Shown: piece by piece, positions 1 to 64,000 of the stretch
Numbering within the stretch: position 1 is the stretch's first letter
Layout of the letters: each line of letters opens with the position of its first letter
NCBI RefSeq assembly: GCF_900129905.1
Contig: NZ_FQXG01000003.1
Span: forward strand, 239,771-303,770
Length of the DNA stretch: 64,000 nucleotides
Source: Ferrimonas marina
GTDB taxonomy: Bacteria > Pseudomonadota > Gammaproteobacteria > Enterobacterales > Shewanellaceae
Reading direction: 5' to 3'
Notes under the pieces: generated by a model
What the model saw: the letters and a program-made list of their open reading frames with translations, nothing else
Databases searched by the model: none
What the model was told of the DNA's origin: nothing
Position numbers and translations under genes: made by a program

Positions 1-2
1 TA

Positions 3-191
3 GTGGGCAAGCCAAATGCAGAGCGAATGAGGCTGATGGCCAAAGCTGAGGCGAAGCGTGAAGAGGTGGAAATGATGCCAGTTGAGTTACTTCGCTCGTC
101 CTTTCGCAGACATTTTCCTGCGGTTGTTGAGCGGTGGCTGGCGCCGGACCAGGCTTCGGTGACTACTGAATTGCTAGAGTGGGAGGGGTGA
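3..191 (+). CDS. Small charged protein, possibly a C-terminal fragment
   Basis: The frame is open at the left edge, so this may be the end of a longer gene; GTG at 3 is the first possible start inside the window. The product is 62 residues, helical and charged in its N-terminal half (rich in K, E, R and M), ending LLEWEG. No family is recognised. A methionine-rich charged helix followed by a short Trp-containing tail would suit a small regulatory or DNA-associated protein, but nothing proves it. Confidence 0.45.
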   Translation: MGKPNAERMRLMAKAEAKREEVEMMPVELLRSSFRRHFPAVVERWLAPDQASVTTELLEWEG

Positions 192-302
192 GCGCCGGTC
201 GAGAATGCTCGGTCTTTATTAGTGCTGGTCTCAGCCTATGGCCTCTGCGCGGTGGGGTTTTGGCATTACCCCTTCCATTTGGTATTGAGGGGTGGAGTCG
301 TC

Positions 303-641
303 TTATTGCTGGAACAGAAGCAGCAACGTATTGACTAGGGTCAGTATCAAAATAGCGTTGAGTTTGCGGTTGATGGAGTCGAGGTCACTGCGCATCTTCT
401 GTATCAGGTTGTGGATGTCCCTGACTTGAGTGCGCGTATCTCTGATGATCAGTGCTATGTCGTTGAACATTGGCTGAGGTGAGGCGACCAGGCTTGATGG
501 TCGCGGTTTGGGCAGGGTCAGTTGGCGGGCAGCCATGACTTGTAAGATCGCCTCCACCATTGCCCTGGCTTCCCGCTCTGGGGCGCCAGTTCTCTCCACA
601 AAATTCCGTACCAGATGCTCTTTGTCCATTGCAATCACCAT
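303..641 (-). CDS. Small tail-anchored coiled-coil protein
   Basis: Protein of 112 residues. An N-terminal helical part (about 1-45) is followed by a Pro/Ser linker. A predicted coiled coil comes next (about residues 60-95, IIRDTRTQVRDIHNLIQKM), then a short hydrophobic C-terminal helix (ILILTLVNTLLLLF) that would anchor it in the inner membrane with the bulk in the cytoplasm. No catalytic motif. The start is uncertain: neither the first ATG nor the in-frame ATG four codons later has a strong ribosome site. It lies downstream of, and on the same strand as, the HipA-like gene. Confidence 0.6.
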   Translation of the reverse strand: MVIAMDKEHLVRNFVERTGAPEREARAMVEAILQVMAARQLTLPKPRPSSLVASPQPMFNDIALIIRDTRTQVRDIHNLIQKMRSDLDSINRKLNAILILTLVNTLLLLFQQ

Positions 642-695
642 GCATGGTTTGTTTCACCATAGCAGTGGTGGGGCGGCAGATCCTGTTTGCCTTGC

Positions 696-2090
696 TCAGA
701 GCAGGGCCGACATCTCCATGATGTTGGCGGCCTCGGTGGCCAGTAGGTGGCAGGATGCACTGATCACCTGCTGGCAAACGGCCAGGTGATCACGTTCTGC
801 TTGAGTCAACGGCAGTTGCTGGCATTGGGCCACCGTAGGTCCAAGGGCCTGCTCGATGCGACTGGTGATGCTCAGGGCCCACTGCTGCATGGTTTCGGCC
901 GGTATGCCGAATTCGTCGGCGTAGTCCGCCAGCATTAGTGCGGTGACCGGTGGCTGAAAGTTACCAGTAGTGTTCGGGTGGTGATCTCCAATGGACATGG
1001 GGAGGGTCATCGGTGTGCTGTTGCTTCGGTGATCCGCGGTGTGGCCCGTACCATCCAGGTTGAGGGCGCCAATGCAGACCAGGTCATACGCCGGTGCCAG
1101 GCGCAGCCCTGCGTGATCGACAAAGTAGCTCAGGTTCTTGCCATGCAGGTCCGTGTTGGTGACGGCCGCGTTGAATAGCATGCGTAGGGCCAGCTGGTGG
1201 GTGTGCTGTTCGGGGTTGGCCACCGGGACCTGGTGCAGCAAAGAGAAGGAGACTCCGTCGCGGCAGTGGCGAACGTCTGGCCCGTCACCAAATTGCCGCT
1301 CGTACTTATGGCTGCTGGGAAGCCCTGTGGCCTGGCATCCGTCGATGACATGTCGGCGTAGCACCTGCCGTTGGTCTGGGTCCCAGTAGCGGTCAAAGCG
1401 GTCAACGCAAAGCGTTGGTATGCCGTCGAGGTAGAGGCGCTGCACCGGTGCCACTTCAAAACCCACTGCCCTGGCCAGCTCCATGGTCAGCAGCTCGTTA
1501 ATGACGATGTTGGGGACCCGGCCGGTTTCCGGCTTAAAGATCCGGTTGGAGCACAGCTGGCCGTCCCCAAACCCAAGAGTGCCGTCGGGCAGCTGCAGCA
1601 GGTTGATCTTGTCCTGCACGCCGGCCACGGATAGCCGGATCTGCCCGCCCCAGGTGGTGAGGCCCGCGGCCAGGTCAATGTGCTGGCGTATGCGGCCAGC
1701 GAGTTCTTGCTCTGGCAGGGGGGTAAACGACCTCTTTGCCGGCTGCGTGCCTGCGGGTACGAAGATCAGGGCGCCAGCGGTGTCTTCGCCAATCAGCTCC
1801 AGCAGGCCAAGTGCGTCACCGCGCTGCAGGGTGCCGCGGCTTAGGATCTCATCCAGCGCAGGCCCCTCGGGCAGCAGGTTCTCTAGGTAGTGCTTCGCCG
1901 CCAGCGACGGGATCTCGCCGGTGAGCTGAAGGTGCGGCGATACGGCGAAGCCGGTTTGGGCCCACGTGTCCAAGTACCGCCAGCGGAACTCGTCGGACCG
2001 CCCGTACGGTGCCGATACGGTGGCCACCTGGCCATGCCCGGCCAGGTGGACGTCAAGCTGTCGTTGGTTGCTGTCGCGCTCCTGGGCCAT
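696..2090 (-). CDS. HipA-family serine/threonine kinase toxin-like protein
   Basis: HipA kinases phosphorylate glutamyl-tRNA synthetase or other targets and cause growth arrest or persistence. Visible family motifs, in order: the SVAGVQDKINL nucleotide-binding loop, IFKPE with the ATP-contacting lysine, NELLTMELARAVG, LCVDRFDR, the catalytic segment NAAVTNTDLHGKN and the metal-binding LAPAYDLV. The length (464 aa) is normal for HipA. The start was set at the ATG after AAGGACACC; the open frame runs 60 codons further upstream but has a low-complexity, Pro-rich, unlikely sequence. The usual small XRE partner HipB is not encoded next to it. The nearest XRE protein (2988-3620) is on the same strand but 0.9 kb upstream and is larger than a HipB. 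Confidence 0.85.
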   Translation of the reverse strand: MAQERDSNQRQLDVHLAGHGQVATVSAPYGRSDEFRWRYLDTWAQTGFAVSPHLQLTGEIPSLAAKHYLENLLPEGPALDEILSRGTLQRGDALGLLELIGEDTAGALIFVPAGTQPAKRSFTPLPEQELAGRIRQHIDLAAGLTTWGGQIRLSVAGVQDKINLLQLPDGTLGFGDGQLCSNRIFKPETGRVPNIVINELLTMELARAVGFEVAPVQRLYLDGIPTLCVDRFDRYWDPDQRQVLRRHVIDGCQATGLPSSHKYERQFGDGPDVRHCRDGVSFSLLHQVPVANPEQHTHQLALRMLFNAAVTNTDLHGKNLSYFVDHAGLRLAPAYDLVCIGALNLDGTGHTADHRSNSTPMTLPMSIGDHHPNTTGNFQPPVTALMLADYADEFGIPAETMQQWALSITSRIEQALGPTVAQCQQLPLTQAERDHLAVCQQVISASCHLLATEAANIMEMSALL

Positions 2091-2338
2091 GGTGTCCTTA
2101 TCGACTCTTTGTAGGGAGGGTCCAGACAGCATACCGTGCTTGGCCGGTGTCTGCTGGTGGTCGTGACTGGGGGAGGGCGGCTGAGGTCTGTTGGGAATTG
2201 TCGTAGGCGGGGATAGAGTAAGTAGTTGTTGAGATGTGGTTATTGATGTTCGCTGCACGGCTTCGTCCATTGGGCCGGTGCGTTCGTGCTTCCGTTGGGG
2301 AGCAGCGGCAGTAAGGCGTGGGGCCTTAAGGAGTGGTT

Positions 2339-2953
2339 ATGGGTGTTGTGGTGCTGTCGGTGTTGGCGTTCGCAGTGGTGCTGTTGAGTGTGAGCGCCAT
2401 TGCTTTTTATGTTCACAAGCGTTGGTATTGCGGCCTGCCAGTGAAAATGGGTCTTAGCGTGCGCAAGGAGGCCAGGCGTTTTTTCTCGGGCAAGAGGGTG
2501 CGAGTGGGTGCATGGGGTCGGTTCCGGGTCAATGTGGAAAACGGGCGATGGACCGGGATCCAGGACCTCAGGGATTGGGCTGCAGTTCCTGAAGATGTGG
2601 CAGAGGAGCAGGTGTACTGTGATGTCGAGGTGGCAGAGATGACGTCGCTCCAGGGCCCGAGGCGAAGGTCAGTGTGCTTCATTTTGGATGCAACTGGGCC
2701 GGGTGATCCTAGTGAGTATGCACGCGCTGATCTGGGTCTGAGGGAGTTTGCGCAAAGCTGTCTAGCGCGAGATGCACGTTGTGAGGAGTTTTTGCGGATG
2801 GTTGCCGTTATGGGGGGTGTTCCCAGCGATAAATTCCTGGGCGATGTGGCGGCTTCGGCAAACGAGGTTGCCGATCACCTCGAGGTTCAGTTCAAGGGCG
2901 ACGGTGTCTGCCGAAACCAGCAGGCTGAACCTGCGGCCTGTGCCCTAACATGA
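2339..2953 (+). CDS. Membrane-anchored protein of unknown function
   Basis: A single N-terminal transmembrane helix (VVVLSVLAFAVVLLSVSAIAFYV, residues about 3-26) is followed by a Lys/Arg-rich juxtamembrane segment, which predicts a cytoplasmic soluble domain by the positive-inside rule. The soluble part (about 170 aa) is alpha/beta in character, with no motif I can name. The ATG at 2339 is preceded by AAGGAG; the GTG two codons earlier is less likely. It sits convergently with the XRE gene and is not obviously part of an operon. Confidence 0.6.
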   Translation: MGVVVLSVLAFAVVLLSVSAIAFYVHKRWYCGLPVKMGLSVRKEARRFFSGKRVRVGAWGRFRVNVENGRWTGIQDLRDWAAVPEDVAEEQVYCDVEVAEMTSLQGPRRRSVCFILDATGPGDPSEYARADLGLREFAQSCLARDARCEEFLRMVAVMGGVPSDKFLGDVAASANEVADHLEVQFKGDGVCRNQQAEPAACALT

Positions 2954-2987
2954 GCAAACGGGTGCCATAAGCAGGGCAAGGTGGAGC

Positions 2988-3620
2988 TCATGCGTCGAAG
3001 AGGACCCCAACCACCTGGTAGACGTCGGCCGCCGGTGATACTGGCACGGTCTGGGTGCCCCACATCGAGGTGATCACCATCTGCTCGCCGGAGAGGCGGC
3101 CGAACAGGGTCTGTTGATCGGGGTTGCCACGGCGGGTGATCGCCACCGCCAGCTGCCCTTTCTTGCCCCGTCCCTTAACGCAGGCTAGATAACTGCCCTT
3201 AACAAGCCCAGAGGTGTCCGTATCGACCCGGACTACCTTGGTGTTGCCCTTGTGGGTGATGTTCGCGAATTGCGCCTCTTGGTCTGTTTGGCTGAGTGGC
3301 GCACCCGACAGGTTGCACAGTACCGGAAACGTGGTGGTGTTGGGCTGCTGGAGGCCTTGCAGGTAGCCGGCTAGCCGCACGGGATCGGCATCGGGGTCTG
3401 GCGTGCGGTAGGTCCCTGGTTCTTTTCCCATGTAGCTGCAGAGCTTGAGGAATACCTGCGGAGTGACTTTGCGGGTGTCGTTAAGCACATAGGATAGGTG
3501 AACCTGCGAGATCCCGACCTCTCTCGCAACCTGAGTTTGGCTTTTGCCATTGAGGGCCTGGTGGTTCTTCAGGTCTTGGCGAAAGGCGGCGATGTCCAGG
3601 CCGGGGATAGCGTGTTTCAT
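2988..3620 (-). CDS. XRE-family repressor with S24/LexA-like C-terminal fold
   Basis: The N-terminal helix-turn-helix (residues about 10-65: LNGKSQTQVAREVGISQVHLSYVLN) is typical of lambda-repressor-like proteins. The C-terminal half (about 125-210) has the strand pattern of the S24 peptidase/CI dimerisation domain, ending YQVVGVLFDA. I cannot see the usual G-D-S-M nucleophile segment, so autocleavage is doubtful. A 20-bp inverted repeat lies 50 bp upstream of its start, suggesting autoregulation and control of the divergent gene at 3918. It is likely a plasmid or prophage-type maintenance regulator rather than a HipB. Confidence 0.8.
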   Translation of the reverse strand: MKHAIPGLDIAAFRQDLKNHQALNGKSQTQVAREVGISQVHLSYVLNDTRKVTPQVFLKLCSYMGKEPGTYRTPDPDADPVRLAGYLQGLQQPNTTTFPVLCNLSGAPLSQTDQEAQFANITHKGNTKVVRVDTDTSGLVKGSYLACVKGRGKKGQLAVAITRRGNPDQQTLFGRLSGEQMVITSMWGTQTVPVSPAADVYQVVGVLFDA

Positions 3621-3670
3621 GGGCGGTGCGGCCTTGTAAATAGATTCTGCAGGTCAGTGTTTTAACGCTC

Positions 3671-3690
3671 GTTATCATGGATTTGATAAC
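3671..3690. promoter_or_regulatory. Inverted repeat, probable operator of the XRE repressor
   Basis: GTTATCA and TGATAAC form perfect 7-bp arms around a 6-bp centre. It lies in the 297-bp divergent region between the XRE gene (start 3620) and the 3918 gene. This position and symmetry fit a dimeric repressor-binding site. That it is the XRE protein's own site is inference. Confidence 0.6.
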
Positions 3691-3917
3691 GCAAGTTGTC
3701 CAACTCGGATAGGTGGGGTTGTGACAGGGTTCACCTAAGTCCGGCCAGGGGTAGGATTTATCGCCGGTGCTGGTAGGATGGTGTGTGGGCCACGCAGCCC
3801 CGCCAGCCCGCCGGCAAAGCATTCCGCAGCGTCTTACTGTTTGTTTCCGCACTGACTCGGTTAGTTTTCGCCAGGGGTCTTGTGAGGGTGGGCCGCAAGA
3901 TCAGGAGATGCTAGCCC

Positions 3918-4826
3918 ATGCGTTACCCCACCGCCTTTGAGTCAAAAAAACTGGCTCAATACCTCTCTCGCGAAATCGGACTCGCCCACGGTGTGGCCCT
4001 GCAGATGCTGGCCCAGATGTACTGCTTTGGTGAATGGCCTGAGTTAAAGCGCTGTTTGGGCCAGAAGTTGGACCACCCGAGGGGCGACACCACCTACGGG
4101 CTATTTGAAGACAACGGCGGCCAGCAATGGCTGAGTGACTTGCTAGCGCGCTATGGTGAGGATCTGCGCCGGTTACCGGGAAGCCCATGGGGTGCGCAAT
4201 CCCCTTTGGGGTTGGCGCTGGCGAGCAAGGCCTACCTCTTGTCGGACAGGGCACTTGCCGTGGTGGCCAATCGCGAGCGCCGTTGCAAGCGCTACAGTGC
4301 CCGGGAGTTGACCCGTCTGGCCCAATGGCTGAATGTCCTTCCGCTGAGCTTTGAGCATGTCCGGCAACGCCACCTGCAGGATACCGGACCCGCACCGGTG
4401 CGGGCACACCTGTATTACCCCGCCTTAAACATCAACCTGCTGGCCTATCACCGGTTCACCGGGGATCGGGTCGAGGTGCTGGTGGCGCAGCTGGAGGTGC
4501 GCTCTGATGCCGTGCCGCGGTCTGGTTCGGGCCAGCACGGCAAGGTGGCCGCCAGCTGGAAGCCCGATCTGGTGTGCGGTTTCCTGCGGTTTTACGCCAG
4601 GCAGATACGGGAGAGCGGCTATGAACCGAGCCTTGCGGTTAGCTGTGTGGATGGCGCTAAGGTGGTAGCAGAGGTGTCAGACCCTGTCTCTGGCAGCGAC
4701 TGCTCATCCCGTCGCGTGACTGAGGCATTGGTGGCGATGGGTGGCACAGTGAGTGCGCAGTCGTGGGGACCCACGGTGGGAGCGCCGGCATTGTGCTTAG
4801 GCGAAGGGTTGGGTTTGGATTGTTGA
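3918..4826 (+). CDS. Hypothetical protein (302 aa)
   Basis: A soluble protein with no signal peptide and no recognised domain. The N-terminal 60 residues (SKKLAQYLSREIGLAHGVALQMLAQMYCFGEWPELKRCLGQ) look like a small helical module of the kind found in plasmid accessory proteins that count or bind short peptides. The middle is mixed alpha/beta. The start ATG is preceded by AGGAGATGCTAGCCC. It is transcribed alone, divergent from the XRE repressor, and the shared upstream region carries the inverted repeat at 3671, so it may be controlled by that repressor. Confidence 0.65.
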   Translation: MRYPTAFESKKLAQYLSREIGLAHGVALQMLAQMYCFGEWPELKRCLGQKLDHPRGDTTYGLFEDNGGQQWLSDLLARYGEDLRRLPGSPWGAQSPLGLALASKAYLLSDRALAVVANRERRCKRYSARELTRLAQWLNVLPLSFEHVRQRHLQDTGPAPVRAHLYYPALNINLLAYHRFTGDRVEVLVAQLEVRSDAVPRSGSGQHGKVAASWKPDLVCGFLRFYARQIRESGYEPSLAVSCVDGAKVVAEVSDPVSGSDCSSRRVTEALVAMGGTVSAQSWGPTVGAPALCLGEGLGLDC

Positions 4827-4882
4827 GGTAGCGCACCTGGGTCGCCAGATGCGCTTTGGATTAAGGGTAGTGCCAGGTGGTC

Positions 4883-5830
4883 CTAGTCGATGTAGAGGCA
4901 CCGAGAGGATGGGAGCTGGGCTTCCCAGGCCTCCTCGAGTCGTCGCAGCCAGGCGTTGACGTACCCGGTTTCCTTTGCAGCATCGGTACCGGTGTCTCCA
5001 TGGCCGACATGGAACACGGGTGCCCGGATCAGCATTTCGGGCGTAATTTCCTCCAGGCCCCTGCCAGAAAAGGTGTCAGAATCGAGCCTCGTGATGTGTA
5101 CCGTTCCGTTACGTTCGACCCAAAGGCAGTGGTTTCCTGCGGTGTCGTCGCAGTCTGCAATCAAAGACGCCAACTGTTCTGTGGTTGGGTTGTTGTTCAT
5201 GTTCATGCGAACGTGGCGGATGGGGTTCACCTTTGTTTGGTGCGCGCGACTGTCACCAAAGCCGTGCAGGCGGAACAACATGGTATTGAGTTCGTCCTCA
5301 CCCAAGCCACTGTGTTTGAGTTCTTTAAGAGTCTGGATGCCATCAGCCCCAAAGAAACGGTAAAGGTGCATGTCACAGAGGGTGCCTTTTTCTTTCTCCC
5401 AGATGGTTGACTGGGAATACTGGCAGCCGTAATTCCCCCATTCATCCTGGTCTTGCCAGTCATTAACGAAGGGGCTCGCTGGTCGGCTGTGCACGACGCG
5501 CAGACCGGTGCAGCGGCTATCGACACATTTCCATTCGAGCATGCCGTCGCTGGGGGACAAAATCGGCTCGCCACAGGTGTCACAGATGAGGCTGGTGTGG
5601 GGCGCATCGGACACGGACTCGGCTTCTTGGGCCGGGTTGGGCGCGCGCAGTGCCTGCAGGTACAGGTGTTTGTTGTCATACCCGAGAAGAACGCTGAGAA
5701 AGCGTTGCAGTTTGTCCGGGTTTTTGAGGTCCTGGTCGAGGACGGACTTGATCGCCTGTCTGGCGTTGGCCGAAATCTGCTTGTGGGTCAGATCAAGCTG
5801 GGGGATCAGGTGGGAATCGTATTTGCCCAT
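4883..5830 (-). CDS. Zinc-ribbon-containing hypothetical protein
   Basis: A helical N-terminal region (about 1-75) is followed by a four-cysteine zinc ribbon (CDTCGEPI ... WKCVDSRCTGL, about residues 82-110). A Trp/Asp-rich middle follows, with a C-terminal domain ending in a Trp-rich helix. The start was put at the ATG preceded by GGAGCTTCG; an ATG four codons upstream is possible. N-terminal helices plus a zinc ribbon suggest nucleic-acid or protein binding, but I do not recognise the family. It is a single gene facing the 3918 gene. Confidence 0.65.
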   Translation of the reverse strand: MGKYDSHLIPQLDLTHKQISANARQAIKSVLDQDLKNPDKLQRFLSVLLGYDNKHLYLQALRAPNPAQEAESVSDAPHTSLICDTCGEPILSPSDGMLEWKCVDSRCTGLRVVHSRPASPFVNDWQDQDEWGNYGCQYSQSTIWEKEKGTLCDMHLYRFFGADGIQTLKELKHSGLGEDELNTMLFRLHGFGDSRAHQTKVNPIRHVRMNMNNNPTTEQLASLIADCDDTAGNHCLWVERNGTVHITRLDSDTFSGRGLEEITPEMLIRAPVFHVGHGDTGTDAAKETGYVNAWLRRLEEAWEAQLPSSRCLYID

Positions 5831-6166
5831 TCGAAGCTCCATATGCCGGCGGGTTGCCTATGGTGTGCACCGTTCCCAAGCGAGTTGCCAGCAATTGGTA
5901 TGTTCAAATGTGCGTGGTTCGTCGTGGTGTATAGCTGCCTGGATAACTGCCGTGGCGCATAGCGCTGGTGCACTGCTCTGGTCAGGGGGCCAGATCTGAA
6001 GACGGGTAACCCCTGGCTATCGTGGAGTGAGCGTAAGCGGGGGCCATCTACGCTCTGGAGGGTACGACGCCAGTTCCGGCGCGTCAATGGGTAGCGGGTC
6101 CAGTAGAGGGGTAATGCGAGAGCGCGGCTGGTGGGTACCGGCCGCGCTATCGGGTTAGCGCTCGGC

Positions 6167-7258
6167 CTAGCGCAGCGCTTGCTGTGCCTTGTCAAGCAGG
6201 TCCTTCTGGTACGCCTCTGCGCCGAGCATCTTCTCCACGGCTTGCAGTGGGGTCAGGTTATGCTCGGCCATAACGGAATGAACCGCTTCCAGATATACAC
6301 CAGATAGCGTGTCCCAGTCGCAGTCCAGGCCAATCTGCTCATTGGCGGTGGTCACCGCCCAGTCGATGCGTTTCTCAAGATCCCAGCCTAAGCGTGTGGC
6401 GATCCCGTAAAGTCCCATCTCTGGCCAATCCTCGGTGTCGTCCACGGGGGCAGAGTCGATGGCCAACTCCTCGGCCACGGCGTTCAGGTAGAACTCATAG
6501 GTGCCTGGCTGGAACATGGCAACGGCACAGTACCCCAGCCAAAGGAGGTAGTGTTTGATGTATCCCGAATCGTAGGTTTGGGGTTGTCGCTGGAATGCAT
6601 TCAGTTCGGTGTATCGGAATGGCTTTGACAGCGCCAGGCGCAGGATTTGGGCAGTGTCGCGATCAAACCCGTGGGTCTGTCGCAAGGTAGCGCCAACAGC
6701 GAAGCCTAGAGTGGAGGAGCAGGGGAAGAAGGCCCGTCGGTCGAAGGCGTGCGCAAATTGGATCTGGAACAGCTCCCCTTCGTCACTGGTCTGGACTGGA
6801 TAGGTGGTGAAATGCTCGGGCTCGTCCAGGTGCTTGGCCAGGGCGTGGTGGGCGAACAACCAGGGCTCAAGCTCAAGTACCAACGCTCCCAAGGTCTCCC
6901 CGATGAACTCGATGTGCCAGTTGCTTCGTGGAACAGCGGACAGGCCGGCGGCTTCGCAAGCTTTGCTGATCCCCTTCATGAGGCTGTGCCGGTAGTGTTG
7001 GGAAATTCGGTGTGCCGGCGACTCTTGAGTGTGCCACTTCACCGGCAAGGGGGCGCGTTTGGCCCGCTGGCGGGCTTGCTCAAACGAGAGGCCGAACAGG
7101 GCCTGGCACAGGAACTCTCTGCGCTGGCGCATCTTGAGGGACTTAAGCTCGGGGTGAGCCTGGGCAGCGCGATCGGCGCTGTGGACAAGACGCATGAAGG
7201 CGTCTGGGGTCAGTACAATCATCTTTGTTGTTTCAGTCGGCTCTGGCCTGGGTGACAT
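6167..7258 (-). CDS. Hypothetical protein (363 aa)
   Basis: A mostly helical soluble protein. Residues about 13-60 (MIVLTPDAFMRLVHSADRAAQ ... RREFLCQALFGLSFEQAR) form a charged helical head; the central part contains aromatic and His-rich strands and helices; the last 60 residues are again helical. No catalytic signature is recognised. No good ribosome site precedes either the first ATG or the one 12 codons in, so the start is uncertain. It stands alone between two minus-strand genes. Confidence 0.6.
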   Translation of the reverse strand: MSPRPEPTETTKMIVLTPDAFMRLVHSADRAAQAHPELKSLKMRQRREFLCQALFGLSFEQARQRAKRAPLPVKWHTQESPAHRISQHYRHSLMKGISKACEAAGLSAVPRSNWHIEFIGETLGALVLELEPWLFAHHALAKHLDEPEHFTTYPVQTSDEGELFQIQFAHAFDRRAFFPCSSTLGFAVGATLRQTHGFDRDTAQILRLALSKPFRYTELNAFQRQPQTYDSGYIKHYLLWLGYCAVAMFQPGTYEFYLNAVAEELAIDSAPVDDTEDWPEMGLYGIATRLGWDLEKRIDWAVTTANEQIGLDCDWDTLSGVYLEAVHSVMAEHNLTPLQAVEKMLGAEAYQKDLLDKAQQALR

Positions 7259-7422
7259 GTATCAAGCGGTGCCGTTCAACAAAATGAAGCACGGGTTACC
7301 AAGGGTGTGAAGCAGCCGGGGTTCGGTATTGTCACCAACCTGGGGGGCCAGCCCTTAGAGCTGCATGTTAGCCGTTCGGACGGGTTAGGGGAAGTGGTTG
7401 AGGCACCTAGTGCTCCTGTCGC

Positions 7423-8004
7423 TTAACAGTTGAGCTGGTTTGTAGAGGTGTATTCGAGCGTGGTCTCATCCTGACGGTCGTACAAGGATTTGTAGATGAC
7501 TCTTATCCGCAAGTCTTCAACGAGGGCCTTTCTTGCTTGATCCTTCGGGCAAATGTCTTCACTTTTGTAGGACCTGGCAGGTATATCGTAAAGCGTAATG
7601 GATTCCTGGGGTCCGATCAGGGCGCCGGGAGAGATGCTGTGGCCAGTCATATGCAGCCCGCTGGCGATTTGTGAGAGCGTGTTGGCGTCGGTAGAAATAC
7701 GTTCACCTTTGTACGTGGCTTGAACTTCGACCAACTCAGCAGGGCCGTAGCCGGCATTCTTGATCTTAACGAAGCCGCCAGAGTTGGCACCAATGCTCAA
7801 CTTGAGCCGGAACTCCAGTTTGGGCGTCACGGATTTCTCGTTGTGCTCAAGTACCGATTTCAGTGACTGTTGGGATAGTCGGTTTGCCTCTAGTGACGCA
7901 TCGAGGCCGGCTTGGGTTAGGGTGTAGCTGAGTACGGACACCAACAATGCGCAGGCAGCAATTGCAACTGCTAAGAGATCTATGACGTGTTTTTTCATGA
8001 TCAT
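7423..8004 (-). CDS. Membrane-anchored protein with periplasmic domain
   Basis: The protein starts MIMKKHV and has one N-terminal hydrophobic helix (DLLAVAIAACALLVSVLSYTL), then about 165 residues with beta-rich character and a C-terminal cysteine pair that could form a disulfide. Topology would be N-in, domain out. The frame extends 46 codons further upstream with a Pro/Arg-rich sequence that I reject as a start region. The family resembles the many small membrane proteins with a TM helix, coiled segment (SLEANRLSQQSLKSVLEHNEK) and Ig-like domain found on mobile elements. Function unknown. Confidence 0.6.
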   Translation of the reverse strand: MIMKKHVIDLLAVAIAACALLVSVLSYTLTQAGLDASLEANRLSQQSLKSVLEHNEKSVTPKLEFRLKLSIGANSGGFVKIKNAGYGPAELVEVQATYKGERISTDANTLSQIASGLHMTGHSISPGALIGPQESITLYDIPARSYKSEDICPKDQARKALVEDLRIRVIYKSLYDRQDETTLEYTSTNQLNC

Positions 8005-8133
8005 GTTTGTTCGGGGTTTGTTGGAGGGATAGCGGAATAGCTTCACCGGTGTGTACCCGTTGAGTGAATCGCCTGAGTGGGGTGTTGGTTGGGGGGGGCG
8101 CCGACTGAGTTTGTTGGGTGGAAAGTGCAATTG

Positions 8134-8164
8134 TAGTTTCACTTTTGGCCAGAAAATGAAACTA
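8134..8164. promoter_or_regulatory. Inverted repeat upstream of the multi-HTH paralog cluster
   Basis: TAGTTTCA and TGAAACTA are perfect 8-bp arms; inner TTTT and AAAA extend the symmetry. A further TTTCAC half-site follows at about 8168-8173. It lies about 90 bp before the first paralog (8252) and 130 bp before the divergent membrane gene, so it is placed to act as an operator for either. Confidence 0.45.
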
Positions 8165-8201
8165 GAGTTTCACATTGGGGCTCTGGAAGTTGGTTCCGTC
8201 A

Positions 8202-8235
8202 GGGGGATGCGGTAGTCTGCCTGCGTTAGTTGAGT
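8202..8235 (+). repeat. Conserved promoter-region block, copy 1
   Basis: This about 34-bp segment, beginning GGGGGATGCGGTAGTCTGCC, is repeated almost exactly at 9325-9358, each time 17-20 bp before the leader that precedes an HTH paralog. The duplication therefore included the upstream control region. A TAGTCT element could serve as a -10 box. The conservation beyond what a promoter needs suggests that a bound regulator, possibly the paralogs themselves, recognises it. Confidence 0.5.
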
Positions 8236-8251
8236 CCTAGAGTCTGTCGAA

Positions 8252-9292
8252 ATGCCGCAATTTGCACTGTCGAAATCCTGCCCTCTGGCCAAGCGTAATC
8301 TGACCTGTCCCGAATCGCTGTTGCAGTACATGCGTGCGCAGGGAATGGGGACTAAGACAGCGCTATATAAGCATCTGGGCGTTGGTGAGGTTAGGCTGAC
8401 CAAGGCGCTGCGCAGGCACCAGATTGAGTGGACCCAGGTCAATGCCAGGCTGGCGGAGGAGGGGCTTGCTAAAATTCGCCCAGCGTCGGTGTCTCGGTCA
8501 GTGTTGGCAAGCCAGGGTTTGACCAGTACCAAGTTGTTGTTGGCGTATTGCCAAGAGCACAGGTTGTGCAGTCAGGTGGAATTGGCCGAACGCTTTGGCA
8601 TCACTCGGGCCGCCATCAATGCTGATCTGCAGCGCCTGGGGATTTCCTGGTGGAGTGTTGCCAAGGCGCTGCGCGATGAGGGGTTGTGCGCTCGAAGGCG
8701 GTTGGCCACGTTGCCCGAGGAGATTGAGCGGGCCCTTGAAGACGGCGCCCGGGGCGTCGCAGAGCTGTGTTCCGAGCAGGGGCTGAGAGAGCTTCGTATG
8801 CTGGAGGTTTCTGAAGGGGTGCCGGTGGGCACGGTGCTGGCCCGGTTGGACATGAAGGGCATAGGGAAGCGCCAGGTGGAGGACCACTTGGCAGTGTTGT
8901 TTGGGGATGAGAGTTTTGGCCAGTATTGGCGCGTGACGGACATTGAAGAGGTGATCGCCGAGGTGATCGAGTTGCGCTGTCACAGCCTCAACGGCTTTTG
9001 CACCCAGAGGGGGTATCTGCAGGGGACGGCAACGATGACGCTGGCGCGCGAGAAAGTCGACTTTGTGGCTGACGTGTTGGTCCCCGCTGCGCTTAAGGCG
9101 CCTCATCGGCTGGCCATGACCTTGGCCATATATGCAGACCATCCAGGATCGCTGTCTGCCCTGAAACAGGTGGGGTGGGCCGCGGTAGAGAGTCACGCCA
9201 GGGCGGTGTTCCCTGGGGACTGCTGGCGGCGCATGATGGCCTGTGTGGTCGGTAAAGCGCGGGTGGCCGAACTGAAAGCCTGTCTCGGATAA
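8252..9292 (+). CDS. Multi-HTH paralog A
   Basis: First of three tandem paralogs. Two helix-turn-helix-like repeats of about 50-60 residues are visible: residues about 20-75 (MGTKTALYKHLGVGEVRLTKAL) and 85-145 (CSQVELAERFGITRAAINADLQRLGISW). Each is followed by a charged W/VxxxLxxEGL helix. The C-terminal 130 residues are shared most strongly with the paralogs (SFGQYWRV, LNGFCTQRGYLQ, VPAALKAPHRLAMTLAIYADHPGSL, QVGWAAVESHAR). I infer a DNA-binding protein with sequential HTH modules. The start ATG follows the conserved promoter block; ribosome site weak. Family not named. Confidence 0.75.
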   Translation: MPQFALSKSCPLAKRNLTCPESLLQYMRAQGMGTKTALYKHLGVGEVRLTKALRRHQIEWTQVNARLAEEGLAKIRPASVSRSVLASQGLTSTKLLLAYCQEHRLCSQVELAERFGITRAAINADLQRLGISWWSVAKALRDEGLCARRRLATLPEEIERALEDGARGVAELCSEQGLRELRMLEVSEGVPVGTVLARLDMKGIGKRQVEDHLAVLFGDESFGQYWRVTDIEEVIAEVIELRCHSLNGFCTQRGYLQGTATMTLAREKVDFVADVLVPAALKAPHRLAMTLAIYADHPGSLSALKQVGWAAVESHARAVFPGDCWRRMMACVVGKARVAELKACLG

Positions 9293-9324
9293 CAGCCTCG
9301 CATTCTGGCGGTTGGCGTCGACCG

Positions 9325-9358
9325 GGGGGATGCGGTAGTCTGCCAGCGTTAGTTAAGT
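9325..9358 (+). repeat. Conserved promoter-region block, copy 2
   Basis: Second copy of the block at 8202-8235, with a few substitutions. It lies just upstream of paralog B, showing that gene plus promoter were duplicated as a unit. Confidence 0.5.
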
Positions 9359-9372
9359 CAGAGTCTTTGAAG

Positions 9373-10416
9373 ATGCAGAAAGTATCACCATCCAAACCCT
9401 GCCCTTTGGCTAAGCGTGGGCTGACCTGTCCTGAGTCTCTGTTTGAGTACATGCGTGAGGCCGGCATTGGGACAAAGTCGGCGCTGATTAAGGAGTTGGC
9501 GGTGGGAACTGTGGTGCTGACCAAGGCGCTGGCCCGGCACCGGATCGAGTGGACCCAGGTAAACGAAAGGTTGGCCAAAGAGGGACTTTGCAAGCTGAGA
9601 GGCTCATCGGCAAGGCGATCAGTGCTGTCGAGCCAGGGCTTGACCAGTACCGAGTTGCTGTTGGCGTATTGTCGAACCAACGGATTGAGCAGCCAAGCAG
9701 AGCTTGCTGAAGTCTTTGGCGTTGGTACCGCCGCCATCAGCGCAGACATCAATTCCATAGGTATTTCCTGGGGTAGCATCACCAAGGTGTTGCGCCGTGA
9801 GGGGTTGTGCGCGCGAAGGAATTTGGCCGAGTTGCCCTGGGAGATTGAGCAGGCCCTCAAAGACGGCGCCGAGGGCGTGGCGAAGCTGTGCTCCGAGCGG
9901 GGGCTGAGAGAGCTTCGCATGCTGGAGGCTTCTGAGGGGGTGCCGGTGGGTACCGTGCAGGAAAGGTTGCAGCTAATGGGCATCGGCCAGCTTGAGGTGG
10001 GTGACCACTTGGCCGTGTTATTCGGCGATGAGAGCTTTGGTCAGTATTGGCGGGTGACGGAGATGAATGACGTGATCGCCGACGTCATCGAGATGCGCTG
10101 CTTCAGTCTCAACGGCTTTTGCACTAAGAGAGGCTATCTGCAAAGTGCAGGCACTCTGACGCTTAAGCGTTGGGGTGTCGACTTTGTCGATGATGTCTTG
10201 GTCCCCGCTGCGCTGGAGGCACCTGGTCGGCTGGCCATGACCTTGGCCATTTACTCTGACAGACCGGGCGCAAAGGATGCGCTTAAGCAGGTGGGGTGGA
10301 GCGCGGTAGAGGACCACGCCCGGGCGGCTTTCTCAAGGGACAATTGGCGGCGCATGTTGGCCAGCAACGTGGGTAAGGCAAAAGTGGCCGAGTTAAAAGC
10401 CTGGCTGGATGAATAA
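9373..10416 (+). CDS. Multi-HTH paralog B
   Basis: Closest relative of paralog A, alignable over the full length: shared CPLAKR, LTCPES, HRIEWTQVN, SSQAELAEVFGVG, SERGLRELRMLE, SFGQYWRVTE and LAMTLAIYSD. The start was placed at the ATG that aligns with the paralog A start; a TTG two codons earlier is also open. The 80-bp gap after A carries its own copy of the promoter block, so A and B can be transcribed separately. Divergence is spread across the whole protein, including the HTH segments, which suggests different DNA targets. Confidence 0.75.
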   Translation: MQKVSPSKPCPLAKRGLTCPESLFEYMREAGIGTKSALIKELAVGTVVLTKALARHRIEWTQVNERLAKEGLCKLRGSSARRSVLSSQGLTSTELLLAYCRTNGLSSQAELAEVFGVGTAAISADINSIGISWGSITKVLRREGLCARRNLAELPWEIEQALKDGAEGVAKLCSERGLRELRMLEASEGVPVGTVQERLQLMGIGQLEVGDHLAVLFGDESFGQYWRVTEMNDVIADVIEMRCFSLNGFCTKRGYLQSAGTLTLKRWGVDFVDDVLVPAALEAPGRLAMTLAIYSDRPGAKDALKQVGWSAVEDHARAAFSRDNWRRMLASNVGKAKVAELKAWLDE

Positions 10417-10575
10417 GCCGATTCGACGATGTCTGCACGGTATGACAGTGGGATGACGTTCGGCGAAAGTGTGGCCTTGCCTGCAAACTTCTTGATCGAT
10501 TGAGGGTCAGGGTTGGCGACGGTGGGGCCACTGCTTATGCTGTTTCACCTTGTTCACGCTGTTGTTGTTTGCCTC

Positions 10576-11634
10576 ATGTCAGTCCCGTTACCAAACCTCG
10601 CTAATGTCCTTGTTCGCCATGGTCTTACGACCACCGATGCGGTGCTTGGCCATATGGTGGCCGGCAAACTGCGCACCAAGGTGCAGCTGGCGGCGTCGCT
10701 AAAAGTGGGCGGGTCGAATCTGCAGTTGGACATGGAAGAGTTGGGCCTTGATTGGCGCGGGATCCGGGCAGGGTTGGTCAAGGCAGGTCTGGGCCGGCAG
10801 TCTGAACGGACCCATAAGCAGACCACCGCAATGGGTCGGGCCGATCTGTGTACGCTCGACGCGGTGGTTAACCACTGCATCAAGTACCAGCTCTCCACTC
10901 AAAAGCAGATCGGCGAGAGCATTGGCGTCACATCGCAAACCATCCAGCAGGATCTGAAGCGTTACGGCATCAGCTGGACGGAGGTGCGTGCCGGGTTGGA
11001 ACCGTACGGCTTGCGGGCGCGCAAGCCCAAGCTCAGTCAGTTGCCGGAGCCGCTGGAGCAGATCTTGAGTGAAGGCGGCGGAGTCGCTGCCATCGCGGCC
11101 CTGTGCCGCTCTAAGAAGATCACCAAGCTTACTGCACTGGCTCGGGCTTTGGGGGTTGGATACGAGCGGATGTTAAGGCGTTTCCATCAGGCCGGGATTG
11201 ATGCCCAAGAAGTCCAGGATGAGGTGGCCCTGCAGGGCGGCGAGATGAGCTTTGCCACCTATTGGCGCAACTGTGAGCTATCCGCTGTGGTAAACGAGGT
11301 GATCGCGCTGCGTTCAACGTCACTGAAGAGCTTCTGCGATCAGATGGGGTTTAATCAGCGGCACGCCTGGGATTACCTGGACCGGGAGGGGCTGGGCTTT
11401 GATCAGGATATTCTGCGCCCTGCGGCGTTGCAGGCACCGGAGCGGATGGGGTTGGCCCTTGCCAAGCTCAGTGACGACCCTGAGGTGATGCAGGCGCTAA
11501 AGCAGGTGGGCTGGGCCGCTGTAGAGGAGCACGCTAGGCCGCTGTTCCCGGGCAGCAACCGTAACCAGCGCATGGGGATCGAGGTAGGGTCTGAGCGGCT
11601 GGCACGGCTGCGCGCCGATTTCAAACAGTCTTAG
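10576..11634 (+). CDS. Multi-HTH paralog C
   Basis: More distant third paralog with the same architecture: N-terminal HTH (LTTTDAVLGHMVAGKLRTKVQLAASLKVG), second HTH (STQKQIGESIGVTSQTIQQDL), and the conserved C-terminal block SFATYWRN ... LKSFCDQMGF ... PAALQAPERMGLALAKLSDDP ... QVGWAAVEEHARPLF. The start is ambiguous: the frame is open from 10513, and the ATG at 10576 gives a protein aligned with A and B. The copy lacks the A/B promoter block, so it is the older duplicate or is regulated differently. Confidence 0.7.
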   Translation: MSVPLPNLANVLVRHGLTTTDAVLGHMVAGKLRTKVQLAASLKVGGSNLQLDMEELGLDWRGIRAGLVKAGLGRQSERTHKQTTAMGRADLCTLDAVVNHCIKYQLSTQKQIGESIGVTSQTIQQDLKRYGISWTEVRAGLEPYGLRARKPKLSQLPEPLEQILSEGGGVAAIAALCRSKKITKLTALARALGVGYERMLRRFHQAGIDAQEVQDEVALQGGEMSFATYWRNCELSAVVNEVIALRSTSLKSFCDQMGFNQRHAWDYLDREGLGFDQDILRPAALQAPERMGLALAKLSDDPEVMQALKQVGWAAVEEHARPLFPGSNRNQRMGIEVGSERLARLRADFKQS

Positions 11635-11680
11635 CCTGGGATAGCGCTGGGGCTGTGTGTCGATAGCGGGCCTTTGCGAC

Positions 11681-12166
11681 TTACCTGCGCCGCCACTCCC
11701 ATGGCGGGATCCGGTCTGGCTCCGGCAGGGCCCACAGTCCCAATCCCTGCCGTTTCGCCTCTGCTTCCAGTTCAAACAGCTCGGTGCCCTTGGCGTAGCG
11801 GCTGTAGGTCCAGCAGTGGCCATGCTGCACCAGCCAGCGGTTAAGGTTCTCGCCCTGGTGGTAGACGCGGGCAATTGCGCGGCCATAGCGGTCGGTCTCG
11901 GTGATCTCCAGCGTCACGGATTGACCGCGGATCCGCTGTTGCAGGAAGGCGGTGGACTCCTTTCCCCAGGGCTGATCGGACTCAGGGCAGTCAATGCCGG
12001 CAAAGCGAACCTTCACCTTGTTCTGGGCCGGGCTGATGACGTGGATGGTATCCGCGTCGGGGATCCAGATGACCCGCAGCGGCTCAGAGGGGGCGGCGGA
12101 CAGGCTAGCCGGCAGCGCCAGGCAGAGCAGGGTTGCGAACAATCGGGTTTTGGCGAGACTGGGCAC
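11681..12166 (-). CDS. Exported thermonuclease (staphylococcal nuclease family)
   Basis: SNase-fold endonuclease that cuts DNA and RNA using calcium. The catalytic triad is visible: Arg in VRFAGIDCPE, Glu in WGKES and Arg in DRYGRAIARV. The N-terminus (AKTRLFATLLCLALPASLSAAPS) is a classic signal peptide, so the enzyme acts in the periplasm or outside. I chose the GTG start at 12166 because AGGAG lies 7 nt upstream; ATG at 12193 is the alternative. Plasmid-borne secreted nucleases of this type are common next to conjugation genes, but none are seen here. Confidence 0.85.
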   Translation of the reverse strand: MPSLAKTRLFATLLCLALPASLSAAPSEPLRVIWIPDADTIHVISPAQNKVKVRFAGIDCPESDQPWGKESTAFLQQRIRGQSVTLEITETDRYGRAIARVYHQGENLNRWLVQHGHCWTYSRYAKGTELFELEAEAKRQGLGLWALPEPDRIPPWEWRRR

Positions 12167-12243
12167 TGGGCTTCTCCTGGTGTTTGGGTCCATTGTACCG
12201 CGCCGGGGTGGCGCCAAGGGGCACCGCCGGCTTAGGGCGTGGC

Positions 12244-12738
12244 TTAAGCGTCAGGCAACCGGTGCTTGAGCAGTTGGTGCAGTTGCTCCGCCAGCTGTTC
12301 TTCTTCACTGAACCGCGCTGCCTGGGCCATCTCGACTGCCTGCCACAACAGGGGCTCCGCGGCGATGTGCGGTCGCATCGCGAGCAAACGCTCAAACGCC
12401 TGACCTTCGAGGGGTCCATCGGGGTCGTATTCCAGCGCATTTTCAACCTCCAGCTCAAAGTCGCCACGGGTGAAGTCGGTCAGCTCAAGGCCCTCTGGCA
12501 GCCAAGATTCATCAATGACGACCCTGGCGCTGACCAGCATCTGGAACAGCACGTGGGCGGTGAGCACATGCGCACGGTTCTCGCCGCTGCAGATGGGGTG
12601 CATCTGATGGTGCTGCGGTACCAGCACGTTGAGCAGCGTGGTGGTGAGCCAGCCCCAGCGTTCGGAAACATCAAGTGCGTTGGCGTCGCTGTAATCCAAC
12701 TGGTAGCGGGCGGGAATGGTGGTCAGTTCCATCTTCAT
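12244..12738 (-). CDS. Hypothetical protein of the RTATAC-N4-GTATAY regulon
   Basis: An acidic helical protein of 165 residues with no recognised domain; it ends in a charged Gln/Glu/Leu-rich helix (EEEQLAEQLHQLLKH). AAGGAG precedes the ATG at 12738 very closely; the ATG two codons later (12732) has better spacing. Its promoter carries the palindromic operator at 12766-12781 between a TTGACT -35 and a TATTAT -10 (17-bp spacing), so its expression should be switched together with the methyltransferase and DndB/DndC-like genes. Confidence 0.65.
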   Translation of the reverse strand: MKMELTTIPARYQLDYSDANALDVSERWGWLTTTLLNVLVPQHHQMHPICSGENRAHVLTAHVLFQMLVSARVVIDESWLPEGLELTDFTRGDFELEVENALEYDPDGPLEGQAFERLLAMRPHIAAEPLLWQAVEMAQAARFSEEEQLAEQLHQLLKHRLPDA

Positions 12739-12765
12739 AACTCCTTGTCTCAACTGTTAATCATA

Positions 12766-12781
12766 ATATACAAATGTATAT
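12766..12781 (-). promoter_or_regulatory. Operator site 1 (ATATAC-AAAT-GTATAT) within a sigma70 promoter
   Basis: A perfect palindrome overlapping the spacer and -10 of a minus-strand promoter: -35 TTGACT at 12791-12786, 17-bp spacer, -10 TATTAT at 12768-12763. A bound protein would block RNA polymerase. It is one of eight matching sites in the window. Confidence 0.75.
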
Positions 12782-12937
12782 TTAAAGTCAATCGGTTTGG
12801 TCACTCTCTGGGTCATGGGGTGGTGTTGGTTAGCCTGCTCGGGTGCCGGTCACCGTGTGGCAGTGGGGCTGGTGTGCTTGGTTGAACTGTGGCCATGGCA
12901 TTGCTACCATCGCTGCAGTGTTAACGGGGGTAAAAAC

Positions 12938-13462
12938 ATGGCAAAACGGGTGGTTTATCGGAGTGGCTGCTGTAATGACTGGCAGAGCATGTCAGAAATG
13001 CTGGCAGTGGCGCAGTTGCCGGACGATTACCGCGGGGTGGAGTCCGGGTGGGGTGGCATGGTTCTGACGCCCTTTACTGAATCCGGTAGAAGCCTGTTCG
13101 CCTGCGATCCGAAGCGCCATGTCAGCTACCTGCGGGCCCGGATAGGGGTGGCAGTAGACAATGGTCGTGATACCCAGGTCAGTTACCTCTGGTGCAAGAT
13201 GAACACGCCGGATCCGGCAGACATCCTGATGATGGGCTGTGGGCGGCGCCTGGGTGGGGTATTCAACAATAAGCACCCATTGGTACAAGGGGCTGTTGGT
13301 GAGTCTTGTGCGGTCTATCGGGGCGAGGAGGGCGAGCTGCACATTGATGTGAGCGGAAACCCGGCCCTGGCTGAGAAGTTCAGCGTCCCGGTGCCGTTCG
13401 ACCTGGCGGACCAATTGGCAGTGCACCTGTCACAAGAACGAAAAGTCATCGAGGAACAGTAA
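12938..13462 (+). CDS. Hypothetical protein coupled to paralog D
   Basis: 174-residue soluble protein with a Cys-Cys near the N-terminus (RSGCCNDW) and conserved-looking aromatic/Gly segments (ESGWGGMVLTPF). No family recognised. The start is ATG after GGGGG; the frame stays open upstream, but with an unlikely Trp/Cys-rich sequence. Its TAA overlaps the ATG of the next gene (TAATG), so the two products are translationally coupled and probably work together. Confidence 0.65.
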   Translation: MAKRVVYRSGCCNDWQSMSEMLAVAQLPDDYRGVESGWGGMVLTPFTESGRSLFACDPKRHVSYLRARIGVAVDNGRDTQVSYLWCKMNTPDPADILMMGCGRRLGGVFNNKHPLVQGAVGESCAVYRGEEGELHIDVSGNPALAEKFSVPVPFDLADQLAVHLSQERKVIEEQ

Positions 13463-14346
13463 TGACGCAATCGCATGCCGTTAAGGAAGACGGCGCCCGC
13501 ATCGGTCGGCCACCAGGGGATGTTCTGACCCGCGCCGGCATCAATACTCAGGACGAACTGATCGAGTTTTGCTTGACCCATGGCCTGGCAAGCCTTGAGG
13601 CGCTGGGTCGCCATATGGCCATTTCCGGTGCCGCGGTGGGCTCGTCGGTGCGCACTCGCGGGATTTGTTGGCGCGAGGTGCAAGAAGAGCTGTGCCAACA
13701 GGGCCTGCAGCCAAGCTTCGGTACCAGTCGCTACGATACTGAGCTTGAGGATGCGCTGAAAGCCGGTGAGCAGGCGTTGGCTGAGTATCTGCTTAACCTG
13801 GGTTGCAGTGATGTGACCGATGCCTGTCGCAAGTTGCAGATCACCTACCGGCCCTTCGCCAATCGACTGCGCGACATGGGGACCTCCTCCAGTGCGGTCA
13901 CCGAGGAGATGGCCTACCGCCAGGGCAACGTGACCTTCCCGATGTACTGGCGGCGGCATCCGCGTGAGCAGATCCACCAAGATGTGCGCAAGAGCGCGGC
14001 CACCGGGTTACAAGTGTTTTGTCGCTCGATGGGTTTTTGTGCCCACGGCGCGGCGCAGTTCGCTGGCCGCCAGCAGCTGGATTTTGACCGAGAGGTGTTG
14101 CTGCCGGTGGCGGTATCTGCCGGTCGGGAAATGGCGCTGACGCTGGCGGTGCTGGCGCCAAGGTTTCCTGAAGCAGCCGGTGCGTTGCAGACGGTATCGT
14201 GGCGTGATGTTGAGGCGCAGGCGGTGCGCGTCTTTGGCCAGAGCCGTTGGGTATCTGGTCTGGCTCGATTGCTGGGCAAACGGCGCTGTCAGGAGTTGGC
14301 GGTGTGGCTCAGGGCGGGACCCCAGGGCCAGGCGAAGTTGCAGTAG
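13462..14346 (+). CDS. Multi-HTH paralog D (divergent)
   Basis: Fourth member of the HTH family at 8252-11634, here with only one clear HTH (INTQDELIEFCLTHGLASLEALGRHMAISGAAVGSSVRTRGICW). It keeps the C-terminal block (FPMYWRRHP, LQVFCRSMGF, LPVAVSAGREMALTLAVLAP, VSWRDVEAQAVRVFG). It starts inside the stop codon of the preceding gene (TAATG), unlike the A-C copies that have their own promoters. Predicted DNA-binding; target unknown. A large inverted repeat starts 3 bp after its stop. Confidence 0.7.
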   Translation: MTQSHAVKEDGARIGRPPGDVLTRAGINTQDELIEFCLTHGLASLEALGRHMAISGAAVGSSVRTRGICWREVQEELCQQGLQPSFGTSRYDTELEDALKAGEQALAEYLLNLGCSDVTDACRKLQITYRPFANRLRDMGTSSSAVTEEMAYRQGNVTFPMYWRRHPREQIHQDVRKSAATGLQVFCRSMGFCAHGAAQFAGRQQLDFDREVLLPVAVSAGREMALTLAVLAPRFPEAAGALQTVSWRDVEAQAVRVFGQSRWVSGLARLLGKRRCQELAVWLRAGPQGQAKLQ

Positions 14347-14349
14347 GGG

Positions 14350-14404
14350 TAACGTATACGTTCCATTTAGGGCGGAAATCGGTGGAAAAGGAACGTATAC
14401 GTTA
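14350..14404. repeat. Perfect 15-bp inverted repeat with palindromic AACGTATACGTT arms
   Basis: TAACGTATACGTTCC (14350-14364) and its exact reverse complement (14390-14404) are separated by 25 bp. Each arm itself contains the 12-bp palindrome AACGTATACGTT. It directly follows paralog D. No T-run follows, so it is not a standard terminator; it fits a two-site protein-binding locus or a cruciform. The core GTATAC recalls the half-sites of the regulon operator. Confidence 0.65.
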
Positions 14405-14583
14405 CTTTTCGGGTTCCGCCGGCGTCGGCGGGGTATGGGATGGGGTGTTGTTGCCCTTGGTGTGGATCGTGGACATTGTTTTGATGTCTAGCACTAGAGG
14501 TCGGGGTAGGGCTTCGCTAAGGTACTTTACGGCTGGGCCTGGTTGCCTATAGAGCATCAAGTGGTTGCAGGAGTCGCTTGGTG

Positions 14584-14604
14584 TGTTATGATTAACCCAT
14601 AACA
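14584..14604. promoter_or_regulatory. Operator-like inverted repeat before the toxin-antitoxin pair
   Basis: TGTTATG and CATAACA form perfect 7-bp arms with a 7-bp centre, ending 14 bp before the GTG of the TumE-like gene. TATGATT overlaps it as a possible -10. Toxin-antitoxin operons normally repress themselves through such a site. Confidence 0.6.
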
Positions 14605-14617
14605 TGGAGCTAAAGCG

Positions 14618-14968
14618 GTGAATGGACTAGATGTGCTGCTGTACATGGACGGCAATGAGGTTCACCGGGAGGATGGGTACTGGTACAAGGTCAACGTGCA
14701 CCAGGTGGCTCCAACAAAAGCCCGGCCACATGGGCTCCGGTACAACCTAACGCTTCATAATCGCTATGGGAAAAGGGTCTTTGGCATCGACAATGCTCAT
14801 TCGATTAAGGTGGGCAAGAAGTACAGAAGTAGGGTGGTCTACGACCATCAGCATCTAACCAGTCTTGATAAGGGTACACCTTATGAATTCACCGACTGCG
14901 TTGACTTGATCAGCTACTTCTTTGAAATGATTGATGTCGTGATCGACACATTGGAGAAAACCAGATGA
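14618..14968 (+). CDS. TumE-like toxin (DUF6516 family)
   Basis: 116-residue protein matching the pattern of TumE/DUF6516 toxins: NGYWYK-type strand start, LTLHNRYGKRVFGIDNAH, YDHQH in the middle, and a C-terminal YEFTDCVDLISYFFEMID. It starts with GTG preceded by GGAGCTAAAGCG. The ATGA overlap with the next gene couples it to its presumed antitoxin. As in most TumE/TumA pairs, the toxin gene comes first. The pair probably stabilises the plasmid. Family assignment is by remembered pattern only. Confidence 0.75.
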   Translation: MNGLDVLLYMDGNEVHREDGYWYKVNVHQVAPTKARPHGLRYNLTLHNRYGKRVFGIDNAHSIKVGKKYRSRVVYDHQHLTSLDKGTPYEFTDCVDLISYFFEMIDVVIDTLEKTR

Positions 14969-15357
14969 CTACTGCAAGAATTGGCGTAATGCCTGAACAC
15001 ATGATTCGGCGCAGAATGCTTGCGATTGCTAAGGGTGCCTACATTCCAGAGCCCGGTGAGCCAAAGGTCTGGTATGCGTCCATGAAGGCTGCGTCTGCTG
15101 TTTTCTCGGAAGAGAACATGAATCTTCTGCGGATCATTGATGAAAAGAAGCCAGAAACGGTGAGTGAATTGGCCGAGTTAACCGGTCGCGCTAAAAGCAA
15201 TCTCTCGGTCACTTTGAAGAATCTTGAGCAGAAGTCTCTTATCCGCATGGTGGCAGGAAAAGGCAAGGCCAAAAAGCCAGTTGCCATGTTCACGGACGTA
15301 GAGATTGTTATCTCTTTGGCGTTCGAGCGCCGCTTTGAGGCTCTGCAAGTGGCTTAA
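14965..15357 (+). CDS. TumA-like antitoxin (HVO_A0114-type winged helix)
   Basis: 130-residue DNA-binding protein: a winged HTH at residues about 45-100 (FSEENMNLLRIIDEKKPETVSELAELTGRAKSNLSVTLKNLEQKSLIRM), of the MarR/HVO_A0114 type, followed by a short C-terminal helix. It overlaps the toxin gene by ATGA. It should bind the toxin and repress the operon through the inverted repeat at 14584-14604. A strong hairpin follows at 15375. Confidence 0.8.
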   Translation: MTTARIGVMPEHMIRRRMLAIAKGAYIPEPGEPKVWYASMKAASAVFSEENMNLLRIIDEKKPETVSELAELTGRAKSNLSVTLKNLEQKSLIRMVAGKGKAKKPVAMFTDVEIVISLAFERRFEALQVA

Positions 15358-15374
15358 CGCTCTAGCTTGCTTAA

Positions 15375-15402
15375 ACAAGCCCGGCCTTTTGGCCGGGCTT
15401 GT
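15375..15402 (+). terminator. Strong hairpin ending the toxin-antitoxin operon
   Basis: Perfect 12-bp stem ACAAGCCCGGCC/GGCCGGGCTTGT with a TTTT loop, 18 bp after the antitoxin stop. The following T-run is weak (GCGTTT). Confidence 0.65.
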
Positions 15403-15628
15403 GCGTTTAAGGGGTTCCAAGGTGGTTGTTTTGATTGGAGAACCATTCGGTGTACGATAGCGCTGTGTCCACTGTTGGGCACCGTGGTGTTCGTTGTAAC
15501 AGCAGGTCCGCGCGAAGATTCTGTTCAAGTTGATGTGGGGATGGCCATCGTTGGTAAATCGATGGTGGAGTTGAGTCGGTAATCTGCCGGCCAATGATGT
15601 TGTAGTGGCCAGTTGGAGGGCCGAGTTG

Positions 15629-16120
15629 ATGATGGTAGAAGCAAAGGATTTACAAGATTTTCATGCCCTAATGCTGGGCGGTGAGCCGCTCAAAGAGGCG
15701 CAGTTGGTGTACGCCTGCCCCCAGGGCAAGCACCGGCTCTACATCCGTGCCGGTGGGTCGGACATGACCGGGTTCAGTGCCGTTGCGCTGAGTGCCTCCT
15801 ATCAAGCGGCCGGCGCAGCAGGGTGGGGCGCAAATCCCTCTGAGCCAATGCCAGTGGATGTGTTGTTCACCGCCCAGGTGGACCGCGGTACCGTTTCTGA
15901 GCTGCACTTAAATCCCTTGGTGGTTGGGCCGGACACGGCCAAGCTGGCCCGCATGCTGGAGCATGTGGGGGAGATTGCACAAAGCCTGGTGCGCGAGGAC
16001 AGCAAAGAGCAGCGCCATCACATGGAGCGTTGGGCGGCCAACGGTCCCAGGGTGGATCCGAACAAGAAGGTGACGCACTTTGTGTCCCGCCAGCCTTACG
16101 AGGTTCGGCCAGGACAGTAG
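15629..16120 (+). CDS. Hypothetical protein in front of the MmcB-like gene
   Basis: 163-residue soluble protein with a beta-rich N-terminal half (KHRLYIRAGGSDMTGFSAVALSA) and a helical charged C-terminal half containing RVDPNKKVTHFV. The start ATG follows GGAGGGCCGAGTTG. The gene ends 9 bp before the start of the next gene, whose ribosome site (GGAGG) lies in the gap, so both form an operon. Function unknown. Confidence 0.65.
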   Translation: MMVEAKDLQDFHALMLGGEPLKEAQLVYACPQGKHRLYIRAGGSDMTGFSAVALSASYQAAGAAGWGANPSEPMPVDVLFTAQVDRGTVSELHLNPLVVGPDTAKLARMLEHVGEIAQSLVREDSKEQRHHMERWAANGPRVDPNKKVTHFVSRQPYEVRPGQ

Positions 16121-16129
16121 GAGGCGCTG

Positions 16130-16828
16130 ATGAGCCTGTCACACACTGAGCTGTGCCTGCGTGCTGCGCGCTGGCTCAAAAGCACTATGCGCTGTCAGGT
16201 GAGCTTTGCAGAGCTGGACTCCGGTGCCGGGGAACGCCCCGACGCCTGGGGACTAAATCAAGGCCTGTCCATCCTGGTTGAGGTCAAAACCAGCAGAAGA
16301 GACTTTTTCAAGGACGCCACCAAGCCCTGGCGCGAGGTAGGCAGTGGCATGGGGATGCTGCGCTACTTCCTGACCCCAAAGGGCCTGATCAAGCCCGAGG
16401 AGCTGCCCAAGGGCTGGGGGTTGGTGGAGGCCACGGCCAAGCAGTTGCGCATCGTTGCTGGGGTTCACCCCAAGCTGTGTCCGCTGTACCCAAGTTCCTT
16501 GCGGGTGCATGCCCCTGAGTTCCTGTTTGAGCAGCGAGACGTTTGGTCCGAACTGTACGCCCTGGCCAGTGTGATCCGCCGGGTGGAGGCGCGTACCGGC
16601 GATGTCCAAGCCTTCACTAAGCTAGACCCTGACGTGGGTCTGGCCCTGGCTCGCGATCACCAGTCAATGGCGGTGCGGCTCAAAGAGCTGATGGTGGAGG
16701 CGGAACGGTTGCGTGGCGACAGGGGGCAGATGCAGCGGGCAATGCAGGTGTACGATAAGGCACTGCACAAAGCAGTGGGTGCAGAACAGGCCCGGCGGAT
16801 CAAAGAAGAGGCCTTGGACTGGCGCTAG
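16130..16828 (+). CDS. MmcB-like PD-(D/E)XK protein
   Basis: The core PDAWGLNQGLSILVEVKTSRRDF contains the Asp and the Glu-x-Lys of a PD-(D/E)XK nuclease fold. RYFLTPKGLIKPEELPKGWGLVE is the continuation typical of MmcB-like and phage relatives (residues about 38-105). The family acts in DNA repair or as resolvase-like or restriction-type nucleases. The C-terminal 100 residues are helical and charged, ending in a coiled-coil-like segment, longer than in MmcB. SD is AGGAGGCGCTG. The operon partner upstream is unknown. Confidence 0.75.
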   Translation: MSLSHTELCLRAARWLKSTMRCQVSFAELDSGAGERPDAWGLNQGLSILVEVKTSRRDFFKDATKPWREVGSGMGMLRYFLTPKGLIKPEELPKGWGLVEATAKQLRIVAGVHPKLCPLYPSSLRVHAPEFLFEQRDVWSELYALASVIRRVEARTGDVQAFTKLDPDVGLALARDHQSMAVRLKELMVEAERLRGDRGQMQRAMQVYDKALHKAVGAEQARRIKEEALDWR

Positions 16829-16946
16829 GCTAACGGCCTATGAAGTCGCTTTTGTTTGGCTGCCCTGGGGTGTCTACAGGGGGGGTGACTACAGCTAAGT
16901 GACTACAGCGTAGACGGGCTATAGGCCGCGGTACGACTGGGTTTGT

Positions 16947-17465
16947 CTATTTACTCCAACCGTTTATCCGGATGCTGTAGCGACCGGTTCCCCAAATGTC
17001 GGTGCTGAATATCTGGAGCGGGGTCGCTTCCATCACCTCGCCCTCATCGATGGTGGTAACGGATACCCCAAGCCCCCAATGTACGGCCTCAGCAACACGG
17101 CTCTGCCAGAACCGCAGATTGTCAAAGCCCTGTGCTTCGGGGCTGATCACCACATCGTGGTTGCGGAGGACATCTCGCAGCACGGCAGTAGAGAGCCCCG
17201 TGGCTGCTGTGTGCATGGGTTGATGGGTGCGCCACGGGGTCAAGGTGCGCGCCCCGTCGGCGCCCGCTATTCGCACCTGATAAACCAGTGACGTGGTTGC
17301 CGGGTGGGTAAGTGCCAAAACCCTCGCTCCATCCTCCTGGCATTCGAGCAGCTCGTAGCCCTCGGGGACGGTAAAATCCGCCACCTGTGCTGGCAGGCCG
17401 ACGCCCATCAACCATTGGGTGCGCTGCTGGTTAGCATGGGTGAGTCGAAGATCCTCGCCAGTCAT
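16947..17465 (-). CDS. Hypothetical protein (172 aa)
   Basis: Soluble alpha/beta protein without recognised motifs; the C-terminus (TPLQIFSTDIWGTGRYSIRINGW) is beta-rich. The start ATG is preceded by AGGAGGTAGCCC. It is convergent with the MmcB-like gene. Its upstream region contains the two 41-bp direct repeats at 17539-17629, which may control it. Confidence 0.6.
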   Translation of the reverse strand: MTGEDLRLTHANQQRTQWLMGVGLPAQVADFTVPEGYELLECQEDGARVLALTHPATTSLVYQVRIAGADGARTLTPWRTHQPMHTAATGLSTAVLRDVLRNHDVVISPEAQGFDNLRFWQSRVAEAVHWGLGVSVTTIDEGEVMEATPLQIFSTDIWGTGRYSIRINGWSK

Positions 17466-17538
17466 GGGCTACCTCCTGGTGGCTTGAGCGGGCTGGCAAG
17501 TGGCCAGCAAAGGGTGTATTGTTGGTTATACCAGCGAT

Positions 17539-17629
17539 GTGGCGGTCGGGGTATCCCCACGGTAAAAAAACCAACCCCAATGGTCCGAGTGGCGGTAGGG
17601 GCATCCCCACGGTAAAAAAACCAACCCCA
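17539..17629. repeat. Two 41-bp direct repeats, 50 bp apart
   Basis: Copies at 17539-17579 and 17589-17629 differ at two positions. Each contains a GGGG-YAT-CCCC hairpin followed by CACGG, seven As and CCAACCCCA. They lie upstream of the 16947-17465 gene (minus strand) and before a terminator at 17686. Unit length and spacing are too short and too few for a CRISPR. They could be binding sites or part of a small RNA. Confidence 0.7.
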
Positions 17630-17632
17630 TGG

Positions 17633-17947
17633 ATGCTGCAAATCAGGAGAGTCGCTACCATTAAGTGCGAAGTTGAAAAAGAGAGACCTCGCTGCGGCGA
17701 GGTTTTTGCTTTTCTGGCAGATGTTGAGTATGGATATGATCGCGCATTGGGGCAGTTGGATCAGGCTGGTGGTTGGCCTTCAGTGCTGTCACTGGCGCTC
17801 TGGAGGGGGCTCAACTGGGCGCGCACGTTCCATGGCACCCTCGAGCGTCTTGCCCGTGATGTCGAGGTGTCCAACGCCGCCCATAGGCAGGCAGACGCCG
17901 AATTCTGGGAGGCGCTGAGCGATCTCCGGGCTAGGCGTGGTAGGTAG
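17633..17947 (+). CDS. Doubtful short ORF
   Basis: 104-residue frame beginning with ATG just after the second direct repeat. The last 70 residues (EYGYDRALGQLDQAGGWPSVLSLALWRGLNWARTFHGTLERLARDV) have a believable helical composition. However, a strong rho-independent terminator lies inside its first 25 codons and the start has no ribosome site. It is either an attenuated gene or not a gene. Confidence 0.3.
   Translation: MLQIRRVATIKCEVEKERPRCGEVFAFLADVEYGYDRALGQLDQAGGWPSVLSLALWRGLNWARTFHGTLERLARDVEVSNAAHRQADAEFWEALSDLRARRGR
17686..17708 (+). terminator. Rho-independent terminator inside a leader region
   Basis: 7-bp stem ACCTCGC/GCGAGGT with loop TGCG, followed by T5GCT4. No plus-strand gene ends upstream, so it probably terminates a short RNA running through the direct repeats, or attenuates the ORF at 17633. 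Confidence 0.7.
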
Positions 17948-18163
17948 ATGGGGGAGGTAAGTCCCGCCACTCGTTATTTGCATAGTTCGAGCGCTATTTT
18001 TGAATCGATTTCCGGTGACTAGTATAAAGCGTTCTTGTGACTTATGCGCCGGGGTGTGCTTAGTGGGCCACTACCGATTTGGATTGGTGGGAAAATAATC
18101 ATAGCGGGTGGCTTTGTTGCTGACATATAGCTATGGAAGCGCCGGATAAAATAAGCACATTCC

Positions 18164-18245
18164 TTCAGTAAGCCCAAATTAACACTTCAGAATAATCATT
18201 TTATCTTCAGGGTTAATTATTTCACTTCAGGGTAAAAATAAGCAT
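18164..18245. repeat. Iteron-like cluster of CTTCAG repeats in an AT-rich stretch
   Basis: CTTCAG recurs at about 18163, 18185, 18205 and 18225, that is at 20-22-bp intervals (two helical turns). Each is followed by AT-rich sequence containing TAA/AATTA. A degenerate AAGCATTGCAG follows. The whole 17950-18325 region holds no gene and is markedly AT-richer than its surroundings. The geometry fits protein-binding iterons, either a regulatory region for the 18326 gene or an origin; no Rep gene is adjacent. Confidence 0.5.
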
Positions 18246-18325
18246 TGCAGTCAATAATTACGGTGGGTAGCATTGATTTTGTGAACGGGCCCGACACATT
18301 TGATTTCTACCATTTGGAGATGATT

Positions 18326-18706
18326 ATGAAGATTGAAAACATTGATGCCGATATCTTCCAGTGCGTTATTAATGAGGTTGATGGCGGCGTGGTGGCGTAT
18401 GTGCAAAAGGCCGTTGCGATGTCCTTTGTTGAGTTCTTGGTCTGGCAGCGTCCATTGTGCAATGAGGATGTAGGAATTGACCACCCGGATTGGGACGGTT
18501 GGCCTACCCGAGGTTGGGACATTGGGGACTCTATGAGTTGTAACTTCAAGGTGCTCAAGGAGCATTTTGGTGATAATAACCCCATTGAGAAGTGTTCACC
18601 TATTATCGTAAAGGGTGAACTAATGGGCTTTGGCGTTGGTGCAGAGAACGCTGAAAAATATAGGGGGCTGTTTGTCGAGTATCTCTCTAAGGCGACCTCT
18701 GCTTAA
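18326..18706 (+). CDS. Hypothetical protein downstream of the iteron-like region
   Basis: 126-residue acidic, soluble protein with a Trp/Asp-rich middle (DHPDWDGWPTRGWDIGDSM) and no recognised family. The ATG at 18326 has TTTGGAG six bases upstream; the frame continues upstream with no other credible start. Codon use is more AT-rich than in neighbouring genes, suggesting separate acquisition. It ends in a bidirectional terminator at 18793. Confidence 0.6.
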   Translation: MKIENIDADIFQCVINEVDGGVVAYVQKAVAMSFVEFLVWQRPLCNEDVGIDHPDWDGWPTRGWDIGDSMSCNFKVLKEHFGDNNPIEKCSPIIVKGELMGFGVGAENAEKYRGLFVEYLSKATSA

Positions 18707-18792
18707 TCGTTGTTAATTATCGTTTCTGGTCAGTTAATGTTTCAACATCTTTAGTGATGTCTGGAATTGTTGTTGAATCGGTTAGCGGAGTC

Positions 18793-18820
18793 AAAAAGGG
18801 AAGCTCTTGCTTCCCTTTTT
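18793..18820. terminator. Bidirectional terminator
   Basis: AAAAAGGGAAGC and GCTTCCCTTTTT form a perfect 12-bp stem with loop TCTT. It gives T-runs on both strands and separates the plus gene 18326-18706 from the minus operon ending at 18857. Confidence 0.85.
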
Positions 18821-18856
18821 GCAGAGTTAGGCTGAGGCGATGCTATGCGGTGTTAT

Positions 18857-19873
18857 TCATAACAACTCTATCTCTCGTTTGTTGGAGAGTGCGTAAAGGA
18901 CCAGGTCGTCTTTGATGTTGAGGCTGGTGTGCTCCGTGAATTGGTCCAGCAAGGCCTTCTCGTCCTCTGAATAAGCGTGTGCGCTGCGAGAAAACGCCTC
19001 CAAGGCGAGCTCTTTTTGTGGCGTCGGCGCCAGGCAACTGAACGCTGTCTCGGCCGCGTCGTAAAGCGGGTCGGTGATGACCTCGCCGTATTGGCTTTGA
19101 ACCTTGTGGCCGAAGGCATTGTGGGCAAGCTGGGTGTGGGTGTACCCCATCAGGCGGGGTACGTAATCCGGCCTAAACCCCCGGTCCGACAGCAAAGCAC
19201 GCCAATGCTTGATGCTTGCGATGGGCTCAGGTCGTCCCTCAATGGCCAGATAGGGTTGGACGAAGTGGGCGGTGAACTTTGGGTTATCTGCGCAGTCGCT
19301 TTCATTGCGGCCGATCATCGTCGGCGCCCGCTCCTCAATCTCGTATTCAAGGGGTTCGAGCAAGGCGCTGGGCATGACAACGGTGATGTTGTGGTTGTCC
19401 TGGTGAACCAATTGGATGTCTTGTCCGTCCCGCTGCAGTGCTTCGATACTGGCTGTGAACACGTCACGGGCATCTTGTTGATCGGCTTCCATGGTCAGGG
19501 AAACATCGTAGAACCCTTTACCGCCAGCAGAAGTGAACTTTTCCACGGACTCCAGGTAATCGCGGACCGATTTGTCTCGGATCTCTCTGTATTCCGCAGC
19601 GGAGAGTGAGTTTTGGCTGCAACTTGCCCGATGCTGCTCTGCAGCGGTCTCGATCGATTCAATTCCTTTGTGGATGGCTTCTGAGACTGATGGCGCGGCA
19701 TGAGCCAATTTTTGGGCCTTCAGCTTCAAGCTGTCGAGCTCGGTTTCAATGGTGAGCAGCTGCTGCGCTGCGGCATAGCTTGCGTAGCTCTGCTCTGCCT
19801 TGAGTGTACGCCCGTAGAGTTCCCGGATCTTGGTACCTAGGGATTGGTTCAGGGTGTTGTTATTCAGGTCCAT
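18857..19873 (-). CDS. Hypothetical protein, paralog of the 19961 gene
   Basis: 338 residues. A long helical/coiled N-terminal half (about 1-110) is followed by a conserved block shared with the neighbour: EKFTSAGGKGFYDVSLTM, LQRDGQDIQLVHQDNHNITVVMPSALLEPLE, LMGYTHTQLAHNAFGHKVQSQYGE. The pair arose by duplication. No known domain. It is the last gene of a minus-strand run (24804 to 18857) that may start at the operator site at 24844. The start ATG lacks a strong ribosome site. Confidence 0.65.
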   Translation of the reverse strand: MDLNNNTLNQSLGTKIRELYGRTLKAEQSYASYAAAQQLLTIETELDSLKLKAQKLAHAAPSVSEAIHKGIESIETAAEQHRASCSQNSLSAAEYREIRDKSVRDYLESVEKFTSAGGKGFYDVSLTMEADQQDARDVFTASIEALQRDGQDIQLVHQDNHNITVVMPSALLEPLEYEIEERAPTMIGRNESDCADNPKFTAHFVQPYLAIEGRPEPIASIKHWRALLSDRGFRPDYVPRLMGYTHTQLAHNAFGHKVQSQYGEVITDPLYDAAETAFSCLAPTPQKELALEAFSRSAHAYSEDEKALLDQFTEHTSLNIKDDLVLYALSNKREIELL

Positions 19874-19960
19874 GGGGATTCCTGCCGTATCGTTCTGCCT
19901 GCGCCCTGGTGGTGACCGAAGAGAGCTGGCGGTAATGGAGGCGCCAGGCGCCTCCGGCCC

Positions 19961-20968
19961 TTATTGGCTAAGTGCGTGTTCGCTTTCTTCGAGTCGACGG
20001 AAGTACTCCAGGTCGTCAGGCACATTGAGTTGTCGTATCTTGTCTTGAGGGAGGCCGAGCAGATCAAGCTCTTCTTTATCAAACCCCCAGTGACAAGGCC
20101 TGATCCCATTTGCGTGAGCATGTTCGTCGGTGAAGATGTGTAGGCACCTAAAGGCCTCCTTGGTCGCCTCGTCATGGGGATCGTGCAGCTTGGTGCCCGG
20201 TTCCTGCTCATTTTCAATGCCGAAAACGTTCCAGGAAAGCTCTGCGTAGCTGTAGCCCATCAGACCTGCGACATCGCGGGTATCAACGCCATCCTCTTGG
20301 CTCTTAAACGCCATCTGCGCTCTGAGTGTTTCCAGCGGCAGTGCCCGGATGCGGTCGAAGAACGGGGTGACGAAGTAGCCGGAGAACTCACCCAGCGGCG
20401 AGCGGTGATTAAAGCTGCGGGTGATCATCTCGCTATCGAGACGGTCGATCTCCTGCTCTAGTTTTTCAAAGAGCGAAGAGGCCATCACGGTAATCATCTT
20501 GCGAGCGTCTTGGTGCACGAAATGGATGTCGTGACCTTGTTCGTTAAGGCTGTTGACTGCTTTGGCAAACAGCTCCCGAGCCGCCTCGCAACCTGGGTAG
20601 TGGGCTAGGCACAGGTCATAGAAGCCGGTACCGCCTGCGTCAGAGAACTTTTTGACCTGGGTCTGGTACGCGTGCACTTGCTCTTCTAGCACGTGGATGT
20701 ATTCATCAGAGGTGAGCTTGTCGCGCGTTGCAATCTCAAGATCGGCTTCGAGCACTGCGCGGTGCTCTGCTCGGTGCCTTTCTAATTTCTCGACCAATGC
20801 CGGGCTTGTGCCTGGGTGGATTTGTAGCTTTTCTTCCCCTGCATCGAGAGCGCGGATAGCGGATTTGATAGTGTGTTCCGCAGGGGAGCCGTCGCGTCGC
20901 TGCTTAGCGGTAAGAATGGTGGTGTAACTGGTTCGGATGAACTTGTGCAGGCTGTCAATCAGTGCCAT
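19961..20968 (-). CDS. Hypothetical protein, paralog of the 18857 gene
   Basis: 335 residues with the same plan as the downstream paralog: helical N-terminal half rich in charged heptads, then KKFSDAGGTGFYDLCLAHY, LNEQGHDIHFVHQDARKMITVMASSLFEKLE, LMGYSYAELSWNVFGIENEQEPGTK. The ATG at 20968 was chosen because translation from further upstream would include an unlikely Arg-rich stretch. The paralogs are 87 bp apart and probably co-transcribed. Function unknown. Confidence 0.65.
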   Translation of the reverse strand: MALIDSLHKFIRTSYTTILTAKQRRDGSPAEHTIKSAIRALDAGEEKLQIHPGTSPALVEKLERHRAEHRAVLEADLEIATRDKLTSDEYIHVLEEQVHAYQTQVKKFSDAGGTGFYDLCLAHYPGCEAARELFAKAVNSLNEQGHDIHFVHQDARKMITVMASSLFEKLEQEIDRLDSEMITRSFNHRSPLGEFSGYFVTPFFDRIRALPLETLRAQMAFKSQEDGVDTRDVAGLMGYSYAELSWNVFGIENEQEPGTKLHDPHDEATKEAFRCLHIFTDEHAHANGIRPCHWGFDKEELDLLGLPQDKIRQLNVPDDLEYFRRLEESEHALSQ

Positions 20969-21037
20969 TGGGGGTACCGTTTTTCTTTCAATTTTACCAC
21001 GGGGGCTGCACCGGACGGTCAGCACAACTAGGCCGAG

Positions 21038-21424
21038 TTAGGTGTAAACCCGGTTAACCTGGGAGGCGGTGATCTCTGCGCTGTGGGGTGCTGCCAGGTA
21101 GGAGACTTCCCCGACCACGGAGTCACACTGTCTGCAGGCCAGATGCTTTGAGGGAAGGACCCCTTTTACATCGGTGGCATGCACTCCGGGCAGACTGGCC
21201 AGTGCCACTAGGTAACGTTGGGGGTGACGGTAATTGATGTGGCTCTTGTCGAACGGGCTGAAGTAGAAATCGCGCATCCTGATGGTGCCCTTGGTGCTGG
21301 GCAAGACCGCGAACGCTCCGGTAGAGATGTGGGGTTCCATCGGGTCGTAGTTGGGTAATCGTTTGCGGCTGATAGGGTAGAGGTCGTCAGACAGACGGGC
21401 GCCGCATCGGCAATAAATACGCAT
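21038..21424 (-). CDS. Small two-zinc-knuckle protein
   Basis: 128-residue protein with CRCG at the N-terminus (residues 5-8) and CRQCDS near the C-terminus, likely the two halves of one zinc-ribbon. The middle is basic and aromatic (DFYFSPFDKSHINYRHPQRYLVALASLPGV). Probably nucleic-acid or protein binding. It is located between the methyltransferase gene and the 19961/18857 paralogs on the same strand. Confidence 0.6.
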   Translation of the reverse strand: MRIYCRCGARLSDDLYPISRKRLPNYDPMEPHISTGAFAVLPSTKGTIRMRDFYFSPFDKSHINYRHPQRYLVALASLPGVHATDVKGVLPSKHLACRQCDSVVGEVSYLAAPHSAEITASQVNRVYT

Positions 21425-21569
21425 GGTAGGCTACATCCTTGTGAACGGTGGCCGGGACACAACTGCCCGGCGATAACCGTTACAGGATACCCTGAACCTC
21501 GCGCAAGCCGTAGCCTAGCGTGCGAGCTGGATTCAGGGGCTTTAAATGGATTGGCGCCGCCAGGGGGTG

Positions 21570-23219
21570 TTAGCCATCGAAGGCCAGTGACAGCTGGGGT
21601 TGCCCGTTAAACGTTGCCAGCGTCCGGGCGATGGCGGCACCGATGGCACTGCCGATGTCCCGCCACATGGGTGGGCTGATGGCGTTGCCGACCAGTTCAC
21701 TGCCGGCACGGCTGTGCTTGCGGGGGCGGCGGGTTTTGCCATTGCTGTCACGGTTGCCGAGCGCTTCCCGTTCGATGGTGGCAATCACCTGGGCTTGATC
21801 GGCCTCGTCCCACCCCATAGCGCGGGCCCGCTCAAGCGGGGTGATCTGCCGATGGCCTTGTTCACCAACGATGACGCAGGTTTTGTACCCTCGCCAGTAT
21901 TGGGCGCCGATGCAGCCAATCCGGGTTTCGTCACCGGTGAGCTGTTTGACCTCAAAGCCATTGCCCTTGGCCAGCTGAGCTTCACCACGGGCAATCCCCT
22001 TGCTCATATCCGACCATGCGGAGTCCGGTACTGGCTGCAAGAGCGCGTTGAGTGGCACCTGATTGGCGGGTCGGGTCGGAATGACTTGCAGTTCCACCGA
22101 AATGGGTGGAAGCGTAAACAGCGCGGCCAGGCGCGGGCGCTGCTCCATTGCGCCGTGGTCGGACGCACAGCGCACCTCGTAGCTGAACTGGTAGCCCAAA
22201 CCCTGCATCCAGGTGATCAGCAGTTTCATCGAGAGGTCGTTAAGCGCGGCGTGCACGTTCTCTAGTACCACAAACAGGGGGCGGGACTGTGAAGCAAGGG
22301 CGTACAGACCCATAAACAGGCTGTTCTTTTCCACTTCGTCCATCGGCTTGGTGGCGGTGTTGGGAGTGGCCATCCGCTCGAGGCGTTCTAGCCGTTCTGT
22401 CACCTCCGCCAGCACGGTGGTGTCGTTGCGCTGCGCCAGGCGTGCCAATGCAAGCTTCAAGGCGGGGAGTTCTTCCCCCAGGGCCTGGCTGGCGCTGTCA
22501 TCCAGGGCTTTGTCCTGGCGGGCTTTGCTCATGCGCCGGCGCCGGTCTGCCTCTGCTAGGCTGCTGAGACTGGTGCAGGGCAAGCTGGCGACAATGCCGT
22601 CTGTCCTGGGTAGCGGCTGCGACAGCATCTGCTGCAGCGGCAGGTGATAGCAGATGGCATCCGGATTGTCCTGCCAAACCGGGGAGTGGGCCACCGCCAT
22701 GCTGCCGACGGCGGGGTCGGCCTCGCAGCTGTAGGCCAGCTGGGCCGGTACATGCTTACTTAGCCCGTCGATGATCGCGCGGGTCAGGATGTCACCGCCA
22801 CTGCAGATGCTGGCAATGGTAAGTTTTCCGCCACGCTTGAGTTTCTCGGCAAGGGCCTGCCATTGTTGGCGGTCCTGCAAGGCAGTGAGGCTGGTGAGGA
22901 TCTCAATCAGGCCTTCCCGCAGGACGAAGTACACCGACTCCGTGTGGCGATACAGGGAATGGATGGTCTTGTTGACGATATCGATGACACCGTGCTCTTT
23001 GCCGGCAATGGTGCGGCGGATAATGGAGTGTTTGCCGTCGGCATCGGGCACCAGGGTGGTCCGGGTAACGCCGGGGGTGAGACGGACTGGGGTGCCCACC
23101 GGGATGGCCCGGTTGATGGCGGCCCCTTCGTAGTAGAGCCGTCGCTGTTTACGCTTAAGGCCCAGGTTCACTTTGGCAATCCCGGTTAGGCGCTGCATCA
23201 ACTTGCTGGCGGTCTTCAT
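21570..23219 (-). CDS. Orphan DNA cytosine-C5 methyltransferase A
   Basis: Transfers a methyl group from S-adenosylmethionine to cytosine C5 in DNA. Motifs: SAM-binding SICSGGDIL (138-145), catalytic ASLPCTSLS with Cys215, ENV (320-322) and EQRPRL (about 358). C-terminal segment SELVGNAISPPMW resembles motif X. 549 aa; a long N-terminal extension (about 130 aa) precedes motif I, and an Arg/Lys-rich insert follows motif IV. The start ATG has GAGG upstream and follows the stop of the preceding gene by 1 bp. No restriction enzyme gene is adjacent, so it is probably for self-protection against host restriction or for regulation. Confidence 0.9.
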   Translation of the reverse strand: MKTASKLMQRLTGIAKVNLGLKRKQRRLYYEGAAINRAIPVGTPVRLTPGVTRTTLVPDADGKHSIIRRTIAGKEHGVIDIVNKTIHSLYRHTESVYFVLREGLIEILTSLTALQDRQQWQALAEKLKRGGKLTIASICSGGDILTRAIIDGLSKHVPAQLAYSCEADPAVGSMAVAHSPVWQDNPDAICYHLPLQQMLSQPLPRTDGIVASLPCTSLSSLAEADRRRRMSKARQDKALDDSASQALGEELPALKLALARLAQRNDTTVLAEVTERLERLERMATPNTATKPMDEVEKNSLFMGLYALASQSRPLFVVLENVHAALNDLSMKLLITWMQGLGYQFSYEVRCASDHGAMEQRPRLAALFTLPPISVELQVIPTRPANQVPLNALLQPVPDSAWSDMSKGIARGEAQLAKGNGFEVKQLTGDETRIGCIGAQYWRGYKTCVIVGEQGHRQITPLERARAMGWDEADQAQVIATIEREALGNRDSNGKTRRPRKHSRAGSELVGNAISPPMWRDIGSAIGAAIARTLATFNGQPQLSLAFDG

Positions 23220-23220
23220 A

Positions 23221-23511
23221 TCAGGCCTCGAGGCTATTAGAGGGCTGGTTTTTACGCCAGCGGGTGATGGCCTCAATCAGGCTGGGCCGCTCGGTCTCAA
23301 TCCCCAACGTGTTGTTGGCAATCCAGCCACCGTGGATGGTGATTTCGGCATCAGCATGCGCCTCGGTCGGCTCCCACGTGCTGGCTTGGGGTTCACCGTC
23401 GACGCTGACAGCCAGGTCATCAATCCAGACCTGATCACCGGTGAAGGTTTGCCATTGGCTGGGGTCTTGCCAGAAGCGCAGCAATTCCTGGCCGCTAAGA
23501 GTTAACTCCAT
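23221..23511 (-). CDS. Small protein upstream of methyltransferase A
   Basis: 96 residues, acidic, with two Trp-rich segments (FWQDPSQWQTFTGDQVWIDDL) and a basic C-terminal helix. Start ATG preceded by AAGGAGCGATCCCC. Its stop lies just before the methyltransferase start, so the two are tightly co-expressed. Function unknown; it could modulate the methyltransferase. Confidence 0.65.
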   Translation of the reverse strand: MELTLSGQELLRFWQDPSQWQTFTGDQVWIDDLAVSVDGEPQASTWEPTEAHADAEITIHGGWIANNTLGIETERPSLIEAITRWRKNQPSNSLEA

Positions 23512-23604
23512 GGGGATCGCTCCTTGAGGGGGTGGGCCGTCCATGGCCCTGGAAACCGGGCCGGCGCACAATGGCGCCGGCTTAGAGGTTAGGCGTTATT
23601 GCCG

Positions 23605-24072
23605 TTACTGATTGTCAACACGGGCGCGCAGTTCGGCTTCCAGCGCCTTGGCGCGATTGGCGAACTCCGCCGCCAGCGCCAGGGGTAGCTGGTCGGTAAA
23701 AGACTTGATGTTGATCATCCCTGGGGCAGAGTCGGCTTGGTTGTACAGTGCCTCGAAACCCGCGATTTCCTCCTGCGAGGTGGGCTCGGAGGGCACAACC
23801 ACGCCGTTTTCCAGCTCGGTGCCGGGCAGTTGAAAATTGGGGGTGCGGCTGTTGCCGTAGCTGTCACGGCGATACTTTTTACCACCCACCGTCACAAACT
23901 TCGGAGTGTGGCTCTCCACGGTGTGGGCACGCCAAATAAGAAGGCTGTGCGAGGGGTGATGTGCAGTGCTTTTGTGCCAGGCGCTACGGCGGCGGCCAAT
24001 GCGGTCAGGGAGCATCAGGGTGTCGCCGGTCTTTACGTCGGCCAGGGGGTTGGTTTGGGTCGTAACAGTCAT
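23605..24072 (-). CDS. Hypothetical protein of the methyltransferase A operon
   Basis: 155-residue protein: basic N-terminal half with IGRRRSAWHKSTAHHPSHSLLIWRAHTVE and a K-Y-R-R-D strand pair, acidic helical C-terminal half. SD is AAGGAT. No family recognised. Second gene of the run that begins with 24804, under operator site 2. Confidence 0.65.
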   Translation of the reverse strand: MTVTTQTNPLADVKTGDTLMLPDRIGRRRSAWHKSTAHHPSHSLLIWRAHTVESHTPKFVTVGGKKYRRDSYGNSRTPNFQLPGTELENGVVVPSEPTSQEEIAGFEALYNQADSAPGMINIKSFTDQLPLALAAEFANRAKALEAELRARVDNQ

Positions 24073-24162
24073 GTGAAAATCCTTGTATCGGGCCAGGGCG
24101 GTCAGGTGCTGCCCTGGCGGGTCCGTGTTGAATGGGTGGGCCTTCCTTGGCCCTGGGGTAAC

Positions 24163-24804
24163 TTAGGCGGCCAGCTCGTCCGCAGCGTCGTCTTCGTCGA
24201 CGTCTTCGGCCTTGGGCTCGGCCAGCTTGCCGGGCTTGATGATGGTGAAGCTGTCCGCCAGCTGATCCGCGGTGTCCTGCCAGAACTGCTGCAGTGCAGC
24301 GACGGTGTCAAAGCGCGGTGCGCTGTCGTCGGCGGTTTGTACCGCCCAGCAGGTTTCCGCCAGCAACAGGCGCTGCGCCACCAGCTTGGGCTTGTCCGGG
24401 TTAACGGTCTTCACTGCGGTGTCACCGGCCTTGTGGTGGCTGGTGGGGAAGGGCAGGGCAATGGTGAAGTCGCCGTGGGTTTTGCCAGTCACCTCACAGG
24501 CGAAGCGGTCGGACTGATAGCGGGCTTCAACACGGGGCAGTAGGATGGGGGCCAGGGCCTGTGCGGCGTCCTCCAGGGCGTTGTCAGCGGCCTCCGCCAG
24601 CTCCAGCAACTCCTGCTGGGTTTCGGCGTCCTCCACCAGCTTGGCCAGGGCCGGGATCGCCTTGGCAATCTTAAAGCCCAGGGTCAGGTGCTTGGTCACG
24701 GTGCCGGTCTTGGACAGGCGGTGATCGCTCTGGGACACAGTCTCGGCGGTGAAGCCGTTGTTGTCCAAAAATAACGTGGTGCTGCCTAGCTGAAGAATGG
24801 CCAT
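24163..24804 (-). CDS. Hypothetical first gene of the methyltransferase A operon
   Basis: 213 residues. The N-terminal 60 are beta-rich (MAILQLGSTTLFLDNNG), the middle is Ala/Leu-helical, and the C-terminus is a strongly acidic tail (EDVDEDDAADELAA) of the kind seen on single-strand DNA-binding or DNA-mimic proteins. I do not recognise the family. SD GGAGTAGAGAAA. A sigma70 promoter with the regulon operator lies just upstream, so this gene leads the operon to the methyltransferase. Confidence 0.65.
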   Translation of the reverse strand: MAILQLGSTTLFLDNNGFTAETVSQSDHRLSKTGTVTKHLTLGFKIAKAIPALAKLVEDAETQQELLELAEAADNALEDAAQALAPILLPRVEARYQSDRFACEVTGKTHGDFTIALPFPTSHHKAGDTAVKTVNPDKPKLVAQRLLLAETCWAVQTADDSAPRFDTVAALQQFWQDTADQLADSFTIIKPGKLAEPKAEDVDEDDAADELAA

Positions 24805-24843
24805 TTTCTCTACTCCGTGAACTCCGTATCAACAATATGGCTA

Positions 24844-24859
24844 ATATACCAAAGTATAT
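24844..24859 (-). promoter_or_regulatory. Operator site 2 (ATATAC-CAAA-GTATAT) inside a sigma70 promoter
   Basis: -35 TTGCAC (24871-24866), 17-bp spacer, -10 TATATT (24848-24843), with the palindrome spanning the -10 and downstream spacer. Controls the 24804 to 21570 operon. Confidence 0.75.
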
Positions 24860-25018
24860 CGACGTGTGCAATCTTTGTTCGTCACAAAGTGGTTGGAATC
24901 GCATCGGAATTTGACTCAGTAATCACGGTTGACAAGATGGTAAAAAACGTTAATTTGTTGGTGTTTTGATTTGAGTTTGAATGCTCAAATATGCAGCAAA
25001 AGTAGGAGAGTGTGCAGG

Positions 25019-25375
25019 ATGGCGCTGGAGCAGTTAACAGCGGATGAGTTGGCAGAGGCGGCAAGTTTCGCCGGGATCGTCTACGACGGTCAGCCAAAGC
25101 CTGGCCGTGCCTACCGGTTGCCGGTGCTGTTCAATAGCCAACAGTTGTACGATGAGCTGGTCAGTTCCGGGGTGCTAATGCGCTTTGCCCTGGACGAAGA
25201 CGAAGCGGAAACCGAGTTTCACCTGAATCGGCACAGCCCCATCTGGATGGACAATCAGGACGGCAGTGAATCTCTTTACGAAGGCTTATTCATGCGTCTG
25301 GAGGAGATGCCAGAGGAGGGGACCTACCCCTTGGGCACCTGCTTAGACACCCGCGCTATCAGGCAGGCTGTGTGA
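25019..25375 (+). CDS. Hypothetical protein (118 aa)
   Basis: Acidic protein (LDEDEAETEFHLN) without known domain. ATG at 25019 is preceded by AGGAG about 10 bases upstream. It overlaps the start of the next gene by one base (TGATG), so the pair is translationally coupled. The divergent region to 24804 (about 215 bp) holds the minus-strand operator and a plus promoter I could not define. Confidence 0.65.
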   Translation: MALEQLTADELAEAASFAGIVYDGQPKPGRAYRLPVLFNSQQLYDELVSSGVLMRFALDEDEAETEFHLNRHSPIWMDNQDGSESLYEGLFMRLEEMPEEGTYPLGTCLDTRAIRQAV

Positions 25376-25725
25376 TGACGTTGGCCGGACTCAAAGACTT
25401 TGCCCTGGAGGTGCTGGTGGGGAAGCGACACTATCCGCTGCAGGTGGAAAACTGGGGGGCCGACACCTACATCGTGGGGTCTAAAGGCCATCATGATCTG
25501 GATGAGTTCATGGCGCAGGTGCGCAAGGACTTCGATTGGCCGCTGGGGATGCCGGAGCACATCTACCTTAAGGCTGTGCCCGGTCGGGATGGCACCGAGT
25601 ACCGCTTGGCAACCAAGAACACGCGAGGGGCATTCCCTGCCACCCAGGCGGTTGAGCAGTACGGCGAGTATCGCTATGAGGCGATCCGTGCCCGTGAACA
25701 GGGCGTGGAACGACAGGCGCAGTGA
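25375..25725 (+). CDS. Hypothetical protein (116 aa), coupled partner of the 25019 gene
   Basis: Starts at the ATG overlapping the stop of the preceding gene (TGATG). The product has a conserved-looking WGADTYIVGSKGHHDLDEF segment and ends with an RYEAIRAREQG helix. No recognised family. Followed 11 bp later by a strong terminator. Confidence 0.6.
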   Translation: MTLAGLKDFALEVLVGKRHYPLQVENWGADTYIVGSKGHHDLDEFMAQVRKDFDWPLGMPEHIYLKAVPGRDGTEYRLATKNTRGAFPATQAVEQYGEYRYEAIRAREQGVERQAQ

Positions 25726-25735
25726 GCAAGCAGCA

Positions 25736-25762
25736 GAAAGGGGGCCCAGCGGCCCCCTTTTT
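25736..25762 (+). terminator. Rho-independent terminator
   Basis: AAAGGGGGCC/GGCCCCCTTT stem with loop CAGC and T5. It ends the 25019-25725 operon, faced by the minus gene ending at 25781. Confidence 0.85.
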
Positions 25763-25780
25763 AATGTCCCCAGGTGGGGA

Positions 25781-26128
25781 TTAATGGGTGGGCGTGTTGG
25801 CTAGCTGGCGTAGCTGCTTACCCCAGGTTTGCTCCAGTGAGGACGCCAGGGCGCCGCGCAGCATCGGTAGCTTGCCTTGGTGCTCGCTGTACAGTTGGGC
25901 CCAGCGTTGGACTCCGGTGCGGGAGAAGAACGCCTGTGTCGCCTTGGCGGCGTTGCGTTCACGCAGTTGGCTGCGTAGCTCAGCGCCGAGCTGATCGCTC
26001 AGCTGTGCCTTTCCCTGGGCCTCAGCGTGCATTTGTTGGCACTGGGTGTTCCAGGCGACATCAGATAATTCACGGCACTGCTGTGCCAGGTGCTGGGCAA
26101 TCTGAGTCTGAAGTGCGTGCTGTTCCAT
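25781..26128 (-). CDS. Small all-helical hypothetical protein
   Basis: 115 residues, Gln/Leu/Ala-rich and entirely helical by composition, with a predicted coiled-coil segment (residues about 4-60). No known family. Start ATG preceded by AAGGAATCGCCCGC. Downstream of, and on the same strand as, the GIY-YIG gene. Confidence 0.55.
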   Translation of the reverse strand: MEQHALQTQIAQHLAQQCRELSDVAWNTQCQQMHAEAQGKAQLSDQLGAELRSQLRERNAAKATQAFFSRTGVQRWAQLYSEHQGKLPMLRGALASSLEQTWGKQLRQLANTPTH

Positions 26129-26182
26129 GCGGGCGATTCCTTGTTGTGTCGGGCAATACGCTATCGGTGTTTGCCCTTGTGA

Positions 26183-27115
26183 TCAAATGGATCCGAAGCG
26201 GTCCTCGTAGAACGTGCCGTCCCACCGGCAGTAGATGGGGTTATCAGCCTTGTAGATCTCGTTGTCCGAGGGTGCGAGAAAGTGAATGAGGATCTGTTCT
26301 AGGACCGGGCGCTTCTGCGGCCAGAAGTAGGCTCGGTAGCCGTGTTTAAAGTAGCCGTGCTGGGAAAGCCGCTTTCGCAGACTGACAGAAGTTTTGCCAA
26401 CATAGGCAACGTCGCGACCTTTGATGAAGGCGTAGTCTCCCGGGGAGTTAGGCGCGAGCTTGTGGCTGTCACAGCTGTTGGTGCGGCTGGGGTGCAGTAG
26501 GGGGTAACCGGCGGGGTCTAACAGCCAGGGGGTAGGCCGTTGGTAGCGCGGCATGAGGATCTTGTGGTGCTTGGTGTAAGGGCGGCCAGGCCGGTAGCCC
26601 TGCACCGGGGTGATGAGTTCGTCGCAGAAGATTTCGCCAGGGCCACGGGTGCCGCTGCCACGCCTTCTTTGTCGATGGTGCGGCAGTCTGCCTTCCATCT
26701 GCCAGGGGGATTCAAAGTGCGCGTAGCTGGCGGGATCTGGAAAAAACTGCGGTTCGGGAAACGGAATAGTCAGGCCCTGGCGCCGGCGCCGGTCAGGGCA
26801 TACCAGGGCAGTGGCCACATTGTGGTGATGGGTGCTGCCAACATAGCCCATCAGTTCCAGGGCAACTCGGATATCGCCCTCAGGGATGCGGCAGCCGGCC
26901 CAATCTTCCACAAGGTGGTGAAGATAAGGTTGGTGCGGGGCTCGGGAGCGGGGGTGCTTGAGAAATCGCTGTGGTCCAAGCCAGGCTAGGCAAAGCCGCA
27001 CGGTGTGGACGTTGCCAAAATGGTCAATGCGCCCGCCTCGGGATAAGCGCTGGCGCACCTTGGTGCCCGCCTCCCAGATGGTGCGGTCAGTGAGTTGCTC
27101 TGGAGTAACGGTCAT
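26183..27115 (-). CDS. GIY-YIG-like nuclease-domain protein
   Basis: The C-terminal 100 residues hold GDYAFIKGRDVAYVGKTSVSLRKRLSQHGYFKHGYRAYFWPQKRPVLEQILIHFLAP. Tyr (YAFI) and YVGKT correspond to the two GIY-YIG strands, with RKRL, His and the metal-binding Glu (LEQIL) following. The N-terminal 200 residues are a distinct Arg/Pro-rich region (HTVRLCLAWLGPQ, CPDRRRRQGL), likely for target recognition. Length 310 aa. Start ATG with GGAG 10 bases upstream. It is not associated with a methylase, so not a clear restriction enzyme; phage-type homing or repair use is possible. Confidence 0.7.
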   Translation of the reverse strand: MTVTPEQLTDRTIWEAGTKVRQRLSRGGRIDHFGNVHTVRLCLAWLGPQRFLKHPRSRAPHQPYLHHLVEDWAGCRIPEGDIRVALELMGYVGSTHHHNVATALVCPDRRRRQGLTIPFPEPQFFPDPASYAHFESPWQMEGRLPHHRQRRRGSGTRGPGEIFCDELITPVQGYRPGRPYTKHHKILMPRYQRPTPWLLDPAGYPLLHPSRTNSCDSHKLAPNSPGDYAFIKGRDVAYVGKTSVSLRKRLSQHGYFKHGYRAYFWPQKRPVLEQILIHFLAPSDNEIYKADNPIYCRWDGTFYEDRFGSI

Positions 27116-27212
27116 AGCTTGGGTCTCCGGGGCCGGTTTCACCGGTGGATGGCACCATTTGGTAAGCCGGCCTTGGTAAAATTAAGGTAGTTGAACGATT
27201 AAGGTGATCACG

Positions 27213-27722
27213 ATGAAGGTGCGGGAGTTTGGGCTCTGCCAGAACAAGGGGTTGGTGTACAGCTATGCCGAAGTGCTGCTGGCCGGTGGGCAGCGGGTTT
27301 TTGCCGTAGAATTTAACAGTGGCAAAGACCGGGTGGCCGAACGTGAGGTGCTGGCCAACTTCAAGTGTGAGGTAGAGCGCGCGTTTGGCAATCCGGGGTT
27401 GTTCAGCGAACAGCGTAATCAGGAGTTTGCGCAGGTTCCGGCTGAGTTTTTCGCCAACCAGTTTCGTCCGACCGAGCGGCAGTGTGACGGAAGCACCGCC
27501 TACCGTATCTATTACACCGGCGATGAGATGGCCACCCTCGTCGATGATCCCAATGCCCTGCTGGCCTTGGCCAAACAGGCAGAGTACGAGGGCAACGGGT
27601 TTGCGTTGTCGAGCCTGGACGCGGCCGGCAAGCACACCCGCCTGACGCTCTGTGGCGATGGCGAAGGCGCATGCCTGCGCAAGGAAGTGGCGGAGGTTGG
27701 CAGCTACGGCATGGACCGTTAA
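27213..27722 (+). CDS. Hypothetical protein (169 aa)
   Basis: Alpha/beta protein with regularly spaced hydrophobic strands (YAEVLLAGGQRVFAVEFN); no recognised motif. Start ATG preceded by AAGGTGATCACG; a GTG three codons earlier is possible. Divergent from the GIY-YIG gene, with a short shared region. Confidence 0.6.
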   Translation: MKVREFGLCQNKGLVYSYAEVLLAGGQRVFAVEFNSGKDRVAEREVLANFKCEVERAFGNPGLFSEQRNQEFAQVPAEFFANQFRPTERQCDGSTAYRIYYTGDEMATLVDDPNALLALAKQAEYEGNGFALSSLDAAGKHTRLTLCGDGEGACLRKEVAEVGSYGMDR

Positions 27723-27820
27723 AGCATTCCTGGGCGACCACATGCCTTGCGACTGCCGCCGAACTGGTGGCAGTTTTTGTTGGACCTGGCGGAGGGGCAA
27801 GGACACGTTATCTTGACCGT

Positions 27821-28297
27821 TTAGTCGTCCAGTTCGATTTCGAGTGCATCCTCTAGGCCGTAGGCATCCTCCATTGCCTCAAGCAGGGCGCCAGCTTGCT
27901 CATCCTTAAGTAGGGGCGTCACAGCGCGGAATGCAGCCTCTAGCACATCCAATTCTGCTTCCAGTCCATCTTCGCCCCCTTTCGTTTCAGCTCCGGTGCA
28001 AACAATGCCCCAAGCCCACTCTGCGTTATCGTGGTGCTTTGTGAGATCCAGGGAGTCACGTTTGGCTTGGGCATGCTGGGTAAACCAGTCTTCACCGAGG
28101 TGTTCTTCTTGGGCCATTAGGTCCAGTAGCTCGGATACCGAGGTTGGGGGCGCGAGATAAAGGGCCTCCCGAACGGCGTCTTGCAGATCGCCGGCCTCGT
28201 GCTCAGGATCCGAGTCTGTACCATGTTCTTTGGCGGCGCGAAGGATTGCGTTACCGAGGGCTTTCAGGGTGATGTCGCGTTGAGTTAAGTGGTTCAT
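27821..28297 (-). CDS. Acidic helical hypothetical protein
   Basis: 158 residues, strongly acidic throughout (DAYGLEDALEIELDD at the C-terminus). Predicted all helical; could be a DNA mimic or a small regulatory subunit. It is the last gene of the minus run that starts at 29162 and is controlled by operator site 3. No family recognised. Confidence 0.6.
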   Translation of the reverse strand: MNHLTQRDITLKALGNAILRAAKEHGTDSDPEHEAGDLQDAVREALYLAPPTSVSELLDLMAQEEHLGEDWFTQHAQAKRDSLDLTKHHDNAEWAWGIVCTGAETKGGEDGLEAELDVLEAAFRAVTPLLKDEQAGALLEAMEDAYGLEDALEIELDD

Positions 28298-28351
28298 GAT
28301 GGCTCTCTTCTCTAGCAGGTAGGGCGGGTCAATGCGTTGCTGCTCGCTCTG

Positions 28352-28483
28352 CTATTGCCAGACAAAGTTGATGAAATCAAACCAGCGCTGAGTGGTCTTA
28401 CTCTTGCGACAAGACTGCACAGCTTTGCTGGCGGTGTAGGAATGATCGAAGCGAAGGGCCTCGGGTGTCGGCGTGTGCCACAT
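28352..28483 (-). CDS. Possible small ORF (43 aa)
   Basis: Reads MWHTPTPEALRFDHSYTASK ... FDFINFVWQ, a believable amphipathic small protein, but the ribosome site is weak (no clear SD before the ATG). It lies between the 28507 and 27821 genes on the same strand and would fill a 210-bp gap. Low confidence. Confidence 0.35.
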   Translation of the reverse strand: MWHTPTPEALRFDHSYTASKAVQSCRKSKTTQRWFDFINFVWQ

Positions 28484-28506
28484 AGTGGGGCCCAAGCGAG
28501 GGCCGT

Positions 28507-28965
28507 TTAGTTTCCGCCGACCACTTCGATGTACTCGGACAGCAGGTCTAGCTTGCCGTCGACTTTGAGCTGTTCATAGATAAACTGCTCAAATTCATTG
28601 TCGAGGTCGATCTCGGCGACTGTGCCCTCGTCTTTGGTGATGGCGCTGATGAGGGCAAACAGAAAGGTCTTGGCCTCGATGTTGTCCTCGTGCATGCCGA
28701 GGTTGGCCAGGTATGCAGTCAGTTCCAGTTTGAGTCTTTCGGTTCCGACCAACTCCATGAATTCAGCCAGGTGCTCAGCTTTACCGTCGCGCTTAATGGT
28801 TTCATAGAGATCCCGTTGATTCGGGTTGCTGACGTCCAGTTGCGCAGGGGAGAGGCTTTTCCCAGCGATGACCAAGCCGACTTGAAGCAGGAAGATGATG
28901 ATTTCTGATTGGTGGTAGTCAGAAGTCAACTGGTGGCAATAGTCCTGCATTTCCGCTTTGTTCAT
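28507..28965 (-). CDS. Hypothetical protein (152 aa)
   Basis: Acidic, all-helical protein made of two similar-looking halves (LVIAGKSLSPAQLDVSNPNQRDLYETIKRDGKAEHLAEFMELVG and the later DNEFEQFIYEQLKVDGKLDLLSEYIEVVG), suggesting an internal duplication. The ATG at 28965 has a perfect AAGGAGGGG upstream; a GTG nine codons earlier exists. Second gene of the site 3 operon; function unknown. Confidence 0.7.
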   Translation of the reverse strand: MNKAEMQDYCHQLTSDYHQSEIIIFLLQVGLVIAGKSLSPAQLDVSNPNQRDLYETIKRDGKAEHLAEFMELVGTERLKLELTAYLANLGMHEDNIEAKTFLFALISAITKDEGTVAEIDLDNEFEQFIYEQLKVDGKLDLLSEYIEVVGGN

Positions 28966-28988
28966 AATCCCCTCCTTGGGCACTGGCT

Positions 28989-29162
28989 TCACCAGCGTTT
29001 GCGTCGATGGTGAAGCAGTTTTTTCAAGGGCCCGCCTGCCTTTGGTAAAGGACTGGCTTGCTCCTTCTCAATGGGTTGAAACTGCCTGTCCTCTATCAGC
29101 GGCTCTGCCTTGGGCAGATTGCTGGTGAGAACAAGGCCCACAGCCCGGTATAGCTTAGTCAT
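28989..29162 (-). CDS. Small basic protein (57 aa), first gene of the site 3 operon
   Basis: MTKLYRAVGLVLTSNLPKAE with a very basic C-terminus (KKLLHHRRKRW). SD GGGAG is 8 bases before the ATG. It ends 24 bp before the ATG of the 28507 gene. The promoter with operator site 3 is about 125 bp upstream. Basic, small, strongly expressed-looking; possibly a leader or DNA-binding protein. Confidence 0.6.
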   Translation of the reverse strand: MTKLYRAVGLVLTSNLPKAEPLIEDRQFQPIEKEQASPLPKAGGPLKKLLHHRRKRW

Positions 29163-29288
29163 TGCAGGTCACTCCCTTGGGAAAATCCGTCGCCATTGAG
29201 CGATAGCCTACCACGCTTAGCGGGGGCTGGCAGGGCCCGATTGCCCTGCCTTGACCATATAAATATCTTACTAAAATCCTGCTCGCAA

Positions 29289-29304
29289 GTATACAAAAAT
29301 ATAT
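29289..29304 (-). promoter_or_regulatory. Operator site 3 (GTATAC-AAAA-ATATAT)
   Basis: One mismatch from a perfect palindrome. A minus-strand promoter is readable: TTACCC (29316-29311), 17 bp, TATACT (29293-29288), with the operator filling the -10 and downstream spacer. It drives the 29162, 28965 and 28297 genes. Confidence 0.65.
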
Positions 29305-29307
29305 CAA

Positions 29308-29916
29308 TCAGGGTAATTTAATCTTCGCGGTTTCGTCGTGTTCTTCGTGGACCGAATCAATCTGGGTGTCGTAGCGAACACGCTCGGCTTTGCCCAGTTC
29401 AATCAACTGGTTCATCGCTTCAAGCACGTTGCCGGTCTCGGCTAAGGCGTCGTCAAAATCCGCTTGGTCCGCTTGGTACTCCACCTCCTCATTGACGGTA
29501 GCGTCGACAAGCCGCTGCTTGAGCAGGGTCACCTGAGGTTGGGCGGGGATGTCGCTGGCGGTGGGCTTGGCTGGCTCCGGCTCGTCCCAGTCAATGCCTT
29601 CGAGAACATGTTCTTCCGTCCCCAAAGTGCCGGTCAGGCCACATTTGACGCACTGCACGTCGATATAGATGTCGACGTCGGGGCTTCGATATGTCTGGGA
29701 CCAGTCAATCTCGTGGTTGCACTTGGCTGGGTCTTGCAGACTGTAGTCCGGCGCGTTGGGTTCACCGGCGGCGCTGATCAGCTGGTCAATCGTCTTGGCA
29801 CACAAGCCAGTGGCACTGGAGAGCTGGTCAAGCACAGCGTCATTGGCCGGGAACTGCTGGGCGTAGGCGGCGAGCAGGCGACGAAGCTTCTCGCTGGTTC
29901 CGAATTCGTTGATCAT
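29308..29916 (-). CDS. Zinc-finger-like hypothetical protein
   Basis: 202 residues. The N-terminal 55 are helical (KLRRLLAAYAQQF). KCNHEID and VQCVKCG provide a plausible Cys/His zinc site (about residues 65-92). A strongly acidic, Pro-rich linker follows, then a helical C-terminal part. Third gene of the operon that starts with methyltransferase B (31910, 30422, 29916); its start ATG lacks a strong ribosome site. Confidence 0.6.
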   Translation of the reverse strand: MINEFGTSEKLRRLLAAYAQQFPANDAVLDQLSSATGLCAKTIDQLISAAGEPNAPDYSLQDPAKCNHEIDWSQTYRSPDVDIYIDVQCVKCGLTGTLGTEEHVLEGIDWDEPEPAKPTASDIPAQPQVTLLKQRLVDATVNEEVEYQADQADFDDALAETGNVLEAMNQLIELGKAERVRYDTQIDSVHEEHDETAKIKLP

Positions 29917-29999
29917 AGTTGTTTCCCTTGTCTGGGTCTGGGAGCGGGCTGGGCATCAGTCATCGCTCCCCTGGTAATTCGTGTGTGGGCAATCCCGGG

Positions 30000-30422
30000 T
30001 TAGCTGGCAGCGCCGGGGGAGGGCACACCGCCCTCGACCAAATACAGCTCCATACCGTTGGCCGGGTGGAACACCGGGTCGCTGTCCTCCAGTGACTGCA
30101 GGTAGCTGCCATCAAGGCCAATCATGGCGTGTGAGGTGCGGTCTTTGTAGATGGACACCGCCACCTCGCCTTGGGTGTCCGGGTCAATGACGGTGACGTC
30201 GATGACGTGATCGGCTTGGCCGGACTGGTTCTCCGGAGCGAGGTTGATTTGCTCGCACAGTGCTTCAATCTCATCGGCATTGAGCGGGGCAGTGCCATCG
30301 CGGAAGTGCGCCATGTCAGTGAACAGGTTGTCCCGCTCTTGCTCCGGGGTTTGCTCGATGGTGTCCTGCATCATCCGCAGGGCGGCAAGAATGGTGGTGG
30401 TCTTTCGGTCGGTAAACATCAT
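30000..30422 (-). CDS. Hypothetical protein of the methyltransferase B operon
   Basis: 140 residues. Helical first half (ILAALRMMQDTIEQTPEQERDNLFTDMAHF), beta-rich second half. The double ATG at 30422 follows AAGGACCGTTGAA. No recognised family. It is immediately downstream of methyltransferase B (60-bp gap). Confidence 0.6.
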   Translation of the reverse strand: MMFTDRKTTTILAALRMMQDTIEQTPEQERDNLFTDMAHFRDGTAPLNADEIEALCEQINLAPENQSGQADHVIDVTVIDPDTQGEVAVSIYKDRTSHAMIGLDGSYLQSLEDSDPVFHPANGMELYLVEGGVPSPGAAS

Positions 30423-30482
30423 TTCAACGGTCCTTGTAACGGGTGAGGGGTGGTGGCGGGGCGGACCCGCCACCGGGTGGGG

Positions 30483-31910
30483 TTAGGCAGCAATGCGGGC
30501 GTTGGGGCTGACCGCAATCTTCTTCAGTTGCAGTGCCAGATGGTAGTACCACGACTCGGAGATATGGCCGATGAGGCCGTTACCGAGGATCTGGGTGGCG
30601 CCGGTGAAGGGCACGTTGTCCACCAGAGCCGGATCGATCTCTTTGGCGCGGCACTGTTCAAACTGGTTGAATAGGCGGTAAGTGTCCGGCTCAGTCGGAT
30701 GGGCGTAAAGCGGATCGGAGCTGCCACCTTTGTGGTACTGGGCGCGCAGGGTGCTGAGCTTGGATTCCGGGCCACGGTAAATCTGCATGGCAAAGCTGTT
30801 GCCCTTGGCCGCATCGCGCTTCTCTTTTTCGAACAGGTAGGATTTGTTACCCCAGCTGCGGTGGTCAAGCGGCACATCATCAAGGATGTCGGCAACGTTC
30901 TGGGCTGGGGTCCACAGCGGGACGATGTCATTGAGATCCAGCACCTGCCCCAGACCGGCGGAGGTGAACATCACGTACATGCGTTCGCGACCTTCCAGCG
31001 AGAACCCTTCGGCATTAGCGTTGATGTCCCGGCGCTGCATGTTGTAGCCCATATGGCGCATCACCGCGCAGAACACATGGAACGAGGCTTCGTTGGCAAA
31101 TCCCCGGACGTTCTCCATCATGATGATGGCGGGGTTGGTCTGCTCCACGAAGCGCGTGTAGAAATACACAAGATGCGCAGTCTGCTCGCTTTCGCCTTTC
31201 AGGCCCTTCTTGGATTTGCCGGCAATGCTGGCGTCGGTGCAAGACGGGGTGATGGAGGCGTAGTCGAGTTTCAGCTCGCTGTCGAAGTTCAGCGCCGCCA
31301 AGTCGCCTTCAATCAGCATGGAGCGCTCATCGAACAGGTGCGGGCAGTTCTGGGCTAGGTTTTCCACGGCATTGGCATCGAAGTCGATGGCCACCCGGAT
31401 GACGGAGGCCAGACCGGCGCGCTTGAAGCCTTTGTCGCCGCAGAAGTCCTTAGTGCCACCACCGGCGAACACGGAGCCCTTCTCCAAGGGCAGGCCGTTT
31501 TGTAGCTTGTGCAGCAGGCGTTCCTCGCGCTCCTTTTGCTTCTGGGCAATGCCGTCCACATTGAGGCGGATGAGGATCCCTTTCTCGGAGTGGAAGATGC
31601 GGATGTTACTGCCCTCGGGCACATCCTTGAGGGTAGGGCAGCGCATTTCAGAGATTTCGATCAGCGGCACTAGGCCTCGCGCGGTCTTGCGTTTGGAGAC
31701 GGTGAACTCACCGGCATCGCAGGTAAAGTCGAGCAGGATCTCACCCTTGGCGGCGTTCTCGGTGATGGTGTAGGGCGCGCCCGGGCTGGTGACCAGACCC
31801 AGTCGATGGCCCTCCAACCAGACCCGGTTCTCAACCTTGGGCGGCAGGTCGGGATTGGCTTTGTTCCTGCGCTCAACAGTGTTGATGGGCTTCAATTGAA
31901 GTAGTTTCAT
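30483..31910 (-). CDS. Orphan DNA cytosine-C5 methyltransferase B
   Basis: Motifs: SVFAGGGTKDF (motif I, about 146-156), acceptor strand VAIDFDANAVENLA, catalytic ASITPSCTDAS with Cys224 (PSC instead of the usual PCQ), ENV (266-268) and QGRERMYVMF (motif VIII). About 120 residues without similarity to known domains precede motif I. It differs from methyltransferase A in length and motif detail, so probably has another target sequence. Start ATG with GGAG 8 bases upstream; a sigma70 promoter with operator site 4 precedes it. No cognate endonuclease nearby. Confidence 0.9.
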   Translation of the reverse strand: MKLLQLKPINTVERRNKANPDLPPKVENRVWLEGHRLGLVTSPGAPYTITENAAKGEILLDFTCDAGEFTVSKRKTARGLVPLIEISEMRCPTLKDVPEGSNIRIFHSEKGILIRLNVDGIAQKQKEREERLLHKLQNGLPLEKGSVFAGGGTKDFCGDKGFKRAGLASVIRVAIDFDANAVENLAQNCPHLFDERSMLIEGDLAALNFDSELKLDYASITPSCTDASIAGKSKKGLKGESEQTAHLVYFYTRFVEQTNPAIIMMENVRGFANEASFHVFCAVMRHMGYNMQRRDINANAEGFSLEGRERMYVMFTSAGLGQVLDLNDIVPLWTPAQNVADILDDVPLDHRSWGNKSYLFEKEKRDAAKGNSFAMQIYRGPESKLSTLRAQYHKGGSSDPLYAHPTEPDTYRLFNQFEQCRAKEIDPALVDNVPFTGATQILGNGLIGHISESWYYHLALQLKKIAVSPNARIAA

Positions 31911-31930
31911 CACCGTAACTCCGTTTGTCA

Positions 31931-31946
31931 GTATATGTAAGTATAT
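31931..31946 (-). promoter_or_regulatory. Operator site 4 (GTATAT-GTAA-GTATAT) at the methyltransferase B promoter
   Basis: -35 TTGACC (31971-31966), 17-bp spacer, -10 TAATAT (31948-31943). The operator overlaps the -10 and start region. The left half-site has one mismatch (GTATAT for GTATAC). Confidence 0.7.
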
Positions 31947-32203
31947 TAGCAGGGCGGCAGGATCGGGTCAACAATAGGCAGTAAATAAACACGCATATTT
32001 AATGGTTTGCGGATGGTTGTTAGTCGGGTCAGTCATCTACGTTGGGTTTGGGCCAAGACCTGCGCCCTTGGATATTCTCAGCGGCAACTCACTTCGCTTG
32101 ATCAGTATTTTTCTGTTGTTCCTTAGGTTAAAGGCGCGCAGGAACGAGGTTTGACGATAACTTCATGATGAACCAGGGGAATTACTCTAAAAATCTGCCG
32201 TTG

Positions 32204-32219
32204 ATATACTTTCGTATAT
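32204..32219 (+). promoter_or_regulatory. Operator site 5 (ATATAC-TTTC-GTATAT)
   Basis: Perfect half-sites, lying next to a plus-strand promoter: TTCAAT (32219-32224), 17 bp, TATAAT (32242-32247). The operator ends at the -35. The transcript would enter the structured leader at 32261 and the 32490 gene. Confidence 0.65.
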
Positions 32220-32260
32220 TCAATTTGTGAGGTGGTTGCGTTATAATTAAGGGGTAGGAC

Positions 32261-32475
32261 AGATTCCCCGGGCAGGCCAAGATGGTTTGCCCCCGGGCAC
32301 AAAGCGTGAATAAGGTAGCGGCAATGTCGCTTGCTAATTCTGCTGGTGGTTCCGGGTCAGCTAAAGGCACTGGGGTCGGGAAAGGCAGTGCGGTGTGCGC
32401 ACTGAAATGACTTGGCGCCATTGGGTGCTGAAGACGGCCGCCTTGTTGCACGTTGCAGGCGGTGGGAATGAGTGG
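32261..32475 (+). ncRNA. Candidate structured leader RNA (gene-free 215 nt)
   Basis: GC-rich 215-nt stretch between a TATAAT promoter and the 32490 gene. Hairpins: 32267-32297 (CCCGGG ends with an inner bulged stem), 32317-32331 (AGCGGC/GTCGCT, 3-nt loop) and 32386-32404 (CAGTGCG/CGCACTG, 5-nt loop). CAGTGC (32386-32391) can instead pair with GCACTG at 32367-32372, so two exclusive folds exist, as in riboswitches and attenuators. A 42-codon ORF from 32282 reads through part of it but looks non-coding. Confidence 0.4.
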
Positions 32476-32489
32476 ACAGGAGAAGGTGC

Positions 32490-33008
32490 ATGAGCGCAGA
32501 AATGCCAACAAAGGTAGAAGGTCAGGACGGTATCAACAATAAGTTCACTGGTGGGCCCGTAACAGCGACTATGGGTGTCCGGCAGACAGCAGAGCTATGG
32601 CAGATGCTCGAGCAGGAACTGAAGGTGTTGGAAGAAACGGCACGGAAGAATGCGGAGTGGCAGTTGGCAGCAGGTTATGCCTTGAGTGGTGTCGATTGGG
32701 TGGAGATTGTGGCCGGCCCACAAGAACTCGGGCTTGGTAAGCGTGATCGCAACTGGGGCCGGGGGACGCCTTTGGCGGTAAGTCGGTCCGTTCGGGACTC
32801 GGTTATGACTGATAAGCTAGGCTTGGATCTGGTGCCGCAGCCCGATGATGCCTGTTCTCGGGGGATGATCAGCAACGCCTTTGATGAGGTGTTCGCCTAT
32901 AAGCTCAAGCATGGTCTGACCCAGTACCGTGGTACAAATCTGCATCCGGATGAGTACGACCGTCAGCGCAAGCTGAAGCGGGAGCAAGAGGCGGGTTTGG
33001 CCCGTTAG
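32490..33008 (+). CDS. Hypothetical regulon protein (172 aa)
   Basis: Soluble helical protein (TAELWQMLEQELKVLEETARKNAEWQ) with a basic C-terminus and no recognised domain; DRQRKLKREQEAGL at the end looks like a coiled-coil or RNA/DNA-binding helix. SD AGGAGAAGGTGC. Transcribed from the promoter at 32219-32247, under operator site 5, with a 240-nt structured leader. Confidence 0.6.
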   Translation: MSAEMPTKVEGQDGINNKFTGGPVTATMGVRQTAELWQMLEQELKVLEETARKNAEWQLAAGYALSGVDWVEIVAGPQELGLGKRDRNWGRGTPLAVSRSVRDSVMTDKLGLDLVPQPDDACSRGMISNAFDEVFAYKLKHGLTQYRGTNLHPDEYDRQRKLKREQEAGLAR

Positions 33009-33115
33009 CAGATGAGTCTGGTTGGCGGCTCGGTGGCGACACCGGGCCGATTTGGTTAGGGTCGGTGGGGCCTGAGAAATCGGCACTTATTTGGCAATTA
33101 TGCTGGCATCCATCC

Positions 33116-33131
33116 GTATACTTTAGTATAC
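33116..33131 (+). promoter_or_regulatory. Operator site 6 (perfect GTATAC-TTTA-GTATAC)
   Basis: Two perfect GTATAC half-sites. A -10-like TATACT lies at 33127-33132, within its right half. Drives the leader and 33381 gene. Confidence 0.75.
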
Positions 33132-33164
33132 TTAAAGGGTGGTAAAACAAAGGAGCCACTGAGA

Positions 33165-33197
33165 ATGAAACCGCATCAAAACGCTTACAAGGCTTGA
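33165..33197 (+). CDS. Possible leader peptide (10 aa)
   Basis: ATG preceded by AGGAGCCACTGAGA, reading MKPHQNAYKA, then TGA. It is the first translatable frame after the operator site 6 promoter and before the folded leader, as in attenuator or arrest-peptide arrangements. Too short to confirm from sequence alone. Confidence 0.35.
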   Translation: MKPHQNAYKA

Positions 33198-33199
33198 TG

Positions 33200-33350
33200 C
33201 CCAACCCACCCACGTGGGTGCCACGGTGACGCGGAGGACAGTCCGGAAGGACGCTCGCCAGACGGGTTTAGTGGCAGCAATAGGGGACAACCAAGATAGT
33301 TGCCGACCGGCGAGCACTCGTCGCGGCCACAAGCCTAGACGGGTCGACAG
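33200..33350 (+). ncRNA. Candidate structured leader RNA with pseudoknot potential
   Basis: Perfect 14-bp palindrome at 33207-33220; GTCC-GGAA-GGAC tetraloop hairpin at 33241-33252. GCTCGCC (33253-33259) pairs perfectly with GGCGAGC (33309-33315), and GGTTTAGTGGC (33265-33275) with GCCACAAGCC (33326-33335, one bulge). These two helices interlock as a pseudoknot. A competing helix (GGCA 33273-33276 with TGCC 33301-33304) would exclude the second. No ORF fits. Fold and function are inference. Confidence 0.4.
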
Positions 33351-33380
33351 GGTGGAACACACCAACTGGAGACCTGGATT

Positions 33381-34403
33381 ATGGAAAGCATCAACAACTG
33401 GCAACAGCTCAGCGAAGCGCTGGATCTGGACAACCGAGGCAACGCGCTGGCGTATGTGGAGTTTGTCCCGCTGCATGCCTCCGGCAACTATGGCGTTCAC
33501 CTGAACGACCTCGGTGAAGCCGAGCGGGCTGCGCTGTGCGCCAACGCCCCGGGGATCGCCGCCCAATCGGTCTGTCGCAATGACCCCGATGTCACCTTCG
33601 GCGAAACCCTGAACTTCCCGTTCGAGCGGGGGGATTTTATGAAGCTGGTCACCCGCTTGCTGTGGCAGCAGATCGCAGACTGGCTGCGTGAAGCCTACTC
33701 CATTCATGATCAGGCAGCGTTGGATTTTTGCTGCTCCTTCTTCAACGACGACAAACTGCTGGAAAAAGCCCTGGCGCGTAAGGACTTTGAGGTGTTGGTC
33801 GAAGACATCGACGGCTGTCATTACCACCCCTACTATGACGACGGCGAGTGGCTCCAGAACTGGGTCGGCATTGGCTTTGCCTACGACGGCGATGAGGACT
33901 GTCTAAGCATCGTGTTCAGCGATTTCGATGGCTCTGATTGGGATAATGATCGCTATCCGCTGCCAGAAGAGTGGGCCTATGTGCAAAACAAGATCCGGGC
34001 ACTGGAGCAGCCGACTGATTTGACCGAATACTACCAGTGGGTGCTGGAACACGGTGAAGACCCGCTAGACCAGGGACCGGCTGTGCGTGGTTGGTGCGAC
34101 ATCGCCGTTGAAGTGTGCTGTGAGGCTGAGGGCACCTTCCGGGTCGAATCAGTGCAGGCCGCCTGGCGGAACCCGGAACTGCCGGCGCTGACTGCCGAAA
34201 GCCTGCTGGTGTTTTGGAGCACCGAGGAGTTTGAATGGCGCGAGGGCCAGGTGGTGCCTACCAAGCTGGGCGTTGAGAACCTCACCTCCGTGGGGATGAA
34301 ACCAGGGGAGCTGCGTTCCTTTGACCTGGCGGGATTGGAGAGCCTGCCGGGGGATCTGTATCAGCAGCGCCTTAAGGCGTGGGCCCAGGAGCAATTGAGC
34401 TAA
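33381..34403 (+). CDS. Acidic, Trp-rich hypothetical protein
   Basis: 340 residues with a high Asp/Glu content (YDDGEWLQNWVGIGFAYDGDEDCLSIVFSDFDGSDWDNDRY) and many tryptophans, no recognised domain. The ATG follows CTGGAGACCTGGATT. It sits alone, followed by a strong terminator, under operator site 6 after a structured leader. Acidity recalls DNA-mimic anti-restriction proteins such as ArdA, but the sequence does not match ArdA; that link is speculation. Confidence 0.7.
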   Translation: MESINNWQQLSEALDLDNRGNALAYVEFVPLHASGNYGVHLNDLGEAERAALCANAPGIAAQSVCRNDPDVTFGETLNFPFERGDFMKLVTRLLWQQIADWLREAYSIHDQAALDFCCSFFNDDKLLEKALARKDFEVLVEDIDGCHYHPYYDDGEWLQNWVGIGFAYDGDEDCLSIVFSDFDGSDWDNDRYPLPEEWAYVQNKIRALEQPTDLTEYYQWVLEHGEDPLDQGPAVRGWCDIAVEVCCEAEGTFRVESVQAAWRNPELPALTAESLLVFWSTEEFEWREGQVVPTKLGVENLTSVGMKPGELRSFDLAGLESLPGDLYQQRLKAWAQEQLS

Positions 34404-34410
34404 TGCAGTC

Positions 34411-34433
34411 AGGGGGGCTTGCCCCCCGTTTTT
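34411..34433 (+). terminator. Rho-independent terminator of the 33381 gene
   Basis: GGGGGGC/GCCCCCC stem with TT loop and T5, 10 bp after the stop codon. Confidence 0.9.
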
Positions 34434-34556
34434 GTGCTGATGAGTGCCAGGGTGGCTCATCTCATGAGTTTTGCGGTTGGCCTGGTTGTCGGGGTGCAAA
34501 TGAAAGCATGGTGCGCCTATGCTTGCGGTATTGCCCAGTAAACAGAGGATCGCGTC

Positions 34557-34652
34557 ATGGTTAAGATGACCCTGGATAACAAGCTGGTGATCGGCACCGT
34601 GGTTGCCACGGTGCTGTGCGTCGGGTTGGTGTTCTGGATGGTGTTGGGCTGA
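34557..34652 (+). CDS. Small single-pass membrane protein (31 aa)
   Basis: Reads MVKMTLDNKLVIGTVVATVL followed by CVGLVFWMVLG, one transmembrane helix. AGAGGATCGCGTC precedes the ATG. Too short for most gene finders; stable small hydrophobic proteins like this are often regulators or toxins of type I systems, but no antisense RNA is evident. Confidence 0.5.
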   Translation: MVKMTLDNKLVIGTVVATVLCVGLVFWMVLG

Positions 34653-34687
34653 GGCCTTCCCCAATCGCTTGAGGCGCCAGGTGTTCG

Positions 34688-34936
34688 TCAGTGCAAGGAA
34701 GAGGCCGGGCCGAAGGCCTGCTCGTACATCCAGAGTAACGCACTTCGATGCTGTTCCAGCTGCAGCACCATACCCAGGTCTTTGTAGCGCCGCGACACGG
34801 TCACTCGGAAATCCCAGTAATCACGGATCACTCTTAATGCGGCTTCGCTGTCGCCCTGGTCAATGCAACCCTGCAGGGCGCGCTCAAGCGCCACCGCCCG
34901 ATCCCCAATCCTATCGACATCTGCATTCGCAATCAT
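34688..34936 (-). CDS. Small helical protein (82 aa)
   Basis: Helical charged protein (ALERALQGCIDQGDSEAALRVIRDYWDFRVTVSRRYKDLGMVL) with good SD (AGAGGTGCCC). It lies on the same strand as the DUF2384-domain gene (35046-35387), 110 bp apart. Possibly a partner in a toxin-antitoxin-like unit; no RES toxin motif is visible. Confidence 0.6.
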   Translation of the reverse strand: MIANADVDRIGDRAVALERALQGCIDQGDSEAALRVIRDYWDFRVTVSRRYKDLGMVLQLEQHRSALLWMYEQAFGPASSLH

Positions 34937-35045
34937 TGGGCACCTCTGTCACTGCGCTAAGACAGCCATAAGCATACAGAGGCAAGCGGGCCCTCGATCG
35001 CCGGTAGGTAGGGGCGGTGAGTTGCTGGCGGACCTTAGTGGGGGG

Positions 35046-35387
35046 TTAAAGCGGGTCCCTTTCCTGACCTTCGGGCTGGTCACGGTCAGCCATGAAGTCC
35101 TCCGTGACCTGGCCCAGCGGGGCCTGTCGAGACTCCAGGTAGTCCACCACCGCTGCTAACCCAGCGGGGGAATGCACCAGTTCTGCGGGCCTGCCGTTGA
35201 GGCTGCGGTGCTCCGTGGTCATGAAGTGGTGCATGTTACCCAGATCGCCACCCATCAGTTTGACCAGGGCGGTGTGGGCGCGTACCAGCAGCAAGGGGTC
35301 GCCACTGAAGGTTGCGAGGCCCAGTTGCGCTGAGGCGCGGTTAGCAGCTTGGTCCAAAACGGCGTTGGGGTCCTTTTCTTCGGTCAT
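35046..35387 (-). CDS. DUF2384 (MbcA/ParS/Xre antitoxin C-domain)-like protein
   Basis: The last two thirds (about 40-100) match the shape of the Xre/MbcA/ParS toxin-binding domain: HHFMTTEHRSLNGRPAELVHSPAGLAAVVDYLES. No N-terminal HTH, so it is a short domain-only form (113 aa). The usual RES-domain toxin is not next to it; the adjacent 82-aa gene has no RES features. Antitoxin assignment is inference; start ATG has GGAG-like AGGAGCCACAGTC upstream. Confidence 0.6.
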   Translation of the reverse strand: MTEEKDPNAVLDQAANRASAQLGLATFSGDPLLLVRAHTALVKLMGGDLGNMHHFMTTEHRSLNGRPAELVHSPAGLAAVVDYLESRQAPLGQVTEDFMADRDQPEGQERDPL

Positions 35388-35499
35388 GACTGTGGCTCCT
35401 TAGGGGTTACCCTGGCGCGCGGCGTACCAGTGACCATCATCTTAAGCTCTACACCAGCACTGGCAAAAGACCTTGCCCAAACAGTTAAGTAGCGGAGGG

Positions 35500-36288
35500 C
35501 TATTCGTAGCCACCCATGGCCTTGGATTGGAGGTAGTTGTAGACCATCTCGTAGCCATCCACTTCCCGGTCTTGGAACAGCTGCAGTGGCGTTTTACCCA
35601 GCGCCGGTGGTGCCTCGTTGGCAAGCCAGGTTAGGGCTCTGGACTGTGGCAGGTTGGTGCAGTTCTGAAAAGCAATCAACAACCCCAGTAGCCGACGGGC
35701 CTTGGCCTGGAATGTGGCATCGGCAGTGATCGCCTCGGTTATGGCCGGCACGGCTAAAAGCGGTGCCAACTTGGTGGGGCTGATCTCCAACAGGTCCTGC
35801 AGGTCATCGGCGGTGATGCGGGGCAGGATCAGCAAGTCCAGGGCGCCGAAGGGACGGTCCACCGGTGAGGGGTGATCCTGGGCGAACGGTGCGCGGATGT
35901 GTGCTCGTTGTTGCTGGTACCGCGGTACCGCAGAATCCTTGAGGTGCTCGTACAGGCTGATCAGGCCCTGGAGGCCGTCAGCATGGATCCGGTCCGCCGG
36001 CGAGAGGTCCTGGGGGTCTGGGAACGGGTGCTGAATCCAGGATAATGCTTGGCGCTGGGCGAGCCCCAGTGCCAGGTCCAGGCCCGTGACAATGGCCAGC
36101 AGCCAGCGGCAGCGCTGCTGGGTCTGCTCTGTCCACGCTTGCGTGTTGGGTAAGCCCAGTAACAGCCTCATCCCTGGTGCGTCGGTTTCAAACAGTGTCA
36201 GGGCATCCGCTTCCTTGACGGTCTCTGAGCTGAGCAGGTCAAGGGCGCCAAAGGCGGACTGGAGCGAGGGTCGGGTGAGTGAATTCAT
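35500..36288 (-). CDS. Protein with two tandem DUF2384-like domains
   Basis: 262 residues made of two homologous halves. Each begins with FGALDLL and ends with the DUF2384-type pattern: QRQALSWIQHPFPDP ... SLYEHL and SRALTWLANEAPPAL ... MVYNYL. This internal duplication is not usual for the family. Upstream lies a 300-bp region of CACTTAA repeats and a GTGGCAC/GTGCCAC inverted repeat, so it may be autoregulated. DNA or toxin binding is inferred from domain identity only. Confidence 0.6.
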   Translation of the reverse strand: MNSLTRPSLQSAFGALDLLSSETVKEADALTLFETDAPGMRLLLGLPNTQAWTEQTQQRCRWLLAIVTGLDLALGLAQRQALSWIQHPFPDPQDLSPADRIHADGLQGLISLYEHLKDSAVPRYQQQRAHIRAPFAQDHPSPVDRPFGALDLLILPRITADDLQDLLEISPTKLAPLLAVPAITEAITADATFQAKARRLLGLLIAFQNCTNLPQSRALTWLANEAPPALGKTPLQLFQDREVDGYEMVYNYLQSKAMGGYE

Positions 36289-36322
36289 GGCTGCGCCTGC
36301 GCTGATGCTGTTGTGACCTAAT

Positions 36323-36536
36323 GTGGCACGTAATCAAGTTAGTGTGCCACTTAACAAATTGAAAACCGGGCAAAATCACACTTAAGCGCATGATGATTCA
36401 GGGGAAAAAAGTTGGATTTTTTTGCGGTCAGGGCCTGGGGTTCCCCAAGCCGGTGATGGAGGGGGGCAAAATTCACTTTAAGAAATGCACTTAAAAGTAC
36501 CCCTTTGGTATAGAAATACGGCCCAAACTTAAAGTG
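36323..36536. repeat. CACTTAA repeat cluster with inverted repeat
   Basis: GTGGCAC (36323-36329) and GTGCCAC (36344-36350) form an inverted repeat. CACTTAA or close variants occur at 36348, 36379, 36474 (CACTTTAAG), 36488 (CACTTAAAAGT) and 36526 (AACTTAAAGTG, opposite strand). The region (36289-36587) holds no gene. It is probably the control region for the 35500-36288 gene. Confidence 0.55.
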
Positions 36537-36587
36537 GGGCGACCCGGAACGTCCAATCGTCTGCTTGCTCTTAGGGGGCAGCCGGGC

Positions 36588-37070
36588 CTAGGTCGCGGCC
36601 AATCGCAGCAGGCGGATCAGTGCGTCAGGCTTGCTCAGGTAGAGCTGCACCAGGTCGGCGGTGCCCATCGCGGCCTGATGCAGGATTGTGGGCAGGTGGG
36701 TTTTGCGACCGAGCGCGCTTTGGCACTGTTCCAGGGTCTTCTGCTGCAGCCCTAACAGCATCATTGCCAAGCGCCGGTGACGCGTTGGGTCCTTCATCCA
36801 GCTGCGGACCGTGGAGGATGGGACAGGCAGGACGTTGATGGCCAGGGGATCTGGGAGGCCTAGCGTGGTCGCCAGGCTTCGCACATCCAGTGTGGTTCCG
36901 GTCGTCCATTGCTGTTCCCAATCTACTGGCATCTGCAGGCTCTGATGGATGCCGAGACGGAGTAGACCCAGATACTCAGGGCGATGCTGTCGCCACTTCA
37001 ACAGGGTATGCACCGAGATGCTGGCGGATTGGGCGATGTGATGTAGCTCGTCGTTGGTCACGGTCGTCAT
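36588..37070 (-). CDS. HTH-type protein cotranscribed with the DndC-like gene
   Basis: 160 residues with an N-terminal HTH-like segment (NDELHHIAQSASISVHTLLKWRQHRPEYLGLL). A second one follows at about 60-110 (DVRSLATTLGLPDPLAINVLPVPSSTVRSWMKDPTRHRRLAMMLL), like plasmid XRE regulators. It starts 14 bp after the DndC-like gene stop, so it is in the same operon. It may regulate that operon; the relation to the nearby operators is unknown. Confidence 0.6.
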   Translation of the reverse strand: MTTVTNDELHHIAQSASISVHTLLKWRQHRPEYLGLLRLGIHQSLQMPVDWEQQWTTGTTLDVRSLATTLGLPDPLAINVLPVPSSTVRSWMKDPTRHRRLAMMLLGLQQKTLEQCQSALGRKTHLPTILHQAAMGTADLVQLYLSKPDALIRLLRLAAT

Positions 37071-37083
37071 GTCGGGCTCCCAG

Positions 37084-40000
37084 TTAGGCGGCGATAGAAC
37101 GAAGCAAATCGTTTCGCTGCGACAGGGTCAGGTTTGCGGCGATGTTGCGCTGGGCGGCTTGCGCGTCGTGCTCCAGTTGGTCCAAAAGGTCATTGATGCG
37201 GGCAGTGGCCTGCTCACACTGGGACAGGGCCTGTCGCTGGCGTAGGCCAGGTTTCGCAGCATCCAGGGGGTCCTGGGCGGGTTGATTCAAAAGGGTCTTG
37301 GCCTGATCCACCACCAGGGCCCAGGTCTGCAATGCAGCGCGGGCTGCGGTGACGATGTCGCTAACCGCGGTGCTGATCTCGCGTTGGGCCGTTACGTGGA
37401 GGCGGAAATCGCTTCGCAGGTAGTCCGCCTGGTTTTTGGGGAGGTAGCGCTTGGCGATGTCCTGAGCGCTCGCCAGGTGGTCGGTATGCAGCGCAAGCCA
37501 TAGCCCTGCCACCTTCGCTTGAGTGCCAGCGGTGGCGTCAGGGTGTTGTCCGGGCTGTCCCAGTGCAGCTGCAAACGTGTCGTGGATATGGCTGAGCAAC
37601 GCCTGTTGGGCGCGGGGGAATAGCTCCGCCTTGATGGTGTTCAGGGAGGCCTCGCAGGCCTGTTTGGGGTTGTTTGTTACGGCCTGGATGGCAAGGCGGG
37701 TTTGCTGGCGCTGCGCATTGCGAATGCGGCGGATCTCCAACAGCACCTGGGACTTGTCCTGGCGGTGTTGCGCCATCGAGACGGTAAAGGGCAGGTCCAG
37801 CAACTGTTGCTGATTCAGGGCCTGGTAGTCAAAGGCGCCGATCTCATCGAACAGTTGGGTGCGGGACAGAATTGCGGTCAGCTGGCCATGGTAGTTCTGA
37901 GCGACGCTGACAACCGCATTGGCAAGCAGGTGCTCGCAAGCGCCGGTACCGGGGTAGTGGCGTACGCTGCGATGGTCGCGGCGCAGCGAACTGCCCTGGC
38001 GTCGGCTCACCCACTGATCGTGGCATTCAAGGGCGTTGTCGAGTCCGCCTCGTTGGATCCAGTCTGCCAGCATGGCGGGGGAGACATCGATGTTCTCAAC
38101 ATCGGAGATCTGACCCGCGTAGCGCATTGGATTGGTCTGAAGTTGCAAGCTCTGGGCTGCGTGGGTGGAGAAGCTCAGATCCTGCAGGCTGGCGGTGTGC
38201 TGGTGATCTTGGGCGAGTGCGGGTTGGGTAGAGGCCTTGTAGAAAAGCATCCGGGTGTTGCCCCGTAAGGCTTTGCCGCGCTGCATGCGGGTCACCCGCT
38301 TGGTGAACTGGGCAGAGTGTGTGCGCTTGCGGCCCTGTTGGGTGTGTGTGACGGAGATTTGCGCCTCTGCCAGGTGCGGCACGGCTTTTTTCATCGCGTG
38401 TTGGCCGCTGAAAGTGCGTTGGGCTACCTGCTGAAACAGTGCCAGGGCATCTTGCTGGTTGGCCGGCTGCTGGGCGTGATAGAGGCGCTCGCGAAATACA
38501 TCGACAAGTTCGCCGAAGCGTTGGGTGGTGTGTTCGTTGATCTCTGCCCCCAGAATCTCCCAGGTGCCGTCACGGAGGCTTTTGCCGTTCAGGCGGACCT
38601 GGGCAATGGCGGGGTTATCGGGGGTGATGCACACCCACTGGGTGCCTTCGTCGTGGTACAGCGCCAGGTAGTAGCCGTCTTCCGCGGGTTCAGTGGGCTG
38701 CTCACAGTGGCTGTATTGGTACGCAAACTCTGCAGTCCACTGTAGGGGGCAGGTTGAGGAGGCGAACTCTTCGACGGCGCAATTGCGCTCAGGGTCAAAC
38801 ATGTCCGAGGTGCCAAGCGGGCGGCGCCAAAGGTTCAGCAGTGAAATCGGGTTGCGGGCAAACTCTGCAGGGTCCTCGTGCTGAAGAGCCGGCATCATTA
38901 CCGCGTCAGGTAGCGGGGTCTGCAGGGAAATGGGGCCGTGGCGAGCGGTAAACTCATCATTGGTCTCAGGCCAGGGCAGACGCTTGCCGTTGACGGCATC
39001 GACCCAGAGTTTCAGGGGCCGGTAAGGGGCGGCTGCAACGCCATCGAGGGACCAGCGGAATGACAGCAGTACGGCATGCTCCATTGAGAACAGGCGAAAC
39101 ATGGGTCGGACGGCCTGGGACCGGTACATATCCAGCATACCAGCGCGGGTCTTCTCGCTGAGCAAAGGGTCGTTGAGGATGTCGGCGTAGCCTGGGTGTT
39201 GATCCAGGGTGCCGTTCTCAAGGTGCTGGCGGAAATCCGCAGCGGCATTCTGCGAGTCGACGGTCAACTGAGCTGCGTAGGCGATGATCTTGTCGAGCCA
39301 GCGGCTTTTAAGCATGTTGGGCTGCAGAGCAATGCGGTTGTAAGCGGTGGGGTCGAAGGCCCGGGCGTGAAAACCACGGGCTTCTGGGCTGGCGGACAAA
39401 CGCAGCAGGAAGTCGCGCAGGCGCAGGGCGTTCTCTGCACCCAGCACGTTCCAGCGGGGGTAGCGGGTCAGAGCCTTGCCGCTGGAATCCTCGATCGGCA
39501 TAGTGCAAAAGGCGCAGCCGTATCGCGCTTTGCCGTTGCAGCCGGCACTGGCGGTGGAGCCGATCACCACCTCACAGGTGTCAGCGGAGCCGTTGCCGTA
39601 GATCTCCAGCAGCACCCCCATGTGCGGCAGGAAGCTCTCGATGAGGGTGCCGCCGTGCTCCGGTTGGTATTGGGGGCGAACAACAGGATCGGTGCCGGCG
39701 AGGCTCAGGGCGTCGAACACATCGGCGGTCGCCCAGTCCTTGATGGGGGCGAGCTTGAGGATGCGGGTGTTGCTCCGGCCGGTATCGAGCTGTTCCATCT
39801 CGCCAAGCAGTTGTTCCAGGCCTTTGTCAGTCAGTCCATGGTTGCGCATCTTGCGTGTCCGGGTGTTGCCCTCCGCGGTGCGGGAGCCAACACAGCAAAT
39901 GGCGGTGGCGTCAGCATAGCGCGCCATTTCAGGGTCGTGGGAGAAGCGGTTGTTCAGGCTGCGCAGGTAGCGTTCGTTGGTGGCGATTTTGAGGATCTGG

Positions 40001-40479
40001 CTGCAGTCCGCGCTGCGGCTAGCGTTGGGGATCAGCTTCTGGCCGCCGGCCCAGCGCACCATGTACTGGTCCTGCAGGGCAGGCTCGACCATGTCGTAAT
40101 ACAGGTTGATCCCGATGTGCTGGGCGTACTGCTCCAGCTTGTCACGGCAATAGGCCGGGTACATCTCCATGGGGAGGGATTCGCCGGTGGTATTCACGGT
40201 GGCGATCACCAGGGGGCGCTGCGCCTCAATCAGCGCCTCGGTAATGGCTTCGCGGTAGGCCTGAAGGCCTGCCAATTCCACCAGGGTGGAGTCTTTGCCT
40301 TGGGAGACCGGCAAGAACAGGTAGAGGTTGGGATCGTGAGCGAGCAGCGCCTTTAGGGTATCCACCAAAATCCGGTACTGGCCGAAGAGGTAGCGGTGGC
40401 GCTCGGCGGTGGCCTGGTCCAGTGCTGTGACGTCAATGGTCTGGACAGCGTGGTTTTTCAACAGTGCATCAATGCTCAT
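37084..40479 (-). CDS. DndC-like PP-loop/Fe-S protein (1131 aa)
   Basis: DndC is the Fe-S, ATP-pyrophosphatase-type enzyme of DNA phosphorothioation. Visible: PP-loop VSQGKDS (58-64), Cys159, CC at 195-196, Cys302, and a CNG...GCAFCTM cluster (314, 322, 325) like the DndC Fe-S signature. The N-terminal about 450 residues fit the PAPS reductase/DndC family; the remaining about 680 residues are a C-terminal extension absent from ordinary DndC, Gln/Ala/His-rich and mostly helical. Start ATG preceded by GGAAGGGGATTG. The promoter carries operator site 7. No dndA, dndD or dndE nearby, so the substrate is uncertain: DNA or RNA sulfuration, or another adenylation. Confidence 0.75.
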   Translation of the reverse strand: MSIDALLKNHAVQTIDVTALDQATAERHRYLFGQYRILVDTLKALLAHDPNLYLFLPVSQGKDSTLVELAGLQAYREAITEALIEAQRPLVIATVNTTGESLPMEMYPAYCRDKLEQYAQHIGINLYYDMVEPALQDQYMVRWAGGQKLIPNASRSADCSQILKIATNERYLRSLNNRFSHDPEMARYADATAICCVGSRTAEGNTRTRKMRNHGLTDKGLEQLLGEMEQLDTGRSNTRILKLAPIKDWATADVFDALSLAGTDPVVRPQYQPEHGGTLIESFLPHMGVLLEIYGNGSADTCEVVIGSTASAGCNGKARYGCAFCTMPIEDSSGKALTRYPRWNVLGAENALRLRDFLLRLSASPEARGFHARAFDPTAYNRIALQPNMLKSRWLDKIIAYAAQLTVDSQNAAADFRQHLENGTLDQHPGYADILNDPLLSEKTRAGMLDMYRSQAVRPMFRLFSMEHAVLLSFRWSLDGVAAAPYRPLKLWVDAVNGKRLPWPETNDEFTARHGPISLQTPLPDAVMMPALQHEDPAEFARNPISLLNLWRRPLGTSDMFDPERNCAVEEFASSTCPLQWTAEFAYQYSHCEQPTEPAEDGYYLALYHDEGTQWVCITPDNPAIAQVRLNGKSLRDGTWEILGAEINEHTTQRFGELVDVFRERLYHAQQPANQQDALALFQQVAQRTFSGQHAMKKAVPHLAEAQISVTHTQQGRKRTHSAQFTKRVTRMQRGKALRGNTRMLFYKASTQPALAQDHQHTASLQDLSFSTHAAQSLQLQTNPMRYAGQISDVENIDVSPAMLADWIQRGGLDNALECHDQWVSRRQGSSLRRDHRSVRHYPGTGACEHLLANAVVSVAQNYHGQLTAILSRTQLFDEIGAFDYQALNQQQLLDLPFTVSMAQHRQDKSQVLLEIRRIRNAQRQQTRLAIQAVTNNPKQACEASLNTIKAELFPRAQQALLSHIHDTFAAALGQPGQHPDATAGTQAKVAGLWLALHTDHLASAQDIAKRYLPKNQADYLRSDFRLHVTAQREISTAVSDIVTAARAALQTWALVVDQAKTLLNQPAQDPLDAAKPGLRQRQALSQCEQATARINDLLDQLEHDAQAAQRNIAANLTLSQRNDLLRSIAA

Positions 40480-40508
40480 GAACAATCCCCTTCCTTGATG
40501 ACTCAATT

Positions 40509-40524
40509 ATATACTTATGTATAT
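40509..40524 (-). promoter_or_regulatory. Operator site 7 (ATATAC-TTAT-GTATAT), DndC-like gene promoter
   Basis: -35 TTGCAG (40535-40530), 18-bp spacer, -10 TATAAT (40511-40506); the palindrome fills the spacer and -10, 30 bp before the start codon of the DndC-like gene. Confidence 0.75.
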
Positions 40525-40700
40525 CAATACTGCAAGAAAATTGACCGTATTGGTTACGTGAGCTGAGCCCTTAAATGCAGACCGGTCAAGGCCTTGGTGG
40601 AAGTCGCGGCGAGCATGGGGCGCTTAAGCAACAGAAAGCCATATTGTAGAAATTATTGCCGTATGGGTTTACACCAGGGCCAGTCGTTGGTAATCTCTAG

Positions 40701-40716
40701 GTATACAAAAGTATAT
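40701..40716 (+). promoter_or_regulatory. Operator site 8 (GTATAC-AAAA-GTATAT), DndB-like gene promoter
   Basis: Palindromic site 17 bp before the DndB-like start codon; TTGGTA is possible as -35 but the spacing is imperfect. Together with site 7, 177 bp away, it gives coordinated divergent control of the two Dnd-like genes. Confidence 0.7.
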
Positions 40717-40732
40717 CTAAGGGGGATTCGCA

Positions 40733-41929
40733 ATGGATGCACTCGCCACCACCATCGAGCAGGGGTATGACACCTACTTGCCGCCGTCAGGCGTGGACTT
40801 AACGCTAGGCGCCTTTATGGCCCGTCAGGGTTTGTCTGAGCATCACGACATGATCATGCTGGAGGGCAGTATGAGCATGGCGGATCTGGTGGGAGGCTTC
40901 CCGGTAGAGCAAAACTCCGACGTCATTCCCGAGTACGACAAGATGCAGCGGGATGTGTCCAGCGGTGATGTGCGGACCCGGCGTCTGGACCGCTATCTGA
41001 ATGACCGAACTGACTGGCTGTTGCCTCAGCTGGTGATTTTTGTGACGCAGGGGCAATTGTCCCGTGCGGTGAAAATTGGTCCGAACTTGGCCCATAGCGT
41101 GACGTTGCCGGCTGATGCTGAGCGGGTGATCTGCGATGGGCAGGGACGCCGTGTGACTGTAGCCGGGGTGCTGGCGGAGCGAGCCGCCTTCGGTGCGTTC
41201 ACCATCCCGTTTAAGCTGATCATCACCAAGACCGCCCGGATCCGGGACGCCAAGCGAGTGATCTGCCAGGCCTTCGCTGATCTGAACGGCGAAGTCACCA
41301 AGCCCAACGCCAGCATCAATGGCCATTTCAATACGTCACGGCCGATGGACCGGTTGATGGATGAGCTGCTGGAAACTGAGATCGCCGATGGTAAGTGTTT
41401 GCAGGACATTACAGCCTTGAACGGGCTGATCAAGCCGGGGCAGTTGTGGACGTACAAGCAGGTTAAGGACATGGTGCTCAAGTCCAAAGGGACTACTGAG
41501 GGCAAGGCCAATGCCTTTTTGCGTGACGATGAACGGTACGCCGACTTCCTGGAGAACTGCCGGGTGTTCATCCGCCAGGTGTTCAAGGTGCTGCCGCTGG
41601 GGCAGTTGTCGGCCCAAGAGGAGCACAAGGCGGCCATCAAGGAGGCATTGTGGACCAAGTCTCTGTTCGCCTTGGCGCTGGCCTGGGTGGCGCGTTCGCT
41701 GACCGAGGATGCGCTGTTCTCCGGCAAGCTGGAGTGGGCGAAATTAGAGGGGCTGGCGAAGTTGCCGCTGCACACCCTGGATGACCCAATGTGGATTGAG
41801 GCTGGGATCAGCCTGGTCCGTGATGGGCGTGGGGATCGCCGTGTCACCATCAACAAGGGTACGGATGACGCCATCGCGCGCCTGTTGTGCCGCCATCTTC
41901 GGATCCAGCCGTCACAGGGGTTGTTCTAA
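40733..41929 (+). CDS. DndB-like DGQHR-domain protein
   Basis: 398 residues. DGQGR (135-139), in PADAERVICDGQGRRVTVAGVLAERA, corresponds to the DGQHR motif that names the DndB family; the strands before it (LVIFVTQGQLSRAVKIG) fit too. In Dnd systems DndB represses or modulates the modification operon, and related DGQHR proteins (DpdB) belong to 7-deazaguanine DNA-modification clusters. ATG preceded by GGGGGATTCGC. It is divergent from the DndC-like gene and under the same operator type. Whether it is a regulator or a subunit of a modification complex is open. Confidence 0.75.
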   Translation: MDALATTIEQGYDTYLPPSGVDLTLGAFMARQGLSEHHDMIMLEGSMSMADLVGGFPVEQNSDVIPEYDKMQRDVSSGDVRTRRLDRYLNDRTDWLLPQLVIFVTQGQLSRAVKIGPNLAHSVTLPADAERVICDGQGRRVTVAGVLAERAAFGAFTIPFKLIITKTARIRDAKRVICQAFADLNGEVTKPNASINGHFNTSRPMDRLMDELLETEIADGKCLQDITALNGLIKPGQLWTYKQVKDMVLKSKGTTEGKANAFLRDDERYADFLENCRVFIRQVFKVLPLGQLSAQEEHKAAIKEALWTKSLFALALAWVARSLTEDALFSGKLEWAKLEGLAKLPLHTLDDPMWIEAGISLVRDGRGDRRVTINKGTDDAIARLLCRHLRIQPSQGLF

Positions 41930-42264
41930 TGGATGTTTCATTCCACAACCTGGGCGCAGCGCGGTGCCCAGAGGCGACTCTTAAGGCACGACAGGTGATT
42001 AGGGATTTCATTGAGAACCCGGCCCTCCAGGAAAGCGAGGATTTGGTGCTGAAGTCAATTGAGCCCAATCTCGCTAAACACGTGAAGAAGGTTTTGGTGT
42101 TAGAGGATATGCCTCTGGTGCTGTTCGATAGTGAACAGAGCCCTTTGACTGACGATCAGCGCCAAGCCTTGCTGGCTGATCCGATGCAAGATGAGGATGA
42201 GGTGAAGAAGGCCACAACCGAGTACCGCCTGTGGATCAAGCGGGCTGTGCAGGTGGTGGGTTAG
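41929..42264 (+). CDS. Hypothetical protein coupled to the DndB-like gene
   Basis: 111 residues, charged and helical (EVKKATTEYRLWIKRAVQVVG), no known family. Its ATG overlaps the DndB-like stop (TAATG), so it is translationally coupled and probably functionally linked. Confidence 0.7.
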   Translation: MDVSFHNLGAARCPEATLKARQVIRDFIENPALQESEDLVLKSIEPNLAKHVKKVLVLEDMPLVLFDSEQSPLTDDQRQALLADPMQDEDEVKKATTEYRLWIKRAVQVVG

Positions 42265-42296
42265 GGGACAACACGTAGCAGAAGGAAGTGAGAAAA

Positions 42297-42593
42297 ATGG
42301 AACAGAACGTGATTGAAGAGGTATGGGCTAAAGCGAAGGCCTTGGCTGACAAGCCGTTAGAGTTGTTGGCCCATGTGAAGGCTAATGCCGAGGTATTGGC
42401 GGTTAATACTCAATGGTCAGGCCCGGATGAACTCGAGGTTGGTGTCGCTCTCCGTTGGGACATTGATGACCCGTACCGGGAAGAGGTGTTAGGCGTAGCA
42501 GAACTGAAGGAGGCCTACGAGCCTATTGATGTGACGCTCACTGATGTGGAGGTGGATTATTTGGTGAAGATGGCAGGCATCGGCCAGAGCTAG
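42297..42593 (+). CDS. Hypothetical protein (98 aa)
   Basis: Acidic small protein (EVWAKAKALADKPLELLAHVK) with beta-rich C-terminal half. SD AAGGAAGTG. Third gene of the DndB-like operon; ends 11 bp before a strong hairpin. Confidence 0.65.
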   Translation: MEQNVIEEVWAKAKALADKPLELLAHVKANAEVLAVNTQWSGPDELEVGVALRWDIDDPYREEVLGVAELKEAYEPIDVTLTDVEVDYLVKMAGIGQS

Positions 42594-42604
42594 GCTTCAC
42601 AAAG

Positions 42605-42635
42605 GGCAGGTGCCCGGTCAAGACCGGCACCTGCC
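42605..42635. terminator. Hairpin between the DndB-like operon and the next gene
   Basis: GGCAGGTGC/GCACCTGCC with inner CGGTC/GACCG and AA loop; no T-run, but strong enough to act bidirectionally between the converging operons. Confidence 0.65.
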
Positions 42636-42644
42636 GTTATGCGT

Positions 42645-43583
42645 TTAGGAACGGTCCAAAATCTGGATGATGTGGCCGTCCAGGGTTACTTTGGCTTTGG
42701 TCTGGGTGAGGATGATGGCGCCGAAGGCGTTAGAGCCGCGGTAGCGCATCTGTACCACCAGGTGATCGCCCATGTCCCAGTACACGGTCTCATCGTGTTC
42801 GTAGCTGCTTGGGTCGTTCATGGCCCGCTTGATGGCCCTCTCAAGGTTGTGGTGCGACCCGTCCCAGGCGCTGAACTGTTTCTCGATGCGCTCTTTACGC
42901 TGTGCGGCAAGTTGAGCTTCCCGTTTGGCTTGGGTGACCTTAGTGAGGTAGTGGCGGTACTTCTCCTGGTAGCGGGCGTTGTCGGGGAACATCTCAGCCA
43001 GTTCCAGGTAGCGCACCCGGTTCTCTTCCAGCTGCGCAGCCGGGATGGTTTTGAGTTCAGCCAGCAACACACTCTCCCTGGCGCGGTGCTTCTTGAGTTG
43101 TATCTGTGCAACTGCTTGATCGTTCAATGCGCTGAGTTCCGGGTCCTCGCTGTGCAGGTAGAGCTTGGCAAGGTCGATGGCCTCACCGGTGGCATCACTG
43201 TTGAGCAGGGATTCGACTTCCTGAAGTACGGCGTCTTTGTTGGCCAGGAAGTGGTCCAGATTGGCTTGCTTCATCCGTGCTTGCTCTTGGGCTTGAACTC
43301 TGGCCAGTTCGGCGTCAGCGGCGCGCTGCTTGGCTTGCTCTGACTGGGTAAGGATGACGGCTGATGTGATGAATAGGCCGAAGGCGATAAAGGCGCGGTT
43401 TGTTGGTGAGAGGGTCCAGTTGGTTTTTTGGAACACAAACGCTCTAACTTGCGGAATGAACAGCAGGGCTGCTGCGGCCATGGGTACCGCTGATAGAGGG
43501 GTCTGGATCCCCAAAGTCAGGGCCAGGAACAGGAAAAATAGGGCGGTGACCCAACCTAGGGCCTTCATCATAAAATCCATCAT
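42645..43583 (-). CDS. Membrane protein with three N-terminal TM helices and a cytoplasmic coiled coil
   Basis: 312 residues. Transmembrane segments at about 6-26 (WVTALFFLFLALTLGIQ), 31-45 and 62-78, followed by a long charged coiled coil (about 80-215, rich in Glu, Lys, Gln, Arg). A C-terminal beta-rich domain (YEHDETVYWDMGDHLVVQMRYRGSNAFGAIILTQTKAKVTLDG) follows. ATG with GGGAG upstream. Function unknown; similar proteins occur on many phages and plasmids. Confidence 0.65.
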   Translation of the reverse strand: MMDFMMKALGWVTALFFLFLALTLGIQTPLSAVPMAAAALLFIPQVRAFVFQKTNWTLSPTNRAFIAFGLFITSAVILTQSEQAKQRAADAELARVQAQEQARMKQANLDHFLANKDAVLQEVESLLNSDATGEAIDLAKLYLHSEDPELSALNDQAVAQIQLKKHRARESVLLAELKTIPAAQLEENRVRYLELAEMFPDNARYQEKYRHYLTKVTQAKREAQLAAQRKERIEKQFSAWDGSHHNLERAIKRAMNDPSSYEHDETVYWDMGDHLVVQMRYRGSNAFGAIILTQTKAKVTLDGHIIQILDRS

Positions 43584-43704
43584 GCGCTCCCTGCGTTGTG
43601 ATGATTAGTGGCTTTTTTACAGTTACTTGCGAAATGATGTTAACCGAGATGGCGGCGGGTTGGTATCCCTGGTGAGGAGTGAGGAAAGCGGTCGTGGTGA
43701 AAAT

Positions 43705-43733
43705 TTGCACAATCACCTAGAAAAAGCGATACT
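43705..43733 (+). promoter_or_regulatory. Sigma70 promoter of the SOS-controlled gene
   Basis: TTGCAC (43705-43710), 17 bp, GATACT (43728-43733). The LexA-type box starts inside the -10. Confidence 0.75.
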
Positions 43734-43749
43734 GTACATCCATACAGTT
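43730..43749. promoter_or_regulatory. LexA (SOS) box
   Basis: TACTGTACATCCATACAGTT, with CTGT-N8-ACAG in the canonical spacing of the Enterobacterial LexA consensus. It overlaps the -10 and +1 of the promoter and ends 14 bp before the ATG of the 43764 gene. Confidence 0.85.
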
Positions 43750-43763
43750 GTGCGGGGGGTGTT

Positions 43764-44096
43764 ATGAAAAGCAGCTTTCAGCAATGCCAAGAGCGGTTGG
43801 CTTGGTCTGATGACCGGTTGGTTAATCGCGCTGCCAGTAGTGCCCTGTACTGGGTGGTAGAGCACGATAAGCCGGTGGCGGAGCAGGTGATGGCCCAGTC
43901 TCGCCGGTACCGGGTTTGTCATCTGGCAGTGGAGCGTGTGTTGTTGCCGGCGGTACCCAAGGCTAAGCGACGCAGCCCTCAACGGCGGTTGCCTGGGGTG
44001 TCGCCGACCGCTTGGTCCGTGTACCGAGACCGCGGCCAGGCCAATATCGCGAACCTTCGTAAAATGCTGGCGGACCAGCAGCACCACCGGGGTTAG
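43764..44096 (+). CDS. SOS-controlled small basic protein
   Basis: 110 residues, strongly basic C-terminal half (PKAKRRSPQRRLPGVSPTAWSVYRDRGQANIANLRKML), no known family. The start ATG has GGGGTG upstream. Under a LexA box, so expected to be induced by DNA damage or single-stranded DNA, as during conjugative entry. Candidate roles (inference): division or SOS inhibition (compare PsiB, which it does not resemble) or damage-induced DNA binding. Confidence 0.7.
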   Translation: MKSSFQQCQERLAWSDDRLVNRAASSALYWVVEHDKPVAEQVMAQSRRYRVCHLAVERVLLPAVPKAKRRSPQRRLPGVSPTAWSVYRDRGQANIANLRKMLADQQHHRG

Positions 44097-46168
44097 CGCC
44101 CAGGGTGCAGGCCAGTGCCTGCTGAGGCGGCCTGGCGCTGCACTGCGGCGGTGTAGCCTGCCAGTGTGTCAGGTTCAAGTTGAGCTTCTTCAATCAGCCC
44201 ATCCAGTGACTCTATGAGCAGGCTGCTGGCGGCCCCGACATCGTACTCGCTGAAATCGTACTCGCGCTCTTTCAAATCCACTTCAAGAACGCCGGCATCG
44301 ACCAGCGCTGATTTGACCATCTCTAAAACGCCGATGACGCTCTCGTCGTACAGATCATGATCTGTGTTGGCGCTGAAGGGGTCCTCCTCTCGCAGTTGCT
44401 GACCAGCCACCTCCAAGTATCGGTCAATCGGCAGCGTGACCAGATGCTCGTCGTCATGGCCGTTACGCACCACGCGACACCCGGTGGCCTTCTCAAAGGC
44501 TTTGATGGCTTTGTCGACGTCTTCCGTAATGGCAGCGTTCCGCTGGGCTGTAATGCCTTCTATGTGGGCGTCCTGCAGGGCCCAGGCTAGGGTGTCGCGG
44601 TGTTCCCACTGGGTGAGATCTGGGGTGTCACCGGTGCTGGCGCCGTTGAGCGCGTTGATCAGTTCCTCTGGGTCATTCACCAGAGCCCATGCCGTCGGGC
44701 CGGGGTTGCGCTCGGGTTCGCACTGTTCAATGGCCTGGCTCAGCAACAGCATCAGACTGGCCTGGCGTTCTGGGCTGGCCTTCAGTGCTTCGCGCAGGAT
44801 CTCGACCTTGGTGTCATCGTCCTCTGGGAGGCAATCGGGGTCAATGCAACCGTGCATTGGGTTGCCAGGATCCGGAACCAGTGATTTGGCTTGGCTGGCC
44901 ATCTCCTTCAGTTCGTAGGTCTTGGCGAACTCCGCCAGGTGCCGGCTGCTATCCAATACCACCTCTGGGGTGCTGGTCTCTGCTTGAAGGCTGGGGTCCA
45001 GCAGGTATTCACTGATTTCGCTGAGGGTGCGTTGCCGGGTGATGGGCAGGTTGAGTTGGCTTTTGAGTTGATCGGAGTAGGGGATCAGCTGGGGTTTGTC
45101 CCGGAACAGGCTGTCGAGGATATGCTTGGGCAGGTCGATGGGTTGGCAATCGGCCTCGCGTTTGTGGCTTTGGGAGAAATCATAGGCGCTGATCAGGTCG
45201 GAGCGGTACACGTCGCAGATCCGCTGGGCCATGGCGAGGCGCTCCGGGTTGTCGGGGTCGTCGCTAATCAGGCTCAGAGGGTGCTGGTTCGAGCGGCCTT
45301 TGCACTCAAGTACTGTCTGACTGCTCTCGTCGTAGAGGAAGGTCACGTGTGCCTGGCAGTGGCCATCGTCGCGGCGGTGTTGCAGGCTGAGCAAGTGTTC
45401 CCCTTGGGTATTAGCGGGGCCCCCGCAGTGATCCATGTGGGCCGCTTCGCGTTCACGCAGGTGAGGATCCGTTGAGCCATTAGCGCCACGCAGGGAGCAC
45501 AGCACCCAGCCATCGCCAAGGTCCAAGATTGGGTTGCCGTAGTTTGGGACGTAGCCCATCTGCTGTGCTTTGTGGGCAGCTTCCAGGTTGGATTGTAGCT
45601 CGTCTGCCTGATATGCCGTCATACCTGAAAAGTCGAGCAGCGGGATGGCGCCACGGCGGCTAACATAGGTGTTGAAAGCGTGCGCAAGGTTGCTGAGAAA
45701 CGTGCTCCAGGTCGGGACTGGGCCGGGGGGCGTTTTTGTCCCTTGGCCAGGCTGTCCTGCGTAGAGTTTGTCCATTCGCTGCAGGTGGCGGATATGGCGC
45801 TTGGGTAACAGGTCTTTGCCTTCAGCCGGTAGCGGTGCATCGTCGGCAATGGGATAGCCCAACTGGGAGAGCATCTGCCGAGCCTGGCGCTCATTATTGC
45901 CGGAGGAGAGCAGGACCTGATCCAGCTGCTGCAGTTGTTGCCTGGCCAAGTGGTAACGCAGGTGCTTTGCAGCCCAGAGGGCGTTATGGGTGTGGGTATG
46001 AATGTGCTGATGGCTGTGCGAGTCGAAGTGGTTGTACTGCTTGGTGTAGAGCAGCAGTGCATCGAGCATCTCATCAAACTGGTGTTCTTGGTGTGGCGTT
46101 CGGCAGAGATCGGACACCATGCTGCGGATCTGACGGCGTACTGTCGGTGTTTTTCGGGTTTTGCGCAT
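44093..46168 (-). CDS. PcfJ-like protein A
   Basis: 691 residues. The middle (about 200-330) has the PcfJ-like signature (LDLGDGWVLCSLRGANGSTD, AAHMDHCGGPA, HVTFLY); the Cys/His pair is in MDHCGG. The N-terminal about 180 residues are His-rich and helical; the C-terminal about 300 residues are helical and acidic. PcfJ-like proteins are found on conjugative elements and phages, function unresolved. The ATG at 46168 was chosen because the 57-codon upstream extension looks non-coding and the promoter motif at 46201 falls in it. Paralog at 47755. Confidence 0.7.
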   Translation of the reverse strand: MRKTRKTPTVRRQIRSMVSDLCRTPHQEHQFDEMLDALLLYTKQYNHFDSHSHQHIHTHTHNALWAAKHLRYHLARQQLQQLDQVLLSSGNNERQARQMLSQLGYPIADDAPLPAEGKDLLPKRHIRHLQRMDKLYAGQPGQGTKTPPGPVPTWSTFLSNLAHAFNTYVSRRGAIPLLDFSGMTAYQADELQSNLEAAHKAQQMGYVPNYGNPILDLGDGWVLCSLRGANGSTDPHLREREAAHMDHCGGPANTQGEHLLSLQHRRDDGHCQAHVTFLYDESSQTVLECKGRSNQHPLSLISDDPDNPERLAMAQRICDVYRSDLISAYDFSQSHKREADCQPIDLPKHILDSLFRDKPQLIPYSDQLKSQLNLPITRQRTLSEISEYLLDPSLQAETSTPEVVLDSSRHLAEFAKTYELKEMASQAKSLVPDPGNPMHGCIDPDCLPEDDDTKVEILREALKASPERQASLMLLLSQAIEQCEPERNPGPTAWALVNDPEELINALNGASTGDTPDLTQWEHRDTLAWALQDAHIEGITAQRNAAITEDVDKAIKAFEKATGCRVVRNGHDDEHLVTLPIDRYLEVAGQQLREEDPFSANTDHDLYDESVIGVLEMVKSALVDAGVLEVDLKEREYDFSEYDVGAASSLLIESLDGLIEEAQLEPDTLAGYTAAVQRQAASAGTGLHPGR

Positions 46169-46200
46169 GCTGTGGGCACCCAATACGGAAAGGTTAATGC

Positions 46201-46216
46201 ATATAAATATTGTACC
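46201..46216 (-). promoter_or_regulatory. Shared promoter element, copy 1 (GGTACAATATTTATAT)
   Basis: The same 16 bp occur at 49821-49836, each about 30 bp before the start of a PcfJ-like gene; a variant (GGTACAATAATTGT) lies before 47589. TACAAT may be a -10. Confidence 0.6.
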
Positions 46217-46608
46217 TCTGCAAAAGGTCAGGTTGGTGCCTCCGGGTCGCATCACCCGAGTTTGTGGCCGGGGGTTGGATGGGGGGGCTGCGTAAATGTT
46301 GTTTAAGCCGGAATTCTCACTGTTAACACATCGGGCCAATTCCTAAGGTCTGTTGTAAATGACCTCTACTACGATACGAGGTCAATGTTTTTTAGAGCAT
46401 CTAAGGATAGAGCGATTGCTGACTTGCGGCGTGTAGGCAGAAATCTAGACATGATTGGAGAATGAATGTTACTGGTGTGATTCAAGACAACCCCGTAGTG
46501 TTTGCTTGGCTGGGATGACAGGTCGCCATTGTTGTCGCCATTGATCGGCTTATCTGGGTCTTTCGCCAGGGGCCCTGCCAGCGGTTCTGGGTTAAGTTCT
46601 TGGGCGGC
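46217..46608. other. Gene-free stretch with a hairpin
   Basis: No convincing gene. TGACCTC (46360-46366) and GAGGTCA (46378-46384) form a perfect 7-bp inverted repeat followed by T6 (46388-46393), like a plus-strand terminator without an upstream gene. An 18-codon frame at 46462 with TTGGAG before it is not credible as a gene. Confidence 0.5.
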
Positions 46609-47589
46609 TCACCGAGTTGGGCTGGAAAGATCGGGGGTCATCTCGATGTGCAGGTCTTTGCTTACCCTTGTTATCAATGCATTCAGGGCCTTAAAGGGAA
46701 CCTGAAACTCGTTATAAGCTTCACTCATGGTGCTTGGTTCGCAAGTCCAGTATGCACAGGTTTCCATTTCATCGGGCGTCATTTCCTGGTCGTAAGTGTC
46801 ACAGCGGGCGAAAATCTGCTCTGGCGTGTGCAAGCCTGTGATGTCGAACAATAGGCCAGATTTTGGTTCTTTGACCGCGTAATGTACGTTGGGTTCTAGT
46901 TCTGGGTTGTACCACTCCAACTCCACCATCTCCCAGCCCAAGAGTTTGTGGGCGGCGTATGCAAAGTCCTGGCACGCGAATTGGCAAAACAAGAAATCCA
47001 ATGCGTCATCCGATTTCATCTTGGTCAGATAGTTTGCGGGCACTGGTAGGACAGGGTGTTTGCTATAGGTGCTGATAATAAGATCGGCGACCGGATCGTC
47101 GGCGACAGTCTTGTTGTCCACCCCCATGGTCCTCTCCCCATACCCATGGTCACTCAGCCACTTTCGAACCATGGCTTTTTCTTGGGCAGAGGGTTTACTC
47201 CAATTGGGTGCCCGACCACGCCAATAGTTGAAAAAATCGCACGATCTCACTCCTTCTAGCGGCACACCAAAATAGGCCGAATGAACGTCCTTGCAGGGCT
47301 CAACAACCCGCCCCTGCTTATCAATAATCCAGCTGTGACGAAACCATTCGCCGTCATGGAGGCGGGCAAATCCTGTGTACAGTCTGTCGCCAATGGATTT
47401 GTCGTTTTCGAACTCAAAAATAGTGCCTTGATGGCACAGGCCGGGCGGGTGATCGCAGACAAAACTATTTGCTGGATCTGGTTCGAACAGTTCGCCATGG
47501 CCCATCAGTCCGGTTAAATGTGGATCGGAGCAAATGGTGTCTGTGCACTGTTCAATAAGAGAGTCCAGCTTGATTTGATCGTCTTTCAT
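46609..47589 (-). CDS. Hypothetical protein (326 aa) between the PcfJ-like genes
   Basis: Soluble alpha/beta protein with Trp/His-rich segments (LYTGFARLHDGEWFRHSWIIDKQGRVVEPC), a helical middle and an acidic C-terminus. No recognised family; the HDGEWFRHSW region and a conserved-looking His/Cys set could be catalytic. Start ATG has GGAGGAACTCG upstream. Variant of the GGTACAATA element is 97 bp upstream. Confidence 0.6.
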   Translation of the reverse strand: MKDDQIKLDSLIEQCTDTICSDPHLTGLMGHGELFEPDPANSFVCDHPPGLCHQGTIFEFENDKSIGDRLYTGFARLHDGEWFRHSWIIDKQGRVVEPCKDVHSAYFGVPLEGVRSCDFFNYWRGRAPNWSKPSAQEKAMVRKWLSDHGYGERTMGVDNKTVADDPVADLIISTYSKHPVLPVPANYLTKMKSDDALDFLFCQFACQDFAYAAHKLLGWEMVELEWYNPELEPNVHYAVKEPKSGLLFDITGLHTPEQIFARCDTYDQEMTPDEMETCAYWTCEPSTMSEAYNEFQVPFKALNALITRVSKDLHIEMTPDLSSPTR

Positions 47590-47685
47590 CGAGTTCCTCC
47601 GGCAAGGAAGCTGGCCGCTTTAGTGCGGGGGGATCTTGCGGGCTTTGTAAGCGATATTAGGGCCCAGTCAGAACGGCTAACTTAC

Positions 47686-47699
47686 ACAATTATTGTACC
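47686..47699 (-). promoter_or_regulatory. Shared promoter element, variant copy (GGTACAATAATTGT)
   Basis: Lies 97 bp before the 46609-47589 gene. ACAAT-T-ATTGT is palindromic. Confidence 0.45.
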
Positions 47700-47754
47700 G
47701 CCCGAATGAGCCAGGTTGGCGTACCCTAATGACATCAACCTGGCTGTTGGGTAG

Positions 47755-49791
47755 CTAGTTGTAGTGGTTGTCAGGGCACGGGGCGCTGTGGCGCTTTTGC
47801 AGTGTTTGTGCAAATCGTTTAGCGCGTTCTGGGTCAATGGACTGTTCCGCCAAATGCTGTGTCATCAGTTCGCTTCCGGTCCGGGAAGCGGTCTCGCTGC
47901 AGTAGCCAACAAAGGGGCCATCTAAGCTGGTATCGGCAAACTTAAGGTCCTTGGCATGGGTACCTTTACGCAGCGCGTTCTCGACCATGTAAAAGGCGCC
48001 CTGGGGGCCTTCGTACATCATTTCGTGAGGCCAGCCGATGTTGAAGTAGCTGAGGTCTTGGTTGTTGATAAGCTTGGTGGCCATCTTGAAGAACTTATCG
48101 AGGGGCAATGTCAGCTGGAAGGCTTGATCGGGCCCGTGACGCAGTAGTCGGCACCCGGTGTCCTTCTGAAACTGGGCCAATGTCTCCTCGATGCCCTTTT
48201 CTAGGCAGACCAATGCGCCTTGTTCTCGTCCGCGGTGGTGAGCCTCATCCAAGATCTGTAGCCAATCTTGTCCCTGGGTAAACCCGGTCAGGTCTGGAGC
48301 GGTGCCGTAGCTGTTGCCGGCCAAAGCGGCGAGCAGCACCTTGGGCTGTTCAAGCAGGAGTCGGGCGGTTTTGCCTGAGGGGCTGTGTTGATCGGCCTCG
48401 GGAAGGGCCTCGATGTGATCTGCCAAGCACAGCAGCATGGCGCTTTTCACATTGGGGTCGCTGCACAGGTGCTGCAGCAGGCGCACCTGTTCCTGGTGGC
48501 TTGGCGCGACGCGTTCGCGCTCTACCTTGCCGGCTATCAGGTCTTCCGCCCACCCTTCGAGGATAGGCATCTCAAACTGTTCCCCCAGTGCCATGAGGTT
48601 GTCGCCGCTGGCCATGACTAACTCAGGCACGTCGGGGTTGGCCTGAAGGGCGGGGTCTAGCTTTCGCTTGCTCAGTGCGGCCAGGGTGTGTTGCTGCAGG
48701 TAGTCTTGCTTGAGGCCGTGCTCGATAAGCCCACTGTAAGTGAACAGTTCTGGCTTCTCAGCAAACAGCTGATTGGCCAACTCCGGAGGCAGCTTGTAGG
48801 GAGTAACATCGTGCTCCGCTTGGTGGCTGTCCTCGAAGTCACAGCCATTCACCAGGGCGCTGCGGTACACGGTGAAGATCCGGTAGGCCATAGCCTGGCG
48901 GTCTGGGTGGTTTTTTTGGGGACTGATCCAATCCAGTGCGTTTTGGTTGCTGGGTCCCTTGGCCTCAAGTACGGTGCCGTTGGAGTACTTGAAGGTAACG
49001 TGGGGCCGGCATTTGTCGCCTTTGCGGTGTTGCAGGCTCAGCGGATAGACGCCGGGCTCGTCGGTTGGGCCGGCGCAGTGGTTCATGTACTTGGCTTCGT
49101 TGTGGTGCCATTGGGGGTTTGGTAATCCGTTCTCGCCCTCCAGTGAGGCGATCACCCAGCCGTCTCCGAGATCGAGAAGGGGTGTCCCGTACGCTTCGAC
49201 ATAGTCGGCATAGCGATCGGAAAACCGGTCCTCCATGGCGTACTGCTTGGCCTGGGCGGTGTCGTAGGGCATACGGCCGAAGTCCAGCTTGGGGATTTCG
49301 CCACGCCAGGCGATATCTAGTTCTGAGAGATGCTTCAGGAAGGCCTTAACCTCGTCCCAATCCGGTACCGACTCCAGGTCACCATGGCGCAGGGTCATGC
49401 GATGATAGAAGCGCTGATGCCGCTTGGGCAAGGCTTGGATCGGGTGGGTGGGGAGTGGTGCGTTAAGGTTGTACTCCTCAAAGACCGAAGCCAGGAGTTG
49501 GTGCTTGTGCGAGTCATCAGCAATGCGCTTGCCCAGTACCGTCTGGACGTAGCGCAGGTTCTTAGTGATGATCTCATGGCGCAGGTACTGGGCGGCCCAG
49601 AGCGCGCGGTGGCGAGAACTGTCCTGCCGACAGACCTGCCCATTGTGGTCAAAACGCCGGGACGCGGTTAGCTCAAGGATCTCATCCACCTGGCTGTTGA
49701 TGTAATCTCGGGAAACTCGGCGGCCGGCAAGGCCTCGGAAAAGGGCGGAGACTTCCTGGCGAACGGTGGGTGTGCGGCGCTTAGACGGCAT
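47755..49791 (-). CDS. PcfJ-like protein B
   Basis: 678 residues, paralog of the 44093 protein. Shared N-terminal opening (KRRTPTVRQEV), shared signature LDLGDGWVIASLEGENGLPN, AKYMNHCAGPT and HVTFKY, and a helical C-terminal half with matching layout (ALDEAHH, GCRLLRHG). The copies are about 1.5 kb apart with another gene between. SD weak (AGGCCCCATC). The identical 16-bp element precedes both, so both are probably controlled together. Function unresolved. Confidence 0.7.
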   Translation of the reverse strand: MPSKRRTPTVRQEVSALFRGLAGRRVSRDYINSQVDEILELTASRRFDHNGQVCRQDSSRHRALWAAQYLRHEIITKNLRYVQTVLGKRIADDSHKHQLLASVFEEYNLNAPLPTHPIQALPKRHQRFYHRMTLRHGDLESVPDWDEVKAFLKHLSELDIAWRGEIPKLDFGRMPYDTAQAKQYAMEDRFSDRYADYVEAYGTPLLDLGDGWVIASLEGENGLPNPQWHHNEAKYMNHCAGPTDEPGVYPLSLQHRKGDKCRPHVTFKYSNGTVLEAKGPSNQNALDWISPQKNHPDRQAMAYRIFTVYRSALVNGCDFEDSHQAEHDVTPYKLPPELANQLFAEKPELFTYSGLIEHGLKQDYLQQHTLAALSKRKLDPALQANPDVPELVMASGDNLMALGEQFEMPILEGWAEDLIAGKVERERVAPSHQEQVRLLQHLCSDPNVKSAMLLCLADHIEALPEADQHSPSGKTARLLLEQPKVLLAALAGNSYGTAPDLTGFTQGQDWLQILDEAHHRGREQGALVCLEKGIEETLAQFQKDTGCRLLRHGPDQAFQLTLPLDKFFKMATKLINNQDLSYFNIGWPHEMMYEGPQGAFYMVENALRKGTHAKDLKFADTSLDGPFVGYCSETASRTGSELMTQHLAEQSIDPERAKRFAQTLQKRHSAPCPDNHYN

Positions 49792-49820
49792 GATGGGGCC
49801 TTTGAGTGAGCTTAAAGGTC

Positions 49821-49836
49821 ATATAAATATTGTACC
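49821..49836 (-). promoter_or_regulatory. Shared promoter element, copy 2 (GGTACAATATTTATAT)
   Basis: Identical to 46201-46216, 30 bp before the start of PcfJ-like protein B. Confidence 0.6.
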
Positions 49837-49991
49837 TAGGTGCTACTCAGTCAGTGTGGAAAAGCAGCATGGCGGGCTTGTGATTGTCGAGTTGATATCG
49901 AACAATGGCGCTGTTGGGAAGGTGTCCCCGGCAATCACTCAGGTGGCCAGGTTCGGCATAGCGATAACCAAGACAAGGGAGTTAATCTGCA

Positions 49992-50444
49992 ATGGGAAGT
50001 GGCAAGGGTTTGAGCAAGGGTGACAGGACGGCCGTAAAGTTACTGCTTGTGGGGTTTGTGCTGTTTTACCTGGTGGCGTTGGTGGCCTACAACATCAGCT
50101 TGGTCCGCTTTCATCAGGACCTAGGATTTGACCTTATAGCTGATCCGTTGTCCCGGAACGGCCATCCCAATTGGGGGAATTCGGTAACTGTGATGGATCT
50201 GGCTTCCGACGTGGGACGCTCGGCGACTCTGGGCGGCTTTTGCCCAAACGTGGTGTCGGAGAGTGGCGAGGTTAACGTAACGGTCGTAGATGACGGCATG
50301 GTCTGTTGCGATGTGGGTGCCAAACAGAAGCTGATCCCATATCGAGACGATGAAGAAGCCGGCTTGCGTCATTACCTTTGTGGTTTCTGGCCAATGCTGG
50401 ATCGGGTGTCACAGCCATTGGCTCAGGTTCGGTACGGCAGATGA
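49992..50444 (+). CDS. Membrane-anchored hypothetical protein
   Basis: 150 residues with one N-terminal transmembrane helix (VKLLLVGFVLFYLVALVAYNISLV) and a C-terminal domain containing five cysteines, suggesting export and disulfides in the periplasm. SD GGGAGTTAATCTGC. No family. Confidence 0.6.
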   Translation: MGSGKGLSKGDRTAVKLLLVGFVLFYLVALVAYNISLVRFHQDLGFDLIADPLSRNGHPNWGNSVTVMDLASDVGRSATLGGFCPNVVSESGEVNVTVVDDGMVCCDVGAKQKLIPYRDDEEAGLRHYLCGFWPMLDRVSQPLAQVRYGR

Positions 50445-50498
50445 TAACGGCCAAAGCGATCGGGTGAGGTAGGTTGCTTGGATTGAATAGAGGCGAAC

Positions 50499-50903
50499 GT
50501 GTCTAACGAGAGAGTCCTGTCAGCATCTTCTGCCAAGTTTTGTCTGATGGCATGGCTGGCCAGTCACCCAGAACAGCAGGTCTTTCTGGTAAGGGATCTG
50601 CTGCAAAAGTCTGGGAGAAGGGGGCTTCGGCAGCAACTTGGCCAAGCAGAGTTATGTGGGGTGCTGCAGGCGGTCGGGAGCGGAGTCTTCGCGCGGGTCC
50701 GTCGTAACAGGATCAACGGCCAGGTAATGTATGAGCACCCTGGTGGAAGGGATGGCCTGTTGATTGAGGTGCTTGACTGCCTGGGCGTGCCTTGGCGCTA
50801 CGAGGGTCTAACGGCGGAATACCTGGAAGGTCGAAGTTCACAGGTGCCGGCGCAATGTGAGATCCGAGTGCTGGGTCCAATCCCCAGAAAGCTCTGGCTT
50901 TAA
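50499..50903 (+). CDS. Hypothetical protein (134 aa)
   Basis: GTG start with GAGGCGAAC upstream. HTH-like N-terminal half (LVRDLLQKSGRRGLRQQLGQAELCGVLQAVG) suggests a small DNA-binding or AbiEi-type N-domain, without a matching C-terminal partner. Single gene. Confidence 0.55.
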   Translation: MSNERVLSASSAKFCLMAWLASHPEQQVFLVRDLLQKSGRRGLRQQLGQAELCGVLQAVGSGVFARVRRNRINGQVMYEHPGGRDGLLIEVLDCLGVPWRYEGLTAEYLEGRSSQVPAQCEIRVLGPIPRKLWL

Positions 50904-51038
50904 CGCCGGCATGCGTCTAAGGCTACCCTTATCCAAGAAATACAGCCAGAGCAGGGGGATCAAATTGGCGGCTTGCTGCGGGCAATAGTGGAATTTGAGA
51001 ACCCATTGCTAGTCTTCGGGGTGTGCGGAGGAACTTCG

Positions 51039-51518
51039 TCACGTGTTGCCGCTGAAGTTGGCAACAATCCGCTGCGTCGTTCGAGAGGCGGGCTTGGAAA
51101 GCGAGACATGGATCGAGCCTAGCTTAAGCTGGTGAGCTAGGGTCCGGTATTGGTTCGCCAGGAGCATGCTAAAGAGGCGTCTGCCTGGGTGCCTGCCGAG
51201 TACGTGAAGTTCGATACAGCTGAAGTAACGAAAGCCGCCGTGGCTGAAGACAACTGGGGCGGCCAGGCGCAGATCCATAAAGAATTCCATCGGCTCCATC
51301 CCCCCTTTCACCTTTTTACCGGGTGACTGAGCACGAAGGTGCTGGTCACTTTGGCGCAGTGCAACCGTAGTGGCGGGCGTCTGTTTGAGGTCGAATCGAT
51401 CGCGCAGGTGAACGAGCTTAGCGCGGTTCAGGATCTCTTCCAGTGCGTAGCCGGCTATGGGTTGCGATTGCTCGGCAAACCGGTCTCGGGTTCTGGGCAG
51501 GTTTAGGTGCTGGCGCAT
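51039..51518 (-). CDS. Hypothetical protein (159 aa)
   Basis: Basic soluble protein with alternating strands and helices, no recognised family. The ATG at 51518 follows AGGATGGACCCACA; the frame is open 14 codons further upstream. Codon use and position suggest an independent gene. Confidence 0.5.
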   Translation of the reverse strand: MRQHLNLPRTRDRFAEQSQPIAGYALEEILNRAKLVHLRDRFDLKQTPATTVALRQSDQHLRAQSPGKKVKGGMEPMEFFMDLRLAAPVVFSHGGFRYFSCIELHVLGRHPGRRLFSMLLANQYRTLAHQLKLGSIHVSLSKPASRTTQRIVANFSGNT

Positions 51519-51601
51519 TGTGGGTCCATCCTGAGCAATGGTTGGGCAGAGGGTCATCATGGCCTAGGAGCAAAGCGGATTCCAGATGAGGAGCGAGGTT
51601 G

Positions 51602-52195
51602 TCAGCTTGCCCCATCGAGAAAATAGCGCCAGAACGGGCACTTCAGGTGATGCGATTCCCTGAGTGCAAGCCATTGGGTCTTGTACTGCTTCTGGGGATC
51701 GCTAGGCAACCCCGCGGGGAGCGTCCGGGTCTTGAACCGGGTACGGTACTCCCTGGCAGTGGTGATCCCTAGGGGCCGAGCCAGGCGTGCGGCTTCCTCC
51801 AGTGGGAGCAGGGCCTGTGCAGTGCCCAACAGTGCATCCCAGCTGGTGAATCCATCGAGCAACTCAGGATCGACCGGAAAGCCATGTTGCAGTGCCAGCT
51901 GGTACCACTGGTCCCGGTTCGTTGCGGTGTTCTCCCTGGCCAGGGCTTGGCCTTGTTCGATGCTGCGGCGGGGGGTAGCGGGCTCAGGCGCGTGGGTGAA
52001 GTCGTCCCAGCCGGTCCAGTCCCCTCGACGGCTGTAGTAGTCCGCCGGGTGGGTCGGCAGTTGTGTTGCGATTGGGTCCTGCCAATGCAGCAAGGCCTTG
52101 TACTGCCGTGCCGAGGTCACCCCTTTGGCTTGGACAAGCTTGGCGGCGTCGCTGTAAGGCAGCAAGGCAGTGGAGCGGTTACGTCGAGTGGTCAA
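51602..52195 (-). CDS. Integrase-repeat-like protein
   Basis: 197 residues with three matching repeats of the phage-integrase repeat unit type: LLPYSDAAKLVQAKGVTSARQYKALLHW with LPTHPADYYSRRGDWTGWDDF, then a shortened unit and LPLEEAARLARPLGITTAREYRTRF with LPSDPQKQYKTQWLAL. Such units normally precede tyrosine recombinases or stand alone on mobile elements; no recombinase domain is present here. Start TTG at 52195 is the only in-frame possibility near the repeats; no good SD. Confidence 0.65.
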   Translation of the reverse strand: MTTRRNRSTALLPYSDAAKLVQAKGVTSARQYKALLHWQDPIATQLPTHPADYYSRRGDWTGWDDFTHAPEPATPRRSIEQGQALARENTATNRDQWYQLALQHGFPVDPELLDGFTSWDALLGTAQALLPLEEAARLARPLGITTAREYRTRFKTRTLPAGLPSDPQKQYKTQWLALRESHHLKCPFWRYFLDGAS

Positions 52196-52201
52196 AGCGG
52201 A

Positions 52202-52498
52202 TTATCTGCCATTGCTGCGGCTGGTACTGAAGCCGAGGGAATAACGGTCGTGCCAAAGCCGGTGAGGCCATCCGCCGAGAAAATCGGGGTGGAACAAGTT
52301 GGGCGCTGGCTGGCGGTCATTGCGTTGGTCGTTGTGGCCCTGGCGATGGGCTTCCGAGTGGATAAAGCGTTCAAGCTGATCGGCCATGGTTTTGTCGAAG
52401 GCGTCACTTGAGGCGCCTGACCAGGCGGGTTCACCGATGTGGTTGTCGGAATAGTGCGGTGCGGCATCAGCCGTGCCGGTGCGGGACAGGATCCCCAT
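52202..52498 (-). CDS. Hypothetical protein upstream of the integrase-repeat gene
   Basis: 98-residue frame with a credible composition (His/Asp-rich, FHPDFLGGWPHRLWHDRYSLGF). ATG is preceded by GGAGAGCTACGAAT, spacing long. It ends six bp before the next gene, so both would form an operon. Several shadow frames overlap. Confidence 0.45.
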   Translation of the reverse strand: MGILSRTGTADAAPHYSDNHIGEPAWSGASSDAFDKTMADQLERFIHSEAHRQGHNDQRNDRQPAPNLFHPDFLGGWPHRLWHDRYSLGFSTSRSNGR

Positions 52499-52752
52499 AT
52501 TCGTAGCTCTCCGGGTGGGCCGGGCATTGGCTTAGCCAAGGGGCTGTCACCGGCGCCAGCAATGTTCATACGTCAACGTGGCCAACGTTATCATTGGCTT
52601 GGGGGTGGTGCCAGCGGGATAGGCGTGAAATTTGAGCCTACGTTGCTGATGTGGTTGTGAGTAGGGGCGATCGTTTGGGTGGCAAAAGATCCTTGATGCC
52701 CGCCGGCAAAGATCGGATCATGCCGGTGACACCATTTTCCTGACTGAGTCCA

Positions 52753-53247
52753 ATGCGCACCACTCAAACCACCAGTCTTTACCTGCCTAACGGCCGCGGC
52801 ATCAACGAAGGCCCAGTGATCGCCTTTGTAGCGAAAGAGGCGGTAGCTGCTTGCGGTTCCAAGCTGGCGGCGGCGGAGAAGCTCGGGATCACTCGTCCCA
52901 CTCTGGATAAGCTGTTGCGCAATGAGTTAAGTGTCACCACTCGGACCCTGGCCGGTTTTGAGGCGGTTCTGCCCTGGGCCCGGTTTGGCGTATTCACCAA
53001 AGCGGATGCGGATCCCTTGCTGGTTAGGCTAACCAAAGAGGCGGAGCATTCTATCGAGCGGTTCATCGGGATGCACCGTGCAGCGCTCAATATGGGTGTG
53101 AATGAGTACGCCCGCACTGTCAATGTGAGCTCCGCCACCATAGTACGTACCGAAGGGCCGGTGGAGTGCTATTACAAGATCGCCCTGGTCTATGACATCT
53201 GCCGCGCCGTCCCTGGTTTGCGGTATGGGATCTTGCCGGCTTACTGA
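52753..53247 (+). CDS. HTH protein upstream of the type IV-A CRISPR operon
   Basis: 164 residues with two HTH-like motifs: AACGSKLAAAEKLGITRPTLDKLLRN (residues about 34-60) and GVNEYARTVNVSSATIVRTEG (about 115-135). A probable transcription factor. It is separated from csf1 by 225 bp that contain a sigma70-type promoter, so it may regulate the csf operon; direct evidence is lacking. No strong SD. Confidence 0.65.
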   Translation: MRTTQTTSLYLPNGRGINEGPVIAFVAKEAVAACGSKLAAAEKLGITRPTLDKLLRNELSVTTRTLAGFEAVLPWARFGVFTKADADPLLVRLTKEAEHSIERFIGMHRAALNMGVNEYARTVNVSSATIVRTEGPVECYYKIALVYDICRAVPGLRYGILPAY

Positions 53248-53412
53248 AAGTCTATCCTTTGGTCAGTTGGCTGGTTTTTCTGTCTGCTTCTTTGCCACTC
53301 GATGGGAGGGGCTGGCACCTTACTGGCACACGTATTTCTTTCAAATTCCTTCATTGAGCGAAATGAGATAGCTCACTTTCTCAACCAGTTAAATTAATGA
53401 CTGTAAAATCCG

Positions 53413-53441
53413 TTGACTAGCGGCACACGCCTGTGTGTAAA
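53413..53441 (+). promoter_or_regulatory. Candidate promoter of the csf operon
   Basis: TTGACT (53413-53418), 17 bp, TGTAAA (53436-53441); an overlapping TAAAAT gives 19-bp spacing. GGCACACG and CCTGTGTG around 53421-53437 form an imperfect inverted repeat and a possible operator. Confidence 0.5.
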
Positions 53442-53471
53442 ATGTATTAAACAGTATATTTGAAGCGCAAT

Positions 53472-54326
53472 ATGAAAGCTTGTTCACCGGTTTCTGAATT
53501 CGGGCCCATTAATGACCTGCCGGGACGCTACGATGTGGCGGATGCCCGGGCGGCTATGCTGCCCATTGATTACTTCTTCCTGTGGTTGGGACAGTCGCTG
53601 ATCACCCAGCAGTCTCTGCGAGAAGTGCCGTCAGATGCCTGCTGTGACAGTTGCTGCCGTCCGGCCTCAGCCTGGCCGTTCGGGCCGTATGCCTATCTGG
53701 GGGACGGCTATTCGAAATCCTCCGTGTATTGCATGTCCTGCTCGTCGTTGATCACCGGTCGTGGCGATCGTAACGGCTGGTTTAACAAGGCCGGCACCCG
53801 TAGTTGGGACCTCACCAATATGGACAAGGCCACTCTGGTGGTGTCCGCATCTGGGCATCAGTTGTTCGCCAGCGCCAATGTCGTGGGCAAGCTGGATCTG
53901 GTGCAACGACCTGTGCTGGTGAACTACAAAGCGGCCACCTTCAAAGAGCGCATCCGTTGGATTTCTGAGAACTGCGGCGATGAGCCGTACCTGGTGATGA
54001 CCTTTTCGGTACGCAAGGACATTGCGCTGAACCTCAAAGTGTCGGAAGGGGATGAGTTGTACTGGACTGATGCGGTGGATATGAAGCGTTTCCATTTGCC
54101 CTCTGTTAAGCGCTTCTTCGAGCTTAAGTTGGACCAGCCTGACCTGCCTTGGACCGAGATCGAAGCCCAGTTAAAGCGTTTTTACCGTGGCCGGATTGCG
54201 CCTGGCGATTTGGAGTTTGGCCGGTGGCTAAGAGAGCTGAGCTGTGAATCATTAACTGCGTGGATGCAGGGGTTGCCGTCCGATCCCTGGTTGCGCCTGG
54301 ACACAATCCTATTGGTGAGTGAGTAG
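53472..54326 (+). CDS. csf1: Csf1, large-subunit-like zinc protein of type IV-A CRISPR
   Basis: Csf1 is the reduced Cas8-like subunit at the base of the type IV effector complex. The zinc finger is visible: C58-x2-C61 and C87-x2-C90 (ACCDSC ... VYCMSC), as in known Csf1. 284 residues. Starts at ATG 53472 (a TTG upstream is possible). The stop TAG is immediately followed by the ATG of csf5, so they are translationally linked. First gene of the five-gene operon. Confidence 0.85.
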   Translation: MKACSPVSEFGPINDLPGRYDVADARAAMLPIDYFFLWLGQSLITQQSLREVPSDACCDSCCRPASAWPFGPYAYLGDGYSKSSVYCMSCSSLITGRGDRNGWFNKAGTRSWDLTNMDKATLVVSASGHQLFASANVVGKLDLVQRPVLVNYKAATFKERIRWISENCGDEPYLVMTFSVRKDIALNLKVSEGDELYWTDAVDMKRFHLPSVKRFFELKLDQPDLPWTEIEAQLKRFYRGRIAPGDLEFGRWLRELSCESLTAWMQGLPSDPWLRLDTILLVSE

Positions 54327-54893
54327 ATGAACTGTTACGAAGGCATTATGACGCTCGATGGCGATCTATCCGCCGGCGGCGAGAAAGAGCATTACCTCGG
54401 GAAGTTGCACCGGTTTATGTGCAAAAAACTGGGTAAGGGCCATGTAGGGGATCAGCGCCAGTATCTGTACTACCGATGGCCCGGCCAGGACTACGTGTTT
54501 GTCCGCAGCGCAGTCGCGATGCCTGAGATGGGGATCGTCGATGAGGTTTCGGTAGAGATGTCTGAGGGCCAGGAGTTGTTTGTGAAGGTGCCCGTACGCG
54601 CCATTCGGCGAAGCGGAGAGCGCCGCAAAGTGCTTGTGGTGCCGGAATCAGAGATGGAAATCCATGGCACAGAATTACTGGAGCGTAACGGCTTTGCGGT
54701 TCTGCTATGCGCGACCAGTAAAGATCTCTGTGGTGTCTTAGATCGAGAATCGAGAAAAGAGGCGTTTAATTACTACGAGCTGTCAGCGCGAGTTCGGGTG
54801 GTTGACGCTGAGAAGGCGGCACACGCCTATTGCTCGGGGTTAGGCCGGGGTAAGGCCTTCGGCATGGGGCTAATGCTATGTCAGCCAGTGTAA
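54327..54893 (+). CDS. csf5: Csf5/Cas6-type crRNA-processing endonuclease
   Basis: 188 residues. The C-terminus has the Gly-rich loop of Cas6 family RNA endonucleases (YCSGLGRGKAFGMGLM, 171-186), and the rest fits a ferredoxin-like fold. It should bind the CCCGCC/GGCGGG hairpin of the repeat and cut at its 3' foot, leaving an 8-nt 5' handle. Position between csf1 and dinG supports the assignment. Overlaps the next gene by 16 bp. Confidence 0.85.
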   Translation: MNCYEGIMTLDGDLSAGGEKEHYLGKLHRFMCKKLGKGHVGDQRQYLYYRWPGQDYVFVRSAVAMPEMGIVDEVSVEMSEGQELFVKVPVRAIRRSGERRKVLVVPESEMEIHGTELLERNGFAVLLCATSKDLCGVLDRESRKEAFNYYELSARVRVVDAEKAAHAYCSGLGRGKAFGMGLMLCQPV

Positions 54894-56983
54894 TGACCTT
54901 CCGTGAGGAGTTGGGCCAGATCTTCGGGCCCGGTGGCTGGTTGGAGACCGAGTACGGCTTTAGCTCGAACGCTCACCAGATGGCCTATGCCAAGGCGGTA
55001 CTGTCGGCACTGGATTCTGGCGATGCTGAAAAACCCCTGAACATGCTGGAGGCAGAAACCGGAACCGGTAAAACGCTGGCCTACCTGTTCGCTATGGCAC
55101 TGGTGGCGTCCTCTGGTAAGCGTGGGGTGATCTCCACCTACACCTTGTCGTTGCAGGAGCAGATCCTGTATCAGGAATGGCCGAAGGTTGAGCGTTACCT
55201 CAATCAAACGGGTCGCGCTGTCAGCATTGGCCGACTGATCTCCCGATTGAACTACGTCTCACCGGCTCGGGTGGCGGATGCCCTGGAGGACCTGTTTGGC
55301 AGTATTGCTGCTGCCGACGCGCCATACCATGAACTGCTGGACTGGGCGGCGTCCTCCGCGGCGGGTGCCGGCACTGGCTTGATCAGCGAATACGTGGATA
55401 AGTACGGCAATCTGCCGGACGGGATCAGTAACGACAGCATCTGCGTGCCTCAGCACCGCGAGCCCGATAACGACATGTATGGGCGGGACCGGGCTGACTC
55501 TGAATCCCACGACATCTTGCTGATCTCCCATGCAATGCTTCATAGCTCATCCTTCTCGTGGAGCCAGGAGGAACCAGCCAGTCCACTGGCCCGACTCCGT
55601 CCGGATCTGATGCTGTTCGATGAGGCCGATCAGTTGGCAACCGTGTGTGAGAGCACGGTAGAGAGTCATATCCGTCCCGCGACCATGCGGGCTAAACTGC
55701 GCCGCATTACGAGACAGATGCCACACCTGGGCGTCCAGTCGGATCTGATCCAAAGCCAAATCGAGACGATTGAGACCATTCTCAACGGCCGATATCAGGG
55801 CGAGGGTTCCCGTGCGGTGTTGCTGGAGATGAGCCCTGATGAGCAGTTATTCAAGCCATTGGCAGAGCATACCCTGCAGGTCTCTACGCTGCTGAAGCGC
55901 ATTGGCAAGAGCCGTAAAGCAGACAGGGTCAGTGAAGAGGTGATGGCGCTGAACCAATATGCGTCGATGCTGCGAGATTTCGGTGAGCAGAGCACCATGC
56001 GGGCAACTGGGATCTGCTGGTCACCAGTGCGCCATCGACCCTCCCTGTTTACCCATGAACCGTCCCGTGCGGCATCATTAAGCCGCGTGATTCGGTCCTA
56101 CACGAAGCGGCAGGCGACCCCACCCCGGGTGGTGTTGACCTCAGCGACCTTGTCCGACGTGCTGCGCCCTGTAAAAGGGTCGGCCACTGCCAAGGACTTT
56201 CAGTCATTGCTCGCCAGGCTCTGGCTTCGCACCGATGAAGTGGGCCAGGCCGCCCGGTTTTCACCGCTGAAGTTCGGATCGGTAAACGGAATTTTTCTGC
56301 CCGACATGAATGCCCCCAGGCCCTTTTTGAAAGAGATGGGCGGTGCACTAAATCCCGAATGGCCAGTGCATTGTGCCGAAACAATTCGGCAGCACCAAGA
56401 GCATGGGCCGATGTTGGCGTTGACCACCAGTTACGCCGAGCAGGAAGCCATCATGGCCCAGTTTGAGCCAGACGCGCTCCTGGGGCGTCGGGATGAGCCG
56501 TTGTCATTGCAGGTGGCGAAGTTTCGTCGGGACGGTGGTGTGCTTATCTCCCCGGCGCTGTGGGAAGGGTACAACCTTCGTCGCGAGGACGGCACTCAGT
56601 TGATTGCCACAATTCTGATCACCCGCTTTCCTTTTTCGCCCAGCTCAGACATCGCCGCTTTGGCGCAAAACCGTATAGCCCGGTTGCAGGGGCGGGCGGT
56701 ATCGACATCCACAGAGTACGCCATAAACGCGGAACGGGGCGCCAAGAAGATGCGGCAGGGGTTTGGCCGGGGTATTCGTCACCCGCTGGACTGCATCCGG
56801 TTGGTGATCTGCGATCCGCGCTTCCCGCAAGCCAAAAGCGGCCGTTCTGTTGGCCCATTCAAGGCGTGGTACCGGGTGATCCCCGCGCGGTTTCTTGGTC
56901 AGTGGGAGACCGCACAAATTGGTTCGGCAAGTAGTCAGGAACCTGAGCAGCCAGGAGGAACGCCGCTGTGGCAAACCCTATAG
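54878..56983 (+). CDS. csf4: Csf4/DinG-type ATP-dependent helicase
   Basis: Signature helicase of type IV-A: needed for plasmid interference in characterised systems, unwinding DNA 5' to 3'. Walker A AETGTGKT (59-67), DEAD box LMLFDEAD (245-251), and C-terminal motifs (WEGYNL, GRGIRHPLDCIRLVICDPRF). 701 residues, normal length. I see no obvious four-Cys Fe-S cluster, as in Csf4 rather than true DinG. Start could also be the ATG at 54893, which overlaps the csf5 stop as TAATG. Overlaps csf3 by 16 bp. Confidence 0.9.
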   Translation: MSASVMTFREELGQIFGPGGWLETEYGFSSNAHQMAYAKAVLSALDSGDAEKPLNMLEAETGTGKTLAYLFAMALVASSGKRGVISTYTLSLQEQILYQEWPKVERYLNQTGRAVSIGRLISRLNYVSPARVADALEDLFGSIAAADAPYHELLDWAASSAAGAGTGLISEYVDKYGNLPDGISNDSICVPQHREPDNDMYGRDRADSESHDILLISHAMLHSSSFSWSQEEPASPLARLRPDLMLFDEADQLATVCESTVESHIRPATMRAKLRRITRQMPHLGVQSDLIQSQIETIETILNGRYQGEGSRAVLLEMSPDEQLFKPLAEHTLQVSTLLKRIGKSRKADRVSEEVMALNQYASMLRDFGEQSTMRATGICWSPVRHRPSLFTHEPSRAASLSRVIRSYTKRQATPPRVVLTSATLSDVLRPVKGSATAKDFQSLLARLWLRTDEVGQAARFSPLKFGSVNGIFLPDMNAPRPFLKEMGGALNPEWPVHCAETIRQHQEHGPMLALTTSYAEQEAIMAQFEPDALLGRRDEPLSLQVAKFRRDGGVLISPALWEGYNLRREDGTQLIATILITRFPFSPSSDIAALAQNRIARLQGRAVSTSTEYAINAERGAKKMRQGFGRGIRHPLDCIRLVICDPRFPQAKSGRSVGPFKAWYRVIPARFLGQWETAQIGSASSQEPEQPGGTPLWQTL

Positions 56984-57699
56984 AACACACGCCTTTTCGA
57001 CTGAGAGTGGGTCTGCGCACCGGTATGGCAGCGCTTAAGCACCCATTGCACCTGGATGGGCTGCTGGAATACCTAGCCTATGGCGACACCGGTTGCAGGG
57101 ACGCAGCTCGGCAATCTGTGGGCCAAATGTTGAGTCATCGCGATGGGATCTATCAATGTTCGGCGCTGGCCTTTGGTGTGACGGGCGAGCAGGGCCTCGG
57201 CCCTGCTGAGACCTATCGCGTTCGGGCGCTGCGCCAGGGTGAATTAACCAGTAAGAAGATCAAGCCGACTGGCCGCCGGGGCAAATACGCAAAGGTGCAG
57301 GTCGCTGGTGGGGCGGCAAAGCGGATTTTCGAGCCGGTTCGGCTGGTGGAGGCGCCCTTTGTGGTGTTTGACGCCCTGGGTGATGCGACTCGGGTTGTCG
57401 ACCTGATCGAGGCCTTCTGTTTGTTCCTGGGGCCAGACCGTGAGTTGGGCCTGGGCGAGGTCGGCGAAGTACGAGTTTTGGCCTTGCCCGAGGGTATTGA
57501 TCGACCGGGTTGGGTTGATGAGCAGGGCAGGTTGGCAAGAACGCTGCCGCGACCGGTGTATGAGCGGCAATTTGGTGGTGTAGGCCAGATCATGGCTGGA
57601 GTCAGTGTGCACCAGGGTCGCTTTGCTGCGCCGTACCACGAACAAACAGGCCGGTGTGAGGTTGTCTCGCCGGACCGCTACCGCAAGATTTTCTTTTAA
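56968..57699 (+). CDS. csf3: Csf3, Cas5-like subunit
   Basis: 243 residues; N-terminal FRLRVGLRTGMAALKHPLHLDGLLEYLAYG matches Csf3 openings, and the middle holds Gly-rich loop YAKVQVAGGAAKRIFE. Cas5-like proteins cap the 5' handle of the crRNA. GTG start preceded by AGGAGG, overlapping csf4. It is followed 20 bp later by csf2. Confidence 0.8.
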   Translation: MANPIEHTPFRLRVGLRTGMAALKHPLHLDGLLEYLAYGDTGCRDAARQSVGQMLSHRDGIYQCSALAFGVTGEQGLGPAETYRVRALRQGELTSKKIKPTGRRGKYAKVQVAGGAAKRIFEPVRLVEAPFVVFDALGDATRVVDLIEAFCLFLGPDRELGLGEVGEVRVLALPEGIDRPGWVDEQGRLARTLPRPVYERQFGGVGQIMAGVSVHQGRFAAPYHEQTGRCEVVSPDRYRKIFF

Positions 57700-57719
57700 T
57701 ACGTTAGGAGTGCGTAACG

Positions 57720-58811
57720 ATGGAGACAAAATCGTATCTTTGTCATGTGAAGCTGGAGTGTGTTGGTCCCTTAGCACTCACCCGCAAAATCGAGGGTTGG
57801 GGCAAAACGGAGGCCGAGCGGGAGATCCAGCGTCTTCCCAGTTTTGGCGGGGGGGACCGTTACTACCCTGGGCCCACATTGGGAGGGCTTCTTCGTAATA
57901 AGGCAGTGGACGCCGTGCAGCGCCAAATGGCAGAAGAGGAGTTCGACAAGTTCGCACAGATCGAGGCTGCAGAGGCGCAAATGCTGCGAGAGGGGGTGGA
58001 CATTACCGGCAAGGTAGCCAAAGAGAATCTCGATGGTGAATTTGACGCTCTGGAGGAGTTACGCGCTGCCAATCCGGTACTGGGTTTGTTTGGTCGCTGG
58101 CGGATGGGCAAGCTCATAAGCTTTGGTAACCTGCATCCTTTGGAGAACGGTGCGCACTTTGTTGAGCAGGGTGGTTTTCGCACTGACCGGTTCAAGCTTG
58201 AACCTCAAAAGCACAAGACACTGACTCAGACGGGTGTTGCGGATCTAAAAGAGTTGATGATGCAAGACGGTCTCCAGGCGCTGGACAGCAAGGAGGTCAA
58301 AGCTGAGATTAAGAAAGTGCAGTCTGAACTGAAGACCGCATCGGCGGCTGAGAAGCCGGCGATGTTCTCCCGCATTAATGAACTGGAGCAGAAACTAAAG
58401 GACATGAAAAAGAAGCAGCGCTTTCCGACAGAGTCGATTGCCCGGCCTTTGCCTGGCTATGAAGCCTTCAAGCCAGGTGCGCTGCTGGAGTCGCGGATAA
58501 GGCTGTTCCAGGTTACGGACTTGGAGCTGGGGATCTTCCTGGCGGCGTTGCGTGAGTTCTCAGAAACCGCCCAGTTGGGGCCGCGGTTCGGTGGCGGTTG
58601 TGGTGAGGTGAAAATGCAGTTGGCCGTTGAGTCTCGCAGCCAGGGTGTCACTCAATCGCTGGGTGACGTGCATGTCGGGTTGTGGGAGTTTGGTATTGAC
58701 GGCGAGCGTGCCAAGCCACTGCACGATGCCCTCAGCCTCTTCGATAAGAGCTTTGCTAATTGCGCCAAGGACTCTGACATTGACCTGACCCGATACCTGG
58801 CTAAACCCTAA
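57720..58811 (+). CDS. csf2: Csf2, Cas7-like backbone subunit
   Basis: 363 residues; Cas7-like, forms the helical backbone along the crRNA guide. Features: SFGGGDRYYPGPTLGGLLRNKAVDAV near the N-terminus, a coiled-coil-like charged insert (about 195-235), and FGGGCGEVKMQLAVESRS near the C-terminus. Start ATG after AGGAGTGCGTAACG. The CRISPR array begins 56 bp after its stop with no gene between, so it may be transcribed from the csf operon as well as from its leader. Confidence 0.8.
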   Translation: METKSYLCHVKLECVGPLALTRKIEGWGKTEAEREIQRLPSFGGGDRYYPGPTLGGLLRNKAVDAVQRQMAEEEFDKFAQIEAAEAQMLREGVDITGKVAKENLDGEFDALEELRAANPVLGLFGRWRMGKLISFGNLHPLENGAHFVEQGGFRTDRFKLEPQKHKTLTQTGVADLKELMMQDGLQALDSKEVKAEIKKVQSELKTASAAEKPAMFSRINELEQKLKDMKKKQRFPTESIARPLPGYEAFKPGALLESRIRLFQVTDLELGIFLAALREFSETAQLGPRFGGGCGEVKMQLAVESRSQGVTQSLGDVHVGLWEFGIDGERAKPLHDALSLFDKSFANCAKDSDIDLTRYLAKP

Positions 58812-58867
58812 TGCTGGGAAGAGGCCAGATATTGGGTTTCCAGACTGTTCTTTAACAAGATATTGGT

Positions 58868-59805
58868 GTCAGGCCCGCCCAGGCGGGGGTGTTTCTGACA
58901 GATAGCGACAAGATGTTTTTGGTCCGGCGTCAGGCCCGCCCAGGCGGGGGTGTTTCCCATATAGCTGTGCAAAGCACTGATTCAAGCCTGTCAGGCCCGC
59001 CCAGGCGGGGGTGTTTCTGGTTGCCAAGCACAAAGCAGAAAGCGCTTGACGTCAGGCCCGCTCCGGCGGGGGTGTTTCTAACAGAACATCCTTGACTCTG
59101 CATGAGGGAGAGTCAGGCCCGCCCAGGCGGGGGTGTTTCCAGCGCCAAGGCGAGTGCGGAAGCGGCCCTCAGGCCCGCCTAGGCGGGTGTGTTTCCAATC
59201 TAGTACTGAGTATCTTCTGTTTCACCATGTCTGGCCCGCCCAGGCGGGGGTGTTTCCAGCTCTTGGTAAACCAGTTGCTCGAATTGCTCGTCAGGCCCGC
59301 CCAGGCGGGAGTGTTTCCATTCGGATCTCGGAAGAAAAGCCGGTCGGTTGGTCAGGCCCGCCCAGGCGGGGGTGTTTCCGGTCTGTCGACGTACAAGAGC
59401 TCCACCAGGTCATCAGGCCCGCCTAGGCGGGGGTGGTTCAAGGTATTTCGCGACGTCCGCCCATTTGAGCTGGTCTGTCTCGCCTCGGCGGGGGTGTTCC
59501 CTACTCAATCATCAAGGAGTCGTGATGAAGATAGTCGGGCCCGCCCAGGCGGGGGTGTTTCCTCCAGATGGAGATCGCTCATGACATGCAATTTGTCAGG
59601 CTCGCTTAGGCGGGGGTGTTTCCTTGCCCTAAATCGAACTGAAGTAAGCCAAGGGGTCAGGCCCACCTCGGCGGGGGTGTTTCTACCAGCACCGAATCCA
59701 TTCAGCTTCTTGATTGGTCAGGCCCGCTTCGGCGGGGGTGTCCCTAGCGCTCTTTTGTCTCGTTTTTGAGACTCAGTGTCGTACCTGCATGGGCGGGGTT
59801 GGTCC
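58868..59805 (+). CRISPR. Type IV-A CRISPR array, 16 repeats and 15 spacers
   Basis: 28-bp repeats with 33-bp spacers (61-bp period), except spacer 5 (59140-59167), which is 28 bp. The repeat is partly palindromic: 6 bp, then CCCGCC, a 2-nt loop, GGCGGG, then the 8-nt tail GGTGTTTC, which should become the crRNA 5' handle. Repeats 1-5, 7-9 and 12-14 are near-identical. Repeats 4, 11 and 13-15 differ mostly inside the loop or stem. Repeat 16 (59778-59805) is degenerate, and a relic lies at 59836-59863. Degeneration at the right end and the csf genes at the left put the leader at 58812-58867. No cas1 or cas2 nearby. Confidence 0.95.
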
Positions 59806-59865
59806 AGATTAGGACAATGGGCAGTTAGGTCTTAGGCAAAGCCTGCATGAGCGGGGGTGTAAGTC

Positions 59866-59882
59866 GGCCCGGTAACCGGGCC
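59866..59882. terminator. Hairpin closing the CRISPR array
   Basis: GGCCCG/CGGGCC stem around GTAAC, right after the relic repeat and just before the end of the minus-strand HNH gene. No T-run. Confidence 0.5.
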
Positions 59883-59894
59883 AGGCTTTACGTG

Positions 59895-60686
59895 CTAGGT
59901 GATTGGGCTACACAGCCTTCGGGCTTGTAGGGAGTGAGCAATGACGGCCTTGTCAGCGGCGAAGTGCGCTTTCATGTGACAGGTAGGGCATAGGGCTACG
60001 ACGTTGGATAGGTGGTCGGGTCCGCCTTCGCTGAGCGGGATGATGTGGTGGGATTCCAGGTAGATGCAATTGTTCTCCATCCGAAATCCTTTGGTGCCAC
60101 AGCATTCACAAAAGCCCTGGGCCCTCTCTAGCGCAGCTGTCCTAACCTTGGGGTCCCGGTGGTAACCATCGTTACGTGTCCCGCGGGTGATCCGGGCATC
60201 GGATACCTCTGTGGCGTCGAACTGATCGACAAAGCGTTGCGTGCCGCGCTTGATGGTGACATCGCCGGTGGAGTCATCGTAGTGGCTAACGAACCAGGAC
60301 TCCGGGTCAAGAAGGCGTTTGTGGTTGCCGGAGGGCCCATCGATGATGATCGCTCGGCAGCTAAGGTTTTCTTCAAAGGCGCGCTTGAGGAGGGTGTCTC
60401 GCTGGGCTGCCCGGGTGGGCCAGTTGGCTGTCGAGTGGATCCAGTCCGCGCGGTAGTTGTTGCTGTAAAAGATGGTGCCGTCCTTGTGGCGAATGTTCTT
60501 GTGCCAGACTGTCATGATAATCAGGCCATCCTGTTCCCAGGCCCATCGGTAGCAGTACCTTGGGTTGGCGGCAGGAACGGTTGGGCGCTCGTAATCATTC
60601 CAGTCGCTGACATCGTGGCCGGCTTCGGCAACCAGGCTGTAAGCGGTCTGGTACTTTGTGGGTTTCAGTTGCTGCAGCGGGTCCAT
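59895..60686 (-). CDS. HNH endonuclease-domain protein
   Basis: 263 residues with a C-terminal HNH domain (about 183-260): CECCGTKGF zinc ligands, ESHHIIPLSEGG with the catalytic His pair, NVVALCPTCHMKAH. The N-terminal 170 residues are not recognised but resemble restriction-type specificity regions (Trp and Lys rich). McrA-like methyl-dependent nuclease or defence nuclease is plausible. It stands between the CRISPR array and the nuclease-helicase gene, both on mobile defence-type ground. Confidence 0.8.
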   Translation of the reverse strand: MDPLQQLKPTKYQTAYSLVAEAGHDVSDWNDYERPTVPAANPRYCYRWAWEQDGLIIMTVWHKNIRHKDGTIFYSNNYRADWIHSTANWPTRAAQRDTLLKRAFEENLSCRAIIIDGPSGNHKRLLDPESWFVSHYDDSTGDVTIKRGTQRFVDQFDATEVSDARITRGTRNDGYHRDPKVRTAALERAQGFCECCGTKGFRMENNCIYLESHHIIPLSEGGPDHLSNVVALCPTCHMKAHFAADKAVIAHSLQARRLCSPIT

Positions 60687-60831
60687 GGCAGTACGTCCGT
60701 GTCAAAGCGTCATGCGTCATGGTTCCATACAGCGGGCGTTGCTGCCAGTGCTGGTGTCTCAATTCACGGGAAAGTTGGGTTGACCCGGTAGCGAGGCGGT
60801 GTGCTGTCTAGCCGGTTTTTCTGTGGGCTGT

Positions 60832-63663
60832 TTAGCGCCGTGGGCGAACTCCATCCAGCATGCCGGTGGGTGCGATCCTTTGTTCAATTGACCTCCCAAG
60901 ACGGCCATTTTCATAAGACATGCGCCAATGTCTGATTCGTGCACAAAGCTGGTATCCACAAGCTGTGTAGAAGTTCCCCGGTGGCACGGTTCTGTCAGGG
61001 AATACCTCGCGGTATTCGGTGTAAAGCTGAATTAGCTCACTGATAGTTCTGGGCCTGCTTTTTAAAATGCCGTAATGGGCGAGGGCGCGCCTGACCTCTG
61101 GGGAGAGGAGGTTTTTCCGGTCGCTATAACGCCAGAACGCGAGGTATACGCCCACTGGCCATCCCTCGTCATCTACCGCTTCGTAGCGGATGAAGGGGGT
61201 GCTTGCCTGTTGTAGATAGCGGTGAGTTCGCTCTACGTTTTGGAGTTCACGTTGAGTAAAGGCCTCGAAGTTGAAGCCGTAATCAGAGGCTGCCTGGCGG
61301 CCGTTGTGGGATAGCTCATTCCTGTGGTGGAGTTGATTGATCAGCCAGCAAGCCATACCGACAGGCGCGCCTTTGTGGATGACGGTGGGGTTGTCCGGGG
61401 GGCCGTATTTAGCGATGTAGTCCTTGATTTCAACGCCATACCTTTCGATATCAATCCCTTCCCTGTTCCACTGCATGTCAATGAGATCAAGAAGCCGGCA
61501 ACGCTCAGATGACAGAGTTCCCTCACTACGCCGGGAGCGTTGCTTGTCGAGCCAATGCGATAAGTCCTTGTTGTACTTGTGCAAGGCGCCAAGCAGTACC
61601 AGGTGGCCATGGATTTGATGGAAGTCACGGGCGACCTGATAGTTCCTTTGCCAGATGTCGTCCTCTACCGACCAGCAGAAGTCGATGTTGTGTAGGGCTT
61701 TCAACTGCTTTGGGTCAAGTTCGGTGGCGAGACGGTTCTGTCTGTACAGGAGACGCAATTGAGTGCACCACATGCCGAGTGGGTAACCGCGATACTCCTC
61801 GTCGTTATCCGGGCGTTTAGATCCACTCTCTTTCTGGAAGTCGCGAAGTAAGCCCAGCATTCGCCAGAAATCCGCTTTCTGCGCCTGTTTTTTGGTGGCG
61901 GCGATGAGGTCTTTCACTGGCTGGATAAGGTTTACGGAGCGTATCTGTACTGGCTCTGGGTCGGCCTGCATGCCCAGTTCTGCACGCAGGCTTTCGTGCT
62001 CATCTACGGCTTGCTGGATTTTGCCAAGCGGTACCGACTCGCTGAGGTTGTCCAGGTTGTTAACCAGATCAAGTACCAGGGGGGTGGAGTCGGTAGAGCT
62101 GCAGCTGAGGCATCGCCCGAGCTGCTGTAGTGCCTTGCTGGGGCTGGATGTGCAGCGGAGCATGATCACCCCGGAAAGGTCGGGCAGGTGGACGCTCTCA
62201 GAGAGCATGTCGACAGAGAGAAGCAGGTGCAGGCCGGTATCGGGCTTGGCGTCGAGGAAAGCCCGTCGCTGCTGTCTGCGGGTGGCTGTATCGAGTCCAG
62301 AGTGGATTTCCTGGATTTGGCAAAGGGTGCGCGTGCTGGGCTTGAGTTGCGACGCTTTGTGGTACCACATGTGCAATTGCCCCCGCAACTGCACCAGGTG
62401 GTCGATGGTTTCGCAGAACACGATGAATTTGCCGGTGAGATTGGGGATATGATCGGCAAAAACCTGCTCAACACCGGCGCTGCGCTGCCAGTCGAGTTTG
62501 GCAGAGTGCAGCCGGCCCTTTAGCGTGCGCAGTTCGCGTGCCGTCTCGCTGGGTAGGTCGGGGACTTCGTCGGGATTGGGCAGCTGTTGTTCCAACTGCT
62601 CAAGTTGCTTGGCGGTGTCGTCAAAGTCATAGAGCCCGGCAATGATGGTGGGTGCAGGCAGGATCTTTCGGGCGATGGCCTGGTCCAGGGGCAGTAGGTG
62701 TACGGGGTGGATCCTAAGTTCGGCCATCATGTTTCGCATGCCGTCCAGGTGCCGGACTGGATCGGCACAGAGGGAAACCACCTTGGCGCTGGGGTTCAGG
62801 TTCAGCAGTTGGCTGAGGCCACTCTCGGTCACGGGAGCGCCGGTGTGGGGCAGCTCATCAAGGATAACGAGTTCGTAGGTGTCAGCGAGAAGCCGGTTAA
62901 GCTTGGCCTCTTCACGCAGGCGGCAATAGGTCCAGTGGGTGGTATTGGGGTGTCTGCAGCGGGCCTCCTGCTGCACCCGGCCTTCCGTAGAGGGGCACAA
63001 AAACAGCACCGGCCCTGTGAACCGTTCACAAAGAGGTTGGATAATGTGGTTCTTGCCGGTGCCAGTAGCGGCCTCCAGGCCAACCCGCTGGTGGTGCACA
63101 AGGCCTAATTTAGTCCGTCCAAGGGCGGTGAGATTGTGGGGCAGAAGGTTAAGGGCAGCCGGTACCTGTGTGCTGGCGGGGTTGTAGCCGGACATCATAT
63201 CTCTAAGCTGCTTGGGGCCTACCAGGGCAAGCTTGAACGATTCAAAGCGTTCTGCAGCGCCTTTGACAAAGCCCCTGAGGGAGACAAGGCGGAAGTGCTT
63301 GCAGTGGTGGGTGGGCGCGGCTTCTCGTTCTAAGATTTCGTACTCGGACGCTATCTGCCTCAGGCCGAGTGGTTTGGCGTGCGCCTTGCACTGGACGATG
63401 ACAGCCACGCGGTCGGGGTGTTCCCTGTCGTAAAGCAGCAGATCGGCGCCGCCATCCGGACCTGGGCTGGTTAGACGTACCAGGTAGCCAAGTCCGCGGT
63501 ACAGTTCGGCAATGAACCTTTCAGCCACCAGCCCCTTCAAGTGCGGAGCGGGCTGAGCCTCGAGCCAGTGGAAAGCAAGATCGATGCACTTACTGTCAAG
63601 GGTGCAGGCGTGGAGGTGCTGGCGGATCTGATCATCAATCAGCTGAAGGTTGGGTGCATCCAT
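60832..63663 (-). CDS. Mrr-type nuclease fused to SF2 helicase with helicase-associated repeats
   Basis: 943 residues. N-terminal PD-(D/E)XK domain of Mrr type (GPDGGADLLLYD ... VAVIVQCKAHA, about 60-105). SF2 helicase follows with Walker A ATGTGKNHI (about 205), DELP box, and motif VI QQLGRCLS (about 500). The C-terminal 350 residues are repeated helicase-associated-like modules (FWRMLGLLRDFQKESGSKRP, QLRLLYRQNRLATEL). Such nuclease-helicase fusions are often phage or plasmid defence proteins (e.g. type III-like or Type I-like restriction helicases). Exact family unknown. Single gene, no adjacent methylase. Confidence 0.8.
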   Translation of the reverse strand: MDAPNLQLIDDQIRQHLHACTLDSKCIDLAFHWLEAQPAPHLKGLVAERFIAELYRGLGYLVRLTSPGPDGGADLLLYDREHPDRVAVIVQCKAHAKPLGLRQIASEYEILEREAAPTHHCKHFRLVSLRGFVKGAAERFESFKLALVGPKQLRDMMSGYNPASTQVPAALNLLPHNLTALGRTKLGLVHHQRVGLEAATGTGKNHIIQPLCERFTGPVLFLCPSTEGRVQQEARCRHPNTTHWTYCRLREEAKLNRLLADTYELVILDELPHTGAPVTESGLSQLLNLNPSAKVVSLCADPVRHLDGMRNMMAELRIHPVHLLPLDQAIARKILPAPTIIAGLYDFDDTAKQLEQLEQQLPNPDEVPDLPSETARELRTLKGRLHSAKLDWQRSAGVEQVFADHIPNLTGKFIVFCETIDHLVQLRGQLHMWYHKASQLKPSTRTLCQIQEIHSGLDTATRRQQRRAFLDAKPDTGLHLLLSVDMLSESVHLPDLSGVIMLRCTSSPSKALQQLGRCLSCSSTDSTPLVLDLVNNLDNLSESVPLGKIQQAVDEHESLRAELGMQADPEPVQIRSVNLIQPVKDLIAATKKQAQKADFWRMLGLLRDFQKESGSKRPDNDEEYRGYPLGMWCTQLRLLYRQNRLATELDPKQLKALHNIDFCWSVEDDIWQRNYQVARDFHQIHGHLVLLGALHKYNKDLSHWLDKQRSRRSEGTLSSERCRLLDLIDMQWNREGIDIERYGVEIKDYIAKYGPPDNPTVIHKGAPVGMACWLINQLHHRNELSHNGRQAASDYGFNFEAFTQRELQNVERTHRYLQQASTPFIRYEAVDDEGWPVGVYLAFWRYSDRKNLLSPEVRRALAHYGILKSRPRTISELIQLYTEYREVFPDRTVPPGNFYTACGYQLCARIRHWRMSYENGRLGRSIEQRIAPTGMLDGVRPRR

Positions 63664-63723
63664 GGTGTCGTTGGTCGGGCGTGAGTAGTTCTAACCATAG
63701 ACACGATGCGAAAAAGGGTAGAG

Positions 63724-63745
63724 AAAAGGGGCCGTTGGCCCCTTT
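63724..63745 (-). terminator. Terminator of the gene at the right edge
   Basis: AAAGGGGCC/GGCCCCTTT stem with GTT loop, followed by T4 on the minus strand, 16 bp after the stop of the 63761 gene. Confidence 0.75.
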
Positions 63746-63760
63746 GGTGCAGAACGCAGT

Positions 63761-64000
63761 TTACTCTCGGTACCACTGCTTGCGGCGCTTGCTGTTGTGC
63801 TTCCACGACGTCATCGTGTCGAGCACGCTGGGGTAGAAGTCCCAGTTACTGTTGGGCAGGCTCTTGTGGTAGCGCCGGCCGCGGATTGCAGTGCGATAAG
63901 CTTGCAGTTCTGGCTGGTGTGCCAGGTTCCAGCGCCGTTCCTGAAGCGTCGAGAACCGCTTGTGGCAGTTGGTCCGCAGGTCCGGGTGGATAAGCCGTGG
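63761..64000 (-). CDS. C-terminal fragment of a basic protein at the right edge
   Basis: The last 79 codons of a minus-strand gene that enters from outside the window. Very basic and aromatic (RLIHPDLRTNCHKRFSTLQERRWNLAH ... SWKHNSKRRKQWYRE), compatible with a nucleic-acid-binding C-terminus. No family can be named from this part. The terminator at 63724 supports a true gene end. Confidence 0.65.
   Translation of the reverse strand, partial: PRLIHPDLRTNCHKRFSTLQERRWNLAHQPELQAYRTAIRGRRYHKSLPNSNWDFYPSVLDTMTSWKHNSKRRKQWYRE

Follow-up and report, generated by a model that had tools for sequence, protein, structure and literature searches.

Our analysis supports in Ferrimonas marina a plasmid-wide regulon in which one putative operator, the palindrome RTATAC-N4-GTATAY, lies over sigma70-type promoters. 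The window, the whole 64,000-nucleotide stretch that was analyzed, contains the eight sites from which the earlier note had proposed such a regulon; the proposal is well supported and reaches far beyond these eight, as the 576-kb contig holding the window carries 27 exact sites and 54 with at most one mismatch, counted outside 65 kb of masked sequence (a second count gives 56, being 58 genome-wide minus 2, among the matches listed). The contig harbors replisome-type genes together with type IVB conjugation genes and is therefore probably a giant plasmid, and probably a conjugative one. We favor, with a probability of about 55%, a model in which a single repressor, encoded on the plasmid and working like ArdK of plasmid R388, keeps genes silent until entry into a naive cell derepresses them.

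Within the window, six of the eight sites (12766, 24844, 32204, 33116, 40509 and 40701) match the pattern exactly, whereas those at 29289 and 31931 deviate by one mismatch. All eight lie between called genes, as had been stated, but the accompanying claim that they always adjoin a gene start held for five of them (12766, 24844, 31931, 40509 and 40701), each with a good start 16-39 nt downstream, and not for 33116, 29289 and 32204. No exact site appeared in 100 dinucleotide shuffles of the window, compared with the six observed, and sites with at most two mismatches numbered 10 against a mean of 1.09 in dinucleotide shuffles. The sites, in window coordinates, are the following.

12766-12781, minus strand: putative operator, exact; 27 nt before a gene for a 164-aa protein without Pfam match (12247-12738, minus strand)
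24844-24859, minus strand: putative operator, exact; 39 nt before gene 24166-24804 (minus strand), with TTGCAC at the -35 position
29289-29304, minus strand: operator-like, one mismatch; no convincing start nearby, a called 57-aa ORF following 126 nt on
31931-31946, minus strand: operator-like, one mismatch; 20 nt before a C5 cytosine methyltransferase gene
32204-32219, plus strand (a guess, because no gene start is close): putative operator, exact; no convincing gene start nearby
33116-33131, plus strand: putative operator, exact; a 10-codon leader ORF (33165-33197, read by eye) follows 33 nt on and gene 33381 after 249 nt
40509-40524, minus strand: putative operator, exact; the DndC-like gene follows 29 nt on
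40701-40716, plus strand: putative operator, exact; the DndB-like gene follows 16 nt on

An Rfam search returned no match in the window, nor in the stretch 31900-33500.

The palindrome occupies the spacer and -10 of sigma70-type promoters, which is where a repressor operator would lie, and the sharing of one operator over the core promoter at several plasmid promoters is a feature of plasmid global-repressor regulons. Across the contig, 47 of the 54 sites are intergenic, against a background of 13.6%, and only 7 fall inside called genes, though these make up 86% of the readable contig, confirming the anticipated scarcity in coding DNA; starts and the intergenic share are approximate, because genes were called by a home-made hexamer scorer and not a standard caller. 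A called start follows 12-63 nt downstream of 33 of the 47 intergenic sites, compared with 30% for intergenic positions taken at random and 49% for AT-rich ones, the excess over the latter being only moderately significant (p = 0.003) and measured against a control set that contains the palindrome sites themselves. TTG was present 10-12 bp upstream in 18 of 39 oriented promoters versus 4 of 39 on the opposite-strand reading, corresponding to a spacer of 15-17 bp with the distal half of the palindrome as the -10; the remaining 21 of 39 lack TTG at the expected place.

The palindromes are nearly restricted to this contig. The rest of the host genome has no exact site and two with one mismatch, among the matches listed, and 30 first-order simulations of intergenic DNA yielded no exact site and 0.17 near sites on average. 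On the contig, 59 of 250 transcription units carry a site inside a block at 178-461 kb versus 5 of 142 outside it, and one edge of this block, its beginning, adjoins DotH/DotI genes. None of 152 genomes of the family besides the own genome had more than three copies of the palindrome, and seven plasmids with related proteins had no exact copy. When the operator was combined with TTG at fixed spacing and sought in 394 genomes of the order, the own genome gave 7 occurrences and 16 others gave one each. For a scan with a position weight matrix, the reversed-sequence control gave 63 against 71 at score 8 and 14 against 60 at score 14, and is uninformative at low scores.

The genes next to the sites comprise 69 with a site upstream, or 98 when likely operon partners are included, mostly without known function. 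Among 53 site-adjacent genes scanned, 15 reached the Pfam cut-off; the matched set includes RecA, SSB, a 5'-nucleotidase, a YobI-type NTPase, a cold-shock domain protein, NinX, methyltransferases and DndB, and the promoters of recA and ssb both have sites. The description of the system as a switch for DNA modification is too narrow, since functions other than those of the methyltransferases and DndB are present too. The window genes concerned are the following.

21573-23219, minus strand: second C5 methyltransferase of 549 aa, which would belong to the regulon only by way of a possible operon
30486-31910, minus strand: C5 cytosine methyltransferase, a regulon gene
37087-40479, minus strand: DndC-like protein of 1131 aa; its paralogue at contig 319788-323207 is likewise preceded by sites
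40733-41926, plus strand: DndB-like protein of 398 aa with DGQHR domain; sites also mark the start of a paralogue (contig 323339-324670)

Control of both cytosine methyltransferases, as had been suggested, would be direct for the gene at 30486-31910, whereas control could extend to the one at 21573-23219 only if this gene is the far end of an operon, so far unproven, that runs from the site at 24844. The contig has two divergent DndC-like/DndB-like pairs, each with two sites; DndB profiles match two proteins, and DndC profiles match part of the 1131-aa protein of the window. Inspection of the small regulon proteins by eye gave nothing decisive.

In the proposed model, RTATAC-N4-GTATAY would be the operator for one plasmid-encoded dimeric repressor. 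As the palindrome lies over the spacer and -10, the bound repressor would exclude RNA polymerase from these promoters, and in an established host the 50-odd promoters would be held low. Upon arrival of the plasmid in a repressor-free cell, or upon loss of the repressor, the promoters would fire together, and the resulting burst would supply establishment functions, namely SSB, RecA, methyltransferases, DndB/DndC-like proteins and many small proteins of unknown role, before ending as the repressor builds up.

Such an arrangement resembles known plasmid circuits. IncP KorA and KorB are global repressors with plasmid-wide operators over promoters and derepression in a new cell; the contig shares the plasmid-wide placement of operators over promoters, with derepression only proposed here, and differs in operators, controlled genes and backbone. 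The ArdK regulon of R388 and the CUP elements of IncN plasmids (PMC3937220, PMC6289460) come close, with one plasmid repressor acting on several dispersed promoters, including those of ssb and an anti-restriction gene; published accounts describe repression of Pssb and PardC by R388 ArdK and transcription that overshoots after transfer (PMC3937220), and zygotic induction in RP4 (PMC7314908). The ArdK and CUP systems, however, involve a handful of promoters compared with about 50 here, where the element is a giant one with replisome-type genes. Leading-region anti-defense islands likewise comprise genes whose action is expected on entry, among them methyltransferases, SSB and unknown genes, but these are confined to the transferred strand and use ssDNA promoters (PMC11541004). 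In contrast, the sites here are palindromic dsDNA sites and the regulon genes are divided between the two strands (41 minus, 28 plus), which counts against the entry model.

To find a regulator, the HTH_3, Peptidase_S24, TetR_N and sigma-70 region 2 families were searched over the own genome. None of the HTH_3, S24 and TetR searches revealed a contig gene with RTATAC-N4-GTATAY in its own promoter. One of the candidates lies in the window.

2991-3620, minus strand: CI-like HTH_3 protein, candidate regulator, disfavored; its own promoter has CGTTATCA-N6-TGATAACG

This palindrome, differing from that of the regulon, speaks against the suggested HTH gene at 2988; of the other suggested genes, the one at 36588 has no Pfam match and that at 52753 has HTH matches only below the cut-off. 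The first favorite, the CI-like P0001 (contig 372664-373326), is the second gene after the site between recA and gene 371976, but the palindrome found upstream of it is its own, TAACAC-N7-GTGTTA, and in a second genome of the genus a relative with 30% identity adjoins a different, imperfect palindrome; both observations argue against it. P0002 similarly has its own promoter palindrome that differs from RTATAC-N4-GTATAY, and the two CI-like proteins are unlikely to be the regulator. P0001 had no match among plasmids and viral contigs, three weak matches among phages that were confined to the HTH part, and one match besides the own genome among 40 relatives. Single-sequence structure models of P0001 and P0002 (pLDDT 33 and 49) were too poor for use.

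A near-identity search of plasmids with window positions 30000-42000 and a search of genome contigs with the window DndB gave no match, and these searches revealed no close relative of the 576-kb contig and none with the same operator; a DotH-type alignment found six distant loci, in Aureimonas and Acetobacter. Two giant Vibrio plasmids carry another operator-like palindrome, TTTAAT-N-ATTAAA, in 28 copies in V. parahaemolyticus BM8A and 30 in V. vulnificus FORC_036, compared with one copy each in the reversed control; arrangements of this type may therefore have arisen or been kept more than once. For the BM8A plasmid, the one of the two in which placement and collinearity were established, conjugation genes are collinear with those of the F. 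marina contig, 27 of 28 sites are intergenic, 26 of 28 lie in one block, and one stands before the homologue of the methyltransferase at 30486-31910. The Vibrio palindrome differs from that of Ferrimonas in sequence and lies upstream of the -35, not over the -10, and the overlap in gene sets was not significant (4/13 versus 9/69, p = 0.12). Among the papers listed, literature searches found no relevant account of an RTATAC-N4-GTATAY operator, and none was recognized of giant Vibrio plasmids that encode a replication machinery of their own. As a tentative generalization, less likely than not, giant conjugative plasmids that bring replisome genes along might as a class possess a phage-like quiescence circuit, in which one repressor per lineage, each recognizing a different operator (TATAC-N4-GTATA here, TTTAAT-N-ATTAAA in Vibrio), would silence some 25-60 entry promoters (here including those of the plasmid's RecA and SSB), fire them at entry, and render related plasmids mutually immune or blind.

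Of the alternatives, an unlikely one that nevertheless survives best is a plasmid-borne damage response, in which a repressor released on DNA damage would control recA, ssb and repair or modification genes in SOS-like fashion through its own operator. The sites at the classic SOS genes recA and ssb and the CI-like proteins encoded on the contig are consistent with it. However, no Peptidase_S24 match lies on the contig (both genome matches, E up to 1, are on C16 and C18), the Ser/Lys positions of P0001 and P0002 seem degenerate when compared by eye with a reference alignment, strict LexA boxes CTGT-N8-ACAG number just 7 on the contig, 4 of them intergenic (283502, 305525, 346311 and 417518), with none at recA (contig 370804-371835), and no role in repair is known for the majority of the site-adjacent genes (a Pfam match at cut-off in 15 of 53).

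We consider it slightly less probable still that an activator binds the palindrome, or that the palindrome itself serves as a promoter element of a plasmid-specific polymerase or sigma factor, as the fairly fixed geometry relative to starts and a single sigma-70 region 2 match on the contig (108753-108959) might suggest. MerR-type activators require a promoter spacer of 19-20 bp with the palindrome between -35 and -10, whereas those promoters here in which a -35 can be seen have a spacer of 15-17 bp; a sigma promoter would not be expected to be palindromic, and the sigma-like gene may be a flagellar one, flagellar proteins being encoded in the same ~147 kb.

The odds are lower again for a phage-type immunity circuit, in which a CI-like repressor at many operators would keep the element quiet and block incoming copies. 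Many dispersed operators on one element recall the Cluster A mycobacteriophages L5 and Bxb1, which have 20-30 sites per element for one repressor and specificities that vary between relatives (PMC6550527), and the different palindrome of the Vibrio giant plasmids is as expected of heteroimmune elements. On the other hand, the Cluster A sites are asymmetric and mostly off promoters according to the same source, whereas those here are palindromic and at promoters, 33 of 47 being near starts; the contig has conjugation genes, and the first ~147 kb, among the 25 of 124 Pfam and 25 of 118 PHROGs families listed, encodes replication, flagellar and other proteins with no capsid, portal or terminase. 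Least probable is binding by a nucleoid or segregation protein with promoter position as a by-product, which would suit many sites spread over about 300 kb but not their location at starts and over -10 boxes, and a better partition-like cluster exists in GTATCG-N3-CGATAC, with 9 of 10 copies at contig 125788-127657.

Under the favored model of a plasmid repressor relieved on entry, regulation defines a set of genes (69, or 98 if likely operon partners are counted) for which a giant plasmid may have a need on entering a cell, and the palindrome offers, as a DNA bait, a direct handle on its regulator. The 54 near-exact sites would exceed the 20-30 given for Cluster A phages (PMC6550527), and the Vibrio parallel suggests a general control logic for giant plasmids.

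The earlier note named eight RTATAC-N4-GTATAY palindromes (16 bp) in the window; six are exact and the other two carry one mismatch, and exact sites were absent from shuffled controls. On contig C10 (576,248 bases; the window spans 239771-303770), counting over the contig minus 65,412 masked bases gave 54 sites when up to one mismatch was allowed, 27 of them exact. The whole genome (4.98 Mb, 18 contigs) likewise holds 27 exact sites, so none lies outside C10, and the pattern is not, as the earlier note had allowed, equally frequent elsewhere in the host. A genome search at ≤1 mismatch returned 58 forward places, with two on contigs C6 and C7 among the matches listed; near-site totals differ by two between this search and the direct C10 count.

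Operator matches occurred in 46 of 152 family genomes (27 in this genome, 1-3 in the others), and the operator with a TTG at fixed spacing in 17 of 394 genomes of the order (seven here, one in each of the others). Seven comparison plasmids, picked for DndB- or methyltransferase-like proteins, contained no exact operator, and their 14 near sites did not exceed the reversed control (17). This near-confinement to C10 suggests that the regulator is dedicated to the element and is most likely encoded on it.

Home-made gene calls place 47 of the 54 sites, and 24 of the 27 exact ones, between genes, against an intergenic share of 13.6% of readable C10, and 30 first-order simulations of C10 intergenic DNA produced no exact operator. 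A called start lay 12-63 nt downstream of 33/47 intergenic sites, compared with 30% for random and 49% for AT-rich intergenic positions (p = 0.003 versus AT-rich). Reading gene-ward, 18/39 promoters have a TTG that precedes the palindrome by 10-12 bp, against 4/39 when read from the opposite strand, which makes the distal palindrome half (TATAT/TATAC) the -10 element at a spacing of 15-17; the remaining 21 promoters had no -35 TTG at such spacing. Paired sites occupy divergent gene pairs at C10 280279/280471, 323279/323360 and 460253/460334, with site 323360 just within a called gene. The arrangement here is that expected for a repressor operator rather than for a MerR-type activator.

A site lay within 250 nt of 59/250 transcription units at 178-461 kb, versus 5/142 elsewhere on C10. 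Among 53 distinct site-adjacent genes scanned, 15 matched Pfam at the curated cut-off:

Pfam matches at the curated cut-off among site-adjacent genes
In the window: C5 methyltransferase; DndB
L5 gp82-like; SSB
YobI NTPase; YfbR nucleotidase; GmrSD_N fragment
N6/N4 methyltransferase; RecA; second DndB; PAPS-reductase protein
Cold-shock domain; DUF5983; NinX; RCC1

The remaining 38 had no match at the cut-off, including two genes scanned separately. A 1131-aa window protein also lacked a Pfam match, but is matched by DndC profiles of PADLOC. The proposed switch for DNA modification is thus too narrow a reading: modification genes make up one part of a broader set. Separately, operator 33116 is followed by a long leader (window 33132-33380) with no Rfam match and a 10-codon ORF (33165-33197, by eye) ahead of gene 33381.

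Four C10 genes matched HTH_3 at E below 0.001 (243187, 480927, 372739, 207580); the operator is absent from the promoters of all four, two of which carry other palindromes. Neither TetR nor S24 peptidase matches were found on C10. The regulator could be of a kind that no existing profile covers, and is perhaps among the 38/53 scanned neighbours without a cut-off match. Seven paralogues form a family on C10, four of them in window 8252-14346; one member has a PafC/MarR-type HTH match that stays below the cut-off.

Gene content points to C10 being a plasmid. Families matched in its first ~147 kb include DNA polymerase III alpha, polymerase I, topoisomerases and UvrD helicase, together with a tubulin-like protein and flagellar proteins; DotH, DotI and T2SS/T4SS ATPase family matches at ~162-177 kb are collinear with the conjugation genes that a 938-kb plasmid of V. 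parahaemolyticus carries, and 81/603 called C10 proteins were matched on that plasmid. A sigma-70 region 2 match (108753-108959) sits alongside the flagellar families and DNA polymerases on this one conjugative-looking element. Outside the window, nine GTATCG-N3-CGATAC palindromes within ~2 kb (C10 125788-127657; one more at 317896) look like a centromere or partition site. Ten CCCGCC-NN-GGCGGG inverted repeats, mostly ~61 bp apart, occupy window 58874-59553, where no gene is called and mechanical ORF 59092-59769 overlaps.

Another palindrome, TTTAAT-N-ATTAAA, has 28 exact copies in V. parahaemolyticus plasmid CP099927.1 and 30 in V. vulnificus FORC_036 plasmid NZ_CP015514.1 (whole records; reversed-pattern control, one each), and in none of five other plasmids. 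The blocks span 252678-362168 and 201213-311191, respectively; in V. parahaemolyticus, 27/28 sites are intergenic and 26/28 lie at 252-362 kb. TTGAC follows within 6 bp at 15/28 of these sites, placing the palindrome upstream of the -35. We know of no description of these blocks. A homologous C5 methyltransferase is preceded by the plasmid's own palindrome on both C10 and the V. parahaemolyticus plasmid; overlap of the site-gene sets was not significant (4/13 vs 9/69, p = 0.12), and the Vibrio RecA and SSB homologues had no TTTAAT-N-ATTAAA site at the distance tested. We take this as a similar style of control that works through different operators. In Vibrio coralliilyticus p380 (NZ_CP009619.1 157914-184860), eight GTCAC-N3-GTGAC palindromes upstream of genes, in similar surroundings, form another repeated promoter-like element.

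The sites, their specificity and their position are established, and the best model built on them is a putative plasmid-encoded repressor whose targets would be expressed in a burst when the plasmid enters a cell. The burst is proposed by analogy with R388 and RP4; C10 differs from a classical leading region in having regulon genes on both strands, which counts against that identity.

Follow-up and report, generated by a model that had tools for sequence, protein, structure and literature searches.

The stretch of DNA analysed here (64,000 nucleotides; hereafter, the window) corresponds to positions 239771–303770 of contig C10 (576,248 bases) in a Ferrimonas marina genome of 4.98 Mb distributed over 18 contigs. 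On its plus strand, five csf genes are arranged in the order csf1, cas6e-like csf5, dinG/csf4, csf3 and csf2, from position 53460 or 53472, depending on the start considered, to position 58811. The Cas8-like csf1 gene (53460–54326, +; PADLOC Csf1_2_IVA3, 1.1e-6) has three candidate starts (TTG at 53460, ATG at 53472 and ATG at 53556), its product ranging from 256 to 288 aa accordingly. It is followed by csf5 (54327–54893, +; 188 aa), coding for a predicted Cas6e-like pre-crRNA endoribonuclease (PADLOC Cas6_0_IVA3, 6.4e-13; Pfam PF08798, 1e-7); by csf4 (54878–56983, +; 701 aa), for the CasDinG helicase (PADLOC Csf4_0_IVA, 6.2e-120 vs. 5.8e-18 for Csf4_1_IVA1); by the Cas5-like csf3 (56968–57699, +; 243 aa, GTG start; PADLOC Csf3_0_IV, 2.9e-31; phmmer 8rc2_F, 1.6e-11); and by csf2 (57720–58811, +; 363 aa), whose product is the Cas7-like backbone protein (PADLOC Csf2_0_IV, 3.2e-36, and Csf2_1_IVA3, 2.3e-35; phmmer 8rc2_A, 5.4e-33). 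Downstream, a 56-bp segment (58812–58867, +), presumed to be the leader from its position and length, precedes a CRISPR array (58868–59863, +) of 17 repeats and 16 spacers with the consensus repeat GTCAGGCCCGCCCAGGCGGGGGTGTTTC, in which a 5-bp stem encloses a 4-nt loop. The tight packing noticed in the preliminary description was confirmed: csf5 abuts csf1, csf4 overlaps csf5 by 16 bp, csf3 overlaps csf4 by 16 bp, the gap between csf3 and csf2 is 20 bp, and the first repeat (58868) starts 56 bp past csf2.

All five proteins matched type IV PADLOC profiles, rather than falling into unrelated families, and the array was in place, which upholds the earlier identification of a type IV-A locus. The parts listed for type IV-A in the accessible text of PMC8175902 (csf1, csf2, csf3, Cas6/Csf5, dinG and a CRISPR array) were thus all present, csf1 being the weakest, and the Csf2 matches given above place this protein in the type IV Cas7 family. 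Furthermore, profiles built from five relatives, with the window protein omitted, were run against 528 ORFs of the contig and recovered csf2 (1.8e-62), csf4 (1e-92), csf3 (4.2e-28), csf1 (5.4e-10) and csf5 (1.2e-10). The csf2, csf3 and csf4 models of NCBIfam also matched, with scores under their curated cut-offs, as would fit a distant relative. With regard to conserved residues, cysteines C62, C65, C91 and C94 of Csf1, in a zinc-finger-like arrangement, were invariant among the six Csf1 proteins compared, H28 and the glycines of the C-terminal loop of Csf5 were invariant in six of six proteins, and the GTGKT, DEAD, SATL and QGFGRGIR motifs were in place in DinG. Pfam matched helicase domains alone in Csf4 and revealed no fused nuclease domain. 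Csf1 is the weakest of the five gene calls: neither Pfam nor NCBIfam gave a match, and its predicted model (pLDDT 65, from five sequences) had no PDB match at E ≤ 0.001, a low-confidence fold which would speak neither for nor against Cas8. A promoter scan of positions 52700–60900 showed no sigma-70-like site. The locus is real and, judged by its sequence, intact, with all five ORFs open.

Only 5 of the 17 repeats, each of 28 nt, were identical to the consensus, and the deviation of the other 12 increased with the distance from csf2: the first three equalled the consensus, while the last two differed from it at 10 and 11 of 28 positions. Such a proportion of divergent repeats suggests an array that seldom gains spacers. 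The spacers themselves were mostly of 33 nt (14 of 16), with one of 28 nt and one of 30 nt. Changes were unevenly distributed within the repeat, with none of 85 positions affected in the 3′ arm of the stem, 5 of 85 in the 5′ arm (5 of 170 for the whole stem) and 20 of 68 in the loop (Fisher p 2e-8, the repeats not being independent). In the 65 stem cells, 98.5% paired, and four of the five stem changes were G-U wobbles. No covariation was found in the stem, whose pairing measures were reached by 500 of 500 shuffles, and the folding energy of the consensus was not clearly better than that of shuffled sequences (z −0.7). As regards resemblance to the IV-A3/I-E type of repeat, the hairpin and a AGGCGGGGGTG core are common to the window repeat and to that of an Alteromonas locus (GTATTCCCCGCGTAGGCGGGGGTGAACCG); the core has the same orientation in both, in support of an array that is read in the same direction as the genes. 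Both ends of the two repeats differ, the 3′ end, i.e., the future 5′ handle, being GGTGTTTC in the window and GTGAACCG in Alteromonas. Published crRNA handles comprise 7 nt in IV-A3 and 8 nt in IV-A1 (PMC11519345, in the portion of text available). The differing handle makes Cas6e–repeat co-evolution testable.

The order of the genes, which the preliminary description could not place, was compared among 20 sources (the window and 19 related loci, some of them ending at locus boundaries). The complete order csf1-csf5-csf4-csf3-csf2 was present in 10 of the 19 (L011–L015, L044, L045, L046, L048 and L065), with other genes sitting between csf4 and csf3 in L014. Since Klebsiella plasmids are among these loci, with the order seen on pINF319.4 and proteins that match IV-A3 models (L015), this order, csf1-cas6e-dinG-csf3-csf2, is that of IV-A3. 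The type IV-A3 systems of Klebsiella IncHI1B/IncFIB plasmids resemble the window locus in gene content and order, in the Cas6e-type processing enzyme and CasDinG, in a short leader after csf2 (65 bp in the accessible part of PMC7434947, 56 bp presumed here), in the 61-bp repeat-spacer period, in the lack of Cas1 at the locus and in the plasmid-like carrier. They differ in host and replicon, in their GTATTCCCCCCGTGTGCGGGGGTTATCGG-like repeat and in protein identity to the window, which was just 17–29% across the five proteins; the Klebsiella set scored far higher on the same models, which makes the window system a remote relative. The same gene order was found in loci of Shewanella, Alteromonas, a Gammaproteobacteria MAG (L044) and genome G205, with Csf2 identities to the window of 31% (Shewanella), 27% (Alteromonas) and 31% (L044). 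Type IV-A1, by contrast, has in common with the window the csf1–csf5 parts list and the DinG principle, but its DinG model scored far below Csf4_0_IVA on the window protein, and the order published for a Thioalkalivibrio IV-A locus, csf4-csf5-csf1-csf2-csf3 (PMC7434947, available text), is a different one. Similarly, an IV-A2-like locus on a Pseudomonas paraeruginosa AR441 plasmid (L079) carries homologues of Csf2, Csf3 and DinG, but it lacks csf1, has a Cas6f-type enzyme and an annotated cas1f, and follows the order csf2-cas6f-dinG-csf3. The absence of Cas8/Csf1, by which IV-A2 is defined in the text seen of PMC11519345, does not apply to the window, where csf1 is present.

Among CRISPR proteins in the PDB, phmmer matched Csf2, Csf3 and DinG only to entries 8rc2 and 8s35–8s37, deposited by the authors of PMC11519345, whose available text gives a IV-A3 stoichiometry of 1:1:6:1; the 24 Csf2 chains in these four entries, six in each, fit that count. 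In the Csf2 and DinG trees, in which long branches were flagged by the program, the window was placed deep and without support, and the nearest rows along the tree path included L044 and the Shewanella and Alteromonas-type loci. A single branch separated the IV-A3-order rows from all others in 17% (DinG) and 0% (Csf2) of 200 bootstrap trees, the deep forks being unsupported. The second trees omitted L047, L050, L066, L070 and L071 (short, duplicate or distant), included L049 for Csf2 only and kept one of the near-copies L014 and L015. As for the labels, which are not published ones, L082 was called IV-A1 from its match to PADLOC Csf4_1_IVA1 (1.5e-156), and L079, L080, L083 and L084, of other layouts, were grouped as IV-A2-like, where a weak csf1 match in L084 (2.7e-6) speaks against all four being devoid of csf1. 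Comparison with described subtypes therefore settled the gene order, as that of IV-A3, and left the tree position deep and unsupported. Given this and the large distance (identity of about 30% along most of the Csf2 and DinG sequences), "IV-A3-like", or IV-A with IV-A3 layout, is a safer designation than "IV-A3".

The distribution of Csf2 was surveyed in counts that may omit entries from the window's own genome or from one very close to it. Matches were obtained in 465 of 72,556 plasmid records, all below 60% identity and at most 33% among the 40 matches listed, in 3 others of 394 genomes of the order and in 4 others of 369 genomes of the class, while the other 96 of 97 relatives gave none. 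A scan of genome contigs returned seven loci at 29–32% identity, and a scan of IMG/VR gave no match. The gene layout is already known, and the sequence is unusually divergent for type IV-A.

A plasmid-like carrier had been proposed from the window, and contig C10 bore this out, with an RctB-like initiator and conjugation-type genes. Pfam searches on ten chosen C10 proteins identified an RctB-type initiator domain (PF11826, 2.8e-16; C10:121514–123625, +), a TraG/TraD C-terminal domain (3.6e-7), a T2SSE secretion ATPase (6.6e-75) and a TrbI-like protein (2.6e-6, under the curated cut-off), together with a DNA polymerase III alpha subunit, a bacterial topoisomerase, FlhA and ribonucleotide reductase; aragorn detected five tRNAs on the contig. 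An 8-kb stretch located 32 kb upstream of the window was not matched by any of the 13 other genomes of its genus. The initiator, the conjugation-type genes and this unmatched stretch suggest a megaplasmid or chromid that is conjugative and measures 576 kb or more; C10 is probably a megaplasmid, although it may be integrated into a chromosome. The sequence range of systems with a IV-A3 layout is thereby widened to a large replicon whose initiator is RctB-like, and the layout persists although Csf2 identity is only about 30%. At C10:201068–203109 (L026:1068–3109), a 20-bp repeat similar to AACTCTGTTTATCGATCCGT was noticed in about 20 irregularly spaced copies; by their look they are iteron- or centromere-like, and not a CRISPR array.

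The same contig carries a second, solitary Cas6e-like gene (C10:444517–445101, +; L035:747–1331; 194 aa; PADLOC Cas6, 3.7e-20, and Cas6e, 3e-18), 150 kb from the csf5 gene of the locus and with neither csf genes nor an array seen nearby. On the leave-out Csf5 profile, it scored above the Csf5 protein of the operon (1.1e-13 vs. 1.2e-10). A literature search for solitary Cas6 with CRISPR and plasmid returned nothing, and wider wording led to PMC12596717, available to us in part.

The preliminary description had also pointed to missing adaptation genes, and for Cas1 this holds: the genome gave no PF01867 match in a search whose controls were positive in 9 of 14 cases, 65,412 of the 576,248 contig bases being N. 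Cas1 was matched in 25 of 146 genomes of the family. Around Cas1 in four of these, arrays were present in three, with repeats that differ from those of the window and that we take, by their look, to be I-C- and I-F-like; none was found in the stretch fetched from the fourth. When the repeat core was searched in 394 genomes of the order (≤1 mismatch over 19 specified bases), only two copies appeared outside the window's genome, both of them single hairpins at contig starts and not arrays. The one IMG/VR match to the core was likewise rejected as a donor array, as it is not an array. According to PMC11519345, in the part accessible and citing Benz et al. 2024, IV-A3 systems are supplied with spacers in trans by Cas1-Cas2 of the host. 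As its genome gave no Cas1 match, the locus is well suited to the question of how type IV arrays on plasmids obtain their spacers.

We also searched for the targets of the spacers, as the preliminary description had proposed. With the whole array as query, blastn returned 6 of 72,556 plasmid records (best E 0.9) and 14 of 50,697 phage records (best E 0.3), with no convincing protospacer in either collection. In the 152 genomes of the family, 77, the own genome included, had a match at E ≤ 1, again with no convincing protospacer; the best non-self match (E 0.007) spans spacer and repeat, and, as at most three candidates were scored per genome, weak protospacers may have been missed. Exact 21–22-mers of 6 of the 16 spacers were not found in IMG/VR. 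With respect to the AAG-PAM plasmid targeting of IV-A3, no convincing protospacer was available from the plasmids, phages, 152 family genomes and, for those six spacers, IMG/VR. A Klebsiella IV-A3 control array run by blastn against the plasmids gave 33–34-nt matches with E down to 2e-7, including one of 33 nt and 97% inside a TraE/TraK gene. The method works, but the control was a favourable one, since sampling of Klebsiella plasmids is much denser (602 of the 666 records matched) and its query is shorter. The proposed search yielded clear matches for the control and no convincing protospacer for the window.

Taken together, these data are very probably explained by a divergent IV-A CRISPR-Cas system, apparently intact and with the IV-A3 layout, carried on a probable megaplasmid. 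In relatives, Csf1, Csf2, Csf3 and Csf5 form a crRNA-guided complex on DNA bearing a PAM, to which CasDinG is then recruited, and the target is suppressed without a nuclease (PMC11519345 and PMC12669027, accessible parts). While the gene content and order, the conserved motifs, the hairpin repeats and the absent Cas1 match are seen in the sequence, the biochemistry and targets of the window system are inferred from these relatives. The array would be transcribed in the direction of the operon, and Csf5 would cut each repeat 3′ of the hairpin, leaving crRNAs with a 5′ handle of approximately GGUGUUUC, on which Csf3, several Csf2 subunits, Csf1 and Csf5 would assemble. With the PAM read by Csf1 and Csf3, the crRNA would form an R-loop on matching DNA, and CasDinG would be recruited and, with ATP, suppress the target without cutting it. 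New spacers would come from the Cas1-Cas2 proteins of another CRISPR system in some host, and the likely benefit would be that the carrier replicon is protected from rival plasmids or phages.

An alternative that we regard as possible but doubtful, and that is partly compatible with the above, is a decaying system that is no longer adaptive, in which the genes are intact and the array is a fossil without new spacers, either retained because a few old guides are still useful or simply not yet lost. The 12 divergent repeats, most altered at the distal end, the spacers of 28 and 30 nt, the lack of a Cas1 match in the genome and the lack of a convincing protospacer in the collections searched all point in this direction, whereas the open ORFs with conserved motifs, the stem kept while the loop drifts, and the first three repeats identical to the consensus, as in arrays once growing at that end, argue against it. 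Rather unlikely is the reading of the locus as a separate IV-A lineage, sampled here for the first time, that would be a sister of IV-A3 and not a member, having a crRNA handle and a cognate Cas6e of its own, on a conjugative megaplasmid also carrying the second, solitary Cas6e; the latter enzyme may then process guides from a different array or be in competition with a type I-E system of the host.

The idea that certain crRNAs are directed at host or replicon genes, silencing these and not rivals, draws on the natural chromosomal target of the Pseudomonas oleovorans IV-A1 system (PMC11551745, available text) and on the lack of a foreign target for the window spacers; we consider it very improbable, as every spacer had at least 8 mismatches to any site in the 511 kb of the contig that could be read and the array had only two weak matches outside itself in its own genome (E 0.19 and 0.66; 3 of 28 candidates scored). 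The least probable proposal, to which we give hardly any credence, concerns an HNH endonuclease-like gene (59895–60686, −; PF01844, 4.3e-11) whose end lies about 30 bp from that of the array. Since DNA is cleaved by IV-A2 variants in which CasDinG carries a fused HNH domain (PMC12669027, accessible part), this clear HNH domain and CasDinG could form a split version of such a fusion, so that targets would be cut. However, the gene runs towards the array on the opposite strand, PADLOC matches it best to methyl-directed restriction enzymes, and tblastn (E 1e-3) revealed no relative in the 19 other loci, five of them shorter than 7 kb. Moreover, it adjoins a gene for an Mrr-nuclease/helicase protein (60832–63663, −), as in a restriction cluster. 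The HNH and Mrr-type pair, with no relative in the 19 other loci, several of them short, was rejected as CRISPR partners and is likely a restriction-type cluster.

Other genes of the window include a DndB-like (40733–41929, +), an AbiEi-like (50499–50903, +) and a HipA-like gene (696–2270, −), which are predicted to be of defence and toxin-antitoxin type and are scattered over the window. In addition, two proteins with C-5 cytosine methylase domains are encoded at 21570–23276 (−) and 30483–31913 (−).
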